A program made the position numbers and the translations under genes. The notes under the pieces are model-generated. The model did no database searches, had not been told where the DNA came from, and saw only the letters and a program-made list of their open reading frames with translations. DNA of 64,000 bases, from contig JAKLKB010000022.1 of NCBI GenBank assembly GCA_023150835.1, forward strand, positions 3,388-67,387, read 5' to 3'. Origin of the DNA: Myxococcota bacterium. Lineage in GTDB: Bacteria; Myxococcota_C; UBA6777. This document shows positions 1-64,000 of the stretch, one piece after another; within the stretch, counting starts at the first letter, position 1; the number at the start of each line of letters is the position of its first letter.

Positions 1-34
1 ACGCCTCCCCTGCGCTTTGATGACGCGATCAGCA

Positions 35-180
35 CCCAAACCCCCCGTGTTCGCGCCCGCCAAGCGACAACCACCAGACTTTTTAACGCCCATATCCGTG
101 CGTAGCCAAAACCCCCGTGTTCGCGCCCGCCAAGCGACAGCGCTGTCTGTTTGAAAAACGATGTTGGTTTCGCCGATCCC
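35..180 (-). repeat. Family A element, copy 1 (minus orientation, head end duplicated)
   Basis: The motif CCCCCGTGTTCGCGCCCGCC followed by AAGCGACA occurs twice, at about 41-69 and 112-140. The second is followed by the internal part of family A (TTTGAAAAACGATGTTGG, then TTCGCCGATCCC). The half that would carry the GGGG/CCCC hairpin is replaced by the 18-bp microsatellite that follows. Read on the minus strand it matches the other family A copies. GACAGCGCTGTC inside it is a perfect palindrome at the family's inner hairpin position. Confidence 0.75.
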
Positions 181-330
181 ACACCAACAAAAAAACCCAC
201 ACCAACAAAAAAACCCACACCAACAAAAAAACCCACACCAACAAAAAAACCCACACCAACAAAAAACCCACACCAGCAAAAAAACCCACACCAGCAAAAA
301 AACCCACACCAACAAAAAAACCCAAACACA
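178..330. repeat. 18-bp tandem repeat (microsatellite), about 8 copies
   Basis: The unit CACACCAACAAAAAAACC is repeated head to tail about eight times; one copy is one A shorter and two have AGCA for AACA. It starts directly where family A copy 1 breaks off and ends a few bases before the stop of the minus-strand gene at 337. Translation gives Lys/Pro/Thr or Phe/Val/Gly repeats in every open frame with no ribosome binding site, so I read it as non-coding. Positions 1-337 hold only this and copy 1 of family A. Confidence 0.9.
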
Positions 331-336
331 GGAGAG

Positions 337-1203
337 TCATTTAGCCCAAGAGGGACGTTGACAAGGGAGGGCTTTTCCGCTCCAGAGGGCGAGGAAGTCT
401 TTGTGGGAGTAGCGGATTGCGCCGCGAGCGGGGTCCCAGACAAGGATGCGGTCGTGTTCTGTGCCAGCGAAGACAGCGGCGTGGTCTTCTTGTGGGCTGC
501 GGGGGGATAGGCGGATGAAGAGGATGAGGGGTGGTTTTTGCTGTTGGAGTTGAGAGAGCGTCCATGTAGCGCGTTGGCAGGAGATACCGAGGGTGGCGAG
601 TCCATAAACGATTTGAGAGTCGGAAGTTCCCAGAACTCGGGAGGTACGAAGGAGTTGAACCATCTCGCGTTCGGAGGTTTCGCGGCCCCAAGCGCGGAGG
701 ACGGAAGCGGCGCTGGCAGCGGCACAAGAGACGGGGGAAGTTTGGATGACGACGGGGCCTTGGATGATTGGATCACGCAGATCGACGAGGGCGGTTTCGG
801 TGCAGAGCCAATGGCCGGATTCGACGATCACAGCGAGCAAGACCCCAGCGATGGGGAGTTTCCAGCGTTCGGCGTGACCGCTATCAAAGGCGACTTGGAC
901 GGCAAGGGCGGAGAAGAAGACGTAGGCAAACAGGACGGCGCACCAGATCGAGGGTCCGAGAGAATGGCCGACCCACAAGGGCAAGGCCCACTCCATCTTG
1001 GGATACTTCGAGAGTCCGTAGCCGTAGAGCATCGGCAGGAACACCAAAGCAAGCATCACGTAAAGATAAGGCGCGTGATGCAACACCTCTTGCAAAGGCA
1101 AACTGCCACCGGCTTTTTTGCGCAAACGTCGGGCCTCACGGTATCCTGCCCAGATCGCAACAACGTACACAAGAAGATGTAGCCACAAAGGAATCGCGGT
1201 CAT
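337..1203 (-). CDS. Membrane protein with C39-like cysteine peptidase domain
   Basis: 288 residues. The first half is membranous, with hydrophobic stretches at about 5-20, 45-65, 80-108 and 116-134. The second half (about 145-280) resembles a peptidase C39-like domain: Gln154 and Cys160 in QTSPVSCAAASAASVL, His241 in EDHAAVFAG and Asp257 in VWDPA form a complete Gln/Cys/His/Asp set. C39 domains usually cut double-glycine leaders in peptide-exporting ABC transporters. No transporter, ATPase or leader peptide gene is adjacent, so the substrate is unknown; a membrane-bound processing or lysis-related protease is also possible. The ATG start overlaps the stop of the deaminase gene upstream (ATGA), implying translational coupling. 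An in-frame extension to about 1407 is possible but lies inside the deaminase gene and is not protein-like. Confidence 0.75.
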   Translation of the reverse strand: MTAIPLWLHLLVYVVAIWAGYREARRLRKKAGGSLPLQEVLHHAPYLYVMLALVFLPMLYGYGLSKYPKMEWALPLWVGHSLGPSIWCAVLFAYVFFSALAVQVAFDSGHAERWKLPIAGVLLAVIVESGHWLCTETALVDLRDPIIQGPVVIQTSPVSCAAASAASVLRAWGRETSEREMVQLLRTSRVLGTSDSQIVYGLATLGISCQRATWTLSQLQQQKPPLILFIRLSPRSPQEDHAAVFAGTEHDRILVWDPARGAIRYSHKDFLALWSGKALPCQRPSWAK

Positions 1204-1739
1204 GGCAGGGCCTCGTTGGGTTTGAAGTGAAAGAGGCGGGGATCTTGGGGGCCATCGACGGCCAAGATCCCGACGTGGTGTTGAGAAAGATACGCAAGTC
1301 CATTTTCGCCGATGTATCCGCCGCCGACGATGATGACTTTTTTGATCCCAGCGTGATGGATAAGTTTGGCGCACATCAGGCAGGGTTCCCCTGTGACAAA
1401 GAGCCAAGCACCTTGGGTGGGGACGCCCGAAGCAGCGCAGTTACAGATGACGTTCATCTCGGCGTGATGGCAACCGATCTCCATGCGCATCCCAGAAGGG
1501 ATCGCCATCGTGTCGCGCAAACATTCATCGCCGCCGCAGAGTTCACCCCCTCCACGCGGCCCGCCGTTGTAGCCGTCCATCAAGACGACGTTGCGTTCAG
1601 GGTCAAGCAACAAAGCCCCAAACTTGCGGCGCGGACAGTTCGAGGCTTTGGCAAGGGCGAGACATTGTTCGATGCGGATCTGTACATGCTTTTCTTTCAC
1701 GCAGTTTCCTTTCCGAATGCTCGGCGGTTGGGGATACAA
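1200..1739 (-). CDS. dCMP deaminase / ComE-type cytidine deaminase family protein
   Basis: 179 residues. It has the zinc site of the deoxycytidylate/cytidine deaminase superfamily: His92-Ala-Glu94 in CHHAEMNVICN and Cys120/Cys123 in GEPCLMCAK. Glu94 would be the proton shuttle. The size and the insert carrying GGDECLRD fit the dCMP deaminase/ComE branch, which makes dUMP from dCMP for thymidylate synthesis; other members act on riboflavin intermediates or tRNA, so the substrate is inferred. The last four bases overlap the start of the C39-like membrane protein, so the two are one transcription unit. The start at 1739 is the first ATG; a GTG 13 codons further in (VKEKHVQIRIEQ) is an alternative. 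Confidence 0.85.
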   Translation of the reverse strand: MYPQPPSIRKGNCVKEKHVQIRIEQCLALAKASNCPRRKFGALLLDPERNVVLMDGYNGGPRGGGELCGGDECLRDTMAIPSGMRMEIGCHHAEMNVICNCAASGVPTQGAWLFVTGEPCLMCAKLIHHAGIKKVIIVGGGYIGENGLAYLSQHHVGILAVDGPQDPRLFHFKPNEALP

Positions 1740-1917
1740 GAAAAACTCATTGCATCAGGCGCTAAGATCTCGTATGATTTGGCCCAATTCTATGCGCAAG
1801 GCATCTTTATACAACACTTTGCGGGATCGCGCCAAGAAGTGTTTGAGGCCGAGGAAAGGGAGATCGGCGTCATGTTGCTTGCGCATCATCCATCCCCCAG
1901 ATCGCAAAGGATCACCC

Positions 1918-4170
1918 ATGTCCACCACAAATATCCGCTTCCGTGACCCCCAAACAGGCCAGATGCACACCGTTCAAGCCGAACTCGTCAAGAAAGTCAA
2001 ACAAGACAACCCCCAAAGTACCGAAGCTCTCAAGCACAATCCCAAAGACGGCAAGATCGATCTGTTTGTCCAAGCCGACAAAAATTACAGCGATGGCTAC
2101 GGCAAAACCAACCGCGAAAGCTACCACCTGCAAATCAACAGCACCGCCCTCAGCAACGAACAAGTCAAAGCCCTTGCAGAAGCCCTGCGGGGTGGCAGCG
2201 ACAATGCGATCCAGATCGATGAAGGGCGGGGATTCACGGTCTTTTCGGCACAATCCGACATCTACTCCGAGCGTTCTCGGTTGTTTGGACAAGATCGCCA
2301 CAACCCCAACGTCAGTTTGACTGGAAACGACGCTGACAAGGTGTTTTTGAGCCGCAACGGTGTGTTTTCGACAGCGGCAGGAACGGCCCCTGCGAACCTC
2401 AAAGAAAGCGCCAAAGCCCTGTACAACGCAGCCGAGACAGCGGACAAACTCGCAGAAGGTCAAAACCTGTTTTCGCTTGGCGAAGTCTCGCAGACCACCA
2501 AAAAGAACACGCTTTCGCAGATCCGCGAAACGCTCGAACAAGCCCGCACCAGCAGCGAACTTTCGCCCAACGAAGCGGCCCAAGTCCGAAGCAGCGCAGC
2601 CACCGTGTTGACGGAGATGCTCAGCAGCCTCGGCAACAAAGGCACCGATGCGAAACTCAAGCAGCAAGCCTTTGCACAACTCAACCAACTGATCCAAAAC
2701 GAGACGATTGGTGGCCTCAAAGAATCGATGATCTTTAACGCAGTGCGTGTACAATCGGGCCTTGGCGACGTGGATCGCGCCACAGTCGACAAACTGCGCG
2801 CCGAGATCGCCCCCACCCATCCGCCCACCGACCAGTGGTTTGCCGATGGCAAGCGCGAGCTCAACATCAGTTTTGCAGCGGGTCATGGCGAAGGCTTCTA
2901 CGAAGGCATCACCGACTACTTCAAGCAACAAGGATTTACGGTCAAAAGCGAAGGCAACCGCTCAAGCTGGAACGCCGAACCCCGCCAACTTCAACTGACC
3001 AAACGCATCAACGGCGAAGAATACAAAGTCAACGTCGATCTACGGGACTTCAAAGACGATTCGTTCAAAGATATCGCCAACGACAAATACGATGTCGTCG
3101 TGTACCAAGGACACAGCAACCTCGGAAACAACACGCGCAACTCGCTCAAAAATGCTCCCGACGCCACAGGCAAAGACAAGCTGATCTTCCTCGGCCTGTG
3201 TTCGGGCAAAGACAACATCGACGGCGTGCGCGAAGCGTTCCCCGAAGCCCAGATGGTGACCACCTTCAACTCTTCCTACTTCAACACCAAGCCGATCGCA
3301 GGCGGCGAGGTGCAATTCACCCAAGGCGAAGACGCCAAAGCCTTGATGCAGATCGTCAACGGCGCGCTCAATCGGGCATCATGGAACGATATCAACAAAG
3401 GTATCCGTGACAACGCGGTGGGCTGGAGCCACAAAGACGGAACCATCGGAAACTACGTCACCCCGCTCGATCTGCAACTCAACGCCCGCTTTCGAGACAC
3501 CGACAATGACGGCCAAGCCATGACGATGGATCGGCACTTTAACCTCGATGTGATGGAAGTGCGCCCCGGTGTCAGCTCGGGCCTAACCCCTCGCGACAAC
3601 AACGCCGAGGGACGCAAACTCAATGGCGAACTCCCCCATCTCGCGGCAGCCTTCGCCAACACGATGGATCTCTACAATCCGACCTATGACCAATTCAGCC
3701 ACAAAGGCCGGATCATGGCGGATGGCTATTACAAAGGCAACGACAACGATCCGATCGTGAAGTTTGAGACGCGCACCGAAAATGGCGAAAAAGCCTTCGT
3801 GATGAAAGTCAACGAACGCTACGCCCACATCGGCGAAGAAGCCTTGCGCGCCATCACGATGGTGGAATACAACCGTCACCTCGCCAAGACCGAAACAGGC
3901 TACCCGATCAAAGACAAGACCGAGCGCGAGTTGGTGGGCTTGTTGACGGCAGCAGCGAGCTTGACTTACGACGCAGGATACCGCGATGCAGCGGTGTTTG
4001 AAGCCCTCGTCAAGCACTACAACCTCCCCGCCGGTCTGCGTTGGAGCGATGCAGGAGGCCTGATCGATCAAGAACACCACGACTACACAGGATCTGCTCA
4101 AATGGCCAGAAAATGGATGGAAAAACTCTCTCCCGAAACCCTCCAAGCCCTTCGTACCGCCCTCCAATAA
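1918..4170 (+). CDS. Large cytoplasmic protein with caspase/CHAT-like (clan CD) candidate site
   Basis: 750 residues, no signal peptide or membrane segment. The start is set by AAAGGA seven bases before ATG at 1918; the open frame runs further upstream but overlaps the deaminase gene. I do not recognise the full-length family. The N-terminal 300 residues are helical and polar. Residues 390-435 read as strand-VVYQGHSN...KLIFLGLCSGKDN, placing His399 and Cys428 in the order and hydrophobic-strand context of clan CD peptidases (caspases, CHAT, gingipains). Residues 527-534 (DTDNDGQA) look like an EF-hand or dockerin-type calcium loop. The C-terminal 200 residues are helical. It stands alone, with the deaminase pair on the opposite strand upstream and a convergent phosphoesterase downstream. 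A protease role is inference from the dyad only. Confidence 0.85.
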   Translation: MSTTNIRFRDPQTGQMHTVQAELVKKVKQDNPQSTEALKHNPKDGKIDLFVQADKNYSDGYGKTNRESYHLQINSTALSNEQVKALAEALRGGSDNAIQIDEGRGFTVFSAQSDIYSERSRLFGQDRHNPNVSLTGNDADKVFLSRNGVFSTAAGTAPANLKESAKALYNAAETADKLAEGQNLFSLGEVSQTTKKNTLSQIRETLEQARTSSELSPNEAAQVRSSAATVLTEMLSSLGNKGTDAKLKQQAFAQLNQLIQNETIGGLKESMIFNAVRVQSGLGDVDRATVDKLRAEIAPTHPPTDQWFADGKRELNISFAAGHGEGFYEGITDYFKQQGFTVKSEGNRSSWNAEPRQLQLTKRINGEEYKVNVDLRDFKDDSFKDIANDKYDVVVYQGHSNLGNNTRNSLKNAPDATGKDKLIFLGLCSGKDNIDGVREAFPEAQMVTTFNSSYFNTKPIAGGEVQFTQGEDAKALMQIVNGALNRASWNDINKGIRDNAVGWSHKDGTIGNYVTPLDLQLNARFRDTDNDGQAMTMDRHFNLDVMEVRPGVSSGLTPRDNNAEGRKLNGELPHLAAAFANTMDLYNPTYDQFSHKGRIMADGYYKGNDNDPIVKFETRTENGEKAFVMKVNERYAHIGEEALRAITMVEYNRHLAKTETGYPIKDKTERELVGLLTAAASLTYDAGYRDAAVFEALVKHYNLPAGLRWSDAGGLIDQEHHDYTGSAQMARKWMEKLSPETLQALRTALQ

Positions 4171-4185
4171 CCAAACGCCCAGACA

Positions 4186-4305
4186 ATGCCCGAGAGAAGT
4201 ATCCACAAAGGGAGGGGGCGATCTGTTGTAGATGCCCTGTTCTTGGGCAGCTACGAAGGACCGCCCCTACATCTTCCGTACACACGATGGGCGGATCTCG
4301 TATGA
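4186..4305 (+). repeat. Family B MITE-like element, copy 1
   Basis: Shares with the other family B copies the blocks ATCCACAAAGGG, GTAGATGCCCTGTTCTTGGG, CCGCCCCTAC and the terminal sequence GGGCGGATCTCGTATGA. The central hairpin is degenerate here (GGGCAG / CCGCCC). It lies between two convergent genes, and its right end forms the last codons and stop of the metallophosphoesterase gene on the minus strand. Confidence 0.75.
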
Positions 4306-4974
4306 TTCGCGGGCGTGGGGGTGTGGGATTTGGACAGGGTGAAGACGAAAAGGATGGGGTTGGATATCGAAGACGGTGGGGGGCCGCTCGCTTTCCCAAG
4401 TGGTGACGTTGAGAAAGATCGTTGATTCCTCGGACCAGAGTCCGCCGTCTTGGTGGATATGGCCGAAGAGATGGACTTTTGGAGAGGTGCGGCGGACGGC
4501 AGCCCGCAGATCGGCACATCCTGCGCGTCCGTCCGTAGGTCCGCGATCTCCGATGCCCTGTGGAGGGCCGTGTGAGATCAAGATATCGGTGTGGGAAGGG
4601 ATCAGCGCCCACTTGTCGGCGAGCGCGCTGCCACGAGGAAGATTGAATGCCCAGTCGTTGTAAGCAGGCTGCCACGGACTGCCCCAAAAGCGCAGACCAT
4701 CGAGGATGACGCCGCTGTCTTCGAGATAGATCACGGATGGATCGAGCATTGCGAGGGCTTGTTCGCGGTGTTCGGCGAAACAGCGGTCGTGGTTTCCTGC
4801 GATGATCACCTTGTAGCGATGGGGAAGATCGCTCAGCCATGCAGCGACAAACGCCCATTCATCGAGCGTTCCGGCTTGTAGGAGATCACCTGCATGGAGA
4901 AAGACATCCCCAAAAGGGATCTCTCCGAGATCGGCTTGGTAAGTGTGTGTGTCTGCGACAGCCACGATACGCAT
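4267..4974 (-). CDS. Metallophosphoesterase (calcineurin-like)
   Basis: 235 residues with the complete calcineurin-like metal site: Asp8-x-His10 (ADTHTY), Asp30 (HAGD), Asn61-His62-Asp63 (GNHD), His135 (SHGPP) and His172-x-His174 (GHIHQ). Such enzymes hydrolyse phosphomono- or diesters with two metal ions. The short class with the SHGPP motif is often annotated only as phosphoesterase, so the substrate is unknown. The start at 4974 is fixed by AGGAGG eleven bases upstream, although the frame stays open to 5376. The C-terminus (about the last 14 residues) is encoded by a family B element, so the original stop was probably replaced by the insertion. Confidence 0.88.
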   Translation of the reverse strand: MRIVAVADTHTYQADLGEIPFGDVFLHAGDLLQAGTLDEWAFVAAWLSDLPHRYKVIIAGNHDRCFAEHREQALAMLDPSVIYLEDSGVILDGLRFWGSPWQPAYNDWAFNLPRGSALADKWALIPSHTDILISHGPPQGIGDRGPTDGRAGCADLRAAVRRTSPKVHLFGHIHQDGGLWSEESTIFLNVTTWESERPPTVFDIQPHPFRLHPVQIPHPHARESYEIRPSCVRKM

Positions 4975-5374
4975 ACTTGCGCCCTCCTGTTTGCTGTGGA
5001 TTTCTCTTGCGTTAGAACAAACCTTCGAGTATATCACTTCACCTTTCGCGGACAGGTGCTTATGGTGAGACAAAGGTGCGGCCACAACAGGCGTATCTTC
5101 GCTCATAGCAGCGCCGAAGAATCCGCTTGTGGTGCGGAGGTTGAACCGATCGCCGCACAAGGGCGTCCAAGCGTTGGTGTGCCGAGGCTCCCCCAAAAGG
5201 AAGGTTCGACAAATGTCCTTCTTGGTGGTACGTTGCAAGGCGGCACCTTCGATTTCTCGGGTATGTGCGGGGCTTGCTGGGTTGGCAAGACGACATCCCG
5301 AACGAAGCACCCTCGGAAGCGCGGTCGCATCCGTGACGTCGCATTCGTTGTGTGTGCAGGAAAGAGAGAAATCC
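4975..5374. other. 400 bp with no gene I can support
   Basis: The minus-strand frame of the metallophosphoesterase stays open through here for 134 codons. Its translation is Cys- and Arg-rich without a recognisable fold, and the strong ribosome binding site lies below it at 4974. I see no tandem repeat and no member of families A to C. Promoters for the two flanking divergent genes should lie here; I could not place one convincingly. Confidence 0.5.
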
Positions 5375-5584
5375 ATGCTGATGTCTACAGGTTTGAATCA
5401 TCGTACCCTCTCTGCACAAGACCGTATCCGCTACATCCGCAGCGCGGGCCCCAAGTGGAAAGCCAAGACATCGGCTTGTTCGTTGTACCTTGCCTTGTAT
5501 TCGATGTACAAAGTGCGCACGCCTCGGAGAATGTCGGATGACCGGCCCGCATGGCAAATCCACACACAAACATTCTCGGCGTGA
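5375..5584 (+). CDS. Small basic hypothetical protein
   Basis: 69 residues beginning MLMSTGLNHRTLSAQDRI. AGGAAAGAG lies seven bases before the ATG. The middle (RYIRSAGPKWKAKTSACSLY) is basic and amphipathic. The last 47 bases overlap the start of the next gene in another frame, suggesting coupling. I do not recognise a family. Codon use resembles the neighbours but the length makes this a tentative call. Confidence 0.45.
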   Translation: MLMSTGLNHRTLSAQDRIRYIRSAGPKWKAKTSACSLYLALYSMYKVRTPRRMSDDRPAWQIHTQTFSA

Positions 5585-7544
5585 ACTCTTTCAAGCCGTG
5601 ATGACGTTGTTGCGCCGCAAGATGCAACAGGTCGGCTATACTCCCGTCGTCATCGAACAAACTTGCGCTGCATGGGAACGCTTCTGTCAGATCGCCAAAC
5701 CACAGATCCGCTCCGTTGAAGCCTATGCTGCGGCGATGGAGTACGCCGCGATCTTGCGCTTGCGAGGTGGGCAGATCACCCAGCGCGCCGTCGCCGAACG
5801 CTACATGGTCAGCCAAGCCTCCGTCGCACGCCTTCACCTGCGCATCCTCAATTGCCTCGCCCCCCCTTCATCATCTTCCTCGCTCGAATCGACCTCCCCA
5901 TCGTCTTGCTCGCTCGCGACACCCTTTTTATCGCCATCCTCACACGAATCACTCCCACCCTCACCATCCTCTCAACAAAACACATCGATCTCATCGCCAT
6001 CATCGGCATCGTCGGCCTCTGCGAAGATCTCGGAGAAGGCAGCGGCATCGTCGGCCTCTGCGAAGATCTCGGAGAAGGCAGCGGCATCGTCGGCCTCTGC
6101 GAAGATCTCGGAGAAGGCAGCCGCATCGTCGGCCTCTGCGAAGATCTCGGAAAAGGCAGTATCCGCTGGATCGCTTGAAGACGGGATGTTTGGGAGGATG
6201 TCGGAGGAAGAACAAAGCGAAGAGCTGGCGAGGCTGCAAAGTTTGCCGATGGTTCGGGAGCGTTGGGGAGCGTTGTTGTTGCGGAGTGAGTCGGTGGCGG
6301 CGTTAGAACAACGGGATCTGCGGGAGTATTCGGATGTTGTACCGCCGTTGTTTTCTGCGTTGTGTGTGCGGCCTCGTCGTCCATCCGATCCAGAGGCAGT
6401 GGTGCTGGTGTGGATAGATCTAAGCCGCCGTCGGATCTTGGGGTGGTTTCCGACAGACGTTACACAGATGGCGCATCTATGGGAGTTGTCTTTGCGGCTG
6501 GTGATGGAACGTCCGTTGTATGGGATGCCACGCCGCCCTGTAGATGTGGTGTTGCCGGCGGTCACACCGTTCGACGGGATGGCGCAATGGCTTTCGCCGT
6601 TGGATATCCATTTGACGCCCTTGGATCGGCAAGAACTCGTTGCGCTAGAATCGTCGATATTGGGCAGTTTGTGTGAGGCGCCGTATTCGTTTGTAGAAGA
6701 AAACTCTGCGCGCTATCGAGAAGATCGGGAGGTGTTTTTTTCTTTGGCAGCGCGGGTTGCGATGGATCTAGGAGAATGGGCAGGAGAAGAGCTGTGTTTG
6801 TGGGGGAGAAGCGGAGATCTGGGGGGGGCTTTGTATCCCGAACCTGTAGGGCCTTGTGTGGGTCAGGATATCTTGACCGCGCTGCGGAAAGCGCGCAACG
6901 GTGTGAACAAAGGAGGGGCGTGGTGGTTTGCATGGAATCGCGGTGGGGAGGGCTTATTGTGTTGGGCCGCCCAAGCAGCCACGCTTGGGGGATATCTGGC
7001 GACGCACTTAGAACGCCGAGGGCTGCGTTTGAACCAACGCGCTCAACTGGCTCGTCTTGTCGAGCAACTTTTGCGCTTTGACGAACGCAACATCGAAACG
7101 CTTTCCTCGACATCTCCCATATCGCGCTCCTCCGCATCAACGGCTTCCGCATCGCGCTCCTCTGCCCCGACGGTCTCCACCACATCGGCCCCCGCCGCTC
7201 ATTTCTCGACAACATCGGCCTCTTCCGAAGGTCGGGTGATCTGGGAGATGCGCTTTCAGCGGGGGGCTGTACTCTCGGCTGCGTTGCGCCGCCATCTCTT
7301 CGAGGAAGGTTATGAGATCGCCCATGCACGGGCATTTCCGATGCTTTGTGTGCGCGAACTCACGTGCGGTTTGTTGCCTTTTACCGAATATCTCTGGCCT
7401 GCGGTGAATGGCTTCCTTGCGGATTGGGACACGCGATGCGGAGCGTTGTTGCGTGAACAACGCGCATCTCTGGCGTTGGACGTCTTGCCTGCCGAAAACA
7501 AAGAACACCCCCTCGGCTTTGCGTCGTTGTTGTCGCTTGGGTGA
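5538..7544 (+). CDS. Unknown protein with HTH-like N-terminus and two Ser-rich linkers
   Basis: 668 residues from ATG at 5538, with GGAGA seven bases upstream. Residues 1-105 are helical and contain a possible helix-turn-helix (QRAVAERYMVSQASVARLH). Residues 109-213 are a Ser-rich linker holding four 13-residue repeats (SSASAKISEKAAA). Residues 215-520 are a globular domain rich in Trp, Leu and Arg that I do not recognise; it contains VVLVWIDLSRRRILGWFP. A second Ser/Ala/Thr linker covers 523-563 and a small domain follows. The last twelve codons plus the stop lie in a 44-bp sequence duplicated directly downstream. No signal peptide. A DNA-binding role is only a guess from the N-terminus. Confidence 0.8.
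   Translation: MTGPHGKSTHKHSRRELFQAVMTLLRRKMQQVGYTPVVIEQTCAAWERFCQIAKPQIRSVEAYAAAMEYAAILRLRGGQITQRAVAERYMVSQASVARLHLRILNCLAPPSSSSSLESTSPSSCSLATPFLSPSSHESLPPSPSSQQNTSISSPSSASSASAKISEKAAASSASAKISEKAAASSASAKISEKAAASSASAKISEKAVSAGSLEDGMFGRMSEEEQSEELARLQSLPMVRERWGALLLRSESVAALEQRDLREYSDVVPPLFSALCVRPRRPSDPEAVVLVWIDLSRRRILGWFPTDVTQMAHLWELSLRLVMERPLYGMPRRPVDVVLPAVTPFDGMAQWLSPLDIHLTPLDRQELVALESSILGSLCEAPYSFVEENSARYREDREVFFSLAARVAMDLGEWAGEELCLWGRSGDLGGALYPEPVGPCVGQDILTALRKARNGVNKGGAWWFAWNRGGEGLLCWAAQAATLGGYLATHLERRGLRLNQRAQLARLVEQLLRFDERNIETLSSTSPISRSSASTASASRSSAPTVSTTSAPAAHFSTTSASSEGRVIWEMRFQRGAVLSAALRRHLFEEGYEIAHARAFPMLCVRELTCGLLPFTEYLWPAVNGFLADWDTRCGALLREQRASLALDVLPAENKEHPLGFASLLSLG
6004..6159 (+). 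repeat. 39-bp coding tandem repeat, 4 copies
   Basis: Four head-to-tail copies starting CGGCATCGTCGGCCTCTGCG, in frame, encoding a 13-residue Ser/Ala/Lys/Glu unit in the linker of the unknown protein at 5538-7544. The first three are identical; the fourth differs at two bases, so the expansion is recent. Each copy carries one GATC. Confidence 0.95.
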
Positions 7545-7602
7545 CATTCGCTGGGTACAAGAACACCCCCTCGGCTTTGTGTCGCTGTGGTCGCTTGGGT
7601 GA
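7501..7602 (+). repeat. 44-bp local duplication spanning a stop codon
   Basis: The segment beginning AAGAACACCCCCTCGGCTTT and ending TCGCTTGGGTGA occurs at 7501-7544 and again at 7559-7602, offset 58 bp, with a few substitutions. The first copy encodes the last residues and stop of the preceding gene; the second is non-coding. Confidence 0.9.
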
Positions 7603-7660
7603 CGGGAGTTTGTGGTCTCCACAAGTCGGCGACACCCACGAAAAGAAAGACTCTTTCTCG

Positions 7661-8893
7661 ATGAAGCAGATCTGTCGTCTTGAAAATCCTATTCAATACT
7701 ACGCGTGGGGATCACACGAATCCATCGCACGATTGCAAGGCCGAGCCATCCCTTCGAAGAGTCCCGAAGCAGAACTTTGGATGGGCGCGCACCCCAAAGC
7801 CCCCTCTTGGGTGGCGAAGGACTCCGAAAAACACTCTCTGCTTGCGTTGATGCAATATGAATCCACCGCGATCCTCGGAGCGCAAGTCGATCAGCGCTTT
7901 GCAGGACGACTACCCTTTTTGTTGAAAGTCCTTGCTGCATCAAAGCCTTTGTCGATCCAAGCCCACCCCAACCTCGAACAAGCCCGTGTGGGTTTTGCAC
8001 GAGAAAATGCCTTAGGCATCCCCTTTGATGCGTGGGATCGCAGTTATCGAGACGACAACCACAAACCCGAGCTGATCTGCGCCATCACGCCTTTCTGGGC
8101 GCTACGCGGCTTTCGCCCTTATCACGAGATCCTCGAATGGATCGAGATCTTGCGGTTGGAGGCGTTGTACCCCGAATCCAAGCAATTCGCAGAACAACCC
8201 AACGAAGCCGGACTACGCACCTTTTATTCTGCGCTATTGACGCTGCTTCCCGAACGCAAAGCACAGCTCCTCACCGAAGCACGGCGCGGCGCACAACGGT
8301 TGTGCGAGCATACCGACGCTCTAACCCAAGAATCCGCCCGCATCGGTCGTTGGATCTTACAACTTCACGACCATTATCCCGATGATATCGGGATCTTGTC
8401 ACCTGCGCTCCTACACACCATCTGCCTGCAACCCGGCCAAGCCATGTACCTCCCTGACGGCGAACTCCACGCCTACCTCGAAGGCACCGGCATCGAGATC
8501 ATGGCCAACTCCGATAATGTCTTGCGCGGCGGCCTCACCAACAAACACATCGATATCCCCGAACTTCTCCACGTCTTGCGCTTTGCCCCCACCCGCATCG
8601 AACTCCTCACTCCACAGCCAAGCACCGAAACCCCCGAAGCCTTTTACTCTACACCCACCGAAGAATTCTCCCTCTCTGTCCTTCACCTTCTCCCCTCCCT
8701 TCGCTATACCTCCCCTTCGCTTCGCAGCGCCGAGATCTGGCTTTGCCTCAATGGCTCCGCTGAGATCAAAACACACGCACAACCCGAACTCCAACTCGCC
8801 CAAGGCGACGCCATCCTCGTCCCCGCTGACGCTCCTCCCTACCAGATCACCGGACACGCCACCCTCTACAAAGCCACCACTCCCCTTCTCTAA
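7661..8893 (+). CDS. manA: Mannose-6-phosphate isomerase, class I
   Basis: 410 residues, usual for the type I enzyme. It interconverts fructose 6-phosphate and mannose 6-phosphate, feeding GDP-mannose and surface polysaccharide synthesis. Visible signatures: the opening NPIQYYAWGS, AELWMGAHPKAPS, FLLKVLAASKPLSIQAHP (zinc-binding Gln and His), DDNHKPELICAITPFWALRGF, and DGELHAYLEGTGIEIMANSD with the second zinc His and the catalytic region. The start is the ATG before KQICRLENPIQ; the ribosome binding site (AAAGAAAGA) is weak. The gene stands alone, with a duplicated segment upstream and repeat elements downstream. Confidence 0.95.
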   Translation: MKQICRLENPIQYYAWGSHESIARLQGRAIPSKSPEAELWMGAHPKAPSWVAKDSEKHSLLALMQYESTAILGAQVDQRFAGRLPFLLKVLAASKPLSIQAHPNLEQARVGFARENALGIPFDAWDRSYRDDNHKPELICAITPFWALRGFRPYHEILEWIEILRLEALYPESKQFAEQPNEAGLRTFYSALLTLLPERKAQLLTEARRGAQRLCEHTDALTQESARIGRWILQLHDHYPDDIGILSPALLHTICLQPGQAMYLPDGELHAYLEGTGIEIMANSDNVLRGGLTNKHIDIPELLHVLRFAPTRIELLTPQPSTETPEAFYSTPTEEFSLSVLHLLPSLRYTSPSLRSAEIWLCLNGSAEIKTHAQPELQLAQGDAILVPADAPPYQITGHATLYKATTPLL

Positions 8894-8926
8894 AAAATGA
8901 ATCTTCCCCCAGCAGGGTTGGACTTG

Positions 8927-9053
8927 TTTTGTGTGGGGTTTCACCCCACGCCCCGCCATAGAACTGCGTTCCCTTGACCCCCTATCGGCGAACAGATCAT
9001 CGCATCTCAAACCAACGACTGTGTCGCTTGAAATGCCTCGAACACGGGTTTTT
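8927..9053 (+). repeat. Family A element, copy 2
   Basis: Starts with TTTTGTGTGGGG and the hairpin TGGGGTTTCACCCCA. Continues through CCCTTGACCCCCTATCGGCG and CAAACCAACGACTGTGTCGC, and ends CGAACACGGGTTTTT. It lies 34 bp after the manA stop. Confidence 0.9.
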
Positions 9054-9085
9054 CGTCGACAAGCCTCACCCTCCTTCTCTAAAAA

Positions 9086-9201
9086 TAGGAGTTACGCAGT
9101 TCGATACGAAAAAGGCCCATGTTCGGGCGCAGGCGGTTCGCGAACCGCCCCTACAACGGGTTGATTCTTCACGCTTTCCCTCTTCCACTGCGTAACTCCT
9201 A
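9086..9201. mobile_element. Short MITE (family C) with 15-bp inverted repeats
   Basis: Perfect terminal inverted repeats TAGGAGTTACGCAGT (9086-9100) and ACTGCGTAACTCCTA (9187-9201) enclose 86 bp with an internal palindrome (GGCGGTTCGCGAACCGCC). It encodes nothing and is flanked on both sides by TAAAAA. An apparently uninterrupted version of the target, TTCTCTAAAAAATGAATCTT, occurs at 8886-8905, so TAAAAA looks like a 6-bp target duplication. No matching transposase is in the window. Confidence 0.8.
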
Positions 9202-9342
9202 TAAAAAATGAATCTTCGTTCACAACGGCGCTTGACAAAGCCGAACAAAAAATGAATGTTGATTCAACGAATGTAATTTGTTTGCCTAAGCGAGCGAAGA
9301 AGGCAAGCGTACGGGGAGAGTGCAAGCAAGGAGGAAAGAAGA

Positions 9343-11130
9343 ATGGTGCGTCGATTGTATGAGATAAAAGAGCAGCCGCCGATGGGAGAAGTGCCTGAGC
9401 AGATGTACGCTTGGACAGTAAGGAAGGAGCGATATGGGGAGCCGAGGGAGGCATGGCGTTTGGAGGTGGTCGATGTGCCGATGTTGGGGGAGCATGATGT
9501 GTTGGTGTATGTGATGGCGGCGGGAGTCAACTACAACAACGTGTGGGCGGGTTTGGGAGTACCGATGGACGTGATCGCAGCGCGCAACAAAGCGGGCGAG
9601 TCAGAAGCGTTTCACATCGGGGGAAGCGATGCGTCGGGGATCGTGTACAGGGTGGGATCGAAAGTGAAAAATGTGCGGGTTGGGGATGAAGTGGTGTTGC
9701 ATTGCGGTCAATGGGATATGATGTGTCCGTATGTGGTATCGGGGGGCGACCCGATGTTTTCGCCGAGTTTTCAGATCTGGGGATACGAGACGAACTACGG
9801 GAGTTTTGCGCAATTTACACGGGTGCGTTCGGAACAATGCTTGCCAAAGCCCAAGCATCTGACGTGGGAAGAAGCAGCGGCGTATATGTTGGTGGGAGCG
9901 ACGGCATATCGGATGTTGCTGGGTTGGGGAGAACATTCGGTGCGCAAAGACGATGTGGTGTTGGTGTGGGGAGGTGCGGGAGGGCTGGGATCGATGGCGA
10001 TCCAGATCGCCAAGGCCAAAGGAGCGATCCCGATCGCGGTGGTGTCGAGCGAAAGCAAACGCGAGTATTGCATGAGTTTGGGTGCGAAAGGGGTGATCAA
10101 TCGCAAAGACTTCGATCATTGGGGGATGTTGCCGCATTGGAAAGATGAGGTGGGGTACAGTCGTTGGTTGAAAGGGGTGCGGAACTTTGGTCGGGCGATC
10201 TGGGATATCTTGGGGGAGCGGCGCAATCCGCGCATTGTGTTTGAGCATCCCGGGGAAAGCACGATCCCGACGTCGATGTTTGTGTGCGATACAGGTGGGA
10301 TGGTGGTGATCTGTGCGGGTACAACGGGCTACAACGCCACAGTCGACTTGCGCTACTTGTGGATGCGACAAAAGAGCCTCCAAGGCTCTCACTTTGCAAA
10401 CACCGAACAATCGGCAGGGTTCAATCAATTGGTGATGGAAGGTTTGGTGGATCCGTGTTTGTCGAAGACCTTTGCGAACGAAGAGCTGCCTGATGCCCAC
10501 CAACTGATGTACGAAAACAAGCATCCACACGGCAACATGGCGATCTTGATCGGTGCGCCGATGGAGGGTTTGGGCGTCTCGGCAGCGTTGCAAAAAGCCC
10601 GTGCTTCGGCAACCATTGAAGCTTCTGCCCCCGAAGAATTTTATATCCCTCCCCACCGCGAGATCGCCGAACCTCGGCTACCCCAAAGCCTCGAAGATGA
10701 CCCCGTTGTGAGCGAAGTGATGCGCCCTGACGTTGTCACGTGCGCCTCGCACATCAGTATCCGAGAAGCTGCACGCATGTTGTACGAGTACGATGTGCAA
10801 GGGATGGTGGTCACCGATCCCGAAGGATGGGCGGTGGGCGTGGTGTCGCAAACCGACGTTGTGCTGGCACGCCAAGGCCGCAGCGATCCAGAGATGGACA
10901 AGCTGACGGTTGCTGATGTGATGACGCCGCGTTTGATCGGCTGTCGCCCACATACCCGCGTATCCGAAGCCATCACCAAGATGACGCGCATGAAAGTCCA
11001 TCGCCTCGTGGTGGTCGAAGAACACGGCGACAAGCTCAAGGCCGTCGGATTGATGTCGATGCGCGCCATCGTACGCAGGATGGCTGGCGTCCCTCAACCC
11101 ATCCATCATGGCTCCCCTCCCACCCGCTAG
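9343..11130 (+). CDS. ccr: Crotonyl-CoA carboxylase/reductase fused to two CBS domains
   Basis: 595 residues. Residues 1-412 are a medium-chain dehydrogenase/reductase of the crotonyl-CoA carboxylase/reductase type, which makes ethylmalonyl-CoA from crotonyl-CoA, CO2 and NADPH. Signs are [28 protein letters not shown], the nucleotide loop GGAGGLGS (210-217), [17 protein letters not shown], and LQGSHFAN with His350; Asn near 65 and this His match positions known for CO2 binding. Known enzymes end near residue 420-450. Here a linker (413-450) leads to a CBS pair (about 456-510 and 522-581). CBS pairs usually bind adenine nucleotides, so the fusion suggests control by energy charge. AAGGAGG lies eight bases before the ATG. 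No other ethylmalonyl-CoA pathway gene is in the window, so supply of extender units or acetate assimilation are both open. Confidence 0.9.
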
Positions 11131-11221
11131 ATCGTTGCGTTCGGCTCTTGCAGAACCGTACAAAACAACACATACTGCGTCGGTTCAAATCACCCGAATC
11201 TGCGTAGAAGGGGACACCACG

Positions 11222-12622
11222 ATGAGCGACGACAAAAAACAGCAACCACCCGCCGAAGACGAGCAATCCTCCCAAGACACCAACCCAAACAAAGCCAAAG
11301 CCGCCCCCGTTGGAAAGACGTCGCGTTTTTTCAAACTGGCCGGGATGACGGCCTCCGTCGCAGGAAGCTACGCCGCCACCCGCATCAAATCGATCTTTCA
11401 ATCCAAAGAAGACGCCGAACGCGATCGCGCCGCAGCCCACAAGGCCAGCGGAGAGCGGATCGCCGAAACCCTCGGTCAGCTCAAAGGAGCCGTGATGAAG
11501 GTCGGTCAGATGGCTTCGATCGCCAGCGATCTGCTGCCTCGTGAATTCACCGAAGCCTTGGGGACGTTGCAAAAAGAAGCCCCACCGATGGAGTTTTCCG
11601 TCATCGCCGAGCAGATCAAAAAAGAACTGGGTGCCCCTCCCGAAGAACTCTTCGAATTCTTTGATGAAGAACCTTTTGCCGCAGCCTCGATCGGCCAAGT
11701 CCACCGCGCCACGCTCGAAGACGGTCAAGAAGTCGTGGTCAAAGTCCAATATCCCGGCGTCGACGACGCTTGCGATAGCGATCTGGCCCATCTCAAGGTC
11801 GCTTTGCGCGCAAGCGGCTTGGTCAACGTCCGAAAACGAGACCTCGATGCGATCTTCGCAGAGATCCGCGACCGTCTACACGAAGAACTCGACTACCGCC
11901 AAGAAGCCAAAAATGCCCAACTCTTCGGCGCGTATTACAAAGATTATCCGCATATCGTCGTCCCCAAGGTGATCTCCGAACGCAGCACCCAACGCGTGAT
12001 CACCCTCACCTTTGAACAAGGCGACCCGATCCAAGTCGTTCGCCCCCCTCGCTATCCCCAAGAGATCCGCGATCAACTCGGTGTCCAATTCTTCCACCTC
12101 GTCTGTAGTCAGATCTTTCACCTCAAAGCCGTCCACGCAGATCCCAACCCCGGAAACTTCGCCTTCCGATCCGACGGAACCATCGTCATGTACGACTTTG
12201 GCTGTGTCAAATACCTACAGCCCGCCATTATCGAAGCTTACCGCGACACCATCGTCTGTGGACTACGCGAAGATTACGATGGCGTCGAAGATGGACTGCG
12301 CCGCTTGGGTGTCCGCGAGATCGAAGGCCCCCCCGTCGAATACGACTACTACAAAGAATGGCGTGATCTTTTCCTCACTCCCTTCATCCAAAAAGAACCC
12401 TTCGATTATGGCCGATCGACCCTCCACAACGAAGTCATCGCCCGTATCCCCGGCGTGATGAAGCGCCTTGCCTCCTTCAAACCTCCCGCCGAACTCACCT
12501 TCCTCGATCGCGCCATCGTCGGGCATTACGGAAACCTCCGCAAGATCCGCGCAAAAGGCCGATTCCTTGAGATCCTCCAACAATACATCGACACCATGCC
12601 TCCCGCCCCCGAAGAAGCCTAA
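11222..12622 (+). CDS. AarF/ABC1/UbiB-type atypical kinase
   Basis: 466 residues with the family's diagnostic features: the KxGQ motif Lys93-Val-Gly-Gln96 (VMKVGQMAS), the Ala-rich loop AAASIGQVHRA (about 153-163), the nucleotide Lys near 174 (VVVKVQYPG), HADPNPGNF near residue 315 and the metal-binding YDFGCV. The family (ABC1/ADCK, UbiB) supports ubiquinone or other isoprenoid lipid metabolism, probably as an ATPase/kinase. The first 30 residues are a charged tail. Unlike E. coli UbiB it has no obvious C-terminal membrane anchor. AAGGGG before the ATG supports this start. It follows ccr by 91 bp and may be co-transcribed, though no functional link is evident. Confidence 0.9.
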   Translation: MSDDKKQQPPAEDEQSSQDTNPNKAKAAPVGKTSRFFKLAGMTASVAGSYAATRIKSIFQSKEDAERDRAAAHKASGERIAETLGQLKGAVMKVGQMASIASDLLPREFTEALGTLQKEAPPMEFSVIAEQIKKELGAPPEELFEFFDEEPFAAASIGQVHRATLEDGQEVVVKVQYPGVDDACDSDLAHLKVALRASGLVNVRKRDLDAIFAEIRDRLHEELDYRQEAKNAQLFGAYYKDYPHIVVPKVISERSTQRVITLTFEQGDPIQVVRPPRYPQEIRDQLGVQFFHLVCSQIFHLKAVHADPNPGNFAFRSDGTIVMYDFGCVKYLQPAIIEAYRDTIVCGLREDYDGVEDGLRRLGVREIEGPPVEYDYYKEWRDLFLTPFIQKEPFDYGRSTLHNEVIARIPGVMKRLASFKPPAELTFLDRAIVGHYGNLRKIRAKGRFLEILQQYIDTMPPAPEEA

Positions 12623-12636
12623 ACTTGGGCTGTTTT

Positions 12637-12756
12637 GTGGGGCTTTTTGTGGGGCTTTTTGTGGGGCTTTTTGTGGGGCTTTTTGTGGGGCTTTTTGTGG
12701 GGCTTTTTGTGGGGCTTTTTGTGGGGCTTTGTGTGGGGCTTTTTGTGAGACTTTTT
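12637..12756. repeat. 12-bp tandem repeat (GTGGGGCTTTTT), 10 copies
   Basis: Ten head-to-tail units, seven identical and the last ones slightly changed (CTTTGT, GTGAGACTTTTT). It begins 15 bp after the stop of the AarF-family gene and runs without a break into family A copy 3, whose first bases (TTTTTGTGGGG) match the repeat. This indicates that the microsatellite grew from the end of that element. Confidence 0.95.
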
Positions 12757-12877
12757 GTGGGGCGCTGCCCCACGCCCCGCAAGGGACCAATGGCCCCTTG
12801 ACCCCGTGTCGGCGGAAGATCGTAGGCTTTTCAAACGAACGGCGGCTCCGCTTGAAAAGGCGCGAACACGGGGGTTT
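12757..12877 (+). repeat. Family A element, copy 3
   Basis: Begins GTGGGGCGCTGCCCCAC, a hairpin equivalent to TGGGGTTTCACCCCA in other copies but with a changed loop. Then CCCCTTGACCCCGTGTCGGC, the inner hairpin GGCGGCTCCGCTTG, and CGCGAACACGGGGGTTT. In this copy the inner stem is GCGG/CCGC where others have CGAC/GTCG, which looks like compensatory change. Confidence 0.92.
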
Positions 12878-13544
12878 GGGATGGAAAGGTGTGAAGAAGA
12901 AACGAAAAGAAAGAAGAGGGCAGCGAAGAGTTGAGACCCGATTCGAGGGTAGCGTAAAGTACCGAGTTTACGGCGGTGGGTGAGGTGAGTGCAACGTTGT
13001 GGGGGACCGTCTGGGGGTGGTGCGGTGGATCAGGGTGAGGTGTAGGTGCTTCTTGTATCGGATTATCGGGGGGGTTGGAGGGGGTGGTGACTGGGGCGAG
13101 TGGGACGGTGGATGAGATCAGGGGGGGACTGCACCTTTGCAACGGGCGGAGTATCGGGGGGTGTAGAGATGCGCGGCGAACACTCTCGGGCGCGGAGTTG
13201 TGCGCGGTGGGTGCTGCTGGCTCTCCTAAGTACCCGTCGCTTGGCCTTGTTTTCGCTTCGCTGCGAGGTCGTAGGTGAGGCGTCGGCGATGTGCAGCAAG
13301 GAGATGTTCTTGCGCAGCACGCTCATGTTCCTCCGCCATGTATGCACTCATTAGAAACCTGTCTCCTGCTTCTGCGTATCACACAGACATCAAAGGAGAA
13401 ACCCGTGAGGGAACAACCGACTGCCGAAGCAGTCACACGTTGTCAGGAAGCCTACCGAGGGGGGGGTCTCAACTTCTTCACTTTTCAAAGAACAGGCTTC
13501 AAGGCTAAGCACACCCTACTCGGTAACGCAAGCCTCACGATGCC
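12878..13544. other. Gene-poor spacer with only tentative small reading frames
   Basis: From 12878 to about 13220 the minus strand is Pro/Ser-rich in two frames without a clear start, possibly a decayed gene. A 41-codon minus-strand frame at 13226-13351 (MSAYMAEEHERAAQEHLLAA...) is preceded by TGAGTGCATAC-type sequence without a good ribosome binding site and may be the head of that decayed gene. A 47-codon plus-strand frame is listed separately. No family B or C element was seen. Confidence 0.4.
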
Positions 13545-13548
13545 TTGA
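13405..13548 (+). CDS. Candidate 47-residue small protein upstream of carA
   Basis: GTG start with AAAGGAG eight bases upstream. The translation begins VREQPTAEAVTRCQEAYRGG and continues NFFTFQRTGFKAKHTLLGNA. It ends inside the candidate car promoter, so it would not be part of the car mRNA. No family is recognised. The good ribosome binding site is the main support. It could also be part of a structured RNA. Confidence 0.3.
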   Translation: MREQPTAEAVTRCQEAYRGGGLNFFTFQRTGFKAKHTLLGNASLTMP

Positions 13549-13573
13549 CAGGAAAAAAAAAAGGGGGTATCTC
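13545..13573 (+). promoter_or_regulatory. Candidate sigma-70 type promoter for carAB
   Basis: TTGACA (13545-13550), a 17-base spacer consisting mostly of A then G, and TATCTC (13568-13573). It lies about 55 bases before the carA start. The -35 box is perfect; the -10 box is weak. Confidence 0.4.
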
Positions 13574-13626
13574 CGCGCCGCATGAAGAAAAAGCGCAAGG
13601 ATCGAACTTTCAAGGGAGGGATCACG

Positions 13627-14805
13627 ATGGCGCAACAAAGGAAGGTCGCACGTTTGGTCTTGGAAGATGGTAGCGTCTGGAGGGGTTGGGGGTTTGGAGC
13701 CGAAGGAACCCAAGAAGGAGAGGTGGTCTTTAACACCAGTTTGACGGGGTATCAGGAGATCTTGACAGATCCGAGTTATGCGGGGCAGATCGTGTTGATG
13801 ACAGCGCCACAGATCGGAAACACAGGGATGAACGAAGAAGACAACGAAGCAGGGCGCACGTATCTCGAAGGGTTTGTGGTGCGTGAGTTGAGCCCAAGCA
13901 CGTCCAACTGGCGGGCGTCTTCGGATCTTTCGGACTGGTTAAAGGCGCGGGGCGTGATCGGGATTACGGGGGTGGACACACGGGCGATCACACGGCGTTT
14001 GCGCGAACGGGGCTCGTTGTGCGGCCTCCTGACCACCGATGAGATACAAACAGACGCGGGTCTTGTGGAGCGTGCGCGCCAAGTCAAAGGAACGGACGGC
14101 AAGGATCTTGTTTCGCAAGTGACCTGCAAAGCCCCCTATGTATGGGAAGATCGAACACAAAAGACGTGGGAGTTTACGCAATACTTTGGATCGATCGAGT
14201 GGGATAGTCGAGAAGATCGCCCTGCGTTGCATGTGGTGGTGATGGACTTTGGTGTCAAACGCAACATCCTTCGTCGGGTCGCGGCATGGAATTGTCGGAT
14301 CACGGTGGTTCCTGCGCAAACAACGGCGGAAGCGATCTTGGGTTATCAGCCCGATGGGATCTTGTTGAGCAACGGCCCGGGCGATCCATCTGCGGTGACG
14401 TACGCGGTCGACACGATCCGCGAACTGCTTGGAAAAGTCCCGATCTTGGGGATCTGTATGGGGCATCAGCTTGTTTCATTGGCGATGGGGGCGCGTTCGT
14501 ACAAGCTCAAGTTCGGGCATCACGGCGGCAATCACCCTGTCAAGTATCTGCCCGAAGGACGGGTCGAGATCAGCGCACAAAACCACAACTACGCGATCGA
14601 TGCGGCCAGTTTGCCCAAAGAAGTGGAGCTGCTGTACGTCCATCTGCACGACCAATCGTGCGCGGGTATCCGCGATCCGCAGCGTTGTGTCATGGGCATC
14701 CAATACCATCCCGAAGCCGCTCCCGGTCCGCATGATGCCGATCCGCTGTTTCGCCAATTTATCCAGATGATGCTCCAACACAAAAAGACACGCCCAACGG
14801 CCTAG
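13627..14805 (+). CDS. carA: Carbamoyl-phosphate synthase small (glutaminase) subunit
   Basis: 392 residues. It hydrolyses glutamine and passes ammonia to CarB, for arginine and pyrimidine synthesis. The N-terminal domain carries GEVVFNTSLTGYQEILTDPSY and GITGVDTRAITRRLRERGS. The class I glutamine amidotransferase triad is Cys277 (GICMGHQ), His361 and Glu363 (IQYHPEA). The start at 13627 follows GGGAGGG; an ATG 15 codons upstream is in frame but less well placed. carB follows after 90 bp in the same direction. Confidence 0.97.
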   Translation: MAQQRKVARLVLEDGSVWRGWGFGAEGTQEGEVVFNTSLTGYQEILTDPSYAGQIVLMTAPQIGNTGMNEEDNEAGRTYLEGFVVRELSPSTSNWRASSDLSDWLKARGVIGITGVDTRAITRRLRERGSLCGLLTTDEIQTDAGLVERARQVKGTDGKDLVSQVTCKAPYVWEDRTQKTWEFTQYFGSIEWDSREDRPALHVVVMDFGVKRNILRRVAAWNCRITVVPAQTTAEAILGYQPDGILLSNGPGDPSAVTYAVDTIRELLGKVPILGICMGHQLVSLAMGARSYKLKFGHHGGNHPVKYLPEGRVEISAQNHNYAIDAASLPKEVELLYVHLHDQSCAGIRDPQRCVMGIQYHPEAAPGPHDADPLFRQFIQMMLQHKKTRPTA

Positions 14806-14895
14806 AACATCGGTTCCTTTGCAGGTAAAGAAGCAGCGTTGTTCAAGCAAGATTTTTCGGGCAAACCGATGCGTTGGCCCCACGGGAGCGAGAAG

Positions 14896-17800
14896 ATGCC
14901 CAAACGAACCGATATCCATAAGATCCTTTTGATTGGTGCGGGTCCGATCGTGATCGGCCAAGCCGCCGAGTTTGATTATAGCGGAACCCAAGCCGCCAAA
15001 GCCCTCAAGCGCGAAGGCTACGAAGTGGTCCTCGTCAACAGCAATCCCGCCACGATCATGACCGATCCCGAGCTTGTGGATGCCACCTACATCGAGCCGA
15101 TCACGACAGAGATCTTGGAGATGATCATCGCCAAAGAACGTCCTGATGCGCTGCTTCCGACGGTGGGAGGGCAGACAGGGCTCAATGCGTCGATGAAGCT
15201 TGCCGAAGCGGGTGTCCTCGAAAAATACGGCGTGCAGATGCTCGGTGCTTCGGTGCAAGCGGTACGCTTGGCCGAAGATCGCAAGCTGTTTCAGGAAAAG
15301 ATGCTGGAGGTGGGGCTTTCGGTTCCACGCGGTCGGATGGCAAACAACGTCGAAGAAGGCATCGAGATCGCACGAGAGATCGGAAGTTTTCCGTTGTTGC
15401 TGCGGCCTTCGTTTACACTTGGCGGAAGTGGCGGCGGGATCGTCTACAACGAAGAAGAGTTTGCAGAGCGCCTCGCGTTTGGTTTGCGCGAAAGTCCAAC
15501 GCACAGCGTGCTTGTCGAAGAAAGCATCCTCGGTTGGAAAGAGTACGAGTTGGAGGTGATGCGAGACCGCGCCAACAACTTTGTGGTGGTGTGTACCATC
15601 GAAAACATCGATCCGATGGGCATCCACACAGGGGACTCCGTCACCGTGGCTCCGTCGATGACGCTGACGGATCGGGAGTTTCAGATGATGCGCGATCAGG
15701 CCCGCGTGGTGATGCACGCGATCGGGGTGGAGACGGGCGGTTCCAACGTCCAATTCGCGGTCGATCCACAGACGGGCAGGGTGATCGTCATCGAGATGAA
15801 TCCGCGTGTCAGTCGTTCAAGCGCCCTTGCAAGCAAAGCAACGGGTTTTCCGATCGCCAAGATCGCCGCACTACTCGCAGTGGGCTACACCCTCGACGAG
15901 ATCAAAAACGATATCACCCAAACCACCGTCGCTTCCTTTGAGCCAAGCATCGACTACGTCGTCACCAAGCTGCCGCGATGGGCCTTTGAGAAATTCCCGG
16001 GCGTCGATCCCACGCTCGGAACACAGATGAAATCTGTCGGAGAGGCGATGTCCATCGGTCGCACCTTCAAAGAATCCTTTCTCAAAGGCTTGCAGTCGTT
16101 GGAGTTGTCTCGCGCCCCCTTCCCAACGCCTGAAAATGCCCTGTGGGACAGGCGGATCGAAAGCCTTGCGAGAGGCCGCGCCGAGCGGATGTGGACGCTT
16201 TGGGAGGCTTTTCGTGCAGGCCATTCGGTCGAAGAGATCAACCGTGTGACGCACATCGACCCGTGGTTTTTGGTGCAGTTTGAGCAGATCGTGGCGCTAG
16301 AGTCCGAAACAGCAGCGTATCACGACGCCAAAGACCTGCCGCCCGCTTTGCTTCACCAACTCAAGCAAAGCGGGTTTGGCGACGAGCATATCGCATGGCT
16401 GTTGATGCAGCCCGTCTGGCCGCCCCGTCCGATCCCCGTCGAAGAACGCTTGGCTCGCATCATGGAAAAGAAACATCTCCCAAGCGCCCAATCCATCGGC
16501 AAGATCCGTCAGATGCGCAAACAACAGGGCATCCAGCCGACGTATCAGATGGTGGATACTTGCGCGGCAGAGTTTGCGGCCCATACGCCTTACTTGTACA
16601 GCTCTTACGAAACGGAGAGCGAGGCCCCGCCCTCCAGCCGCGAAAAAGTGATCATCCTTGGAGGCGGTCCCAACCGCATCGGCCAAGGGATCGAGTTCGA
16701 TTACTGCTGTGTCCACGCAGTCCAAGCCGTCCGAAAGCGCGGATACGAGGCCGTAATGATCAACTGCAATCCCGAGACTGTCAGTACCGATTATGACACT
16801 TCGGATCGGCTGTACTTTGAGCCGTTGACGGTCGAACACGTCCTCAACATCGTCGAGCGCGAACAACCGCTCAAAGGCGTGATCGCCCAATTTGGCGGGC
16901 AAACCCCACTCAACTTGATCCATGATCTCCATGCCAACGGCGTCCCCATCCTTGGATCTTCTCCCGACACCATCGATCGGGCTGAAGATCGCGGGCGCTT
17001 TGGCGACCTGCTGCGCGAACTCGATATCCCAAGCCCCGCCTTCGGGATCGCCAAGTCTCGCGAAGATGCCCATGTGATCGCCCGTTCGGTTGGTTATCCT
17101 GTGTTGGTGCGGCCCTCTTACGTCCTTGGTGGGCGGGCGATGGTGATCGTTTATGACGAAAGCACCCTCGATGGCTACGTTGCCACCGCCCTTGCAGCCT
17201 CCCCCAACCAAACCTTGTTGATCGATCATTACCTCGAAGATTCTTTTGAGGTCGATGTGGACGCGCTTTGCGATGGCGAACAAGTCGTGATCTGCGGCGT
17301 GATGCAGCACATCGAAGAAGCCGGCATCCACAGCGGCGACTCTGCCTGTGTTCTTCCGCCCTTCAAGATCTCCGCCTATCATCTCGCCTATATCCAAGAA
17401 TACACCGAGCTTTTGGGGCGTTCACTCGGCGTGATCGGCTTGATGAATATCCAATACGCCATCAAAGAAGATCGCGTCTATGTCCTTGAAGTGAACCCCC
17501 GCGCAAGTCGCACCATCCCGTTTGTAAGCAAAGCCAAAGGGGTCCCCTTTGCCCGAATCGCCACCTACACCATGCTCGACCGCACCTTGCGCCAAATGAA
17601 TCTCTCCGAAGAACCCGCCATGCGCGGATTCTTTGTCAAAGAAGCTGTCCTGCCCTTCAAAAAGTTTGAAGGCGTGGATGCTCGCCTCGGCCCCGAGATG
17701 CGCAGTACCGGCGAAGTCATGGGCTTTGCCGACTCCTTTGGGCATGCCTTTGCAAAAGCCCAAGCTGCTGCAGGAGATCCCCTGCCCGCCAAAGGCAGCG

Positions 17801-18228
17801 TCTTTGTCAGCGTCAACGATTACGACAAGTCCGCTGCACTCAAGATCGCCCGCGACCTTCACCGAATGGGTTTTCCAATCCTCGCAACACGCGGAACTGC
17901 CGAATACTTCGAGCGAAACAACTTACCTGTTGAACGCATCAACAAAGTTCGTCAAGGTAGCCCCCACATCGTCGAACTGATCAAGGCCGGCAAAGTCGCC
18001 TTGATCCTCAACACTCCCCTTGGACAAGTCGCTTACGAAGAAGGCGCACAGATCCGCACCACCGCTGTGCGTTATGGGATCCCTCTGCTCACCACCCTCA
18101 GCGCAGGGCAAGCCGCCGTCCAAGGTATCCAAGCCCTCCGCGCCAAACAACTTAGCGTCCGCTCCCTCCAAGAACACTACCGCCAAATCCCCACCCTCCA
18201 ACAGTACAAATTCGATCAAAATCCCTAA
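14896..18228 (+). CDS. carB: Carbamoyl-phosphate synthase large subunit
   Basis: 1,110 residues, a little longer than the usual 1,070. It makes carbamoyl phosphate from bicarbonate, ammonia and two ATP. Two homologous ATP-grasp halves are visible: the first opens [20 protein letters not shown], the second (about residue 585) [20 protein letters not shown]. Each has the matching SNPATIMTD / [10 protein letters not shown] and EVNPRASRT-type motifs. The C-terminal MGS-like allosteric domain is present ([20 protein letters not shown]). The start has GGGAG eight bases upstream; a longer in-frame start at 14839 is possible. The extra length is mainly an insert between the two halves (about 540-580). 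Confidence 0.97.
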
Positions 18229-18395
18229 CGATACCCTGCTCGGTGCCGCTTGTTGGCCTTGCGCTTGGGGAATAAAGTGAGCATCCAAGAAATCGATAAC
18301 AGAGATGTTCGATCCACCAAAAAGCACAGCAAAGAAACCCGGATCATCGCGAAAGAAGGATCGTTGTGCTCAAGTGAAGAATGTGGAGGGAACGG

Positions 18396-21300
18396 ATGGG
18401 TTTGCAGCGAGAGATATCGCGTTGGTTGGAGATCCTTGATCGCCGAAAGCAGCGACGGGCATCGGCAGCCCCAAAAGAAGGGGAGACGATGGATGTGCGT
18501 TGGGGGGGCCTGCGCTGGTGGTTCTTGCCGGTATTTGTGGTGTGTGTGGGGAGTTGGGCGGCGTGGGTGTTATGGAAGACCACGAAGATGGCCGATTCGC
18601 CTTATGGGATGGTGATCTTGGATGCGCCCTTGCCTTCTGCCTTGCGAACACAGCCTTGGTTTGGGCAAGATCGACGTTATTTCGTTCTTCAACCACAAAC
18701 CGATCCTGCGCAAGTGGTGTTGTCGAGACCCGGGCGAGGGGTGCGAGCCTATCGCGGGCAAGAAGGCGTGCCGCTGTTTGGAGTGCAAACACCGCTGACA
18801 GAGCTGTTTCTCCCGCCTTGCGATGCACCGCCCGAGGCGGATGCAACGTACTTTTACACAGGCGACGGGATGATCTTGTGGGCGTGCCTCCAAGATCACG
18901 AACGCATCGGGTTGTACCGCGTGGGTTGGCGTTTTTCCGAAGCGGCATGGCGCAAAGGCCGCAGCCTCGGATACAGCGCAGACAATGCGATCGTGATGGG
19001 GGGGGCGATGTTGCCATTGCACAGCGCGACCTTGCGTCTTCAAGGAAACGAGATGCAGCTCCGCCCCCAAGGAACGTGCCTTTCCCTTCCTCTCCACACA
19101 ACGCCCTCCGAAGATATCCTCACCCCTCAAGCTCCCCCCAAAGATGCCGATGGAGCCGCCGCACAAGTCCCCCCCAAAGATGCCGATGGAGCCGCCACAC
19201 AAGTCCCCGCCGAAGGCGCAGCGCAAGAAACAACGCCATGCGACAAAAGCGCCCGAACGATCGCCGCAGGCGTGTTGTTTCGTTTGCATAGTCCGAGGTT
19301 TCCGCATCGTGCGGTGACATTCCGATGGCAGCGCGCTTTACAGCCGAACGAAGGGATCGATCTGTGGCTTCATCCTGCGCTTGGTGAAGGGACAAGCATC
19401 CGTGTCCTTTCGATCGAAGGGCTACGACTGGCGCGTCAGCGGGGCTTCTTGGTGGGGCGAGCCGATCTGTACTTTCGGGATATCTTGCCTGACGCGACGC
19501 GCACCCGTGACTTGGAAGAAGTCGTGCATCAGATGGTTTTGTCAGGCGCATTGCATTACCTCGAAGGCGAGGACTTGCGAAAACGCTTAGAACATCCGCC
19601 CTTTGCACCTGCGCCCTTGGATACTTGGATCGCTGGTGCGCTCCAAGATCAACAACGGCGGTTGTTTTCCCCGCTCCAAGAAGATCCGTTTCTTCGCAAT
19701 CGCCTTGCGATGGTCAACCAAGCCCTTGCACGAGGAGATAAAACTCGCGCCCGCGCCTTGTTCCGTCTCCAGCGCCGCAACGATATGCAAAAAAGCGAAC
19801 TGTTGGGCCTTGGCATCGGAAGCATCATGCTCCAATCTCCGCGCCGCAACCTGCTTTCTCCACGACAACAACGACGCTCCACACAGCCCGATCTTCGGCT
19901 GCAAACCACGCTCACCACCCGCCGCACTCCACGCCCTTTTTTGATCGAAGTCCTCCCCGAGCCCCTGACTTCGCCCCCGCGCATCTTGTACCTTCACAAC
20001 GAACAAACCGAAGTGATCGTCTTGGATATCTTGCCCAAAGAAGCCAAAAAACGCCGCCTGTCCGAAGTGTTGGCAGTCGCAAATGGCCGCGCCCTGATCT
20101 GGCACAACGACCAATGGCTCCAAAGCCCCGACCCCTTCTTTGCCACCGCCGATGCCCTCCAAGAACAACCCTCCGCCCTTTCCACAACATCCGATCCATC
20201 GAAGTCTTCCACAACATCCGATCCATCGAAGTCTTCCACAACATCCGATCCATCGAAGTCTTCCACAACATCCGATCCATCGAAGTCTTCCACAACATCT
20301 GATCCATCGAAGTCTTCCACAACATCCGATCCATCGAAGTCTTCCACCAATACATCCACTCAAGGCTCAGAAGGTTCGGAGCCATCGCGGTTTTTATATC
20401 GCGTCACGGGGCGTTGGTGGCAACGAGAACCTGGGCGTCAACGCAGCAGCACGTGGTGGCCGCTACAGGCGATTGCGCGGCAACTGGCGGCATCGAATGC
20501 AGAAGAGGCGTTGGCCCGCCAGATCCTTGAAGCCAACCGCGCCCAAGTGCAGACGCGCCCGCATTGCGGGAACCAGAGCGTGCGCCAAGGCAAGCGTTGG
20601 GTGCATCGCCCGGGATGTTGGGAAAAGACGACGCTGTTTGCGCAGGATGCGATGTTGGTGATCCCTTGTGGAGCCTTGCTGCGGGAGGCATTGCGCAAGC
20701 AACGATGCCGCGCAGGGCAACCGACGGTGACGTTGGATCGCAGTGGGCGCCCGTTGTTGCCACCGATCACTTCGTACAACACGTCTTATCATGGCATCGT
20801 GATATCGAAAACAACGGACGTATCAGGGACAGATCGCTATTTTCTTGTGCCGCTCAAAGAAAGCCAGACCGTTCAGCGCAACCACTACGATCTCACGGCG
20901 CAAAAGCGTTATCCGCTGCGGGATGGGGATCTTTTGTTGCTTGGCAAGCGGCAGATCCGTTTTTCTGCGCCACCGATCAGCGTCGCGTATTCGCGCTTTC
21001 AAGGGGATCGGATCGTTCCCGTGTATCCACATGGGCCGTTGTACGGGCATGTGATCGCAGGGAGCGTGGGGGGGCCGTATCGCAACCACCCCGCCGATCT
21101 GCGTACACAGCTTCCTCCGCCCCCACCCGCCTCAGCCAATGGCGCGCTTGTTCACGATGGGCCGCGCAAGATCGCGCTCACGCTGGATCCTGACCTGCAA
21201 CAGATCGCGTTTCGCGTGGGACTACAGCATTTTTCTCGCCTTGATTCCGCCGCCTTTCAACAGCGCTTTCGCCGCCGTTTTTTCCGCAACCCTGACAAGC

Positions 21301-23153
21301 CCCACGCAGGCGCGATCTTGTTGCTTGAACGCAAGCAAGGGCAAGTCCTGACTGCCTTAACTTTTCCAGCCCTCGATCCCAATCCCCCCGCTCAAACCGA
21401 GGCACTCCAAGATCAAAGCGAACGGGCCATCCGCTATTTTTATGGTCAGATCCTTGATGCGCACGATCTAACGCGGCCCTTGCTTGCTTACCGACAAGGT
21501 GCGCTACCGCCCGATCCACCGTCCGCAACAAGACGCACCCAAAAGCCTCCCCTGATCCCTTCGCTGCTTGAGGCCCTTGCATGGGAGCGCGAAGAAGAAC
21601 AGCGCGGGATCCGACCGATGGATCGGAGTGGTTGGTTAACGGAGCGTGCGATCTACGGCTCGCTGACGCCGGGTTCGACAGCCAAGATCGTGACGGCTGT
21701 GGCGTATGCTCGTTTTCTTCGACAACAAGGACAACCCGTCCGCTTTCCAAAGCACCAATGCGCGGGAGGGATGATGTTTCAATTGCAACGCCGCATCGGG
21801 GATAAGCAAACAGCGTGGCGAGATTCATCGATCCACTTTCGCTGCCACAAACGCGGCGGACACGGACACATCGATCTGCAAACCGCGATGGCGTCCTCTT
21901 GCAACGTCTACTTTGCCAAGCTGGCGTTGGCGATGGTCGGGATCCCTGAAAAGCAACTGGATCGGCCCGCTGCTTCGGTGCGTTGGCATTCAAGCCGAAA
22001 CAGCGGAACGGGCCGTTATGAGGTCTTTCGCTTTCCGACCGACAGCATCGCACAGCACGTCGATGACCCCAAACACCACGCTCTTTGGGAAACTGCCGCG
22101 ATGTTCGGCTTCTCGATGCGCTACACCTACCAACACGCCCCCAAACAGATCAGCCATTACACCGATCTGCTCTTCACCCCTCGCTACGGGCCTTGGAAGC
22201 GCCCTCCCACCGATCTCAAACCTGCGCAACAGCAGCAGATCGCACAACAGCTTTTGCACGAACGGATCGTCCAACAACATCCGCTCGGACACTTCGGCAT
22301 CGGGCGCAGCTTTGCCTTCGCCGCCGCTTATCCTGCTTGGCAACAATGGAGCCGACAAGCCCGCGAACCCCGCTATCAAAAGAAAACTTCGCCACAAGCC
22401 ACCTTTGGCTCGTTTGCGGCTTCTTTGCGCGGGATGGCCTACGTCGGCTTCGGCCAAAACCTAACGATATCTCCGTTGGTGATCACCCAAAGTCTCGCTG
22501 CGGTCGCCAACGGCGGTTGGCTCCCTGCGCCCCAGATCTGGCTTGGCGATTGGCAACACAACACACCTCCCCCCCAACCTCAAGCCCGCAAACCCACCGA
22601 CCCTGTTCGTGTGCTTTCCGCTCCCGATGCTGCGGTACTACGCGAAGCCCTTGCTGCCGTGACGGCTCGCGGTACAGCCGCACAGCCGTTTGCCCGCCTC
22701 AATCGCCGATGCCTCGCCGCCTATGGACTCCGTATCATCGGTAAAACCGGCACCGCCGAAGCCCTTAGCGCTCGCGCTCGCAAACATCTGCTTCAACAAG
22801 TCATCGCCACCCGCCACACCCACAAAGGCTCCCACGCTGCCTTCCTTAAAGACACAGGCTGCCACCAACGCTCCTCGTGGCGCTACAACTATCCCGAAGA
22901 AGCCGTCGCGGACTCTCTCTTCGTTGGTGCATTCGTCCCCACCGAAACCCCCGCCACCCAAGCCCTGCCCTCCCCTCTTCCTTTTCCGCTCCAAGATCTC
23001 ACCTTTGCCTTTGTCGTCAAACACGGCTACCACCCCGAAGGCGCTCCCTGCCGCAAAGCAGGCCAAGATATCGACCGCTCCGAAGCACGCTATCTCGCTT
23101 ACGATACCTTGCTCGCCATCCTCCAAAGCCTCGGTCTTTGCTTGACAATGTGA
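18396..23153 (+). CDS. Very large penicillin-binding protein (transpeptidase)
   Basis: 1,585 residues; ordinary class B PBPs have 550-750. One membrane anchor lies near residues 37-57, after a basic cytoplasmic tail. The transpeptidase domain occupies the C-terminal third: Ser1094-x-x-Lys1097 (PGSTAKIV), SCN at 1168-1170 and Lys1450-Thr-Gly (GKTGTAEA), all intact. The central region has an FHA-like stretch near residue 840 (LRDGDLLLLGKRQIRF). The rest of the 800-residue N-terminal part is unrecognised and holds two repeat tracts, a twofold PPKDADGAA repeat near 247-270 and six SSTTSDPSK units near 596-649. It probably cross-links peptidoglycan. The start at 18396 has GGAGGG upstream; ATG at 18489 is a second candidate with its own GGGGAG. 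Confidence 0.85.
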   Translation: MGLQREISRWLEILDRRKQRRASAAPKEGETMDVRWGGLRWWFLPVFVVCVGSWAAWVLWKTTKMADSPYGMVILDAPLPSALRTQPWFGQDRRYFVLQPQTDPAQVVLSRPGRGVRAYRGQEGVPLFGVQTPLTELFLPPCDAPPEADATYFYTGDGMILWACLQDHERIGLYRVGWRFSEAAWRKGRSLGYSADNAIVMGGAMLPLHSATLRLQGNEMQLRPQGTCLSLPLHTTPSEDILTPQAPPKDADGAAAQVPPKDADGAATQVPAEGAAQETTPCDKSARTIAAGVLFRLHSPRFPHRAVTFRWQRALQPNEGIDLWLHPALGEGTSIRVLSIEGLRLARQRGFLVGRADLYFRDILPDATRTRDLEEVVHQMVLSGALHYLEGEDLRKRLEHPPFAPAPLDTWIAGALQDQQRRLFSPLQEDPFLRNRLAMVNQALARGDKTRARALFRLQRRNDMQKSELLGLGIGSIMLQSPRRNLLSPRQQRRSTQPDLRLQTTLTTRRTPRPFLIEVLPEPLTSPPRILYLHNEQTEVIVLDILPKEAKKRRLSEVLAVANGRALIWHNDQWLQSPDPFFATADALQEQPSALSTTSDPSKSSTTSDPSKSSTTSDPSKSSTTSDPSKSSTTSDPSKSSTTSDPSKSSTNTSTQGSEGSEPSRFLYRVTGRWWQREPGRQRSSTWWPLQAIARQLAASNAEEALARQILEANRAQVQTRPHCGNQSVRQGKRWVHRPGCWEKTTLFAQDAMLVIPCGALLREALRKQRCRAGQPTVTLDRSGRPLLPPITSYNTSYHGIVISKTTDVSGTDRYFLVPLKESQTVQRNHYDLTAQKRYPLRDGDLLLLGKRQIRFSAPPISVAYSRFQGDRIVPVYPHGPLYGHVIAGSVGGPYRNHPADLRTQLPPPPPASANGALVHDGPRKIALTLDPDLQQIAFRVGLQHFSRLDSAAFQQRFRRRFFRNPDKPHAGAILLLERKQGQVLTALTFPALDPNPPAQTEALQDQSERAIRYFYGQILDAHDLTRPLLAYRQGALPPDPPSATRRTQKPPLIPSLLEALAWEREEEQRGIRPMDRSGWLTERAIYGSLTPGSTAKIVTAVAYARFLRQQGQPVRFPKHQCAGGMMFQLQRRIGDKQTAWRDSSIHFRCHKRGGHGHIDLQTAMASSCNVYFAKLALAMVGIPEKQLDRPAASVRWHSSRNSGTGRYEVFRFPTDSIAQHVDDPKHHALWETAAMFGFSMRYTYQHAPKQISHYTDLLFTPRYGPWKRPPTDLKPAQQQQIAQQLLHERIVQQHPLGHFGIGRSFAFAAAYPAWQQWSRQAREPRYQKKTSPQATFGSFAASLRGMAYVGFGQNLTISPLVITQSLAAVANGGWLPAPQIWLGDWQHNTPPPQPQARKPTDPVRVLSAPDAAVLREALAAVTARGTAAQPFARLNRRCLAAYGLRIIGKTGTAEALSARARKHLLQQVIATRHTHKGSHAAFLKDTGCHQRSSWRYNYPEEAVADSLFVGAFVPTETPATQALPSPLPFPLQDLTFAFVVKHGYHPEGAPCRKAGQDIDRSEARYLAYDTLLAILQSLGLCLTM
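20181..20342 (+). repeat. 27-bp coding tandem repeat, 6 copies
   Basis: Six in-frame copies starting TCCACAACATCCGATCCATC, encoding a nine-residue unit (STTSDPSKS) in the large PBP. Five are identical in the central part; the fifth has one C-to-T change. Copy number is probably variable between strains. Confidence 0.95.
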
Positions 23154-23167
23154 TCACCGACAGAATC

Positions 23168-23284
23168 AGCGATCTCCGAAAGAAGTGTACACAAAGGGTA
23201 GGTGCGATCCGCTGTAGACGCCCTGTGGTTGGGCAGCCACAGGGGGCTGCCCCTACGTTTTTCGATCGCACAGAGATCATATGA
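23168..23284 (+). repeat. Family B MITE-like element, copy 2
   Basis: Degenerate left end (GCGATCTCCGAA), then GTGTACACAAAGGG, GTAGACGCCCTGTGGTTGGG, the hairpin and the right end AGAGATCATATGA. It fills the space between the convergent PBP and WD40 lipoprotein genes. Confidence 0.85.
23231..23262 (+). terminator. Intrinsic terminator carried by family B copy 2
   Basis: Perfect 8-bp stem GGGCAGCC / GGCTGCCC with a 6-base loop, then CCTACG and a run of five T. It lies 78 bases after the stop of the large PBP and would also form on the other strand for the convergent gene, but without a T run there. Confidence 0.65.
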
Positions 23285-23290
23285 GCGATC

Positions 23291-26200
23291 CTAGCGGCAC
23301 TCCCAATGGATCACGCGGCCGTCGCCTCCGCCGGAGTAGAGGGACTTTCCATCAGGACTCCATACCAACGCGTTCACGCCCTCGGTGTGTCCGCCTTGAT
23401 CCCATCCAAGGACTGTCGGCGGATCGATCGAAGAGACCTTCCAGATGCGGATATCTTTGTCATCTCCGCCCGAAGCAAGGAGATGACCTTCGGGATGAAA
23501 GACGAGACTGCGGATGATCGAGGTGTGACCGACTCCCGCTCCAACAGGAAGGGTTTTCAAAAGATTGAAGTTGTTGCGAACATCCCAGATCTTGATGGTG
23601 TGGGCGGTGAGGTTGGTTCCAGCGGTTGCGAGCCAATTCCCGTCGCGACTCCACGCGACCGCATTCACCACGCCACCGTGGGGATTGCTGTCGTTGCCAT
23701 CTTTGAGGGTGATGGTCGAAAAGCTGAAATCTCCGAGATCTCGGATGCGGATGGTGCCGTCGTCGCTGACGGACGCAAACTTGTATCCGTCAGGAGCAAA
23801 GGCCAATCCGTTGACAGCAGCACCTGTGTGTTCCGTCCATTGGTTATCGCGACCCCAACCTTGGGAGGTAAAATAATACCATGCGTTGATCACCCCCGAG
23901 GTATCCGCAGACAAAAGATGAGGGAGTCCAGTGTGCGGACTCCACGCAACAGCGGAGATCGGGGCTGCGTGAGGGTTGGTGGTGGATGCGCTCTGTTGCG
24001 TGCCAAAGCTCGGGCCTTGGACGGAGGCGACTTTCCGATCGGTGGTTCCGTAAAGAAGCAACAAAGAATTGGGTGTTTTGGGAGAAGGATGAAGGCTGGG
24101 GTAGACAGAGAAGGTAGACAGAGCAGAAAGAGAAGAGATCGAGGATTTGACGGACGCAAGATCTTGAGGGGGACCAGCGCGATGGAGAGCGCCGTTGGCA
24201 GTCCACCAGACGAGGAAATCTTGGTTGGCGGTCATACCCAAGCCTTTGACGGGGTTGGACTTGGAGTAGAAGGCATTTTGGGATTTGAGAGCAAATTGAT
24301 CGCAGAGGTTGGGGCAAGAAAAGTAGAGATAAGCGGGGTTCCCTTGGCTGGCTGTGATCAATTCATCTTTGGTGGGATTCCATGCAAAGTGCCAAAACGC
24401 ATAGGCATCGGAATAAAGGATCGAGACCACCTCGTAGTCTTTGGTTTCCCAGATCCTGAGGTTGACGGAAGGGAAGGCATCGATGGCCGCAAGGAGCCTT
24501 CCATCGCGGTTATAGGCAAGTTGCGTGACCTTTGCGATAGTTTGTTGGCGTGGGTCTTTGGGGGGATCGCTCAGTTTGCCAAGCGAGTAGATCACGATCT
24601 GCGAATGGTTCTGGGCTGCCGATCCGCAGGCGATCGCGATCTCGTCTTTGGCGGGGTGAATCGCCAGCGCGTAGATGAGTTTGGAGACGGATGTGGACTG
24701 GGTTTGTTTGCCATCGCTCATCCCCCACACACGGATACGACCGTCGATGCTTGTGGAGACGAGCTGTCGGCTTGTGCGATCAAAAGCGAGACCACTGATA
24801 CTTGTTGCTTTTGCTGCGAGATCAAAAAGCACGAACCGTTCTGCGCCCGTTTTCGCGTCCCACACGCGGATCTTGTATTCGTCAGAGGCGCCGCCCGCCG
24901 AAGCCAAGAGCTTCCCATCGGGCGACCACGCCAAGCGCTCGATCCCTCCTTTGTGAGCGTAGCCTTGGTTGGTTTGCTTGAGGAAAAGCAGAGGCTGATA
25001 ACTGCGCGTGCTCAAAAGCAAGATGCTTTCGTCTTGCATCGCAAGGGCGATCTCCGCCCCCACAGGATTCCATGAAAGCAACGGAGTGGCTGCGATGCCC
25101 AGATTGTTTAGTATCGGGAAGGGGGTAGAGTTTCCGACAAAAAAGAAGCGTAGTACACGCTTCGAATCGACCGAAGCAAACTGCAGCCCATCCCAACGAA
25201 AGGCGAAACGAACGTCAGCGTTGGCATCCATCGAACCGACAGAAAGAGCATCATCGCGTGTGGTTGGAATGCACTTGCGGCACAGATCCGATCCATCGGG
25301 TGCGTTATCGATTTTTCCGTCGCAATCGTTGTCACGGCCATCGCAGGTTCGTTCCACACCTTCGTACACAGCGCCAAAGCTTGGGGTTCCTGCACATCCC
25401 ACAAATGTCCCGCCCACGCAAGATTCGATGCTTCCCGCACAAACGCCTTGTTGCTGCGCACACGGGCGAGTCAATTTGTCAATTTGCCCATCGCAATCGT
25501 CATCGAGGCCGTTGCAGATCTCGGTTTGGGGTGTGACTTCGCCCATGCAAGCGCCCCAGATACCGTTGGTGGTGCAGGTCGCCTTACCTACTTTACAGGG
25601 GCTAACATCGCGGGTATTGGAAGGGCCGCTATAGCATTCTTTTTGTTCGCCGGGCTTGCAACAAGCTTGCCCATTCGTGCAGGCGCACACGCTATTTTTG
25701 CAGATCTCTCCCGCAATACAGGCCTTTCCACAAGCGCCACAATGCTTGCTATCCGATACAGTATCCACGCAAGTCCCCGCGCAGTCGGTCTCGCCTTGGG
25801 TGCAACCACACCCAACGTTGGGGGCCAGACCGCAGGTTTCGTCTTGCGGCGTGCTACAGTCGTCTTTTTTTGCGGGCAGGACTTGGTTGAGGCAGGCGCT
25901 GTCCCACCGGTTGTTTTTGCAAGATTGGACGCCTGCTTTGCATCGACCGTTGGCCAACGTGCCGACGGGTCCGATATAACAAGCGCGGGTGTCGCCATCA
26001 GCACACAAACAGCCGTTGGGAGTGTCGTCCACTTTGCCATTGCAATCGTTGTCTCTTCCGTCGCAAACCTCGATAGATGGGAGGATTTGATCGCGACAGG
26101 TGCCCCATCGATTTTGATCGGTACACACCTGCACGCCCGCTCGGCACTCTGCCACGCCCAAGGACGCGGCGTGTCCAGCAAAACAGGGCCGCTCTTTGCC

Positions 26201-26623
26201 TTTGTCTAGGCATTGACACGTCGCGATCCCCCCTTCGACGTTGTCGATCTGACCGTCGCAATCGTTGTCTGCGAGATCACAGATCTCGAGGGTAGGGAGT
26301 TGTTCACCCAAGCAGGTAGACCACAGACCAAAGACTTCGCAGATCTGGATGCCCGCTTTGCAAGAGCCTTGGCAGGTATAGGTTCCCCCCGCAGCCTCAC
26401 GTTTGCAGCCCTTTTCGCCCGAATAACACGGGCGTTTGATCCCGGGAGAACATTGGCGCACGTTGCAAAAGCCGTCCATATCACAATAGATGTTTGGGGC
26501 AGATCCTGCACAGTCCACGTCAGATTCGCAGACACGACGGTCCTTTCCGAAGCAGCCACTCCCCCCAAACCACGAAACAAACAGCACAAACAACAACACA
26601 CAACCCATCCATCGACGATGCAT
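23291..26623 (-). CDS. Lipoprotein with MopE/Stig1-type Cys repeats and WD40 propeller
   Basis: 1,110 residues. A lipoprotein signal peptide ends at a lipobox (FGGSGC, Cys24). Residues 30-460 are Cys-rich, with several MopE-type motifs (DNDCDGQID, DNDCNGKVD, DDDCDGQID, DNDCDGKID) that may bind metal, and a Stig1-like unit (CVDTVSDSKHCGACGKAC). Residues about 480-1,110 form WD40-type repeats (IRVWGMSDGK, IKIWDVRNNFN, IRIWKVSSID), enough for at least one seven-bladed propeller. This architecture is typical of myxobacterial surface proteins of unknown role. The ATG follows GAGGGCGG. It lies 94 bp downstream of the creC-like gene on the same strand and may be read through from it. Confidence 0.9.
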   Translation of the reverse strand: MHRRWMGCVLLFVLFVSWFGGSGCFGKDRRVCESDVDCAGSAPNIYCDMDGFCNVRQCSPGIKRPCYSGEKGCKREAAGGTYTCQGSCKAGIQICEVFGLWSTCLGEQLPTLEICDLADNDCDGQIDNVEGGIATCQCLDKGKERPCFAGHAASLGVAECRAGVQVCTDQNRWGTCRDQILPSIEVCDGRDNDCNGKVDDTPNGCLCADGDTRACYIGPVGTLANGRCKAGVQSCKNNRWDSACLNQVLPAKKDDCSTPQDETCGLAPNVGCGCTQGETDCAGTCVDTVSDSKHCGACGKACIAGEICKNSVCACTNGQACCKPGEQKECYSGPSNTRDVSPCKVGKATCTTNGIWGACMGEVTPQTEICNGLDDDCDGQIDKLTRPCAQQQGVCAGSIESCVGGTFVGCAGTPSFGAVYEGVERTCDGRDNDCDGKIDNAPDGSDLCRKCIPTTRDDALSVGSMDANADVRFAFRWDGLQFASVDSKRVLRFFFVGNSTPFPILNNLGIAATPLLSWNPVGAEIALAMQDESILLLSTRSYQPLLFLKQTNQGYAHKGGIERLAWSPDGKLLASAGGASDEYKIRVWDAKTGAERFVLFDLAAKATSISGLAFDRTSRQLVSTSIDGRIRVWGMSDGKQTQSTSVSKLIYALAIHPAKDEIAIACGSAAQNHSQIVIYSLGKLSDPPKDPRQQTIAKVTQLAYNRDGRLLAAIDAFPSVNLRIWETKDYEVVSILYSDAYAFWHFAWNPTKDELITASQGNPAYLYFSCPNLCDQFALKSQNAFYSKSNPVKGLGMTANQDFLVWWTANGALHRAGPPQDLASVKSSISSLSALSTFSVYPSLHPSPKTPNSLLLLYGTTDRKVASVQGPSFGTQQSASTTNPHAAPISAVAWSPHTGLPHLLSADTSGVINAWYYFTSQGWGRDNQWTEHTGAAVNGLAFAPDGYKFASVSDDGTIRIRDLGDFSFSTITLKDGNDSNPHGGVVNAVAWSRDGNWLATAGTNLTAHTIKIWDVRNNFNLLKTLPVGAGVGHTSIIRSLVFHPEGHLLASGGDDKDIRIWKVSSIDPPTVLGWDQGGHTEGVNALVWSPDGKSLYSGGGDGRVIHWECR

Positions 26624-26717
26624 GATCCGCCCTCAACCTTCTTGGAGCAACAACTCGCACGATATCTTTGACAGCCGCAAGAAGATAGAAAAGAGCAAGG
26701 CGGCTCGCAAGAGGCAA

Positions 26718-28208
26718 TCAAGAGAGAGAGTGTGTTTTTCGCGAGACGCGGGTGATGCGCAACCACAGCGTCGCATGTGCGCCCCCTTCGGGGCGGTTGT
26801 TTAACGAAAAATCCCCGCCATGCAAGAAGCTGACTTGTCGGACAAAAGGCAGTCCAAGGCCCGTACCTTTTTTACCTGTGTCGGGATGTTCGAGAGAGTA
26901 AAAGCGATCCATCACGCGGGGCAGCGCATACTCGGGGATACCGGGACCTGTGTCCGTCACATGGAAGGCGACTTGTCCATCGGGCGAGGACTCAGCGGTA
27001 AGGTGGATGGTGCCGTGGGCAGGTGTAAAGTGCAAGGCATTTTGGACGAGGTTGGCGAGGGCTTGGGCGATCAAGAAACGGTCCCCAAAGATCGGGGTGG
27101 GGGTGTCTTTGTGGATCGTGCGATCGAGCGTGATGCAACGTTTTTGGGCCTGAGGCAAGAAACGTTCGGAGATCTCGGCAAAAAGCTCTTCGAGGTCGAT
27201 GGGTTCGTCTTTTTCGAGCGTGTCGCGTTGTTCGAGAGCAACGAGATCCAAGAGACGTTGGACGATATCGTGTAGGCGTCGCGTTTGATCGCTGATGTTG
27301 TTGAGAAAGTGGCGGCGCGTCTGTGCGGGCATATCTTCATCTTCGAGAAGCTCTGCGGCCCCTTGTATCGCGGATATCGGCGACTTGAGTTCGTGCGTGA
27401 GTTGGGTGACGAAGCGTTCGAGGTCTTGGCGTTCGATCAGGGCATTTTTCATCTCGACGAAGGCTTGAGTGAGTTCGCCGATCTCGTCATGCCCAACAGG
27501 GGGAGGCTCGACGCGACGGCCTTTGGTGATATCGCGTGCGTATTGAGTGAGCCGAAAGATCGGAAACAGCATCGCTTGGGTCAACAGCCATGTAGACAAA
27601 AAGACGATCACCCCACCGATCAACACTCCCCGAAACACCTTGGTTTGCGCACGTCGCGCCCATCCCACCAACGAGCTTTTCGAACGGCACACCGTCAAGG
27701 CCCCAAAGATCCGATCTTCGCGCATCAGTGGAAAAGCCACAAACATCGCGTCCACCTGCCGCCCTTGTTCATCCACAAAATAGCTCGACGAACGCGCCCC
27801 ATACTGGCCACGCAACGCACGAAACACATCATTCCAACGGCTATAATCCTTTCCCACCTCCGAAGGCAGCGTCGAATCGTAGCGCACAACGCCCTTGGTA
27901 TCGGTCAAATAAACTCGTGTGTCTAGCTGTTTCTTTTCCCATTCGTAGATCCGCGCACGCAACGCCCCTTGACGCAAACGCTCGATCACTCCCGCAAGAT
28001 CGCTACCATTGAAACCTTCGGGGCCTTTGCTCTTGGGGATATCGCGCTCCACGATCCGCGCCAACGTATAAGCATGCTCCACCATCCCATCTTCCATGAT
28101 CCGCAAAAATTGTGGTCGGATGTTCTCAAACAGCCAATCATAGGCCGCATAACCACACCCCAAACACAACAACATCAACCCCAACAACACCTTGATCCGC
28201 AACCCCAT
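26718..28208 (-). CDS. creC: CreC-like sensor histidine kinase
   Basis: 496 residues. Membrane segments lie at about 4-24 and 192-213, enclosing a 165-residue sensor domain. That domain has RVYLTDTKGVVRYDS and VGKDYSRWNDVFRALRGQYGARSSS, closely matching the CreC sensor as I remember it. HAMP-like linker, then the phospho-acceptor His272 (THELKSP), N box (ALANLVQNALHFTP), G1 (DTGPGIP) and G2 (GTGLGLP). CreC with CreB controls carbon/phosphate and beta-lactam-related genes in enterobacteria; the stimulus here is unknown. The gene lies 56 bp after the creB-like gene. ATG starts MGLRIKVLLG. Confidence 0.88.
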   Translation of the reverse strand: MGLRIKVLLGLMLLCLGCGYAAYDWLFENIRPQFLRIMEDGMVEHAYTLARIVERDIPKSKGPEGFNGSDLAGVIERLRQGALRARIYEWEKKQLDTRVYLTDTKGVVRYDSTLPSEVGKDYSRWNDVFRALRGQYGARSSSYFVDEQGRQVDAMFVAFPLMREDRIFGALTVCRSKSSLVGWARRAQTKVFRGVLIGGVIVFLSTWLLTQAMLFPIFRLTQYARDITKGRRVEPPPVGHDEIGELTQAFVEMKNALIERQDLERFVTQLTHELKSPISAIQGAAELLEDEDMPAQTRRHFLNNISDQTRRLHDIVQRLLDLVALEQRDTLEKDEPIDLEELFAEISERFLPQAQKRCITLDRTIHKDTPTPIFGDRFLIAQALANLVQNALHFTPAHGTIHLTAESSPDGQVAFHVTDTGPGIPEYALPRVMDRFYSLEHPDTGKKGTGLGLPFVRQVSFLHGGDFSLNNRPEGGAHATLWLRITRVSRKTHSLS

Positions 28209-28264
28209 CCACGATTCTCCCCATCCATCCGCAATCTTCTTGATGCAAACTCCTGCCCACCACG

Positions 28265-28963
28265 CTACAGTTCGAGCGCATAACCCACACCGCGCACCGT
28301 TCGGATCGGGTCGTCTTCGTCGCGGATCGCACGCATCTTTTTGCGGATGCTCTTGATGTGCGCATCCACTGTCCGATCCATCGTCATCTCAGGCTCTTCC
28401 CAAGCCCGTGACAAGATCTCTTCGCGTGAAAAAACTTTGCCGGGTCGCCCCAAAAACAACGACAACAAACGGTACTCGTAGCGCGAAAGGTCCAAAGCTT
28501 CGCCATAATAGGAGATGCGCATCTTCTCTTTGTCTTCGACAAACGGGCCGATCGCTTGGGGAGGTTCTTCGGAGGCATCGCTTTCGCTGTGAGGCCCACC
28601 CACGCGCCGAAGAATCGAGCGGATACGCGCCACCACTTCACGCGGCGAAAACGGCTTGGTCACATAATCGTCCCCCCCAAGCTCCAACCCGATGATCCGA
28701 TCGACTTCTTCCGCTCGCGCACTCAAAAACAAGATCGGCACTTGGCTTTCTGCACGGATCTCTCGGCAAAGATCCAAACCGTTGCAATCTGGTAAGCCGA
28801 TATCCAACACCACCAAAGAAGGCCGATGCCCTCGAAACCACGCCAGCCCTTCGGCTCCTGTCATCGACCAATGCGTGCCAAAGCCTTCCCGACCCAACGC
28901 ATACAACAGCGTTTCCGCAATCGGTCGCTCATCTTCGATCATCAAGATCGTTTCTTTGCTCAT
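28265..28963 (-). CDS. creB: CreB-like OmpR-family response regulator
   Basis: 232 residues. Receiver domain with the acidic pair in MIEDERP, phospho-acceptor Asp54 (VVLDIGLPDC), the Thr/Ser switch in LFLSARAEE and Lys in YVTKPFSP. C-terminal winged helix with SREEILSRAW, MDRTVDAHIKSIRKKM and TVRGVGYALEL. Pairing with the CreC-like kinase gene supports CreB, although OmpR-type regulators are alike. The start at 28963 is supported by GAGGA eight bases upstream; the open frame extends 84 codons further without merit. Confidence 0.88.
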   Translation of the reverse strand: MSKETILMIEDERPIAETLLYALGREGFGTHWSMTGAEGLAWFRGHRPSLVVLDIGLPDCNGLDLCREIRAESQVPILFLSARAEEVDRIIGLELGGDDYVTKPFSPREVVARIRSILRRVGGPHSESDASEEPPQAIGPFVEDKEKMRISYYGEALDLSRYEYRLLSLFLGRPGKVFSREEILSRAWEEPEMTMDRTVDAHIKSIRKKMRAIRDEDDPIRTVRGVGYALEL

Positions 28964-29007
28964 GATTTTTCCTCGCCGGTGCGCCAAAACAAAGACACAC
29001 AAGGCCG

Positions 29008-29778
29008 CTACAGTTCGGTCAGTCGCAGCACATAGTAAGCAAAAGGCGTTTGCCCAGTCGGGCATGTTGAGCCACGCCAGTTGAAGCGATTGATCGAAGC
29101 CGCCCGATAGCGGTGCTTTTGATCGTCTCGCACTTCCGTCACTTGGCCCGGGGAAAGACGAAACGATTGGCTCGATGTCTCCAACAACAGATCCCGATAC
29201 ACTTTGGTTCCACAAGTATCCAACTGCGTTCCAGCTTCGGTGGTGGTGTCTTCTTTGATCTGAAACTGCCCAAAACGCTCGTCCTTGAGCAAGGTGCCTC
29301 CCGCACCGCTCGTCACCGTAAACAACAGCGAACCGTCTTTGTGTGTGATCAACATCGCGTACCCTTGGCCGAGTTTGTCTGCTTCAAGATACAACAGCCT
29401 GATCGGCGTGGCTTGCGTCAACGGAGCATTGTCATCCCCGGGAAGCCGATAATACAGGTCGTGCCGCGCTCCTGTCGTGTCCAAGATACCGATGCGCTGG
29501 TTAAAACGGCAAGCCGTACAACCCGACACAGGATCTTCCCCCGGACTCACCACTGCCAACGAATCGATCGCCCCTTCGATCTCCCAACGACACGGGACAT
29601 TGGGGGTCGCCTCCGAGCATCCTGCCGCTTTTTGCGCCGTCACCAAACGAAAGATCGCCTCCGACAACGGTACGATCGGCTTTCCACAACCCCACACACA
29701 CCACAAGATCACACAGCCCCACAACCACCACACACCTCGATTCACTCGGTGCGCTCGCTCCCTTCGTCTATCCTCCAT
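29008..29778 (-). CDS. Lipoprotein of unknown function, first gene of the creBC-like operon
   Basis: 256 residues. Basic N-terminus, hydrophobic stretch and lipobox (CVWGC, Cys31). The mature part has paired cysteines (GCTACRF, GSTCPTG, DTCGTKV) and reads as mainly beta strands. No family recognised. Its stop is 44 bp before creB on the same strand, so it probably belongs to the same operon and could act with the sensor at the envelope. The first ATG is used; a GTG 12 codons in (VNRGVWWLWG) after GGGAGCG is an equally good start. Confidence 0.75.
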   Translation of the reverse strand: MEDRRRERAHRVNRGVWWLWGCVILWCVWGCGKPIVPLSEAIFRLVTAQKAAGCSEATPNVPCRWEIEGAIDSLAVVSPGEDPVSGCTACRFNQRIGILDTTGARHDLYYRLPGDDNAPLTQATPIRLLYLEADKLGQGYAMLITHKDGSLLFTVTSGAGGTLLKDERFGQFQIKEDTTTEAGTQLDTCGTKVYRDLLLETSSQSFRLSPGQVTEVRDDQKHRYRAASINRFNWRGSTCPTGQTPFAYYVLRLTEL

Positions 29779-30150
29779 CCTTCAATCCTTTCTTCTTCAC
29801 ATACGACCCGTACACACACCGCACAACGCTTCGTCACCTGCGCCAAACTCGGGCCCATCGTCGCCCAAAAACAGCCTCCACACAAGGGCCTTGATCGACC
29901 GCCATCCGCGTACGCAACTGCCGCTTCGTTGCACTTCTTCTTGCCCTTGTTTTGCCACTCCGCTACCATCCCCTTGTTTTCTTGTGCATCGCGTTTGAGT
30001 ATATTTTTGCCCACAACGTTTGTCCGATCCGTGGCAGGTGCGGGCAGCTTGTGCAAGCGCCAACAGGTCGAGTCTGTTTTTGCCCACAACTTTTGTCCGA
30101 TCCGTGACGAAAATGGGCCACCAGCTTTGAGCAAACAGGAACCGAAGCCC
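29779..30150. other. Divergent intergenic region with a 30-bp direct repeat
   Basis: 372 bp between the lipoprotein/creBC operon (minus) and a Ser/Thr kinase (plus). Apart from the direct repeat listed next I see no element of families A to C and no clear -35/-10 pair. It must hold the promoters of both units. Confidence 0.6.
30004..30106 (+). promoter_or_regulatory. Two 30-bp direct repeats upstream of a kinase gene
   Basis: TTTTTGCCCACAAC, then G or T, then TTTGTCCGATCCGTG, at 30004-30033 and 30077-30106; 29 of 30 bases match, spacing 73 bp. They lie 45 to 147 bases before the kinase start. They could be paired operator sites or simply one of the local duplications common in this window. 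Confidence 0.5.
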
Positions 30151-32196
30151 ATGCAACGTACCATCCCCCCCCCACCCAAAGCACAAGGGTCGATCTTGCT
30201 CGAAGACCCTTTCTTGGGCATGGAGATCGGTGCGCTGCGCATCATCGAATTGATCGGAGAAGGCGGATTTGGGGCCGTTTACAAAGCACTCAACCTCCAC
30301 ACTCAAACCCACCAAGCCATCAAGATCCTCCGCGTCAACCGCAATGCCCACCTCAAACAAGCCATCCACGAACGCTTTCAACGCGAAGCGCATATCCTTC
30401 AACAACTCGATCACCCCTACATCGTACGCAGCGGTGAGTTCGGCCAGATCGCCGATGGCGTGTTTTACCTCGTCATGGAATACCTACAAGGCGAATCCCT
30501 TCACGAACGACGCTTGCGCCTCCAACAAATCCCACCCACCGACCTTTTGCGCTGGCTGCCCCAACTCGGTTCAGCCCTTCAATACATCCACCAACGCGAG
30601 ATCATCCACCGCGATCTCAAACCCGAAAACCTCTTCCTTCACCGCGCCCACCCCCACAGCGAAGAAGTCCTCAAGCTCCTTGACTTCGGTATCGCCAGCG
30701 CTGCTGCCGAAAGCTCCATCACCCAAACAGGAAAAGCCTTCGGCAGCCCGTTGTATATGTCCCCCGAACAAGTCAAAGGCGAAGGCAAACGCGCCACTCC
30801 CCAAACCGATATCTATTCCCTTGGCGTCATCCTTTTTGAAGCTCTCACAGGCGTCCCCCCCTGTCAAGGCGAAGGCCCCGCCCTCATGTTCGCCCACCTC
30901 ATGACCCCACCCCCCCGCCTCTCGCACATCTGCCCCAACATCCCTTGGAACGCTCCGATCGAACAAACCCTCCAACGCGCACTCGCCAAAGAACCCGAAG
31001 AACGCTGGCCCACGATCCAAGCCATGCTTCAACCACTCCTACAAGGACTCCAACAACTCGCCCTCGAACTCTCAAACAAAACCTCAGGGGATCTCTCTCG
31101 CCTCACCGCCCCTCAGCGCGGCACCTCCGCTTTTGCACAATCCCCCCCGCTTTCGCGCTCTCCCGATCTGCTCCACCAAGACGACGACGATCACCACCAA
31201 ACCGCCGCCATGACGCCCCCTGCGCTCGCTCACCTTTCCATCCTCTCCGATCCCTTCGCCCAAGAAGAAGCCACCCTCGCCAAACCCAGTTCGCGCATCG
31301 GCTCTTTCGACCAGCTACCCGCAACCCAACAACTCACCTCCACACAAGAAGAGATCGAAGTCGCTTTCATCGAGCAAGACGAGATCCTCGACCTCGACAC
31401 CGCTCACGCCGATCTCGATCTGCCCTCTTTCCGCGCACCCATGACGCCCCTCCCTCGCCATACCACGATCCCTTCTCCCCCCGTCCCGCCCCCTGCCCCA
31501 CCGCTCAAGTCTCCCCATCTTCCGCTGTCTTCGGCCTCCCCTCACATCCCGCCGCCTCCTCCTCCCTCTCGGCCTCTCACTCCTGCTCCCCCTTCTTTTG
31601 GGCACGCTTCGCTGTCCTCTTCGGCTTCGCCTCCTCAAACCCAAGCGGCCTCCTCCCCTTCGCCGCTTTCTTCCCATCCACCGCTTCCCTTCACACAAAC
31701 AACGTCCACGCAACAAGCCACCACGCAAGCTCTTTCTGCGATCGCACCTTCACGTTCCACCGCACTCCCTTGGTTGTTGCTGATCTTGGGATTCGTTCTT
31801 TTGCTCTTTGGCCTTGTTCGCTTGCTGTTCAACGACGAGATCCACCGCGCCGAACAAGTCTTACCCCACGAACAAGCCTTCCCTTCAAAATCCACACAGA
31901 CCCAACCTCCCGCACCACACTCGCAAACTTCCCCCTTTTCTCCCGATGGACGGCCTTCTTCACAAAACCCAAACCCACACACCGTTCCGTCCACTTCGCA
32001 AAAACGCCACCCCGCGCAGCATCCATCGCACACTCCCCCCTTTGATCCCAAACATCACCGCAAACAGCCTTCCCTCAAACGCTTCGGAAAACAAAGACCG
32101 CTTCTAAAGAAAAAGAAGAAAAAAACCACATCACCCCAACACCGCAAAAAAGACCCCCGTGGCCTGTTTGAATTTGAACCCGAACTTTCACCTTAA
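30151..32196 (+). CDS. Ser/Thr protein kinase with single transmembrane segment
   Basis: 681 residues. Hanks-type kinase domain at about 28-300: glycine loop GEGGFGAVY (36-44), Lys58 (AIKIL), HRDLKPEN with Asp155, DFG with Asp178, and the GSPLYMSPEQ activation segment. A long Pro/Ser-rich region follows (about 310-535), then one transmembrane helix (about 537-559) and a 120-residue basic, Lys/His/Pro-rich tail. This is the PknB-like layout typical of Myxococcota, with a disordered extracytoplasmic part and no known sensor domain. AGGAA lies somewhat far (about ten bases) before the ATG. The PEGA protein gene follows after 18 bp and is probably co-transcribed. Confidence 0.93.
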   Translation: MQRTIPPPPKAQGSILLEDPFLGMEIGALRIIELIGEGGFGAVYKALNLHTQTHQAIKILRVNRNAHLKQAIHERFQREAHILQQLDHPYIVRSGEFGQIADGVFYLVMEYLQGESLHERRLRLQQIPPTDLLRWLPQLGSALQYIHQREIIHRDLKPENLFLHRAHPHSEEVLKLLDFGIASAAAESSITQTGKAFGSPLYMSPEQVKGEGKRATPQTDIYSLGVILFEALTGVPPCQGEGPALMFAHLMTPPPRLSHICPNIPWNAPIEQTLQRALAKEPEERWPTIQAMLQPLLQGLQQLALELSNKTSGDLSRLTAPQRGTSAFAQSPPLSRSPDLLHQDDDDHHQTAAMTPPALAHLSILSDPFAQEEATLAKPSSRIGSFDQLPATQQLTSTQEEIEVAFIEQDEILDLDTAHADLDLPSFRAPMTPLPRHTTIPSPPVPPPAPPLKSPHLPLSSASPHIPPPPPPSRPLTPAPPSFGHASLSSSASPPQTQAASSPSPLSSHPPLPFTQTTSTQQATTQALSAIAPSRSTALPWLLLILGFVLLLFGLVRLLFNDEIHRAEQVLPHEQAFPSKSTQTQPPAPHSQTSPFSPDGRPSSQNPNPHTVPSTSQKRHPAQHPSHTPPFDPKHHRKQPSLKRFGKQRPLLKKKKKKTTSPQHRKKDPRGLFEFEPELSP

Positions 32197-32214
32197 AAGC
32201 GAAAGCGAGACACG

Positions 32215-33270
32215 ATGCACCGACACCCCAAGATGCTTTGGTGGATCTGGTTTTTTTTCTGTGGCGTCTCTGTGATGTGTTCGACCTCTGCGCCTTTACG
32301 CGCAAACCAAGCCTCTCTTGAAAGCCTCTATCAAAACGGAAAACGCTTGGTTGTCCAAAAAGAATACAACGAAGCGTTGCGCGTCTTTGGGCGTGTTTTG
32401 GTGTTGATGCAAAAGCAAGAACAGGCACAAACGACGGCCAAACAACGCGAACACTGGCGGCAACAACGTGCGCGCTTGTTGTATGTGATCGGTCGCACCA
32501 GCGAATATGCCTCTTTGTGGGCCGATGCCTACCGCGCTTATCGCGGTAGCGAGTCGCTCAAACCCAGCGACGCCATGCGCAATGCCATCCGCAAGCGCAT
32601 CCAAGCCCTTCTCTCCCACATACCCGCCACCCTCACGCTCCACACAGAGCCCGAACAAGCCGAGATCGAATTGATCGATGCCCAAGGTCGGGTCCATCAA
32701 GGAAAAAGCCCCCTCAAACTCACACTCCCCCCCGGCTCCACCACCTTCTCTATCCAACAAAAAGGCTACGAGACCAGAAAACGTCGTCTCTCCCTCGACC
32801 CCCTCCAACACACGCAACTTTTTCTCGAATTGCTTCCCCTTCAAACAGCGCAACAGTCGAACGCTCCGCCCTCGACTTCGTGGCGTGTTCCTGTCGCGTG
32901 GGCCAGCGTCGGGATGGGACTCGCTTCTTCCATCGCGAGCATCGCCTTGATCGCCGTCTCTCAACAACAACTCGCGGCCTACGACGCCCAACGCGCCTCC
33001 CCGAAAGCCACCGCCCAATTCGCCCTCGACCCCGAGCGCTTTGTCGATCCGCTGCGCAGCGCACAAAGCACCGAAGCCGCCAGCATCGGAACATTCGCAG
33101 GGGCCTGTGTTTTCTTTGGTCTCGCCGCTGCGCTGCTCTTTTGGTCTCCCCCCAAGCCTCCATCCACCGCCGCATTGCCCTCTCCAACATCCTTCCTTCC
33201 CGCCCCCTCGACCTCTCCAATCGTCGCCACTTCCCCGCCACTCCCGCAACGCCTCTATCGGATCCCTTAA
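32215..33270 (+). CDS. PEGA-domain protein with two transmembrane segments
   Basis: 351 residues. Signal peptide or N-terminal anchor at 1-30. Residues 32-135 look like TPR-type helices (YQNGKRLVVQKEYNEALRVFG). A PEGA-like beta domain covers about 138-205 (LTLHTEPEQAEIELID ... PGSTTFSIQQKGYE). Two hydrophobic segments follow at about 228-248 and 287-308, then a Pro/Ser tail. Such proteins often accompany Ser/Thr kinases in Myxococcota and are thought to act at the cell envelope. It lies 18 bp after the kinase gene. Its TAA interlocks with the stop of the convergent glycosidase gene (shared TTAA). Confidence 0.85.
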   Translation: MHRHPKMLWWIWFFFCGVSVMCSTSAPLRANQASLESLYQNGKRLVVQKEYNEALRVFGRVLVLMQKQEQAQTTAKQREHWRQQRARLLYVIGRTSEYASLWADAYRAYRGSESLKPSDAMRNAIRKRIQALLSHIPATLTLHTEPEQAEIELIDAQGRVHQGKSPLKLTLPPGSTTFSIQQKGYETRKRRLSLDPLQHTQLFLELLPLQTAQQSNAPPSTSWRVPVAWASVGMGLASSIASIALIAVSQQQLAAYDAQRASPKATAQFALDPERFVDPLRSAQSTEAASIGTFAGACVFFGLAAALLFWSPPKPPSTAALPSPTSFLPAPSTSPIVATSPPLPQRLYRIP

Positions 33271-34868
33271 AACACCGCTCCCTCCCAATGCTCGGGAGAG
33301 ATGGCGTTGCCTTGGATGATCTGGCTGTACAATTCGGCACTCTTTCGGGGAGTCCGTTGGAAGCCGTGTAGATAGTCGATGTGGATCAAGCCAAAGCGAG
33401 AAGTAAAACCTTCGGCCCACTCGAAGTTATCGAGCAGCGACCAATGAAAATATCCGCGTACATCGGCCTTTGCATGATGGATGGCGTTCCAGACTTCGCG
33501 CAGATGGGTGACAAGAAAGTGTTGGCGTTGTGTATCGTCCAAAGACCGACAATCGATCCCATTTTCAAGGACATAGATCGGGCGTTGGTAGCGTTGGTGG
33601 GAGGCTTGGAGGATGCGATAAAAACCGTGTGGATACAACGCCCAATCAAGATCGCTTTTGCGTTCGTTGGGATCGTGTGGATCGTGCATCAATAGCGAAA
33701 ATCGTTGCGGTGAAAAAACGTCGCTTTTTAAGTAGAATCGGCCATAATAGTTGATGCCAACATAGTCCATTTTTCCTGCCAGTCCGGGGATCTTTTGAAA
33801 CGGCGTTCCCATGATCTTGTAAGTGCCTGTATGGATGGCGTCGAGAAAGTCCCAGACAAAGGACTGTTCGGCGATCCGCGCCGCCAAACGGTCGAGAGGT
33901 GCGCCGTTTCGGTAGGGTTCAAAGGCGCGGGTGTGCTTGGCGATCCCGATCTCGATGCTCTTGTTGCGCTTGGCGGCATCGGCCTTGAGGATATCGTAAG
34001 CAAGCGTATGGGCCTCCAAAAGTCGCACCGCAAGACGGGCCACAGCCAACAATCCCCCTTTTCGCTGCTCGTGTGGAGGAAAGACGCCGACAAGATAACT
34101 CGTGTACAACCATCCCACAGGCTCATTGAGCGTACACCAATGCGCGCAGCGTCCGCCAAAATGCGCGGCCACCCCCCGCACGAAACGGCCAAACTGTTCG
34201 AGCGCATCGTTGCGTTCCCATCCGCGTTTCCCCTGTTTTTCTTCCCAAAACCACGCTGGCGTGGTGAAGTGAAACAGCGTCACCGACGGCTTGATCCCAA
34301 GGGCCTCCAGTTTGTCGAAGATCGCCCCATAATAACGCAGCCCTTCCTCGCTGGCCTCTGTTTGCTCGGCTGTCGGGAAAAGACGCGCCCAACAGATCGA
34401 AAAGCGGTAGGCATTGTGTTTCATTGCAGCGGCAGTATCGAGGTCTTCGCCAAAGCGTGTATCGTAATCTGTTTTCTTGGCGATCACCTCCGCAGGATAA
34501 TCCCCAAGCTGATGGATATGCCCGGTGTTGTTGGCCTGCGGCGAGTATTTCTCGAAATGTCCCTCGGCGAGAGCGCGCTTTTCAAAGGCCGTCCAGTCGG
34601 TGTTTTGCTGGGACTCCACTTGTTGCGCAGCGGTCGCTGTCCCCCACAAAAACCCTTCGGGAAACTGATATGGCGGCGCATCCGTAAAAGGCGAAAGATA
34701 GTGTGGGTGACGCAATGCCCCGATCCATCGAAGAAACCACCACACAACCACGCCACCCAAAACCAAGACACCCAACAGATACCACACCCTGCGCCTCCTT
34801 GCAGACAACAACGACACCTTTTTCGCCAAACTTCTCCACAAGCCACCATTCCCCTCCCCCCCCAACAT
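33267..34868 (-). CDS. Membrane-anchored GH1 beta-glycosidase
   Basis: 533 residues. An N-terminal anchor (about 28-49) after RRRR tethers the enzyme. The rest is a complete glycoside hydrolase family 1 barrel: FPEGFLWGTATAAQQVE, SICWARLFPT, acid/base Glu249 (CTLNEPVG), GINYYGR and nucleophile Glu435 (YVLENGID). GH1 enzymes release glucose or related sugars from beta-linked substrates; the exact substrate cannot be read. Anchoring is unusual, since most bacterial GH1 enzymes are soluble and cytoplasmic. The start at 34868 has GGAG about ten bases upstream. A longer in-frame start near 35000 would include a duplicated sequence and is less likely. Confidence 0.9.
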   Translation of the reverse strand: MLGGEGNGGLWRSLAKKVSLLSARRRRVWYLLGVLVLGGVVVWWFLRWIGALRHPHYLSPFTDAPPYQFPEGFLWGTATAAQQVESQQNTDWTAFEKRALAEGHFEKYSPQANNTGHIHQLGDYPAEVIAKKTDYDTRFGEDLDTAAAMKHNAYRFSICWARLFPTAEQTEASEEGLRYYGAIFDKLEALGIKPSVTLFHFTTPAWFWEEKQGKRGWERNDALEQFGRFVRGVAAHFGGRCAHWCTLNEPVGWLYTSYLVGVFPPHEQRKGGLLAVARLAVRLLEAHTLAYDILKADAAKRNKSIEIGIAKHTRAFEPYRNGAPLDRLAARIAEQSFVWDFLDAIHTGTYKIMGTPFQKIPGLAGKMDYVGINYYGRFYLKSDVFSPQRFSLLMHDPHDPNERKSDLDWALYPHGFYRILQASHQRYQRPIYVLENGIDCRSLDDTQRQHFLVTHLREVWNAIHHAKADVRGYFHWSLLDNFEWAEGFTSRFGLIHIDYLHGFQRTPRKSAELYSQIIQGNAISPEHWEGAVF

Positions 34869-34892
34869 CGTGCGGCTCTCCACCGCAGACAG

Positions 34893-34999
34893 CAAGAGCC
34901 ACCCCACGATCAAACACGCGTTGCGCCCAAGCATCGAAACCTTGTGTGACGAGATCGAAACGTACAAGAGCCGCCCCGCGATCAAAAACGCGTTGCGCC
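34893..34999 (-). repeat. Two 35-bp direct repeats upstream of the GH1 gene
   Basis: CAAGAGCCRCCCCRCGATCA, AAMACGCGTTGCGCC at 34893-34927 and 34965-34999; three mismatches, spacing 72 bp. Each holds AACGCGTT or a one-base variant, a palindrome of the kind used by LacI-type regulators. They sit just upstream of the chosen GH1 start. Operator pair or local duplication. Confidence 0.6.
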
Positions 35000-35066
35000 T
35001 GTGACGCATCTCTTGTATATCTGCCGAGGTTGTGTAGCCTCTTGGTGGAAAACGACCCCGACACGT

Positions 35067-35193
35067 GGAACCCCGTGTTCGCGCCACTCCAAGCGAGAGA
35101 GTCGTTGTGTTGAAAAACCGTGATCTCTTCGCCGACATCGGGGTCAAGGGGACGGAGTTCCCTTGCGGGGCGTGGTACCTCGCCCCACAAAAC
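35067..35193 (-). repeat. Family A element, copy 4 (minus orientation)
   Basis: Contains CCCCGTGTTCGCGCC, AAGCGAGAGAGTCGT, TTGAAAAACCGTGATCTC, GGGGTCAAGGGGACGG and TTGCGGGGCGTGG. It lies between the divergent GH1 and agmatinase-family genes, the only copy in a purely 5' intergenic position. Confidence 0.92.
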
Positions 35194-35254
35194 TTATCCA
35201 ACAAAAACCCCAACAACCCCTATCCAAATTCAAAAACATGGAGTGATGGCGCGA

Positions 35255-36304
35255 ATGACATCTTTGGAAGCGATCTTTGATTTTCTGGCGACGGGTCAAC
35301 CACCGCATCGGGACGCGGGGATCTTTGGGGCGACGATCCCGCCCGAAGAGGCGCGGATCCATCTGATCGGCGTGCCTTGGGACGCGACTTCTTCGTATGG
35401 CCAAGGCTCCCATGCGGCCCCTGCGGCCATCCGCAGCGCAAGCCACCAATTAGACTTGCTCGATCGCGTCTTTGGTCGGGTTTATCGAGCGGGTATCGTG
35501 CTGGATGTGTTGCACGAGATCGCCGAAAGCAATGCGATCGCACGCACCAAAGCCGACCAAGTCATCGCCTCTTTAGAAGGGGGTGAGTCGCCTGATCCCG
35601 ATATCCTTGCCCAAGTCAACGCGCTTTCTGATGACGTTAACCACAAAGTCTACGAAGCCGTCAAAGCCAGCCAAAGCCAAGGCCGATTTGTCGGATTGGT
35701 CGGAGGAGAACACAGCATCCCCTTTGGTGCGATCAAGCGGATGGCTGAGGTGTATCCGTCTTTTGGCATCTTGCATCTCGACGCTCATCACGATCTGCGC
35801 GATGCTTACGAAGGATTTACACACTCGCACGCTTCGATCTTTTACAACGTGATGCACGACTTCCCACAAGTCGAGCGCCTTGTCTCTGTCGGCATCCGCG
35901 ACTTCAGCGCCGATGAAGCCAAACTTGCCGAAGATTCCAACGGGCGCATCCGCGTTTGGTATGACGAAGACTTGTTTGCACAAAAAGCCGAAGGAACGAC
36001 GTTTTCGAAGATCACGGATCAGATCTTGGCCGCATTGCCCGAGACGATCTACCTCAGCGTCGATATCGATGTCTTGTCCCAAGCCGACTGCCCCAACACG
36101 GGAACGCCTGTGCCGGGTGGTCTGAGCTTTCACGAAGTCGTGTACCTACTCCATCGCCTCGGTCAAAGCGGCCGCAAAGTGATCGGCTTTGATCTCGTCG
36201 AAGTCGTCCCGAGCGAAAACAGCGAATGGGATCTCAACGTCGGAGCGCGCTTGCTTTACAAGCTTTGTGGCGTCTTGGCCCATACCCAAGGGCTTCTGCG
36301 CTAG
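35255..36304 (+). CDS. Agmatinase/arginase-family ureohydrolase
   Basis: 349 residues. All manganese-site motifs of the family are present: GGEHS, LDAHHDLRD and SVDIDVLSQADCPNTGTPVPGGL, then GFDLVEVVP. The family splits guanidino compounds to urea plus an amine (agmatine to putrescine, arginine to ornithine, formiminoglutamate). Which one cannot be fixed by eye; the PGGLSFHE segment and length are compatible with agmatinase-like enzymes. ATG at 35255 is chosen because GGAG lies eleven bases upstream; ATG at 35246 is too close to it. The pab genes follow 54 bp downstream on the same strand. Confidence 0.88.
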   Translation: MTSLEAIFDFLATGQPPHRDAGIFGATIPPEEARIHLIGVPWDATSSYGQGSHAAPAAIRSASHQLDLLDRVFGRVYRAGIVLDVLHEIAESNAIARTKADQVIASLEGGESPDPDILAQVNALSDDVNHKVYEAVKASQSQGRFVGLVGGEHSIPFGAIKRMAEVYPSFGILHLDAHHDLRDAYEGFTHSHASIFYNVMHDFPQVERLVSVGIRDFSADEAKLAEDSNGRIRVWYDEDLFAQKAEGTTFSKITDQILAALPETIYLSVDIDVLSQADCPNTGTPVPGGLSFHEVVYLLHRLGQSGRKVIGFDLVEVVPSENSEWDLNVGARLLYKLCGVLAHTQGLLR

Positions 36305-36358
36305 GCCTTTGCCAACCTACACTCCTATCGTGTCACACCGACCAAGAGCCTGCGGACG

Positions 36359-37732
36359 ATGTTTTATCAAGCGCTTGCCTATCGAGAGCCTGTGGATTAT
36401 GTGACGCCTTGGGCGCAACAGCCTTGGTGTCTGTGGTTGGACTCTGCGCGGAGAGACGATCCACGCGGTCGCTACAGCTTTTTGGCAGTCGATCCTTCGC
36501 AAAAGGTGGTGGTGCGGGGGCGGCGGGTGGAACTCACGGAACAAGGGCAGACCACGATCCAAGAAGGCGATCCATTGGGGATCTTGGAGGCACTTTGGCG
36601 CGAGCGCAGCGGCCCTTGTCATCCACAGATGCCGCCATTTCAAGGCGGTTATGCGGGTTATTTGGGCTACGATCTGGCGCGGACACTCGAACGACTCCCC
36701 ACGCTGGCAGAAGATGATCTTGGCCTTCCTGACGCGATGTTGGGACGCTACGAAAAAGTCTTGGCGTTTGATCATCAAACGCGCAGTTGTTGGGCATTTG
36801 CCCGAGATGTCCAACAGCTAGAAGAATGGGTCAAGCAGCTTGAATGCGCCGAACCACCGCCCTATCAAGGATCTGCCTTGGTATGGCAGACGCACTTTAC
36901 CCCCGAGACTTATGCCGATGCGGTCGCGCAAGTGATCGCGTATATCTGGGCAGGAGATATCTTCCAAGCCAACCTCTCGCAGCGAATGGAAGCGCGATGG
37001 TCCAACGGATGGTCCGCGTTCGCGCATTATTGCCATCTTCGGCGCGTCAATCCCGCTCCCTTCGCAGCCTACTTCCACACCGAGCGAGTGACGTTGGCGT
37101 CTAGCTCGCCCGAGCGCTTTTTGTGGGTGCAGGATGGCAACGTGGAGACGCGCCCGATCAAAGGGACGCGGCCACGCGCTCTCGACCCACTGCGCGATCA
37201 AGAATACCAAAACGAACTGCTTTCAAGCGCCAAAGATCGCGCAGAGAACGCCATGATCGTCGATCTGATGCGCAACGATCTCTCGCGTGTCTGCACAGAC
37301 CACAGCGTCGAAGTCCCCGAACTGTGCCGCATCGAGTCCTTTTCAACGGTGCATCACCTTGTCTCGACGGTGATCGGGCACCTGCGCTCGGATGCAACGG
37401 CATGGAGCTTATTGCGTGCTTGTTTCCCGGGGGGTTCGATCTCAGGCGCGCCCAAGATCCGTGCAATGGAGATCATCGAAGCCTTGGAACCTACACGACG
37501 CGGCCCCTACTGCGGAAGCATCGGATACATCGGTTGGGACGGTACCTTGGACACCAGCATCACCATCCGCACCCTTGTCTACACAAACCAACGGGTCTAT
37601 CTGCAAGTCGGCGGTGGGATCGTCGCCGACTCTATACCCGCCCAAGAATACCAAGAAACCCTCGATAAAGCCCGCGCATTGCTCGATAGTTTCGCCTACG
37701 AGATTCCGCGTTCTGTTCCGTATCGGGATTAG
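36359..37732 (+). CDS. pabB: Aminodeoxychorismate synthase component I
   Basis: 457 residues. Chorismate-binding enzyme that uses ammonia from PabA to make 4-amino-4-deoxychorismate for folate. The PIKGTRPR motif with Lys268 marks PabB; anthranilate synthase TrpE has PIAGT instead. Also visible: FQANLSQRM, SSSPERFL, RAENAMIVDLMRNDLSRV, FPGGSISGAPKIRAMEIIE, YCGSIGYIGWDG and VGGGIVADS. The pabA and pabC genes follow. A 26-bp stretch near its 3' end is repeated 250 bp further on, beyond a family A insertion, which suggests that the end of the gene was disturbed by that insertion. Confidence 0.95.
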   Translation: MFYQALAYREPVDYVTPWAQQPWCLWLDSARRDDPRGRYSFLAVDPSQKVVVRGRRVELTEQGQTTIQEGDPLGILEALWRERSGPCHPQMPPFQGGYAGYLGYDLARTLERLPTLAEDDLGLPDAMLGRYEKVLAFDHQTRSCWAFARDVQQLEEWVKQLECAEPPPYQGSALVWQTHFTPETYADAVAQVIAYIWAGDIFQANLSQRMEARWSNGWSAFAHYCHLRRVNPAPFAAYFHTERVTLASSSPERFLWVQDGNVETRPIKGTRPRALDPLRDQEYQNELLSSAKDRAENAMIVDLMRNDLSRVCTDHSVEVPELCRIESFSTVHHLVSTVIGHLRSDATAWSLLRACFPGGSISGAPKIRAMEIIEALEPTRRGPYCGSIGYIGWDGTLDTSITIRTLVYTNQRVYLQVGGGIVADSIPAQEYQETLDKARALLDSFAYEIPRSVPYRD

Positions 37733-37949
37733 AAATCGAGCGATTGGGTTTGTTTTTATGGGGTTTCACCCCACACCCCACAAGGGACCGAAGGCCCCTT
37801 GACCCCGTATTGGCGAAGAGATCACAGGTTTTTCAAACCAGCGGCTATGTCGCTCGAACGGGCGCAAACGCGGTTTTTTTGTTAAGATGTCACACCGCTC
37901 GCTCGATTTTCCTACAACAGCCGGCGCCTTGCTCGATAGTTTCGCCCAC
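37733..37949 (+). repeat. Family A copy 5 with flanking inverted and direct repeats
   Basis: Family A itself covers about 37753-37880 (hairpin TGGGGTTTCACCCCA, CCCCTTGACCCCGTATTGGC, AGCGGCTATGTCGCT, GCAAACGCGGTTTTTTT). It is bracketed by an 11-bp inverted repeat, AAATCGAGCGA at 37733-37743 and TCGCTCGATTT at 37899-37909. Downstream, GCGCCTTGCTCGATAGTTTC (37924 on) repeats a sequence of the pabB 3' end (37674-37699), 24 of 26 bases matching. Confidence 0.9.
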
Positions 37950-37965
37950 ATTCCCGAGACCACCG

Positions 37966-38583
37966 ATGTTTTTGTTGATCGATAACTATGATTCCTTTGT
38001 GTACAATCTTGCGCGCTATCTCGGGATCCTCGGCAAGACAAGACAAGTCATCCGCAATGATGCCCTTTCGTTGGCCGAGATCGAAGCCCTACAGCCCGAG
38101 GCCATCGTGATATCACCCGGGCCTTGTTCTCCTGATCAAGCAGGGATCTCGCTCGATATCGTGCGTCACTTTGGGCCGAAGCTCCCGATCCTTGGGGTGT
38201 GTTTGGGACACCAATGTATCGGGCAAGTCTACGGGGGATCAGTGCTGCGCGCCATCCGCCCGATACACGGTCAAACCAGTCCGATCCAGCACGATCGCCA
38301 AGGTCTATTTCTCGGACTTCCCGAGCCGCTCGAAGTCGCTCGTTATCACTCGTTGATCGTCGTCTGCAAACAAGACTCGCCGCTTGTGGTGACGGCACAC
38401 ACCGAACAAGGCGAGATCATGGCGCTGCAACATCCCGTGTATCCGTCTTATGGCGTGCAGTTCCACCCTGAGTCCGTACTCACGCCTCACGGTCTTGATA
38501 TCCTGCGAAACTTTCTGCGCCTCGCTGAGGCATGGTGGCAAGCCCGACCCACACAAGAGGCCGAACAGACGGAGGCCGCCTGA
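37966..38583 (+). CDS. pabA: Aminodeoxychorismate synthase component II (glutamine amidotransferase)
   Basis: 205 residues. Class I glutamine amidotransferase with Cys79 (GVCLGHQ), His167 and Glu169 (VQFHPES); the opening FLLIDNYDSFVYNLARY is typical of PabA/TrpG. It supplies ammonia to PabB. With pabB before and pabC after, the folate role is clear, although in some bacteria the same subunit also serves TrpE. The ribosome binding site is weak, in sequence that follows a family A element. The last codons (RPTQEAEQTEAA) lie in a 59-bp tandem duplication that also contains the pabC start. Confidence 0.94.
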   Translation: MFLLIDNYDSFVYNLARYLGILGKTRQVIRNDALSLAEIEALQPEAIVISPGPCSPDQAGISLDIVRHFGPKLPILGVCLGHQCIGQVYGGSVLRAIRPIHGQTSPIQHDRQGLFLGLPEPLEVARYHSLIVVCKQDSPLVVTAHTEQGEIMALQHPVYPSYGVQFHPESVLTPHGLDILRNFLRLAEAWWQARPTQEAEQTEAA

Positions 38584-38662
38584 TGTGGATGGTGTGGAAT
38601 GAGCGACCCACACAAGAGGCCGAACAGACGGAGGCCGCCTGATGTGGATGGTGTGGAATGGG
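38545..38662 (+). repeat. 59-bp tandem duplication over the pabA/pabC junction
   Basis: Two nearly identical 59-bp units, 38545-38603 and 38604-38662, starting CGACCCACACAAGAGGCCGA. Each has the pabA tail, its TGA and the overlapping start ATGTGGATGGTGTGGAAT. The first ATG (38583) opens a 19-codon frame that ends at the second TGATG; the second ATG (38642) opens true pabC. Confidence 0.97.
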
Positions 38663-39523
38663 CAATTGATCGAGGCGGAGGACGGGGTGATCCCTGCGAT
38701 GGATCGAGGTGTTTTGTTGGGAGACGGCGTATTCGATACGTTGTTGGCAGCAAGCGGAGGAGCGGGCGCAGAAGAAAAGCTGCGGGTGATGTGGGGAGAA
38801 GCTCATTATGCGCGTTTGCTCCGTCATACGGGCGAGATCGAGATCGCGTTTCCTTGGTCCGAACAAGAATGGCGAGGATATCTCGAAGCCTTGATCGAGG
38901 CGAGCGAAGAAAAAGGCGGACCGAAGGGGTATTGGGCGATACGGACGACCGTCACGCGGGGGGTGGGACCGCGAGGGATCGGGATCCCTGCGCAAAGTGT
39001 GCCGAATGTATGGATGACGATCAGCCCGTATGTTGTAAGAAAATCGCCATCTGCGCGGGTGGTCTGTGGTGTGATGCGGCGCAATGAAAGTGCGTTGAGT
39101 TCGCGAATCAAGGCGCTGGGGTTGTTGGATATGGTGTGGTCTGTTGAACAAGCCCGTCGTTTGGGGTACGACGACGTGGTGTTTTGTAATCATGCGGAGA
39201 AGTTGACGTGTTGCAGCACGAGCAATGTTTTTTGGGTGTTTGCGGATCGCATCCAAACGCCTCCGCTGCGGGATGGCGTGATGGATGGCGTCACACGCGC
39301 TTGGGCGCTCGGCAAAATGCAGCAGTGGGGAGTTCCTTGTGTGGAGGACTCTTTGCCGATGGAGGTGGTGAAACAGGCCGTCGCCGCCTTTTCGACAAGC
39401 TCGCTGGTGGGGATTCGACCGTGGTCTTGCTTGGCATGGAAAGGCCAAGAGTATGCGCTGGAGAGGGCGCATCCTTGGGTCGAACGGTTGCAAACAGCGT
39501 GGGACAAAAGCGTGCTTGTGTAG
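38642..39523 (+). CDS. pabC: Aminodeoxychorismate lyase (class IV aminotransferase fold)
   Basis: 293 residues. PLP enzyme of fold type IV: MDRGVLLGDGVFDTL at the N-terminus, Lys157 in SSRIKALG as the PLP lysine, and the acidic residue in NHAEKLTCCSTSNVFWV. It releases pyruvate from aminodeoxychorismate to give 4-aminobenzoate. Gene order pabB-pabA-pabC supports this over branched-chain or D-amino acid aminotransferase. The real start is the second copy of a duplicated junction; the distance from the pabA stop is therefore 59 bp longer than in the presumed ancestral overlap. Confidence 0.9.
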   Translation: MWMVWNGQLIEAEDGVIPAMDRGVLLGDGVFDTLLAASGGAGAEEKLRVMWGEAHYARLLRHTGEIEIAFPWSEQEWRGYLEALIEASEEKGGPKGYWAIRTTVTRGVGPRGIGIPAQSVPNVWMTISPYVVRKSPSARVVCGVMRRNESALSSRIKALGLLDMVWSVEQARRLGYDDVVFCNHAEKLTCCSTSNVFWVFADRIQTPPLRDGVMDGVTRAWALGKMQQWGVPCVEDSLPMEVVKQAVAAFSTSSLVGIRPWSCLAWKGQEYALERAHPWVERLQTAWDKSVLV

Positions 39524-39559
39524 AACGCCTCGTTGTTTTGGCCAGGTCAAGGCTTCGAC

Positions 39560-39648
39560 AAAAACGCCATCTTCGCGCCAGTTCAAGCGACCGTGTCGTT
39601 TGTTTGAAGGACAGTGATCTTTTCGCTGAATACGGGGTCAAGGGGCGT
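39560..39648 (-). repeat. Family A element, copy 6 (minus orientation, truncated)
   Basis: Contains AAAAACGCCATCTTCGCGCC, TTCAAGCGACCGTGTCGTTT, GACAGTGATCTTTTCGCTG and ACGGGGTCAAGGGGCG, then stops where family B copy 3 begins. The terminal GGGG/CCCC hairpin is missing, probably removed by that insertion. Confidence 0.85.
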
Positions 39649-39720
39649 CATACGAGATCCGCCCATTGATACGAGATCCGCCCGTTGTGTGATCATAACG
39701 GTCGGATCTCGTATGAGCTC
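39648..39720. repeat. Family B element, copy 3 (internal deletion, duplicated end)
   Basis: TCATACGAGATCCGCCC at the left, a second TACGAGATCCGCCCGTTGTG shortly after, and GGTCGGATCTCGTATGA at the right. Both ends carry the same terminal repeat in inverted orientation with the centre of the element lost. It sits between the convergent pabC and rubredoxin genes. Confidence 0.8.
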
Positions 39721-39725
39721 TTGGC

Positions 39726-39905
39726 CTAATCGCTTTCAGGCTCGAACATCTCTTTGCTGGCTCCGCAGATAGGGCAGACCCAAGAGTCGGGCAAGTCTTC
39801 AAAGGCCGTACCGGGCGGGATGTCGTAGTTAGGGTCCCCTTCGGCGGGGTCGTAGGTATAACCACAAGGGACACAACGGTAATGCTTTTTTTCGTTCGTA
39901 TTCAA
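39726..39905 (-). CDS. Rubredoxin
   Basis: 59 residues. One-iron protein with Cys11-x-x-Cys14 ([11 protein letters not shown]) and Cys44-x-x-Cys47 (SWVCPICGA), plus the usual [11 protein letters not shown]. It carries single electrons, for example in oxygen detoxification or to alkane hydroxylases; no partner is adjacent. No ATG is suitably placed; a TTG at 39905 with GGAG seven bases upstream gives the usual rubredoxin length. The only ATG in frame would add 28 residues of unrelated sequence from a repeat-rich region. Confidence 0.92.
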
Positions 39906-39961
39906 AACATGACTCCACAAACCAACAAAACATACATAGAAAGAGAACCAACGCAGCGAAC

Positions 39962-40165
39962 AAAAACCCCCATGTTCGCGCCACACCAAGCGGTCGTGCT
40001 GTTGAGTTGAAACACTCTCGAACAGCCCGTCAAAACGGGGTCAAGGGGGCTGCGACCCCTTGTGGGGCGTGGGGTGAAACCCCAAAAAACAAGCCGAGAG
40101 TGGCGATGGACGACTTCACATCGCGGGTCAGGTAGGGGGTGAAACCCCAAAAAACAAACCGAGAG
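39962..40165 (-). repeat. Family A element, copy 7, with duplicated end
   Basis: Minus-orientation copy at 39962-40090 (AACCCCCATGTTCGCGCC, GCGGTCGTGCTGTTGAG, ACGGGGTCAAGGGGGC, GGGGTGAAACCCC). The end GGGGTGAAACCCCAAAAAAC plus AARCCGAGAG occurs at 40071-40100 and again at 40136-40165, offset 65 bp. It fills the space between the rubredoxin start and the methyltransferase stop. Confidence 0.9.
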
Positions 40166-40197
40166 GCATGGCTCCTCAGCCGACGAACAAAACAGAC

Positions 40198-41034
40198 TTA
40201 AAAGAGATCGGATTCATCAACCGAAGGTTTGGTGGCGAGCAGACAACCCGCACGTACAACGACTTCGATCGGGGAATGTGTGTACATCGCCTCGAAGAGA
40301 CGGGTGAGTTCTTGGACAACGCGGTCGCGGTTGTGATGTTGCAAGGAAGGGAGCCATAGGCTCAAAAAGCCCCGTTGGATGAAGGTGTGCGCGAACATGG
40401 CGTGGGCATTTTCAAAGAACAGGCGGAAGCTTTGACGGCGGAGATTAACGCGCTCAAAGCCGATCTGATGGAGGAGATACATGGCTTGTTCGGGGAGGCG
40501 GTAGAGGTGTTCGTGGACATCGATTTGTCGGAGGGCTTCGTGTTCGCCGATCTGTTCGAGGAAAGTGCGTGTCGGTCCAAAGAGATCGGTCAGGCTTCCA
40601 CGCAAGGGCGTGGTCAATAAGGCCAATCCACCGGGCTGGAGCGTGCGCCAGATCTCTTCGAGCATGGTATCGGGGGGATCCACATAAAATAGGCCAAGGT
40701 TGCAGCACGCGAGACCAAAGAGATCGTCGGGGATGCGGAATCGTTCGGAGAGTTCGCTGTGATGGAAGAAGATGCGGTGTTGTCGAAGGGCTTCGGTGGT
40801 TTTTTCGCGGGCGATATCCAAGAGATCTTGGACGGGGTCGATGGCGATCAATCGGGCTTTTCCGACGAGTCGATCAAGGAGGGCAACACTGAGGTTGCCG
40901 GCGTTGCAAAACACTTCGAGGACGGGCTGATCGAGTTGAGCGGGGACTTCGCGTAGCAGCAGTTGGGCAAAAGGCCCGGACCACAAAGGCCAGATGTCGC
41001 GTTCGTATACTGCGGCTGCGCGTTCAAAATCCAT
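40198..41034 (-). CDS. Class I SAM-dependent methyltransferase
   Basis: 278 residues. SAM-binding motif I is VLEVFCNAGNLSVALL, an unusual variant with Cys-Asn in place of the common Gly-Cys. The acidic residue after strand 2 (LIAIDPVQD), motif FGLACCNLGLFYVD and LQPGGLALLTTP complete the Rossmann-like core. A 110-residue helical C-terminus may be the substrate cap. No substrate can be inferred. Start at 41034 with AAGGAG about ten bases upstream. It is divergent from the GlmS-like gene; the 208 bp between them must hold both promoters. Confidence 0.85.
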   Translation of the reverse strand: MDFERAAAVYERDIWPLWSGPFAQLLLREVPAQLDQPVLEVFCNAGNLSVALLDRLVGKARLIAIDPVQDLLDIAREKTTEALRQHRIFFHHSELSERFRIPDDLFGLACCNLGLFYVDPPDTMLEEIWRTLQPGGLALLTTPLRGSLTDLFGPTRTFLEQIGEHEALRQIDVHEHLYRLPEQAMYLLHQIGFERVNLRRQSFRLFFENAHAMFAHTFIQRGFLSLWLPSLQHHNRDRVVQELTRLFEAMYTHSPIEVVVRAGCLLATKPSVDESDLF

Positions 41035-41242
41035 TGCGCGGTGACTCCTTGCTAAAACACACTTGCGTCCGTCTGCGGAGAAAAGGCTTGCCCCCTACAG
41101 AGCGCGTTGTTTGCTGGCGGGCAAGACTTGCCCCCGATTGTGTTCCATTGTAATCTTTTTGCCCTTTTGTAGAAAAAAATGTGCAAGACGGCAGATGCGC
41201 TTGCATCGCTCGTTGCCCACCTGACGGAGGAGAAAAAACAGT

Positions 41243-44200
41243 ATGTGTGGTATCGTGGGACTCCTGACCCTTCCCGAGGCCAAGATTTCGCAAGAAGCTT
41301 TTGCCAAAGCACTGGAACAAGCCGAAGCTTTTCATCCACAGATCGCGCAGCTTGTGCCCGAGGCTTTGCACGTGGAGATCAGCCGACTTCAGGGCTGGAT
41401 CGAAGAACTGCCGGGCTTTTCGACGGCGCTGGCCCTTGGCGAAGATCCCCAAAAGCAGGAGCAGATCGAGCGGATCGCAGCGATCTTCCGCGATGCTTTG
41501 CGACGTGTGCAACTTGGACAAGAGCGTGCCGATGGCTTCCATGAGCTTGAGCAGTGGAACCAACTGGGGACGTTGTGTCGGGATCTGCTGTGGCGTTTGG
41601 AGCAGGATATCTTGGCGGGGCAACAAGAACTGTTTCAGTTTGTTCCTGCGCCTTGGCCGATAGAGTGGGCGGATCGTCTGCGTGCGATGTGGCAGATCGA
41701 GTTTGTATTACGCGGGCTGCAACGTTTGGAGATCCGAGGCCGTGATTCGGGGGGGATCAGCATCTTGCTGCATTTCCCAAACAGCGACGCCTACGACCAG
41801 ATGGTCCGCCAGATCGAAGCCTCGCCGTTGCGGGGCGAATGGTCGCGCAGACAAAAGATCGAAGGATTGTTGACAGGGGCGATCTGCGGTCACGATCTGC
41901 TGCATGGCGAACAACGCCAGTTGATCTTTCTTTACAAAGTCGCCGCAGAGATCGGCAATATCGGCGACAACGTGCGCGAACTGCGCCGCCAGATCCACGC
42001 CGACGAGATCCTCCAAAAAGCGCTGTCTCTGCCCAATGTGCGTTGTAATCCACTGACCCACACACGTTGGGCCTCGAACGGCATCATCAACGAATACAAC
42101 TGCCATCCCCAAGGCAACGATGCCAACGGCATGAACGCCGCATCCACCCGCCTGTTTGCGGTCCTCAATGGCGACGTCGACAACTTCCAAGAACTGCTCG
42201 ATGCGTACACTCGCCGCACCCAGCAAAAGATGCCTGCTGGTGTGACGACCGACGCCAAGATCATCCCGTTGTTGGTCGAAGAGCGCTATCGCGCCACAGG
42301 CGATCTGCGCGAAGCCTTCCGTTTGTGCCTTCAAGAATTCCAAGGCTCTTTTGCGATCGCGCTGCATCACCTAGACGATCCCGACAAGATCTGGCTTGGC
42401 TTGGGTGGTAGTGGGCAATCGCTGTATCTGGGGATTCATCCTCACGCAACGTACGTTGCTTCCGAGCTTTACGGACTTGTCGAAGGATGCAGCGCCTTTG
42501 TGAAGCTGGACGGAGAGCGCGAGCGAGAGTCCGGAAACGCCGCATCACGCGGGCAGTTGGTTGAGATCTCGATCGGATTGATCGGGACACCTCGCCCCTT
42601 TTTGGGCTGGAGCTTTGATGGCGTGCCGTTGGGTGAAAAGGACCTGCCGATCAAGACGGCACAGATCACCACTCGCGATATCGATATCGCGGGGTATCCG
42701 CACTTTTTCCTCAAAGAGATCTCGGAGTCCGTGTCTTCAGTTCGCAAGACACTTCATGGGCGTTTCTTTTTGAAGGACGATCCCCAAGAACCCTTTTTGT
42801 TTAACTTCGATGAATCGGCAGTTCCTGAAAGCATCTTGCGGGATCTGCGCGAAGGCAAGATCACGCAGATCTTTTGCATCGGTCAAGGGACCGCAGCGGT
42901 CGCAGCGATGGGGGTTGCCGAGGCTCTCCAAGACGCGCTCAACGGACACATCAGCATCCGCGCCACCAAAGCCACCGAGCTTTCGGGCCATATGCTGCGC
43001 GAAGATATGGAAGATGTCCTTGCGATCGCCGTCAGCCAGTCAGGAACCACAACGGACACCAACCGAACGGTCGATCTATTGCGTCAACGCGGTGCGCGTG
43101 TACTCGCGATCCTCAACCGTCGAAACTCGGACCTCGCCTTCAAAGCCGAAGGCGTGTTGTTCACAAGCGATGGTCGAGATGTCGAGATGTCCGTCGCTTC
43201 GACCAAAGCGTTTTATTCGCAAGTGACGGCAGGAGCGCTGTTGGCGCTTTATCTCGGCTACAGCACAGGCAAGCTGTCCAATGCGCGGGTCTTGCAAGGA
43301 CTCCAAGAGCTTCGTTCGATCCCTGCCAAGATGGAGCAAGTGTTGGAACTCAAGGATCAGATCCGAGAGGTGGCGCGCAAGTACGCGCTGCGCAAGCGAT
43401 ATTGGGCCGTTGTGGGAAGCGGTCCCAACCAGATCGCCGCCCACGAGATCCGCATCAAGCTCAGCGAACTTTGTTATAAGTCGATCTCTTGCGACTACAT
43501 CGAGGACAAAAAACATATCGACTTGAGCGCCGAACCGCTGATGTTGATCCCTGCGCTTGGACTTGATGAAGCCAACCTCAGCGACTCGGTCAAAGAAGTG
43601 GCGATCTTCAAAGCCCACCAATCCATCCCCCTTGTGATCGCAAGTCATGGAGCTGATCGGTTTCAGCATTATGCAGACGCGGTCTTTGTCGTGCCATCGA
43701 CGGTTTCGCATCTCTCTCCCATCCTCGCAACCATCGTCGGCCATCTTTTCGGATACCACGCAGCTTGCGCGATCGATGACCTCTCTCAATTCCTCCGACA
43801 GATGCGTTCCAAGCTACTTGCGGCCCTACCCACCCTCGAAACAGAACCCGAGCGTTTGCTCAATCCCAACAAACACAGCGAACTGCGGTCTCTTCTGAAC
43901 GAACTGCTCCAAAAGCTGCAAACACCGCACTTTAATTCGGCGCTTGAAGTCCAAACAGCCACGCGCATCGCGATCCAAACCCAACGTTTGTTGTTTGCCC
44001 ACCTCGACGAATCGACCTTCGATGCGCCCGAACAAACCGAATCGCCCTTTGAGTTGGCGCAGCGGCTGTTGCAGACCTTTACGGTGGGCGTGAACGAACT
44101 GAGCCGACCGATCGACGCGATCAAGCACCAAGCCAAAACCGTCACCGTGGGGATCTCTCGCCCTTCGCCGACGCTGAGTGGCCCGATCGGTCAGGCTTTC

Positions 44201-44770
44201 CGAAAGATGCAGATCGATCCAACGTTGGTGCTGTGGCGAAACCTCTCTTACTTGATCGCCGCCGAGCGTTTGATCGGCAAAGTCAAAGGTGCCGTCCTCT
44301 ATCGCGTCGAAGGACTCGATGCGGAGGGCTTCCCAAACTCCAAAAGCAAGATCTACAAAGAAGCCTCTTCGGGGATCGCCGAAGTGTTGCCTTCGCGTAC
44401 AGAATCCGATCCCACGCTGCGCGGCTCCAAATGGCTCGCCCTCAAAAAAAATGCCGTATCCATCGGCGTTGGGCGAAACGACAACCGCAAGATCGCGATC
44501 ATCCCTCTGCGTGGAGCCGCACCCCGTCAAGCCCGCATCTTGCTGCTGCATCTGGACTTTCACGAAGAAGCCGCCCTCGCAGATCGACTCCATCTGTTGC
44601 GCGCACGCGGCCCGATCTACGACCTGTTTCGTGCGGCTGTGACGGAGATCGGTCAAACGTGGTCCGAAGATCTCTTGGCCAAAGTTCCTGTGGAGCTGCT
44701 CTTTGAAGACACCCCCGATCGTTTTGTCAGCAGCCTCCAAAAACACAGCGAATACGAAATCCGCTCATAG
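41243..44770 (+). CDS. Oversized GlmS-like protein (glutamine amidotransferase + two SIS domains)
   Basis: 1,175 residues; GlmS, which makes glucosamine 6-phosphate from fructose 6-phosphate and glutamine, has about 610. It starts MCGIVGLL, leaving Cys2 as N-terminal nucleophile after Met removal. The glutaminase motifs resume only at about 271 (THTRWASNG) and 308 (VLNGDVDN), so about 200 extra residues, largely helical, are inserted early. Two SIS domains follow (from about 541, FCIGQGTAAVAAMG, with SQSGTTTDT; and from about 721, VVGSGPNQIAAHE). About 330 further residues (846-1175) have no GlmS counterpart; GAVLYRVEGL and KSKIYKEASSGIAE occur there. GGAGGA precedes the ATG. It could be a sole GlmS with regulatory additions or an enzyme on another sugar. 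The last codons and stop come from a family B element. Confidence 0.85.
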   Translation: MCGIVGLLTLPEAKISQEAFAKALEQAEAFHPQIAQLVPEALHVEISRLQGWIEELPGFSTALALGEDPQKQEQIERIAAIFRDALRRVQLGQERADGFHELEQWNQLGTLCRDLLWRLEQDILAGQQELFQFVPAPWPIEWADRLRAMWQIEFVLRGLQRLEIRGRDSGGISILLHFPNSDAYDQMVRQIEASPLRGEWSRRQKIEGLLTGAICGHDLLHGEQRQLIFLYKVAAEIGNIGDNVRELRRQIHADEILQKALSLPNVRCNPLTHTRWASNGIINEYNCHPQGNDANGMNAASTRLFAVLNGDVDNFQELLDAYTRRTQQKMPAGVTTDAKIIPLLVEERYRATGDLREAFRLCLQEFQGSFAIALHHLDDPDKIWLGLGGSGQSLYLGIHPHATYVASELYGLVEGCSAFVKLDGERERESGNAASRGQLVEISIGLIGTPRPFLGWSFDGVPLGEKDLPIKTAQITTRDIDIAGYPHFFLKEISESVSSVRKTLHGRFFLKDDPQEPFLFNFDESAVPESILRDLREGKITQIFCIGQGTAAVAAMGVAEALQDALNGHISIRATKATELSGHMLREDMEDVLAIAVSQSGTTTDTNRTVDLLRQRGARVLAILNRRNSDLAFKAEGVLFTSDGRDVEMSVASTKAFYSQVTAGALLALYLGYSTGKLSNARVLQGLQELRSIPAKMEQVLELKDQIREVARKYALRKRYWAVVGSGPNQIAAHEIRIKLSELCYKSISCDYIEDKKHIDLSAEPLMLIPALGLDEANLSDSVKEVAIFKAHQSIPLVIASHGADRFQHYADAVFVVPSTVSHLSPILATIVGHLFGYHAACAIDDLSQFLRQMRSKLLAALPTLETEPERLLNPNKHSELRSLLNELLQKLQTPHFNSALEVQTATRIAIQTQRLLFAHLDESTFDAPEQTESPFELAQRLLQTFTVGVNELSRPIDAIKHQAKTVTVGISRPSPTLSGPIGQAFRKMQIDPTLVLWRNLSYLIAAERLIGKVKGAVLYRVEGLDAEGFPNSKSKIYKEASSGIAEVLPSRTESDPTLRGSKWLALKKNAVSIGVGRNDNRKIAIIPLRGAAPRQARILLLHLDFHEEAALADRLHLLRARGPIYDLFRAAVTEIGQTWSEDLLAKVPVELLFEDTPDRFVSSLQKHSEYEIRS

Positions 44771-44829
44771 TACGATCGTAAAGAGGTCGGGGCAGATAGG
44801 TGTGGCTGCCCAAGCACAGGGCGTCTACG
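44752..44829 (-). repeat. Family B element, copy 4 (truncated)
   Basis: AATACGAAATCCGCTCATAG, GATCGTAAAGAGGTCGGGGC, AGATAGGTGTGGCTGCCC and AGGGCGTCTACGCACTC. The terminal repeat forms the last codons (YEIRS) and stop of the GlmS-like gene. The other end is missing; the IscB-type relic begins within about 20 bp. Confidence 0.8.
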
Positions 44830-44840
44830 CACTCTTCCTC

Positions 44841-45095
44841 GCTTTGGCTGGCTGCCAGAGAGCGCTCTCGGGTGCGGCAGCGGTCAACAGCACCCGACGG
44901 GCATTGCGAGAGCGGTTGTGTGGGTTGGGTGTACCGTTGGAAATCGGAAGCGGGGGGCAAACGAAGTACAACCGCAGCCGACAAGGGTATGCGAAAACGC
45001 ACTGGCTCGATGCGGTGTGTGTGGGCGTGTCGGGAGAACGTGTGTTCGTGGCCGCAGAGCAAGATAAGGGGGTTTCCACGCCGAAGAGTCGATGA
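44841..45095 (+). pseudogene. Relic of an IscB-type (RRXRR/HNH) RNA-guided nuclease, C-terminal RuvC part
   Basis: The 84-codon open stretch contains GAAAVNSTRRALRERL, LGVPLEIGSGGQTKYNRSRQ and THWLDAVCVG followed by SGERV. This closely resembles the RuvC-III region of IscB proteins as I know it (AAVNATR..., TGGRTKYNR, HWLDA.CVG with the catalytic His and Asp). The PLMP, RuvC-I, bridge helix, RuvC-II and HNH parts are absent, there is no start codon or ribosome binding site, and the frame ends soon after SGERV where IscB would continue to its C-terminal domain. A truncated family B element abuts it. No omega-RNA could be recognised. Confidence 0.7.
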
Positions 45096-45361
45096 TTCGC
45101 CTGCGTTCGTTTTGACAGTTTGCCTCTTTCTTTCCTCCTCTATACTTCTCGCTTTTCATCTGCCTTGCTGCCATCTCCTTCCACGACAAGCCTTGCCTTT
45201 TTGCTTGGTTGGTTTATTCTTCGTGTATGTTTTCGCGTTCATGCGATATCATCGAAGAAGAGCATCAGAAAAAGCAGAAATCAGTTAGGCGAATAAGTTC
45301 TTATTCGGATGGATTTCGTGCGAAGCGCTGGTTCGTTGGGCTTAAAAGGAAAGGTCATCTT
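45096..45361. other. Leader region of the RCC1 lipoprotein gene
   Basis: Pyrimidine-rich on the plus strand, with TATACT at 45141-45146 as a possible -10 box. TTTGCC 16 bases upstream is a weak -35 box; TTGACA at 45112 is 23 bases away, too far for a standard promoter. The frame of the lipoprotein is open from 45209 but has no better start than 45362. Confidence 0.35.
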
Positions 45362-48300
45362 ATGCGTTGGTTTGGCATGGTTTTCTGGAGTATTGTGCTG
45401 GGTGGGAGTATGGTGTCGTGTGGAGGGGGAGGAGAGTGCATCAACAACATCCAACTGAGCGAGTACAACACAAGCGGGTTTCAATGCAGCAAAGCGTGTG
45501 ATTGCAGCAATCTGCGCTATGAGGGCTACTGTATCGCGGGGGTTTGCGTCTCTTCTGCACGCACAGCCGCCCAACGACGGGGAGAGATCCGCCCCTGCAA
45601 ACTCCAGCAAAAAGTCGACAAGTGTGAGTGGGGGAAACAAGAAGCACAACCTATCCCGCTCAAGGAGCTTTTGTGGGGCGATTGTGTCCCCCCAACCCCA
45701 ACCCCCGAAAACACCCGCGAAGCTTGCAGCGATAGCCAAGACAACGATTGCGATGGCCTGACCGATCTTGATGATGCGGATTGTAAAGCGTTTTGCCGTC
45801 CGGGCGACGTCAAGCCCTGTTATACAGGAGCCACAACGACACGAAATGTCGGCGAATGTAAAGACGGAACACAGACTTGCCAAGCAGATGCCTCGTGGGG
45901 GGCGTGTGCAAACGAAGTGTTGCCTCAAAACGAAACCTGCGATGGATTGGACAACAACTGCAACGGCCAAGTCGACGAGGCATGCGGTTGTACAAAAGAC
46001 GCCGACTGTCCGGGGGAATCGCGTTGCAAGTCGGGAAGCTGCGAGATCACACCTTGCCCTTCTGGACAATCGCGTTGCGGAAAAGAGTGCGTCGATCCAC
46101 AAACTGATCCCCAACATTGCGGGCGTTGTAGTCTTGCGTGTACGGGAGGCAATGCTTGTCAAAAAGGAGTGTGCCGTTGTCTCAACGGACAAACGGAGTG
46201 CAAAGGAGCTTGTGTCGATACAACCCAAAGCAACGCTCATTGTGGGGCGTGTGAGAATTCTTGTGGAGATCGCAAGGTTTGCCAACAAAGTCGCTGTGCT
46301 TGTCGGAGCGATCTGCTCGAATGTAGCGGAGATTGCGCTGATATCAACAACGACGACAAACATTGTGGAGGCTGTGGAAAGTCGTGTAAAAGTTATGAGG
46401 CCTGCCGAAGCGGAAAATGCGAATGCAAAGATCCCAAGGGATTTTGTGGTGGTGTTTGTGTGGATATCGCGACAGACAGCAAGCATTGCGGAGGATGCGA
46501 CCAAGTTTGCGACTCCAACAAAGAGCAGTGCGTGGGGGGGAAATGCGTGTGTGCTTCTTCTTTGGTCTTGTGTGATGGAGTATGCTTTGACACGAAAAGC
46601 GCCTTCCAACACTGCGGAAAATGCGGAGTGGTGTGTGGTGTCGGGGAAAAGTGCGAAGGTGGGCGGTGTGTGCCGTTGGCTTCGATCGCAGCAGGAGCGG
46701 CGAATACCTGCGCGATCTCTGGGTGTGGCCATCTCAAATGTTGGGGAAGCAACGGCGCAAATATCTTGGGGCGAACTTCCTCAACAACGCTGTACTGGCC
46801 GGGATGGGGCGTCGTAGATTTTGGCAGCGGACAAGGGCGGCAGGTTCAACAAGTCGCTGTAAATAGTTCGCACGCTTGCGCGATCTTGTTGGATCAAAGT
46901 ATGCATTGTTGGGGTGCAAATCAGCACGGTCAGCTAGGCTACGGCGACACCACAAATCGCGCAACACCCGATCCTTTGGGGATAACGTTTCCCGTTGGTT
47001 TGTTTCCCAAGCAGATCACTTTGGGAGAGATGCACACGTGCGTTGTATTCAACGATCAAAGCGCCCGATGTTGGGGGAAAAATCATGTTGGGCAATTGGG
47101 ATACGGAGATTCGCAACCGCGCAACAGCCCGCTCAGTCAAGCGGTTTCGGTGGGAACAGGGAGAACGGTCAAGCAGATCGAATCGCTGCTGGATCACACC
47201 TGTGCGATCTTGGATAATGGAAGTGTCAAATGTTGGGGGGCCAATGATCGCGGACAACTCGGCTATGGCGACAAGACCACACGATCTTCTCCACCAGTGG
47301 GTGTGGTGTCTCTTGGTGCGGGTCGAACTGCGCTGGCTTTGGCGCTTGGGAGGGATTTTTCTTGTGCGCTGCTTGACGATGGCAGTGTCAAATGTTGGGG
47401 GGCCAACGATCACGGGCAACTCGGCTATGGTGATACCACGCTGCGAGACGCCCCTGCTGCGGATGGGATCGATTTGGGGGTTGGGCGCACCGCCAAGCTG
47501 ATCAAGGCGGGAGGCTCGTATGTTTGTGCGCTGCTTGACGACGGAAGCCTCAAGTGTTGGGGAAGCAACGTTGCAGGGCAGATTGGAAACGGCGAGTCAG
47601 GTTCAGGAAAGTTTCTGGCAAAGCCCGGAACCCCCGTTGCTCTGGGCGTCGGCAGGACGGCAAAAGCCCTTTCGTTGGGAGCAGGACACACTTGTGCTGT
47701 GTTGGATGATGAGAGCATCGCTTGTTGGGGGGACAACGCCAACGGTCAATTGGGCTACGGAGACAATCTGTTGCGCTCTCAAGTGACGGGTGAGCGGGTG
47801 TTTTTGGGCCAATCGGTGTGTGGTGGGGCGTGCCGAGAGGTTTATCGATCGGGTGATTGTGGGGGATGTGGCGTTGTTTGTTCGGGCGTACAGGCGTGCT
47901 TGTCCGGCCATTGTACCGCCCCTGTGATCGCCATCCACGCCAACGCCCAATACACCTGTTCGCTGCAAAGCAACGGAGACGCCAAGTGTTGGGGAGATGG
48001 TGTTTATGGCCAGCTTGGGTACGGGGATACGTTGATGACAGGAAATAGGTACAGAAGCCCGAACCGAACGGCCATCCAAATGGGTGTGGGCCGAAGCGTA
48101 CGATCGCTTGGTGTTGGAGAGAGCCACGTCTGCGCGATCTTGGACAACGGGGCGGTAAAATGTTGGGGGGATTCTACAAACGGTGCGCTGGGGTACGGTG
48201 ACTTTGTGGTGCGCGATGTGCCAGACGCAAACCCAATCGATCTCGGAAGCGGGCGCACTGCCAAGGCCCTCTCCGTGGGCGGGCAGCACACTTGCGTGAT

Positions 48301-49060
48301 CCTCGACAACGACGCGCTCAAGTGTTGGGGGGTAAATATCCAAGGCCAACTTGGGCTTGGAGACCTCAACGGGCGCACGAAGCCTGAGGCCGCACCTATC
48401 AATCTTGGGACAGGGCGAACGGCGAAGGCGGTGGCTTTGGGAAAACACCATACTTGTGCGATCCTTGACAATGGGGAGGTCAAATGTTGGGGGAATGGGG
48501 TCGGCGGTCAATTGGGCTACATCAACGTTGCTGTAAAAAATGCACCCGACAGTGCGCCCGTTCCGTTGGGGGTGGGCAGGACGGCCAAAGCCATCTCAGC
48601 GGGAAAAACGCATACTTGTGCGATCTTAGACAACGATACGGTGAAATGTTGGGGGGCGAATGCGCAAGGAGAACTCGGTTATGGCGACACCACGTCACGC
48701 AATCCACCCGATGCCAACCCGATCAACCTCGGCACAGGGCGGACGGCCAAGGTGATCTCCGCAGGTTTGGCCCATACTTGCGCGGTCTTGGACAATGGCA
48801 GTGTGAAGTGTTGGGGAGCAGGTGGTGAGGGGCGTCTAGGCGATGGCAATGCAAAGGATCACAGCGTCCTTGCGCCGATGCTTGTGGATATCGGTGTGGG
48901 GCGCACGGCTAAATCCGTTTCGGCGGGATCTCGGCACACCTGCGTTCTTTTGGACGATGACAACGTGAAGTGTTGGGGCTACAACTACGACGGCGAATTG
49001 GGCTACGGTGACACGATCCATCGCACAACCCCAAGCCTCTATCCGATCCGCTTTTTTTAG
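45362..49060 (+). CDS. Lipoprotein with MopE/Stig1 Cys repeats and 14 RCC1 repeats
   Basis: 1,232 residues. Lipobox (GSMVSC, Cys20). Residues 25-430 are Cys-rich with DNDCDGLTD and DNNCNGQVD (MopE type) and five Stig1-type units (for example TDPQHCGRCSLAC). Fourteen RCC1-type repeats follow, marked by CWGANDRGQLGYGD and variants, split seven and seven by a Cys-rich spacer (SVCGGACREVYRSGDCGGCG) near residue 820-845. That is two seven-bladed propellers. RCC1 folds bind proteins or nucleic acid in eukaryotes; in this setting a surface adhesin or receptor is more likely. AAAGGAAAGG precedes the ATG. Repeats differ by many bases, so the array is old. Confidence 0.92.
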   Translation: MRWFGMVFWSIVLGGSMVSCGGGGECINNIQLSEYNTSGFQCSKACDCSNLRYEGYCIAGVCVSSARTAAQRRGEIRPCKLQQKVDKCEWGKQEAQPIPLKELLWGDCVPPTPTPENTREACSDSQDNDCDGLTDLDDADCKAFCRPGDVKPCYTGATTTRNVGECKDGTQTCQADASWGACANEVLPQNETCDGLDNNCNGQVDEACGCTKDADCPGESRCKSGSCEITPCPSGQSRCGKECVDPQTDPQHCGRCSLACTGGNACQKGVCRCLNGQTECKGACVDTTQSNAHCGACENSCGDRKVCQQSRCACRSDLLECSGDCADINNDDKHCGGCGKSCKSYEACRSGKCECKDPKGFCGGVCVDIATDSKHCGGCDQVCDSNKEQCVGGKCVCASSLVLCDGVCFDTKSAFQHCGKCGVVCGVGEKCEGGRCVPLASIAAGAANTCAISGCGHLKCWGSNGANILGRTSSTTLYWPGWGVVDFGSGQGRQVQQVAVNSSHACAILLDQSMHCWGANQHGQLGYGDTTNRATPDPLGITFPVGLFPKQITLGEMHTCVVFNDQSARCWGKNHVGQLGYGDSQPRNSPLSQAVSVGTGRTVKQIESLLDHTCAILDNGSVKCWGANDRGQLGYGDKTTRSSPPVGVVSLGAGRTALALALGRDFSCALLDDGSVKCWGANDHGQLGYGDTTLRDAPAADGIDLGVGRTAKLIKAGGSYVCALLDDGSLKCWGSNVAGQIGNGESGSGKFLAKPGTPVALGVGRTAKALSLGAGHTCAVLDDESIACWGDNANGQLGYGDNLLRSQVTGERVFLGQSVCGGACREVYRSGDCGGCGVVCSGVQACLSGHCTAPVIAIHANAQYTCSLQSNGDAKCWGDGVYGQLGYGDTLMTGNRYRSPNRTAIQMGVGRSVRSLGVGESHVCAILDNGAVKCWGDSTNGALGYGDFVVRDVPDANPIDLGSGRTAKALSVGGQHTCVILDNDALKCWGVNIQGQLGLGDLNGRTKPEAAPINLGTGRTAKAVALGKHHTCAILDNGEVKCWGNGVGGQLGYINVAVKNAPDSAPVPLGVGRTAKAISAGKTHTCAILDNDTVKCWGANAQGELGYGDTTSRNPPDANPINLGTGRTAKVISAGLAHTCAVLDNGSVKCWGAGGEGRLGDGNAKDHSVLAPMLVDIGVGRTAKSVSAGSRHTCVLLDDDNVKCWGYNYDGELGYGDTIHRTTPSLYPIRFF

Positions 49061-49271
49061 GACAAGAGGTTTCGCTTTCGGACCAAAAACCTCGCGTCTG
49101 CGGTACTTCAGCGAATAGACACCACAGCGGCGATCTCACAAAAAGCTTCCCTCCCCCAAAACTTTTTTGTAGTATGCAGGCGACACCCACCTTTGAAGAG
49201 AGACTCGCGGCGTTTGCAGAGGTTTTTCGCACGCCGTTGTGTAGAGCAAACCAGAAAGAAAGGGCGCTGGA

Positions 49272-51110
49272 ATGAGCAAAATGCTCACCTATTCGTTGGG
49301 GATCGTGCTATGCATGATCCCCTTCTTGATGCATTGTGGTCCCCCGAACTGCCAAGTCGAAAAAGATCATCCTCTTTGCCTTTCCGAAGAGGCTGCGGGT
49401 GACGCTTCGGAAGCGATCACCGAGCAAACCAACCCGAACGAACGCCTTCCCACCGATGATGCAGAGCCATCTGTACACGACGGTACAGGGGAAACTGTCG
49501 CCGATGGGGCCGAAGAACCCGCGATCAACGAATCGAATCCTGATGTAACCACCGAACAACACAACGACGACTTGAACCCTGATTCGGATAACCCGAGCAT
49601 TACGTCGATTGTCGGAGACGGTTCCGCTCGTGCCGTTGTGTACAGTACGGGTACACAAAAGCCCGATGATGCAGTTGAATCACCCAATCGGTTTCGGAAC
49701 AACTGGCAGCTTCATGGCAAGCACCTCGACCGATTGACGGGGGCTTTGCTCGTTCTCAAAAAAGATGAATCCAAAACATTCGGCTCCAACGAGGGCCTAG
49801 TACTTGACGCTGGAGGTTCTTCGATGCTTCGCACTTTGACTCTTCCCAAAACACTCATCGCTGGTTTGTTTGTTCTCTACGGTCTGATCGGTAACAACAA
49901 AGTCTCTCTTGCTCAAGTTTATGTTCTTCAAGGCGAAAAAGGTGATTCGGGCGCTTCTGGACAAAAAGGCGACCAAGGCGACAAGGGCGACAAGGGCGAC
50001 AAGGGCGACAAGGGCGACAAGGGCGACAAGGGCGACCCGGGCGCCCAAGGCGCAAAGGGTGATCAAGGTATCCAAGGCATCCAAGGCGCAAAAGGCGATC
50101 AAGGCATCCAAGGCGTCCAAGGCGCAAAAGGCGACCCGGGCGTGGGATTCGATACGCAAACGGTGACTTACATCAACGGCTTGAAGACGTACATGAGCGT
50201 CAACACATCGAGTAAACTGGTCAAATTTACGGGGGCGAACGTTCAGATCGTCAATGGTTTGTCTTCGACCAGCACCAAGGACGGAACAGGTAACCTGATC
50301 GTGGGTCACAACGAAAATCGCGCAACACCGGCGGATCGTAGCGGCTCTCATAACGTGGTCGTAGGCGATCTGCATGTGTACAAAAGTTATGGCGGTTTTG
50401 TTATGGGAAAGAACAACGCCATCGAAGGCGCATACAGCAGCGTTTGTGGCGGTGGCAATAACTCCGCCACAGGCTACGCAAGCAGCATCAGCGGCGGAAC
50501 GAACAACATCGCGAGCGGCGAGGGAAGCAGTATTAGTGGAGGCAACGGAGGTCGCGCTGTTGCGAATACTTCGAGCATATCGGGTGGCATGAATAACAGC
50601 GCAACAGGCGAATTCAGCAGCGTATCGGGCGGTATGTTCAATGAGGCCAAAAGCTTCGCATCGTCGGTAACAGGCGGCGCAAGCAACATCGCGGGTGGTT
50701 TGGCCTCCACGGTTTGCGGTGGTGGCGTGCTGGATCTGGTGAACGGTGTCTATGCCAAGTCAACCTTCGGCAACAAGGCTTATGGCCGTTACAGCAGCGT
50801 GAGCGGTGGCAAGAATAACACTGCTGGGGATGCCTCGAATGGTACGCTTGGTGCGTCCAGCAGTATCTCTGGTGGTCTGGACAATATCGCAACGGGCGAA
50901 GCAAGCAGCGTCAGCGCCGGCTCTTCAAATACCGCGAGTGGGTATTTTAGTAGCGTTTCTGGGGGGGCCATCAACAGCGCAACAAGCCAAGGCGCGAACG
51001 TTTCTGGCGGGCTACAAAACACCGCCGTCTCCCTGTACAGCAGCATTCTGGGTGGGTCTGGGAAAACCACCGGATCAGGAACATGGACGTGTTCCTCAAC
51101 CTGCCCCTAA
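49272..51110 (+). CDS. Collagen-like repeat protein with YadA-like head repeats
   Basis: 612 residues as drawn. A lipobox-like signal peptide comes first (FLMHC, Cys22-23). Residues 30-180 are acidic and low in complexity. A second hydrophobic segment (about 190-206, [14 protein letters not shown]) resembles a signal peptide ending at SLA-QV. Collagen-type Gly-X-Y triplets run from about 221 to 292 ([20 protein letters not shown]). The C-terminal half repeats SSISGGxNNxATG-type units, about 15-17 residues each, as in the left-handed head of trimeric autotransporter adhesins; no membrane anchor domain follows. ATG at 49824, with GGAGG seven bases upstream, could start a separate 428-residue secreted protein. 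It probably forms a trimeric surface stalk. Confidence 0.85.
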
Positions 51111-51194
51111 ACCGCACGCAGTTGGTTGCGATCGGATTTGCGCGGTTGGATGGTTTGGTGGGGTGTTTTGGTTTCGCACCAAGGATGGTGACGG

Positions 51195-51554
51195 ATGATC
51201 GAAGTCTACAAAGAGTTTCGTTTTGAGGCGGCGCATCGGCTGCCCAATGTTCCCGAAGGCCACAAGTGCGGTCGTTTGCATGGGCATTCGTTTCGTGTCG
51301 AGGTCCATATCTGTGGCGAGCTCGATCCGCATCTCGGGTGGATCATGGATTTTGGCGAGTTGAAGGCAGCTTTTGCCCCGCTGTACGAGCGTTTGGATCA
51401 CCACTATCTCAACGAGATCGAAGGGCTCGAAAATCCGACCAGTGAGAACTTGGCGCGATGGATCTGGCAACAGTTGGCCCCGACGCTGCCGCAGTTATGC
51501 AGGGTGGTGGTCAAGGAGACCTGTACTTCGGGATGTCTCTACGAAGGCAGATAA
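51195..51554 (+). CDS. queD: 6-pyruvoyl-tetrahydropterin synthase family (QueD)
   Basis: 119 residues, the usual length. Zinc ligands His14 (EAAHRL), His29 and His31 (LHGHSFR); catalytic Cys25 (HKCGRLHGH); His69/His70 (LDHHYLNE) and Glu107 (VVKETCTSG). In most bacteria this enzyme is 6-carboxytetrahydropterin synthase of queuosine synthesis; the Cys-x-x-x-His-x-His pattern fits QueD. AAGGA lies nine bases before the ATG. It stands alone between two surface-protein genes. Confidence 0.93.
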
Positions 51555-51899
51555 CGCGACCGCAAGTCGTTTCGCCAGCGCCATTCGAGGAACGCGATCC
51601 CCCCGACAAAGATCGCTTCGCCCCACACCTGCAAAATCATCGACCCACAAAAGCTTGTGCATCTGTGTTTGCCTGCCTTTCTTTTTTGCCCGCCCGATCA
51701 AGGTTTCGCCGCTTGTGGAAGAGCGGCCTCACAAATCAGATATCGACATCAAAGAATTTTTGCATAAGATCCGAGAGTCTAGGCATCGTCTCTTTGGGGA
51801 GGCCATGCAAGGGTCTTCGTATATCAAGGGCAACGAAAAGAGGCAATGCTTTTCTTCACTCGAATGACAGTTGAACTGTTCGGATATTCGGGGGTTTTT
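51555..51899. other. Spacer between queD and the Stig1-repeat lipoproteins
   Basis: A 33-codon minus-strand frame ending at 51539 (MILQVWGEAIFVGGIAFLEW...) reads like the end of a membrane protein but overlaps the queD 3' end and has no good start; it may be a gene remnant. The rest shows no repeat family and no clear promoter. Confidence 0.35.
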
Positions 51900-54800
51900 A
51901 TGTTGATACGTTGGATCGCGATCGGTTGGGTCGGTTTGGTTTGTTTGTTTTCTTGTACCGAGCAAACCACCAAGTGCCAAAAAGACGGCGACTGCCCGAG
52001 TGGGATGCAGTGTCTTGCGGGGCGGTGCTTTTGCCCGAGTGGTTTGAGTGTGTGTGGCACGGCGTGTGTGGATCTGCGCGGTGCAGCGGAGCATTGCGGT
52101 GCTTGTGGACAAGCCTGCAAAGGTGGCAAGCGATGTCAGCAAGGAAACTGCGTTTGTGGGGCAGGGCAAGTCGACTGTGGTACGGCTTGTGTTGATATCC
52201 GCAGTGACGGGACGAATTGCGGTGGTTGTGGGCGGACTTGTGCGAGCGGAGAGTTTTGCACCAACGGGCGTTGTGCGGCGTCTTGTCCGAGCCAAACCCC
52301 CCAATCTTGCGGCGGAAGCTGTGTTGACCCCCAGAACGATCCGCTGCATTGCGGTCAATGCAACCTTGCGTGTAAGGCAGGGGAGTTGTGCCAAGCAGGC
52401 CAATGCGTCTGCTCGCAAGGACGGGCCTCTTGTGGCGATCAGTGTGCTGACCTACAGAGCAATCCTGCGCATTGTGGGTCTTGTGGGCGAGCTTGTCCGA
52501 GCGGGCAGCGCTGCGCGAGTGGACAATGCCTTGCGAACTGCCCCGAAAGTACGCCAACGCTGTGTTTTGGGGGATGTATCGATACCAAGACCGACGGCCA
52601 ACATTGCGGACAATGCGGTCAGCGCTGTCCTACACAACAGCAGTGTACAGATGGCCGTTGTGTGTGTCCGAACGGAACCATCCTTTGTGACGGGCGTTGC
52701 GTCGATCCAAGGATCGATCCATCGCATTGCGGCACCTGTGGGAACGTCTGCAACAACGGGGTTTTTTGTAGCAAGGGTCAATGCCTCCCTGAGTGTACCG
52801 TCGCGACGGAGACGATCTGCTTGGGTGGCTGCGCGGATACACAGACGGATCCTGCCCATTGTGGAAAGTGCGCAAACGCTTGTGGGATCGGCTTTGTGTG
52901 CAAGGGTGGGCAATGCCTCTGCCCAGACGGCCAGACCGATTGCAACGGGCAATGCGTGGACACCAAGATCCACGCGCTACATTGCGGAGCTTGCGCAAAA
53001 AGCTGTAAGGATGGGGAGGTTTGCGCAGCGGGTGCGTGTACCGCTTCGTGTCCGACCGAAACGCCGAAGATCTGTTATCAGGCTTGCGTCGATCCGCAGA
53101 CCAATACGCTGCATTGCGGCGATTGCAACCGCCGTTGCCAAGCAGGGCAGATCTGCGACAAGGGAAGCTGCCAATGCCCAAACGGGACGCGATTGTGTGA
53201 TGGCCTATGCACCGACATCAAGACAGACGGACTCCATTGTGGAGGCTGTCATCGCCGTTGTCCCGACCGTTTCGCCTGCCAAGCAGGGCTGTGTCAACTC
53301 CAATGCCCAAGCGGACAGATCGTCTGCAACGGCGGATGTGTGGATCCGAAAACAGATGACAGCCACTGCGGAAAGTGCGGTGTGACATGCCAAGCCCCGC
53401 AACGCTGCCAAGACGCCCGATGCTTGTGCCCTTCGGGGCAGACGGCCTGTGGAACAGGCTGCATCGATCTGCAAATCAACCCCCAACATTGCGGCGTTTG
53501 TGACAAAGCCTGTGGTGCGGGTGAGCAGTGTGTGGCAGGAAAATGCCAGACCAATTGTTCCACAGGGCAAAGCGTTTGTGCTGGAAAGTGCGTCGACGTC
53601 AAAACGGACGCAGCGCATTGTGGAGCGTGTGGAAACGCCTGTGGTACGGGGCAATTGTGCGTCAATGGGCAGTGCGGATGCAGTACAGGGCAGACTTTTT
53701 GTGCGGGGGCTTGTGTCTTTACGGAGTGGGATCCCGCCCATTGTGGATCGTGTGGAAATGCCTGTGGTGCGGGGCAGTTTTGTGTGCAGGGCAAGTGCCA
53801 AAGCTGCCCACCTCAAGCCCCACAATGCGGCGCAAGTTGTTGTCCCAACCAGCTTGCTTGTTGCAATAACGCTTGTACCGATACACAAAACAGTCTCCAA
53901 CATTGCGGAGCCTGCGGGCAAACCTGCACCGCGACGCAAGGCTGTTGCAGCGGAACGTGCATCACTCTTCAAAACAACAACCAACACTGCGGCGCTTGTG
54001 GAAATGCTTGTGCTTCTCCGCAGCGCTGTTGCGGGACGGCTTGTGCGAATACAGATCAAGATCCACAAAACTGCGGAAGCTGCGGGAACAAATGTCCTGC
54101 AGGAAGCTCTTGTTGCGGTGGCGTCTGCAAAAACTTACAAACGGATAACCAAAACTGCGGAGCGTGTGGGACGTTTTGTGGCCGAGCTCAAGTCTGTTGT
54201 GGTGGCACTTGTCGGAACTACCTGACGGATCCCCAACACTGCGGAAGCTGCGGGCGTGCGTGCGCGGCTGGGCAGGCTTGTTGTAACGGGCAGTGTGTGA
54301 GCACACAAACCGACACGCAACATTGCGGAGGCTGCGGGCTCGCCTGTAGTACCGCACAGCGGTGCTGTAGTGGAAAATGCGCGGGACTACAAAATGATCC
54401 CCAACATTGCGGAGGATGCGGAATTGCTTGTACGACAGGGCAGTCGTGTTGTGGTACGGCGTGTGCGAACACGCAAACCAGCACGCAACATTGCGGAAGA
54501 TGCGGGACAAGCTGCCTTGCGGGGCAATCTTGTTGTAGCGGAAGCTGCGCAGATACCCAAAGCAATCCGCAAAACTGCGGAAGCTGCGGGTTGAATTGCA
54601 ATGCAGGGCAGGTCTGCCGCAGCGGAGTCTGCTCCGCCTGTGCAGCATCTAGCGAGTGTCCAAGCAACCAGTTCTGCCGCAATGGTCTATGTACCCCCTG
54701 CACAACGGCCTGCGACAACGCCTATTCATTCTCCAGCACAGGGACCGCTTCTCCTCGGGAGCTGTTTGTGGATGGCAGTGGCAATCTGTTGTTTGGTGGT

Positions 54801-55991
54801 TTTTATACAGGCAGCGTGACTTTTGGCGCGAATGTGCTGACCTCGCTAGGCCAAGAAGACGCTTTTTCGGTCAAGATGAGCCAGACAGGGGCGACGTTGT
54901 GGGCCAAAAGCGCGGGTGGAACGGCCAACGATCAAACAGATGGAGATGGCATCGACGGTTCGGGCAACCTCTATAGCATCGGTTTGTTGGGACGACACAG
55001 CACGCCGATGACCTTTCCGACCAATCCACCGACCACATTGACACCACGCGGTCCTTACGACGCGTACGTGATGAAGCAAAACAGTGCGGACGGAACAGCG
55101 GCATGGGCCGTCCAACTGGGCGGCAATAGCTATGATTGGTCCGGCAAGATCGCGACAACCGCAGCAGGAGATAGCTTTGTCACGGGCTGGATCGTCGGCC
55201 CCAATCAGCAGATCTGCGCGCATACCGTGACCGACTCGTACCACGAGATCTTTGTGGCGCGAATTGAGCCGACGGCGGGCCGTTGTATGTGGGCCAAGAC
55301 GGTGGGAGCACCCGGCGTGAGTGATTATCCTGCGGGCTTGGCGGTGAGTGGAACGAATGTGTATGTGACGGGCCGTTTCCAAGGTACGGCGAGCTTTGGG
55401 GCGACGCAGTTGACCTCGCTAGGTGGCTTTGATGGCGTGGTCTTTAGCATGACGGATCAAGGCGCTTTTGGGTGGGCGCGTGGTTTCCACGGCACGCAAG
55501 ATATCCTTGTGGGTGGCGTTGTGGTCGATGGGACGAACCTTTATGTGTACGGGACTTTTTCGGGGACCGCACAATTCGGCAGCTACTCCCTGACCGCAAC
55601 GGGCGGAGCCAACGCGTTTGTGGTGCGGATGACGAACACAGGCACGGTGTCTTGGGCAAAAAATCTCGGAACATCCGGGATCTTGCAGATGATCCGCACG
55701 GCATCTGGAAAGATCTACATGACAGGGAGCTTTTCAGGCACGATCCGCCTCGACAACATCACGCTCACCTCTGTCGGCGGCAACGATGTGCTGTTTGCAG
55801 AGATCGATAGTACGGGGGCTTTCCGACGTGCAGAGCGGGCTGGTGGCCCAAACAATGACGCGGGGCGCGGGATCGCCGTCAATAGCGCTGGACGGATCTT
55901 TATCGTCGGAAGCTACGATCGGCAAGGTTCTTTTGGCCCTGCGAACCTCACCGCCTCTGGCAACGCCATCTTCTTGTGGGCTTTCCAGTGA
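51900..55991 (+). CDS. Giant lipoprotein: 23 Stig1-type Cys repeats plus beta-propeller
   Basis: 1,363 residues. Lipobox (CLFSC, Cys19). From 25 to about 935 there are 23 units of about 35-45 residues built on CxxxCVDxxxDxxHCGxCGxxC, the Stig1-like pattern, making roughly 20 percent of the segment cysteine. The C-terminal 400 residues are a propeller-like domain of the SBBP type (repeats such as NLLFGGFYTGSVTFG, NVYVTGRFQGTASFG, KIYMTGSFSGTIRL, each followed by a Trp-Ala-Lys strand). It must be exported and disulphide-bonded. Function unknown; a cell-surface or sheath protein is likely. GGGGG five bases before the ATG is the only ribosome binding site. The next gene encodes a shorter homologue and follows after 35 bp. 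Confidence 0.92.
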   Translation: MLIRWIAIGWVGLVCLFSCTEQTTKCQKDGDCPSGMQCLAGRCFCPSGLSVCGTACVDLRGAAEHCGACGQACKGGKRCQQGNCVCGAGQVDCGTACVDIRSDGTNCGGCGRTCASGEFCTNGRCAASCPSQTPQSCGGSCVDPQNDPLHCGQCNLACKAGELCQAGQCVCSQGRASCGDQCADLQSNPAHCGSCGRACPSGQRCASGQCLANCPESTPTLCFGGCIDTKTDGQHCGQCGQRCPTQQQCTDGRCVCPNGTILCDGRCVDPRIDPSHCGTCGNVCNNGVFCSKGQCLPECTVATETICLGGCADTQTDPAHCGKCANACGIGFVCKGGQCLCPDGQTDCNGQCVDTKIHALHCGACAKSCKDGEVCAAGACTASCPTETPKICYQACVDPQTNTLHCGDCNRRCQAGQICDKGSCQCPNGTRLCDGLCTDIKTDGLHCGGCHRRCPDRFACQAGLCQLQCPSGQIVCNGGCVDPKTDDSHCGKCGVTCQAPQRCQDARCLCPSGQTACGTGCIDLQINPQHCGVCDKACGAGEQCVAGKCQTNCSTGQSVCAGKCVDVKTDAAHCGACGNACGTGQLCVNGQCGCSTGQTFCAGACVFTEWDPAHCGSCGNACGAGQFCVQGKCQSCPPQAPQCGASCCPNQLACCNNACTDTQNSLQHCGACGQTCTATQGCCSGTCITLQNNNQHCGACGNACASPQRCCGTACANTDQDPQNCGSCGNKCPAGSSCCGGVCKNLQTDNQNCGACGTFCGRAQVCCGGTCRNYLTDPQHCGSCGRACAAGQACCNGQCVSTQTDTQHCGGCGLACSTAQRCCSGKCAGLQNDPQHCGGCGIACTTGQSCCGTACANTQTSTQHCGRCGTSCLAGQSCCSGSCADTQSNPQNCGSCGLNCNAGQVCRSGVCSACAASSECPSNQFCRNGLCTPCTTACDNAYSFSSTGTASPRELFVDGSGNLLFGGFYTGSVTFGANVLTSLGQEDAFSVKMSQTGATLWAKSAGGTANDQTDGDGIDGSGNLYSIGLLGRHSTPMTFPTNPPTTLTPRGPYDAYVMKQNSADGTAAWAVQLGGNSYDWSGKIATTAAGDSFVTGWIVGPNQQICAHTVTDSYHEIFVARIEPTAGRCMWAKTVGAPGVSDYPAGLAVSGTNVYVTGRFQGTASFGATQLTSLGGFDGVVFSMTDQGAFGWARGFHGTQDILVGGVVVDGTNLYVYGTFSGTAQFGSYSLTATGGANAFVVRMTNTGTVSWAKNLGTSGILQMIRTASGKIYMTGSFSGTIRLDNITLTSVGGNDVLFAEIDSTGAFRRAERAGGPNNDAGRGIAVNSAGRIFIVGSYDRQGSFGPANLTASGNAIFLWAFQ

Positions 55992-56026
55992 TCTCTACGA
56001 CGCGCAAAGAAAGGAATCTGTGGATC

Positions 56027-58153
56027 ATGATCCGTCGGAATATGCCTGCGTCTCTTTTTCTTCGTGGTGTCTGGGCCTCGCATCTTCGGCTATTTTTGGC
56101 TTGGCTTGGGATGGCCGCAATCCCGCTTGCTTGTGGAGGGGTTGTGTTTGCTCCTTGCGCAGACGACAAAGCCTGTGCCCAAGGCCAACGCTGTCTCAAC
56201 GGAACGTGCCTTTGTCCCGAGGGCAACGCTCTTTGTAGTGATGCTTGCCAGAATCTACTCCAAAACAACCAACACTGCGGCGTTTGTAACAACGCCTGTC
56301 CAAGCGGAAAAAGCTGCGTCCAAGGGGGCTGTATGTGTCCCGCAGGCTCGGTGGATTGCAACGGGGCCTGTGCCAACTTGAACGCGGACGTCAACCATTG
56401 CGGGCGTTGCGGGCAGATCTGCTCTGGCGGTGAAAAGTGCGCAAGTGGCCGTTGTGTGACGGATTGTCCAAGCACGACATCTACCGATTGCGGCGGAGCT
56501 TGCATCGATCTTCAAAGCAGCGCCAAGCATTGCGGAGCTTGCAACAAAGCCTGTGCGGACGGGCAGATCTGCGTCAACGGCGTGTGTCGGTGTCCTCCCG
56601 GGGATCTGTCTTGTGGTTCTGCTTGTGCCGATGCAACGGTCTCGAACCAACATTGCGGGGTCTGCGACAATGCTTGTCCGAATGGTCAGCGTTGTGCAAG
56701 CGGGCAATGCGATACAAGCTGCCCTGAAAGTACCCCCTCTCTGTGCCTTGGTGCGTGCGTGGACACGCGCTTCAACGATCTGCATTGTGGCCGTTGTGCG
56801 GAGCGTTGCGAAGAAGGGCGGCGCTGTGTCGATGGAGTGTGTCGCTGCCCCGATGGGATGCGCGAGTGTGCGGGCCGTTGCGTGGATCTGAATACAGATC
56901 GCGAACATTGCGGAGAATGTGGGCAGATCTGCGCCCAAGGTTTGCTTTGTGCTGAAGGCAACTGCGTTGTAAGCTGTCCCGAAGCGACCCCCAACGCTTG
57001 TTTTGGCGGCTGTTTTGCGACGCAGACCAACCCCAATCATTGCGGTGGGTGCGGAACGCGCTGTTTGGATGGACAGGCTTGTAGCGGCGGAAGCTGCGGG
57101 TGTTCTGCGCCGCTTTCTCTATGCAACGATCAATGTGTCGATACGCAAACCAACGTACTTCATTGCGGAAAATGCGGCACACGTTGTCCTGATGGAAAGC
57201 GTTGTGCTGCCGGTCAGTGCGTCACCTCTTGCCCGACGGAAACGCCAAAGATCTGTTATGGCGGATGTATCGATATCCAGAGCCATCCGCTGCATTGCGG
57301 AGGCTGCGGAAAACGCTGTCCTGCGGGACTCACCTGCAAGAGCGGGCGTTGTGATTGCCCAAGCGAGCGAACTCTTTGCAATGGACGCTGCGTCGATACC
57401 CAAACCAGCCGCCTTCATTGCGGCGCATGCGGTCGCCTCTGCCCAACGGGGTACACCTGCCAAAAGGGCGGATGCGTCATCCTTTGCTCTACTGCTTTCC
57501 CCAACCTGTGCGGAAAGCAGTGTGTCAACCTTCAAAGCGATCGCCGCCATTGCGGGACTTGTGACAAGGCTTGTGCTGACGACAAACGTTGCGAACAAGG
57601 AAGCTGCATCTGCCCCCTTGCACAAACTGAATGCAGCGGAAAATGCGTCGACACCCAGACCGATCTCCAACATTGCGGAGCTTGCGGCAAAAAATGCCCA
57701 AGCGGTGAGCGTTGCGTGGCGGGTGTTTGTCGGACAGATTGCCCTATAGGACAAACCCAATGCAGCGACCGTTGCGCAGATACCCAAACGGACGCCCAGC
57801 ACTGTGGTCAATGTGCAAACGCTTGCGGCCCGACCTTGCGCTGTAGCGGAGGCCAATGTGTTTGTGCAGATCCAAGCTTTGTCGAATGTAGCGGCGTGTG
57901 CGTCAATACCAAACTGGACCCCCAACATTGCGGTCAATGCAGCAAAAAATGCCCCACAGGACAGGCCTGCGACAACGGAACGTGCCAGCTTTGTCCCCAA
58001 GGCAGTCTCCAGTGCGGCACGACCTGTTGTCCCGGGAACTTCCTTTGCTGTGGCAATGCTTGCGTCGACCCGAAGATCAATCCCCAACATTGCGGTCAAT
58101 GCAGCAAGGTTTGTTCTGCGGGACGCCCCTGTAGCAACGGTGTTTGTCAATGA
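56027..58153 (+). CDS. Stig1-repeat lipoprotein, 15 units, no propeller
   Basis: 708 residues. Signal peptide with lipobox (AIPLAC, about Cys36). From 45 to the end there are 15 units of the HCGxC type (NNQHCGVCNNAC, NPQHCGQCSKVC), and the chain ends directly after the last unit. It is a paralogue of the protein before it and is probably co-transcribed. A long N-terminus before the hydrophobic core makes the start uncertain; ATG at 56027 has AAAGGAA twelve bases upstream. Confidence 0.9.
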   Translation: MIRRNMPASLFLRGVWASHLRLFLAWLGMAAIPLACGGVVFAPCADDKACAQGQRCLNGTCLCPEGNALCSDACQNLLQNNQHCGVCNNACPSGKSCVQGGCMCPAGSVDCNGACANLNADVNHCGRCGQICSGGEKCASGRCVTDCPSTTSTDCGGACIDLQSSAKHCGACNKACADGQICVNGVCRCPPGDLSCGSACADATVSNQHCGVCDNACPNGQRCASGQCDTSCPESTPSLCLGACVDTRFNDLHCGRCAERCEEGRRCVDGVCRCPDGMRECAGRCVDLNTDREHCGECGQICAQGLLCAEGNCVVSCPEATPNACFGGCFATQTNPNHCGGCGTRCLDGQACSGGSCGCSAPLSLCNDQCVDTQTNVLHCGKCGTRCPDGKRCAAGQCVTSCPTETPKICYGGCIDIQSHPLHCGGCGKRCPAGLTCKSGRCDCPSERTLCNGRCVDTQTSRLHCGACGRLCPTGYTCQKGGCVILCSTAFPNLCGKQCVNLQSDRRHCGTCDKACADDKRCEQGSCICPLAQTECSGKCVDTQTDLQHCGACGKKCPSGERCVAGVCRTDCPIGQTQCSDRCADTQTDAQHCGQCANACGPTLRCSGGQCVCADPSFVECSGVCVNTKLDPQHCGQCSKKCPTGQACDNGTCQLCPQGSLQCGTTCCPGNFLCCGNACVDPKINPQHCGQCSKVCSAGRPCSNGVCQ

Positions 58154-58189
58154 TATCGGATGGGTGCAGTTGGATGGTGTTTGTGGGGT

Positions 58190-58297
58190 GTCATACGATA
58201 TCCGAGTGATGTGTATATACGTAAACGCCCTATTCTTGGGCAGCCACGGGGGGCTGCCCCTACATTTTTAGGATCACGCGCCCTGCGGATTTCGCAT
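58190..58297 (+). repeat. Family B MITE-like element, copy 5 (full length)
   Basis: Left end TCATACGATATCCGAGTG, then GTGTATATACGTAAACGCCC, the hairpin, GGATCACGCGCCC and the right end TGCGGATTTCGCAT, an imperfect inverted copy of the left end. It lies between convergent genes and is followed at once by family A copy 8. Confidence 0.85.
58238..58269 (+). terminator. Intrinsic terminator carried by family B copy 5
   Basis: Stem GGGCAGCC / GGCTGCCC, loop of six bases, then CTACA and five T. It is 85 bases after the stop of the Stig1-repeat lipoprotein gene. Confidence 0.65.
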
Positions 58298-58412
58298 CAC
58301 CCCACTCCCCACTTCCAAGGGCGCGGCTCCCTTGCCCCCGTGTTGGCGGACTGAGCGGCTACTTTTCAAACCAACGACTCTGCCGCTTGCAGCAGCACGA
58401 ACACGTCTTTGT
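58295..58412 (+). repeat. Family A element, copy 8 (diverged)
   Basis: CATCACCCCACTCCCC, CTTGCCCCCGTGTTGGCGGA, CTTTTCAAACCAACGACTC, GCCGCTTGCAGCAGCACGAA and CACGTC. The first arm of the terminal hairpin is lost, probably at the junction with family B copy 5. It is between two convergent genes. Confidence 0.8.
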
Positions 58413-58467
58413 TGGTTGCGTGAGTCCTGTGGGATAGGAATCTTGGGGGGAGCATACCGCGTGGATG

Positions 58468-59568
58468 CTATCTGCGGACGCGGACGACTTGGATAACTTG
58501 CGGAGGATCTTCTTGTTTTCGGCGTGCGGCGATCAGGAAAGATACCAGAAACATCCCCATGCCTGCCCCCATCACCCACGAAGAGATCGTCACAAATGGC
58601 CCAATCAACGGCTCGACAAGCATCTTGACGAAGGGCAAGGCCATCTCGGCCAGCTTTTGCGAGGCGCGATCCGAGACCAAGGGGAGCCCGCTTGTGAGGC
58701 GTGTCAGATCGATCCCCGAAGCCGCTATCTGCGTCAAGCCTTCCTTGATACCGGACGATGCAGACCACACGATAGCTCCTGAAAGGGCGACGGTGAAGCC
58801 CATCGACATCAAAAATCCCCGCGTACCCGTCGATGTCACAAGCAGCGCCCCCAAACACAACAGACCAAAGGGGAAAAAAAAGAGCGACCACGAAAACTTC
58901 CGCACCATCACCAGATCGGTCGCAAGTTCTTGGCTGTGTTGTGGTGTGAGCAAGAGATATTTCTGGGTTTTTTTCGCGCTCTCGGCTTGCAATCGCGCCC
59001 AAATCAAGCGCAGAGCCTCTTCACTTGGCGAACACGCAGGGTAGGTGCCCTCCGAAGAGGACTTGGTCAAAGCAACGGTCCATCGGGCTTGTTGTTGGGT
59101 ATCGCAAGGCGGCATCTTGGCCATCACACCTCTGACGTATTGCTGCACCACAGGCCCCGTTAACGCCGCATAGTACGGCCCAAGACGGATAGTGATCGGC
59201 TTGTCTACGGTCTTCCCTTGCACGACCCCGCCTAGCCGCGAAAGCGCGACCAGCAACTCCCCTTCAAACCACGTTTTGAGACCACTTTTCTCAAAGACTT
59301 CGGACAACTTCATCGGTGCTTGTTCGAGTGCCATCAGCCACTTTTGGGCTTCAGGATCTTTCGCCATATCGGGGGACTTGGAGATCACCCGCAACGCTTG
59401 ATCGGCCAACGGCGGCAGGTCACGTACCACCTGTTTGGGGACGTTGCTTGTGTAGTCCCGCACCAAGGCGTCTTGCGAAAAAGCCACCACCATGATCGCG
59501 ACGATCATCCCTGTCACTCCGAACGCCAACAGCACAAACCAACCCACCAGCTTTTTGATCACTCCCAT
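58468..59568 (-). CDS. Integral membrane protein of unknown function
   Basis: 366 residues. One N-terminal transmembrane segment (about 4-30), a soluble domain of about 210 residues with a Cys pair (PPCDTQQ, YPACSPS), then hydrophobic segments at about 245-262, 270-290 and 335-355, ending in a basic tail (RRKQEDPP). No family recognised. The start at 59568 is supported by GAGGAG about ten bases upstream; the frame is open for another 100 codons without protein-like sequence. Divergent from the saccharopine dehydrogenase gene. Confidence 0.85.
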   Translation of the reverse strand: MGVIKKLVGWFVLLAFGVTGMIVAIMVVAFSQDALVRDYTSNVPKQVVRDLPPLADQALRVISKSPDMAKDPEAQKWLMALEQAPMKLSEVFEKSGLKTWFEGELLVALSRLGGVVQGKTVDKPITIRLGPYYAALTGPVVQQYVRGVMAKMPPCDTQQQARWTVALTKSSSEGTYPACSPSEEALRLIWARLQAESAKKTQKYLLLTPQHSQELATDLVMVRKFSWSLFFFPFGLLCLGALLVTSTGTRGFLMSMGFTVALSGAIVWSASSGIKEGLTQIAASGIDLTRLTSGLPLVSDRASQKLAEMALPFVKMLVEPLIGPFVTISSWVMGAGMGMFLVSFLIAARRKQEDPPQVIQVVRVRR

Positions 59569-59899
59569 CGGCTTTTTTCTCCTCAGCAACATATTGACGA
59601 TGCGCGCTGTACATTGGGACATCCCCCTGCTCTCAGCAAGCCCGTCGGCTGTTTTTCTCTCAAACAGCTTTTTCTCAACACACAAGCGCCCACAACATCG
59701 CTGTTTTTGCGAACAAGCCTTGACGAAACGACCCTTGTTGGCCAAGATCTGCGCCTGCCAACGCAGAGCCACAACGCTCAACACCAACACGCTGAGGCGA
59801 GGCAAGCCACGACCACGACCACTTCTCGCTTCGCTTTGTGTGCAACGATCACGACGGCAGGTTGCACGCACTCACTTCTCACACAAAAGGCGCCAAACG
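59569..59899. other. Divergent promoter region, no further gene seen
   Basis: 331 bp between the membrane protein and saccharopine dehydrogenase genes. It is rich in short pyrimidine and purine runs; I found no element of families A to C and no convincing promoter boxes. Confidence 0.5.
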
Positions 59900-61264
59900 A
59901 TGGGCAAGATCTTCGTGATCGGTGCAGGACGCTCCGCTTCTACTTTGATTCGTTATCTTCTCGAAAACGCCGAGGCTCAATCTTGGGAGATCCGCGTCGG
60001 TGATATCAACCTCGAACTCGCCAAACAAAAGATCGCCGGTCATCCGCGTGGACAAGCCGTCTTGTTTGACTCGCTCGACCGCGCCACCTACGGCGACCAC
60101 ATCACATGGTCCGATCTGGTGATCTCGATGCTCCCGGCTTCGATGCACGTCCCGATCGCACGCGAGTGCATCGATCACGGAAAACACCTTCTGACCGCTT
60201 CGTACATCTCCGATGAGATGCAAGAACTCCACGCCGAGGCACAAAAAGCCGGCGTACTCTTGCTCAACGAGATGGGACTCGACCCCGGCATCGATCACAT
60301 GTCTGCGATGCGTATGCTCGATAAACTCCGCGAACAAGGCGTTCCCATCGTTCGTTTCGAGTCCTTCGCAGGTGGACTCCTTGCCCCCCAAAGCGAAGCA
60401 AACAACCCGTGGCGCTACAAATTCACATGGAACCCCCGCAACGTCGTCCTCGCAGGGTCGGGTTCTGCCGTCAAGTTCGTCCAAGAAGACCGCTATAAAT
60501 ACATCCCTTACCAGCGGCTGTTTCGTCGCACAGAGATCATCGAGATCGAAGGATACGGCAAGTTTGAAGGGTACGCCAACCGCGACTCGCTCAAGTACAT
60601 CGATGTGTATCGTCTGCGTGGTATCCCCACCATCTATCGCGGAACACTCCGACGTCCCGGGTTTTGCAAGGCATGGGATGTCTTTGTGCAGCTTGGCGCA
60701 ACCGATGATTCTTATCTGATGGAAGGCAGCGAAGACATGACCTGCCGCGAATTCATCGACTCCTTCTTGCTTTACGACACCCAAGACAGCACACGCCTTC
60801 GCCTGATGCACTACCTCCGACTTGACCATGATTCTCCTGAAATGGAAAAGCTCGACTGGCTCGGTATCTTCGACGACACACCCATCGGCTACGGAAAGCC
60901 CGGGACGCCCGCGCAACTTCTTCAACATATCCTTGAGAAAAAATGGAACCTCGAACCTGACGACAAAGATATGATCGTCATGGTCCACAAGATCCACTTT
61001 CTCGATTCCGACGCCAAACGCCACCAACTCTTTTCTTCTACCGCCATCCTCGGCGAAGATCGCACCTATACCGCCATGGCGCACACCGTCGGCCTCCCCC
61101 TCGGCATCGCCGCTCGTTTGATCCTCAACCGCACCATCCAGCTAACGGGCGTCCAACGCCCCACCCTCCCCGCGATCTATCACCCCGTCCTCCAAGAACT
61201 CGAACGCTACGGGATCACCTTCCACGAACGCGAAACTGCCGTCCAATTCGAATCCATGTACTAA
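59900..61264 (+). CDS. Saccharopine dehydrogenase family protein
   Basis: 454 residues, the usual length of the LYS9-like type. Rossmann nucleotide motif at the start (FVIGAGRSASTLIRYLL), then NEMGLDPGIDHMSAMRM, ESFAGGLLAPQSEANNPW and KFTWNPRNVVLAG, all typical of saccharopine reductase. It would interconvert saccharopine and 2-aminoadipate semialdehyde plus glutamate, in lysine metabolism; bacterial members can act in carboxyspermidine-type reactions instead. No other lysine gene is nearby. AAAAGG lies about ten bases before the ATG. The stop is followed directly by a family B element. Confidence 0.9.
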   Translation: MGKIFVIGAGRSASTLIRYLLENAEAQSWEIRVGDINLELAKQKIAGHPRGQAVLFDSLDRATYGDHITWSDLVISMLPASMHVPIARECIDHGKHLLTASYISDEMQELHAEAQKAGVLLLNEMGLDPGIDHMSAMRMLDKLREQGVPIVRFESFAGGLLAPQSEANNPWRYKFTWNPRNVVLAGSGSAVKFVQEDRYKYIPYQRLFRRTEIIEIEGYGKFEGYANRDSLKYIDVYRLRGIPTIYRGTLRRPGFCKAWDVFVQLGATDDSYLMEGSEDMTCREFIDSFLLYDTQDSTRLRLMHYLRLDHDSPEMEKLDWLGIFDDTPIGYGKPGTPAQLLQHILEKKWNLEPDDKDMIVMVHKIHFLDSDAKRHQLFSSTAILGEDRTYTAMAHTVGLPLGIAARLILNRTIQLTGVQRPTLPAIYHPVLQELERYGITFHERETAVQFESMY

Positions 61265-61384
61265 TACGAGAGCCGCCCGTTGCGTGATCGTAAAGAAGTC
61301 GGGGCAGACAGGTGTGGCTGCCCAACAATCGGGCATCTGCGTACTCTCGTTTGCTGTGTACATCACTCGGATATCGTCTCATCG
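61263..61384 (-). repeat. Family B MITE-like element, copy 6 (full length)
   Basis: AATACGAGAGCCGCCCGTTG, GATCGTAAAGAAGTCGGGGC, AGACAGGTGTGGCTGCCC, GTACATCACTCGGATATCGT. The two ends are imperfect inverted repeats of the TCATACGAKATCCG type, in the opposite orientation to copy 5. It touches the stop of the saccharopine dehydrogenase gene. Confidence 0.88.
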
Positions 61385-61404
61385 TTCTGACTTGTTGGAA
61401 CGTG

Positions 61405-61588
61405 TTTTTTGGGACGCTGCCCCAAACCCCGCAAGGGGTCGCAACACACCACAAACCGCTGCCCTCGCTTCGTTTTAACTCTGCTCCAAAACCCGCCATA
61501 GGTCGCAACCCCTTGACTCCATGTTGGCGCAACAAGCAGACGTATCTCACCCAAACCACTCCGCCGCTTGGAGTGGCGCGAACACGCG
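61405..61588 (+). repeat. Family A element, copy 9 (first arm duplicated)
   Basis: TTTTTTGGGACGCTGCCCCA and CCCCGCAAGGGGTCGCAAC, a spacer, then a second start (CCAAAACCCGCCATAGGTCG) that continues with CCCCTTGACTCCATGTTGGC, CCGCCGCTTGGAGTGGCGCG and AACACGCGATC. It lies between two convergent genes, directly after family B copy 6. Confidence 0.82.
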
Positions 61589-61619
61589 ATCTCTTTGTCG
61601 CTCTTACCGCATTTTCTGA

Positions 61620-62312
61620 TCAATCGTCGCCCCAACCTTCGAGATCCACTTGCGAAGGACTCGCGGGGGGTGGAGTGTGGCCCTCTAACCAGATATCTTC
61701 TCGTGCCTCTTGCGCTGCTTTTGTCGTCTCGGTGGTTTGCGCGGCTTTCTCCCCCGACGCCGCTAGGTCGGATGACGGGGATGAAGCCGATCGGGCCGAA
61801 CCCGCTTGTACCGATAATCCTTGCGGATCGGTGGCGGTCCATTCGTCCCAGTTTTCTTGCGGGAGCATTACTGAACCCGGCAGATCCACCGAAAAAAACT
61901 GTGCGAGTTCGGTTAAAAACGTTGTCAGCGTACCATCCGAGACGACCATCGACAAAGAAGTCCCCAAGGGATCGCGTCTGGGAACGGTACAGATCGCGCT
62001 CTCCAAGCGCAACATCCCCGCGTCCGTTTCTTCGCCACGAAACAAAAGATGTCCCTCGGCAGAACGCCAAGAAAAGGCTTCGACGTTGAGTTGGCGGTGG
62101 GCTTCTTCGGGCGAACGCACAAGGCGCAACAAGCGATGAAAGTATTCGACCAAGTCCACAGGATGCGCGTGCAAGACCCACACAGTCAAATACGGCAGAC
62201 TGCCCATCTGAAACGAGACTCGAAAGCGCAAGATCGGCTCCCCTTCGGCCAATCGAAAGGCTTCCGAAAAATGGATCTCATGGTGGCTTTGCGATGACTT
62301 TAATACAACCAT
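61620..62312 (-). CDS. Hypothetical protein with acidic/Ser-rich C-terminus
   Basis: 230 residues, no signal peptide. The first 145 residues look like an alpha/beta domain (PILRFRVSFQMGSLPYLTVW, SVDLPGSVMLP); the rest is Ser/Ala/Glu-rich and probably disordered. I do not recognise it. The start overlaps the 3' end of the preceding minus-strand gene by 13 bases, indicating coupling. Confidence 0.7.
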   Translation of the reverse strand: MVVLKSSQSHHEIHFSEAFRLAEGEPILRFRVSFQMGSLPYLTVWVLHAHPVDLVEYFHRLLRLVRSPEEAHRQLNVEAFSWRSAEGHLLFRGEETDAGMLRLESAICTVPRRDPLGTSLSMVVSDGTLTTFLTELAQFFSVDLPGSVMLPQENWDEWTATDPQGLSVQAGSARSASSPSSDLAASGEKAAQTTETTKAAQEAREDIWLEGHTPPPASPSQVDLEGWGDD

Positions 62313-62623
62313 AGCACGCGCTCCGCGCTTTCGCGCTCTTCAGATCTTTGTGGCCGAACGACGGACTGTTCCGCCTTGTAGCATGCACCCCCCAAAAAGA
62401 AAAGCACCGCCCTTTGTTTTTGTACAAAGACAGGCAACACCTGTTGAGCGAGGACTGAATCGAAGACCACAGGAGCTTCTTTGGTGCCTTTCACGATCAG
62501 GCCACCTTCTCCCCCTTCTACCCGTCCCACATCCATCACGGCGTCCTCTCCAAACAACAGCTTTGTTCCGGCTTGGAGGGTCAAGACGGCTGCGGGGTCA
62601 CCGCCGACGTCCAACCCAACCAC
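62300..62623 (-). CDS. Small hypothetical protein (non-ATG start)
   Basis: About 104-107 residues, from GTG at 62623 or TTG at 62614 (the latter after GGAGG). Sequence such as LQAGTKLLFGEDAVMDVGRV and EAPVVFDSVLAQQVLPVFVQ reads as a small beta-rich domain; the C-terminus is charged. The frame is open further upstream but runs into the kinase gene on the other strand. Overlap with the next gene supports it as real. Family unknown. Confidence 0.45.
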   Translation of the reverse strand: MVGLDVGGDPAAVLTLQAGTKLLFGEDAVMDVGRVEGGEGGLIVKGTKEAPVVFDSVLAQQVLPVFVQKQRAVLFFLGGACYKAEQSVVRPQRSEERESAERVLWLY

Positions 62624-62827
62624 CTCCCATGGGATCGGTTGGCCTACCCACGTGGCGTTCTGGCGTATTTCTGTTTTCTGAACACATCGTGGTGGTGCCC
62701 GTAGAGCGTACTGCTCTTGACATCCGACTCCCTCTCTCGGTACAGTCCTCTCCTCTGGTGGACTCCGCAACCCACCGAACTCCCTGTATCTTTGTGGATG
62801 CACGAAGTCGCCAACAGGAAACCCCCC

Positions 62828-64000
62828 ATGACGAAGTTCAACCCCCAAGATCCGCAACACGTCCACAGCCCTCCGTCCGAACAAGACGACGGCGATTCCA
62901 CCATCGTCCACGGCTCCAACAAAACCTCCTCGGCTCCTTCGGGCGTCTATGCCCACAATCGCCTTGATTTCGATTTCTCCGAAGACTTCGGCCAAGACGA
63001 CGACGACGACGACGGCGGCGATGCCACCATGCTTTCAAACGCTCCCCCCGAATTCGATGCGGGCGGAGGCGCACCTCTCGAAGCGCAATGCGTTGCAGGC
63101 CGCTACGAACTGATCTCCTTGATCGGTGAAGGCGCTACGGGCAAAGTCTACCGCGCACGCGACCTCGAACTCGACGATATCATCGCCCTCAAACTCTTGC
63201 TCCCCGGGCAAATCCAAAATCCCGAGATCCTCGCTCGTTTTAAGCGCGAAGTTCGACTCTCCCGAAAAATTACACACCGCAACGTCGCTCGGGTCTTCGA
63301 TCTTGGCGAAGAAAACGGACGCTATTATCTCACGATGGAACTGATCAACGGCAAGTCCCTTGATCGTATCCTTGAACATCGCGGAACCCTCCCTCTCTTC
63401 GAAGCCTACGACCTCGCCATCCAGATCTGCGAAGGACTCTATGCCGCCCACAGCGTCGAAGTCATCCACCGCGACCTCAAACCCGAAAACATCCTCGTCG
63501 AATACAACGGACGCGCCGTCATTACAGACTTTGGCATCGCTCGACACGCCTCGGGATCTCGTGACTTTCAAACCGTCGTCGGTAGCGTCATCGGCACCCC
63601 CGCTTATATGGCCCCCGAACAGATCGCCACCAACTCCCAAATCGACGCCCGCGCTGATATCTACGCCTTCGGAGCGATCCTCTTTGAGATGGTCACAGGA
63701 CAACAGGCTTGGCAAGGCGATAACGTCTTCGCCATCATCGCCGCTCGGCTCACCAACCCACCCCCCGATCCGCGACGCTACAACCTCTCTCTCCCCACCC
63801 CTCTTGCCGAACTGATCCTCCAATGCATGGAACGCGAACCCCAACAACGCCCCCACCACATCGCAAACGTTCTTCAAACACTCCAGTCTCTTCGCAACCT
63901 CCCACAAGGCCCCCCCACCGACAACCAAGCCACCATCGCTTCTCTTGACGTTCTCTCTGTCCCCCCCCCTCGTGCTTCTTCTCATACCCCCTTCCCTTCT
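62828..64000 (+). CDS. Ser/Thr protein kinase (cut by window end)
   Basis: 391 codons visible, no stop before the edge. A 90-residue acidic, disordered N-terminus (DDDDDDGGDAT) precedes a complete kinase domain at about 92-350: GEGATGKVY loop, Lys in IALKL, HRDLKPEN catalytic loop, DFGIAR and GTPAYMAPEQ. After it the chain becomes Pro/Ser-rich, as in the other kinase of this window, so a membrane segment or sensor domain may follow outside. AGGAAA lies about eight bases before the ATG. It is divergent from the small gene pair at 61620-62623. Confidence 0.92.
   Translation, partial: MTKFNPQDPQHVHSPPSEQDDGDSTIVHGSNKTSSAPSGVYAHNRLDFDFSEDFGQDDDDDDGGDATMLSNAPPEFDAGGGAPLEAQCVAGRYELISLIGEGATGKVYRARDLELDDIIALKLLLPGQIQNPEILARFKREVRLSRKITHRNVARVFDLGEENGRYYLTMELINGKSLDRILEHRGTLPLFEAYDLAIQICEGLYAAHSVEVIHRDLKPENILVEYNGRAVITDFGIARHASGSRDFQTVVGSVIGTPAYMAPEQIATNSQIDARADIYAFGAILFEMVTGQQAWQGDNVFAIIAARLTNPPPDPRRYNLSLPTPLAELILQCMEREPQQRPHHIANVLQTLQSLRNLPQGPPTDNQATIASLDVLSVPPPRASSHTPFPS

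Follow-up and report, generated by a model that had tools for sequence, protein, structure and literature searches.

A short structured sequence that recurs nine times in a myxococcotal contig, mostly at the 3' ends of genes, raises the question whether it represents a mobile element, a stabiliser of mRNA ends or a terminator-like RNA. Nine such look-alike elements, here termed family A, had been proposed by a sequence-only reading of the window, which is the whole stretch of 64,000 nucleotides analysed. All nine are matched by a covariance model, R1, with E values from 7e-7 to 3e-34 (Table 1); the model was built from 30 family A copies, 26 from elsewhere in the genome and four from the window, and three extra matches in the window are marginal (bits 8–13). 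Seven of the sites contain a whole or almost whole copy, one has only the 3' half and one is made up of two tandem halves. Family A sequence is indeed present in the proposed copies at 35–180, 39560–39648 and 61405–61588, but the first is a tandem of two right halves (approximately 35–86 and 103–195, both minus), the second is missing hairpins 1 and 2 and the third contains an internal insertion. A 12-bp tandem repeat, (TGGGGCTTTTTG)n, is located at 12626–12751, directly ahead of core copy 3.

Table 1. Family A copies and an adjoining family C element in the window (scores from covariance model R1).
Feature	Position	Strand	Evidence
Truncated core, right half only (P1 3' side), first of tandem pair	35..86	-	exact CGCGAACACGGGG at 43-55 minus
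Truncated core, right half, second of tandem pair	103..195	-	R1 30.7 bits, E 7e-7
Core copy 2, complete	8926..9059	+	R1 104.2 bits
Family C, different 116-bp MITE with ends as family A (TAGGAGTTACGCAGTT...CACTGCGTAACTCCTA)	9086..9201	+	TAAAAA duplicated at 9080-9085 and 9202-9207
Core copy 3, complete	12750..12883	+	R1 132.8 bits
Core copy 4, complete; both hairpins exchanged in KLAP109 ortholog	35061..35195	-	R1 116.6 bits and ortholog alignment
Core copy 5, complete, directly after trpE-like gene; missing from KLAP109 ortholog	37751..37885	+	R1 127.6 bits
Core copy 6, left part lost (best-matching stretch 39558-39648)	39555..39693	-	R1 53.9 bits
Core copy 7, complete	39958..40092	-	R1 123.1 bits
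Core copy 8, left hairpin diverged	58278..58418	+	R1 63.7 bits
Core copy 9, internal insertion	61402..61600	+	R1 79.5 bits

Beyond the window, CGCGAACACGGGG is present at 98 places in the draft genome of 7.56 Mb, with no occurrence of the reversed-pattern control; in the 1.1 Mb that were fetched from it, nhmmer detected 187 copies, of which 152 are full length. The genome total is estimated at about 750 copies after correction for how the fetched regions were chosen; instead of a few copies devoid of covariation, a large family with covarying stems has thus been encountered. Among approximately 85,000 species genomes, the core pattern was identified in one other organism, KLAP109, a metagenome-assembled genome (MAG) labelled Myxococcota, next to a single chance-like match in a Verrucomicrobia MAG. 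KLAP109 is the same-genus genome G001 and represents a sister species with orthologous DNA mostly 88–95% identical. Sites with at most two mismatches number 365 in the own genome and 341 in KLAP109; core sites were not found in three other genomes of the same taxonomic family, and two of 55 more distant genomes had one chance-level core match each. Equally, no Rfam family was detected at the gathering threshold across the whole window, with permissive searches giving chance-level weak hits only, plasmid and phage records gave no family A match and the literature nothing relevant for the end or core sequences. Judged by these matches, family A is a two-species, genus-restricted repeat among the genomes searched.

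The family A unit of about 170 bp is variable in length and composed of inverted ends, TAGGACTTACGCAGTTGG, flanking a GC-rich 125-bp core. In plus orientation, the left end TAGGACTTACGCAGTTGGATGG is followed by TTTTG, hairpin 1 (TGGGG-loop-CCCCA, in its fuller form GTGGGG-loop-CCCCAC), CGCCCC, hairpin 2 (CAAGGGAGC-GCTCCCTTG, in its fuller form CAAGGG-loop-CCCTTG) and stem P1 (CCCCGTGTT ... AACACGGGG), which encloses stem P2 (GCG[A/G] ... [T/C]CGC); 3' of P1, a T run precedes the right end CAACTGCGTAAGTCCTA. This fold pairs 87.4% of cells in alignment A2, with a covariation score of 0.125 versus 0.076 in shuffles that was reached by none of 500 shuffles. The top covarying pairs 35–39, 37–51, 59–65 and 87–121 recur separately in the own and the KLAP109 copies, and the outer arms covary as well, mainly owing to copies with intact ends. 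These data suggest that the core folds and that compensatory change has, at some stage, preserved its pairs. Hairpins, the long pairing of CCCCGTGTT with AACACGGGG around the inner part and paired stem changes, as described from the window, are all present; the local inner hairpin CGAC/GTCG, on the other hand, was dropped, as it pairs in 73% of cells compared to 95% for P2, and the covarying inner stem is P2 itself, with alignment columns 84–87 opposite 121–124.

Traces of mobility are found at the ends of the unit. In intact copies the terminal inverted repeats (TIRs) lie about 170 bp apart and are bordered by direct repeats of 5–6 bp, including TTTGAT, CCAGAT, TGAAAA and TGAGA. In a test of seven family C sites and about 15 others, mostly family A, such target duplications were enriched versus shuffled partners, with, for example, 12 5-mers observed and 1.3 expected. 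For a complete family A copy in locus L010, the orthologous KLAP109 site is empty. The window copy at 37753 possesses arms (AAATCGAGCGA/TCGCTCGATTT) that are perfectly complementary, yet differ from the consensus end sequence, and at its KLAP109 ortholog, where the copy is absent, small local repeats render insertion and deletion indistinguishable. The end motif occurs 180 times in the own genome versus twice in reversed form, 141 times in KLAP109 and not at all in three other genomes of the taxonomic family. Family A ends are shared by family C, a second, unrelated element of 116 bp, of which one copy, adjoining A in L071, is bordered by duplicated TCTACA and lacking in KLAP109. Furthermore, a 72-bp element with identical 17-bp ends and an AACAAC duplication resides in the unrelated viral contig L190, so that this type of end is not confined to the genus. 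With a detection threshold that about 1% of random stretches pass, at least one TIR is recognisable in 56 of 127 copies, and both in 16; the 71 copies with none leave, against a MITE model, room for spreading of the core without TIRs.

The approximately 170-bp unit is too short to encode a transposase, and a search of about 1.3 Mb of own sequence and 0.36 Mb of KLAP109 yielded no autonomous relative with such ends. Inverted TIR pairs 0.4–4.5 kb apart (L042, L072, L154, L155, L168, L170, L171 and others) were considered as parent transposon, with none supported: the pairs inspected are separate MITEs around host genes, such as a thiC-like gene (L171) and a gene for a Cys-rich protein (L170), both named by eye from the translation, while the pair in L155 is an A copy enlarged by insertion of another repeat, family B. 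Five DDE_Tnp_1 loci likewise do not carry such ends on both sides. The suggestion of a non-autonomous mobile element is supported by inverted ends, duplications of 5–6 bp, an orthologous site that is empty and copies that are present in one sister species but absent from the other. With TIRs, a target duplication together with an empty site and no transposase of its own, family A behaves like a MITE and shows the defining features of one as far as they were examined, its parent transposase outstanding; it represents a new family of an already known kind of element.

Insertion is only one aspect of the history of these copies. Many core columns remain at about 1.5–2 bits, while most copies have no recognisable end. 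Among 20 orthologous copies, flanks are 94% identical and cores 69–100% (mean 87%); random copy pairs are 75% identical. Several ortholog cores are mosaic, with one part identical and the other swapped, as in L023/L124 and the window copy at 35067. Ortholog cores have often been replaced, wholly or in blocks, within conserved flanks, which suggests gene conversion between copies. Wholesale replacement of a core could be mimicked by separate insertions at one site, but partial, mosaic replacement could not. In eight seemingly unexchanged ortholog pairs, the core is on average 95.9% identical versus 95.2% for the flanks, a comparison that is only indicative as these pairs were selected by core identity; with core and flanks diverged alike, the likeness among copies is most simply attributed to exchange, and not to strong purifying selection. 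Family A is thus probably a non-autonomous transposable element with decaying ends and with cores homogenised by recombination between copies. A transposase encoded elsewhere, or now lost, would recognise the shared ends and the unit would have moved into intergenic DNA, leaving the 5–6 bp duplication behind; after insertion, the ends would decay and recombination between copies would overwrite the cores with one another's sequence, giving rise to their likeness genome-wide.

One feature of the core was unexpected. Column 37, located in the hairpin-1 loop, varies in concert with column 51, immediately ahead of hairpin 2: the states are C-G in 87, T-A in 74, T-G in 10 and others in 3 of 174 copies from both species, the count being restricted to strict GGGG-N5-CCCC loops. 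Mutual information amounts to 0.73 bits for this pair and to only 0.01–0.02 bits for the intervening column 46 versus either column. As block 35/38/39 is interleaved with pair 37–51, yet independent of it, simple neighbour linkage cannot produce the pattern. The GAGGTACC variant (15 copies), which carries A in column 37 and G in column 51, is an exception to the pairing rule. Pair 37–51 likely reflects a structural constraint or a special mutation process, and the constraint that it suggests is more than a neutral MITE would need, which counts against an explanation as MITE only. Tentatively, selection might act on the core as a structured nucleic acid in which the loop of hairpin 1 forms a tertiary pair with the base preceding hairpin 2, and this fold might be required for the spread of the core or for exchange among copies.

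Roles in the expression of host genes have to be judged from the gene context, which was assessed for 132 copies in about 1 Mb with a simple hexamer-based gene finder. That eight of the nine window copies lie at 3' ends of genes is true, but does not extend to a general preference: intergenic copies are distributed over tandem, divergent and convergent gaps as 55/25/23 versus 59/24/20 expected for random intergenic positions (p = 0.63), as intergenic insertion gives, and with an unbiased orientation to the upstream gene (33 against 22, p = 0.18), so that a function as mRNA-end stabiliser or terminator is not supported as a general rule. That the core acts as a structured RNA, be it a stabiliser of 3' UTRs, a small RNA or a regulatory RNA, spread on a MITE and now maintained by host selection, is rather unlikely. 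Covariation in two species, the interleaving of pair 37–51 with an independent block beyond simple linkage, a conservation of the core exceeding that of the ends and the strongly intergenic location (8 of 132 copies inside genes versus 71% of random positions) would fit such an RNA; however, core and flanks are about equally identical in the eight ortholog pairs not visibly rewritten, orientation and position relative to genes are not fixed, and two strand tests disagree, since 117 of 154 copies fold better as the minus strand, whereas the T-G wobbles of pair 37–51 favour the plus strand. Strand assignment by wobble and A-C counts was dropped as the pairs contradict one another.

An intrinsic terminator family, with the plus-strand P1 helix followed by a conserved T run, is improbable. 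A T run does exist 3' of AACACGGGG (columns 147–151, 0.7–1.6 bits) and 35 of 55 copies in tandem gaps are nearer to the upstream stop (p = 0.058), but co-orientation with the upstream gene is not supported (33 against 22), 25 copies are situated between divergent genes and, as the helix closes over some 70 nt, the copies from 35 to 41 kb escape a terminator scan. High copy number, palindromic and intergenic nature and use as a target by another element are reminiscent of a REP/REPIN-type repeat moved as single-stranded DNA by a RAYT (TnpA-REP) transposase. Long TIRs with 5–6 bp target duplications and units of 125–170 bp rather than 20–40 bp make this origin highly improbable; single-strand REP transposition is not known to produce such TIRs or target duplications.

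The element which uses family A as a target, family B, is a repeat of approximately 130–270 bp with ends TA[G/C]GCG...GCG[C/G]TA located inside hairpin 1 of A. Both flanks of B carry the entire 15-bp hairpin in identical form in 9 of 11 cases, and an empty ortholog (own L024 versus KLAP109 L135) has a single hairpin, which identifies B as a site-specific element targeting the hairpin of A; as read from these flanks, B inserts site-specifically into hairpin 1 with duplication of the whole hairpin. The idea of a group II intron, considered for a sequence ending ...GGCGCG/TATGGGG, was dropped in favour of a short element with duplicated hairpins.

ERIC sequences are intergenic MITEs of approximately 125–130 bp with a TA target duplication. 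Family A is similar to ERIC in length, intergenic location, structure and presence in tens to hundreds of copies, but has a target duplication of 5–6 bp; no common sequence family was detected between the two, and family A is limited to one Myxococcota genus with a core homogenised by exchange. Up to 711 ERIC copies have been reported in Photorhabdus (PMC10969869). Equally small, non-autonomous and intergenic are the Correia elements and RUP, BOX and SPRITE of Neisseria and pneumococcus (PMC10969869); family A differs in its ends and interior and no parent transposase was found for it. The insertion of B into A resembles pneumococcus, where small repeat elements insert into one another (PMC10969869). 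IS elements targeting REP palindromes are also known (PMC1525189) and, like family B, take a repeat hairpin as insertion target, whereas B, at 130–270 bp, leaves no room for a transposase gene and gives rise to a second copy of the entire 15-bp hairpin. Closer by, the sister-genus genome G003 contains a two-hairpin repeat with the same order, GTGGG-loop-CCCAC, ACCCG, GGGG-loop-CCCC, ACCCC, but with only seven weak matches (best E 1e-4) confined to the two-hairpin half, the P1/P2 half being unmatched; the G003 genome has no TIR motif.

Family B within family A shows clearly how one small element can serve as the target of another. A repeat of about 750 copies, of which blocks are exchanged between two close species over fixed flanks, allows ectopic conversion and compensatory change to be studied together. 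If the core fold is indeed selected, family A would be a mobile element whose spread relies on overwriting related copies in addition to insertion.

In the window, family A copy 2, a complete core of this MITE, lies between the two units of a roughly 22-bp direct repeat, CTTCTCTAAAAAATGAATCTTC; the right unit is interrupted by the adjoining element of family C. A viral contig from another source, L190, is home to a 72-bp element with ends of the family A type. A sister genus (G003; L174-L180) carries a GC-rich two-hairpin repeat of its own, which resembles the hairpin half of family A and has an additional small stem, CAATGCGTGAGCATTG.

Elements of a further family, B, which are 131-266 bp long, sit within hairpin 1 of family A. 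The entire 15-bp hairpin is doubled around them, and the two hairpins are identical in 9 of 11 cases.

Positions of repeats and inserted elements
Feature	Location	Remarks
CTTCTCTAAAAAATGAATCTTC direct repeat, left unit	window 8880-8908	
CTTCTCTAAAAAATGAATCTTC direct repeat, right unit	window 9070-9085 + 9202-9222	two pieces
Family C MITE, complete, 116 bp	window 9080-9207, including duplications	family A ends; TAAAAA duplicated
Family B insertions	L014 1146, L024 1144, L057 1417, L079 3827, and others	
72-bp element	L190 6508-6580	17-bp ends same as family A's; AACAAC duplicated
Short tandem repeats at core left border	window 12602-12751, window 172-330; L012, L036, L111, L139	

The window also harbours a series of large genes (45209-58153) with many Cys-rich repeats of the CATTGCGG type, and a collagen-like (GDK) repeat at about 49.9-50.2 kb.

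Short tandem repeats with units of 12-18 bp repeatedly abut the left border of the family A core. Where such a repeat adjoins the copy at 12757 in the window, its unit is similar to the TTTTTGTGGGGC border itself, and this resemblance suggests local expansion.

Follow-up and report, generated by a model that had tools for sequence, protein, structure and literature searches.

Crotonyl-CoA carboxylase/reductases (CCRs) rank with the fastest enzymes that fix CO2 (PMC12632816). In the window, the 64,000-nucleotide stretch of Myxococcota DNA analyzed here, one gene appeared to join such a reductase to a pair of CBS domains. The locus raises the question of whether the two parts really form one protein, whether the reductase part is still equipped for carboxylation, and whether the CBS pair may act as a built-in sensor, a structural module or neither.

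Organization of the CCR-CBS gene

The gene (window 9343-11130, plus strand) is a single uninterrupted ORF of 595 aa starting with ATG, preceded at close distance by a strong ribosome binding site (aaggaggaaag). The same ORF resides on contig C151 of the source genome (7.56 Mb, 239 contigs), where it is found as a single copy. Residues 17-413 match TIGR01751 crot-CoA-red, the curated equivalog model for crotonyl-CoA carboxylase/reductase, over model positions 4-397 of 398, scoring 590.9 bits against a cut-off of 378.55, and Pfam recognizes in the protein ADH_N, ADH_zinc_N and two CBS stretches (CBS 70.8 bits, cut-off 24). One intact ORF matched by TIGR01751 and by two Pfam CBS stretches bears out the original prediction of a CCR fused to a CBS pair. 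The 145 extra residues then counted are right for the CBS pair alone (residues 452-595, approximately), the tail past the reductase being 183 residues long when the linker is included (Table 1). Neither a frameshift nor a mis-assembly can be the source of the fusion, as the ORF is single and both halves are conserved in 33 other fused sequences, one of them partial.

Composition changes strongly along the gene. G-ending codons account for 50% in residues 1-343, C-ending codons for 36% in residues 344-595. The GC skew, about +0.4 at first, drops to 0 around 10,370, a point that lies within the CCR domain and away from the domain junction.

Table 1. Features of the CCR-CBS gene, with positions in the window
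Feature	Position	Strand	Basis
CCR (MDR/ECR) domain, residues 1-412	9343..10578	+	TIGR01751, Pfam ADH_N + ADH_zinc_N
Asn65 codon, equivalent to KsCcr Asn81	9535..9537	+	alignments to 3hzz, 6na3
Tyr148-Glu149 codons, equivalent to KsCcr Phe170-Glu171	9784..9789	+	alignments to 3hzz, 6na3
His350 codon, equivalent to KsCcr His365	10390..10392	+	alignments to 3hzz, 6na3
Flexible linker, residues 413-450 (~38 aa)	10579..10692	+	pLDDT, low conservation
CBS1, residues 456-509, motif S502-Q-T-D505 followed by LARQGR	10708..10869	+	best Pfam CBS stretch
CBS2, ~residues 523-580, degenerate S572-M-R-A575 (S-M-T-D in relatives)	10909..11082	+	second Pfam CBS stretch

The reductase half and the CO2 pocket

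The solved structures closest to the CCR domain of the window are CCRs and ECRs (61% identity to 9kva, 55% to AntE 4y0k, 54% to 4gi2). In KsCcr of Kitasatospora setae, CO2 is held by N81, F170, E171 and H365, and is oriented by Asn81 (PMC10966969). These residues were mapped by sequence alignment from the window protein to the S. collinus CCR 3hzz, and from this to KsCcr 6na3, whose chain index exceeds the published numbering by 2; their equivalents are N65, Y148, E149 and H350. A Tyr at the position of Phe170 is also found in the solved CCR 4gi2, the enzyme of Methylobacterium extorquens. The Asn is present in all aligned sequences (33 fused, 61 unfused), as is the His, and position 148 is either Y or F across the 33 fused rows. 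Position 149 is E in 33 of 33 fused rows; the unfused rows (n=61) feature E in 48 cases, Q in 12 and D in one.

A doubt raised at the outset was that active-site residues might be altered enough to exclude carboxylation. This is not so, because the equivalents of all four CO2-pocket residues are present, Y replacing F as in the M. extorquens enzyme. Judged by its sequence, the CCR half would carry out the NADPH-dependent reductive carboxylation of crotonyl-CoA to ethylmalonyl-CoA.

Both the M. extorquens enzyme (4gi2) and KsCcr (6owe/6na3-6na6) share with the window CCR the MDR fold and the pocket Asn, Tyr/Phe, Glu and His, but their solved chains (443-449 aa), unlike the window protein, end after the reductase fold and have no CBS tail. 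ECR 9kva and AntE 4y0k, the closest solved CCR-fold chains, likewise lack a CBS tail. In 9kva, Asn stands at the Glu position (GYNTN), and the His is conserved but precedes GTN in place of FAN.

Fold, motifs and putative role of the CBS pair

In the full-length AlphaFold2 model the linker is disordered (pLDDT <50 at 419-451) and the CBS pair is ordered. Overall confidence in this model is only moderate (pLDDT 72.6, with values <50 in some stretches of the reductase), and therefore no inference is drawn on the packing of the CBS pair against the reductase. Modelled alone with 29 relatives, the CBS pair reaches a mean pLDDT of 88, and resembles MJ0100 (solved with SAM/MTA; Z 18.7, rmsd 2.0, 124 residues aligned), CcpN (Z 18.3, rmsd 3.5, 137 aligned), AcuB (solved with AMP/ADP; Z 18.0, rmsd 2.0, 126 aligned) and CBSX2 (solved with AMP; Z 17.7, rmsd 2.9, 125 aligned). 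The pairs of AcuB, CcpN and MJ0100 are thus among the structures most similar to the tail (Z 17-19), several of which were solved with AMP, ADP, ATP or SAM; they have no CCR part, and are 18-25% identical to the tail. Ligand identity does not follow from the fold, because matches within Z 1 count as tied.

The ribose-phosphate motif (G-h-h-S/T-x-x-D) is present in CBS1 as G499-VV-S502-Q-T-D505. T504 and D505 are conserved in 34 of 34 fused tails, S502 in 32. The aspartate of the CBS2 motif is found in 33 tails, and is replaced by Ala (A575) only in the window gene, the CBS2 of which (S572-M-R-A575) fails the motif. A ribose-phosphate motif is not required of every CBS domain. To judge from the motifs, each CBS pair of the window lineage retains no more than one canonical nucleotide site. 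Near-invariance of T and D in CBS1, and of D in CBS2, suggests that a ligand site has been kept. The conserved CBS1 motif and the nearest structures favor an adenosine-containing ligand, probably adenine nucleotides.

We consider it fairly likely that the protein is a CCR of the ethylmalonyl-CoA (EMC) pathway with a tethered C-terminal Bateman module, which would sense an adenosine ligand and gate entry into the pathway according to energy or redox state. From the motifs and the fold we infer that the CBS pair may sense a ligand and regulate the reductase. The ligand would be AMP, ADP or ATP in the first place, SAM, NAD(P)H or CoA species being further possibilities; dimerization of CBS pairs in the CCR oligomer would favor or hinder the cycling of subunits between open and closed forms, and entry into the EMC pathway would thereby track the energy or redox state. 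A counterpoint to a sensor is that most CCRs work without a CBS tail. In IMP dehydrogenase a CBS pair is inserted inside the TIM barrel, not at the C-terminus, and the catalytic fold is unrelated to that of CCRs. This enzyme is likewise an oxidoreductase with a CBS pair, which senses purine nucleotides according to PMC11303537 and PMC5454003.

Divergence is faster in the CBS part than in the CCR part (35-48% vs. 69-77% identity), and the linker is 11-36% identical to those of the other fused loci found in the one-genome-per-species scan described below. In close pairs, dN/dS of the CBS part is mostly about 0.04-0.28 (0.38 in one tandem pair), values that speak mostly for purifying selection, as a rule less strong than that acting on the CCR part.

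The rapid divergence of the tail would also suit a structural or assembly module, joining CCR oligomers into higher assemblies or tethering them to EMC enzymes or PHA granules, with no sensing of metabolites. CBS pairs commonly dimerize, the linker, about 38 aa long, is disordered, and one ligand-site Asp is missing in the window copy, all of which would fit such a role. We nevertheless hold it unlikely, as the residues invariant in CBS1 and the CBS2 aspartate present in all tails but one point to a kept ligand site, and pairs binding nucleotides or SAM are among the best structural matches.

A575 is found also in the near-identical contig L043 of the sister MAG KLAP109, and is thus no sequencing slip of one assembly. 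In this contig (1-1005) the CCR-CBS sequence begins only at codon 490, inside CBS1, and is directly preceded by a minus-strand ORF which by eye looks like a TnpB-type transposase; the break stems either from a transposon-like insertion or from contigs joined at a repeat during assembly. A change unique among the 34 tails and shared by the sister contig, together with a sister sequence broken inside CBS1, could mean that the CBS pair of the window lineage is a remnant in decay, its CBS2 motif lost, and that the protein functions simply as a CCR. This is quite improbable, since the ORF has its full length, Pfam recognizes both CBS folds, the pair is modelled with high confidence, and CBS1 retains its motif.

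Distribution and origin of the fusion

The notion that the fusion is peculiar to the window sequence did not survive: 33 other fused copies are spread across several phyla, which brings the fused tails to 34. A scan of one genome per species yielded 41 loci, of which more than 20 carry the fusion, and the rest of the 34 were added by later searches. Fused genes reside in Gammaproteobacteria (Competibacter, Contendobacter, others), Alphaproteobacteria (Defluviicoccus, Caenispirillum, others), SAR324, a delta/Myxococcota MAG, and two other genomes of the small phylum of the window, five genomes of which were examined. The fusion is carried by 4 of the 121 CCR-bearing genomes of Alphaproteobacteria (385 genomes searched), 3 of 4 in Gammaproteobacteria (369 searched) and 2 of 6 in the SAR324 phylum (52 searched). 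CCR-CBS is a conserved but minority architecture in several phyla. No plasmid record covers 80% of the query.

Alphaproteobacterial CCRs with long frames were considered as additional fusions and rejected in all cases checked, the extra length being an N-terminal overhang and the tails spanning 3-14 aa only. Two alphaproteobacterial genomes (loci L018 and L132) have a pair of CCR-CBS genes in tandem. Caenispirillum carries an unfused CCR besides its fused one.

In the free tree, fused rows are scattered over several places of a region that lacks resolution. A tree in which fused rows were constrained to one clade, which also took in L027 and L090, both without a CBS part, scores 15.9 log units above the free search and is not rejected (AU p 0.72). 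A single origin is thus compatible with the data, though unproved, and the CBS pair was probably gained once in a CCR subfamily. Repeated independent fusions need not be invoked, given the higher score of the constrained tree. MAG sequences labelled Accumulibacter (L015) and Kineosporiaceae (L012) are placed within the Competibacter-like group of the tree; they may be mis-binned.

Genomic context and the EMC pathway

In genome G002 the order of genes is acyl-CoA ligase, ccr-cbs, DUF6986, mcd, mch and ecm, where mcd denotes an acyl-CoA dehydrogenase of the size and type of methylsuccinyl-CoA dehydrogenase, mch a mesaconyl-CoA-hydratase-like MaoC protein, and ecm a methylmalonyl/ethylmalonyl-CoA-mutase-type protein, names assigned at the level of family and by operon logic. 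Genome G003 has the same run from ccr-cbs onward, SAR324 the same core cluster plus meaB, Competibacteraceae the order ecm-meaB-ccr-cbs. A gene resembling PIG3-type quinone oxidoreductases directly follows ccr-cbs in Competibacteraceae (L010:6650-7690).

EMC genes are absent beside ccr-cbs in the window, where the neighbors are manA upstream, and an AarF/UbiB-like kinase gene followed by carAB downstream. An ORF at window 5490-7544 features tandem repeats of the unit SASAKISEKAAAS and has no NCBIfam match. In the source genome, contig C170 ends in a group of three genes, those for an HpcH/HpaI lyase, mcd and mch. No ecm was found in this genome, perhaps because C170 stops just beyond mch, and the gene presumably sits in an assembly gap; in a genome of the same genus (G001) the contig breaks at the same spot, and ecm and meaB are found on another contig. 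Isocitrate lyase was not found in the five genomes of the phylum, controls being recovered. The EMC genes of the source genome, along with the failure to find isocitrate lyase, fit the EMC pathway as the route of acetate assimilation. Synthesis by CCR-CBS of alkylmalonyl-CoA extender units for a polyketide synthase, instead of a step of the EMC pathway, would match some solved relatives (AntE, CinF), but is highly improbable given this gene content and given that the annotated conserved neighbors in relatives are ecm, meaB, mcd and mch, with no polyketide synthase among them.

Genome G004 has an EMC cluster (meaB, ecm, mch, mcd, HpcH lyase) followed by a gene for an MDR protein of 384 aa (L175:11916-13067, minus strand, contig C8). 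This protein resembles the window CCR at only 26% across 271 aa, and scores far below the TIGR01751 cut-off. A canonical CCR was not found in this genome, and the MDR protein is possibly a divergent replacement CCR.

Novelty and significance

A fusion both common and already characterized was to count against the original prediction; the fusion is recurrent, but no characterization was found. CCRs, CBS pairs and oxidoreductases regulated by CBS domains, as IMP dehydrogenase, are already known. A CCR with a putative built-in ligand-sensing module appears new, no paper on a CCR-CBS fusion having been found in the open-access literature (subscription journals fell outside the search). Papers combining the ethylmalonyl-CoA pathway and a CBS domain turned out to deal with lysine acetylation and phenol use.

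The EMC pathway has been proposed as an anaerobic redox outlet and as a source of propionyl-CoA for PHV in glycogen- and polyphosphate-accumulating bacteria (PMC8956781, PMC12604563, PMC9041414); CBS is not mentioned in the main text of these three papers. Since the pathway has been assigned such roles, an energy or redox switch at the CCR step would make sense. The idea may be extended, tentatively and with more doubt than confidence, to the whole CCR-CBS clade, including the wastewater glycogen accumulators Competibacter, Contendobacter and Defluviicoccus: the enzyme might be an energy- or redox-sensing CO2-fixing reductase, in which the CBS pair switches the supply of propionyl-CoA and PHV between anaerobic and aerobic phases. 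If this is true, a CCR equipped by nature with a sensor domain would be a regulatable carboxylase, and would offer a testable explanation of how the EMC pathway is controlled in glycogen- and polyphosphate-accumulating bacteria.
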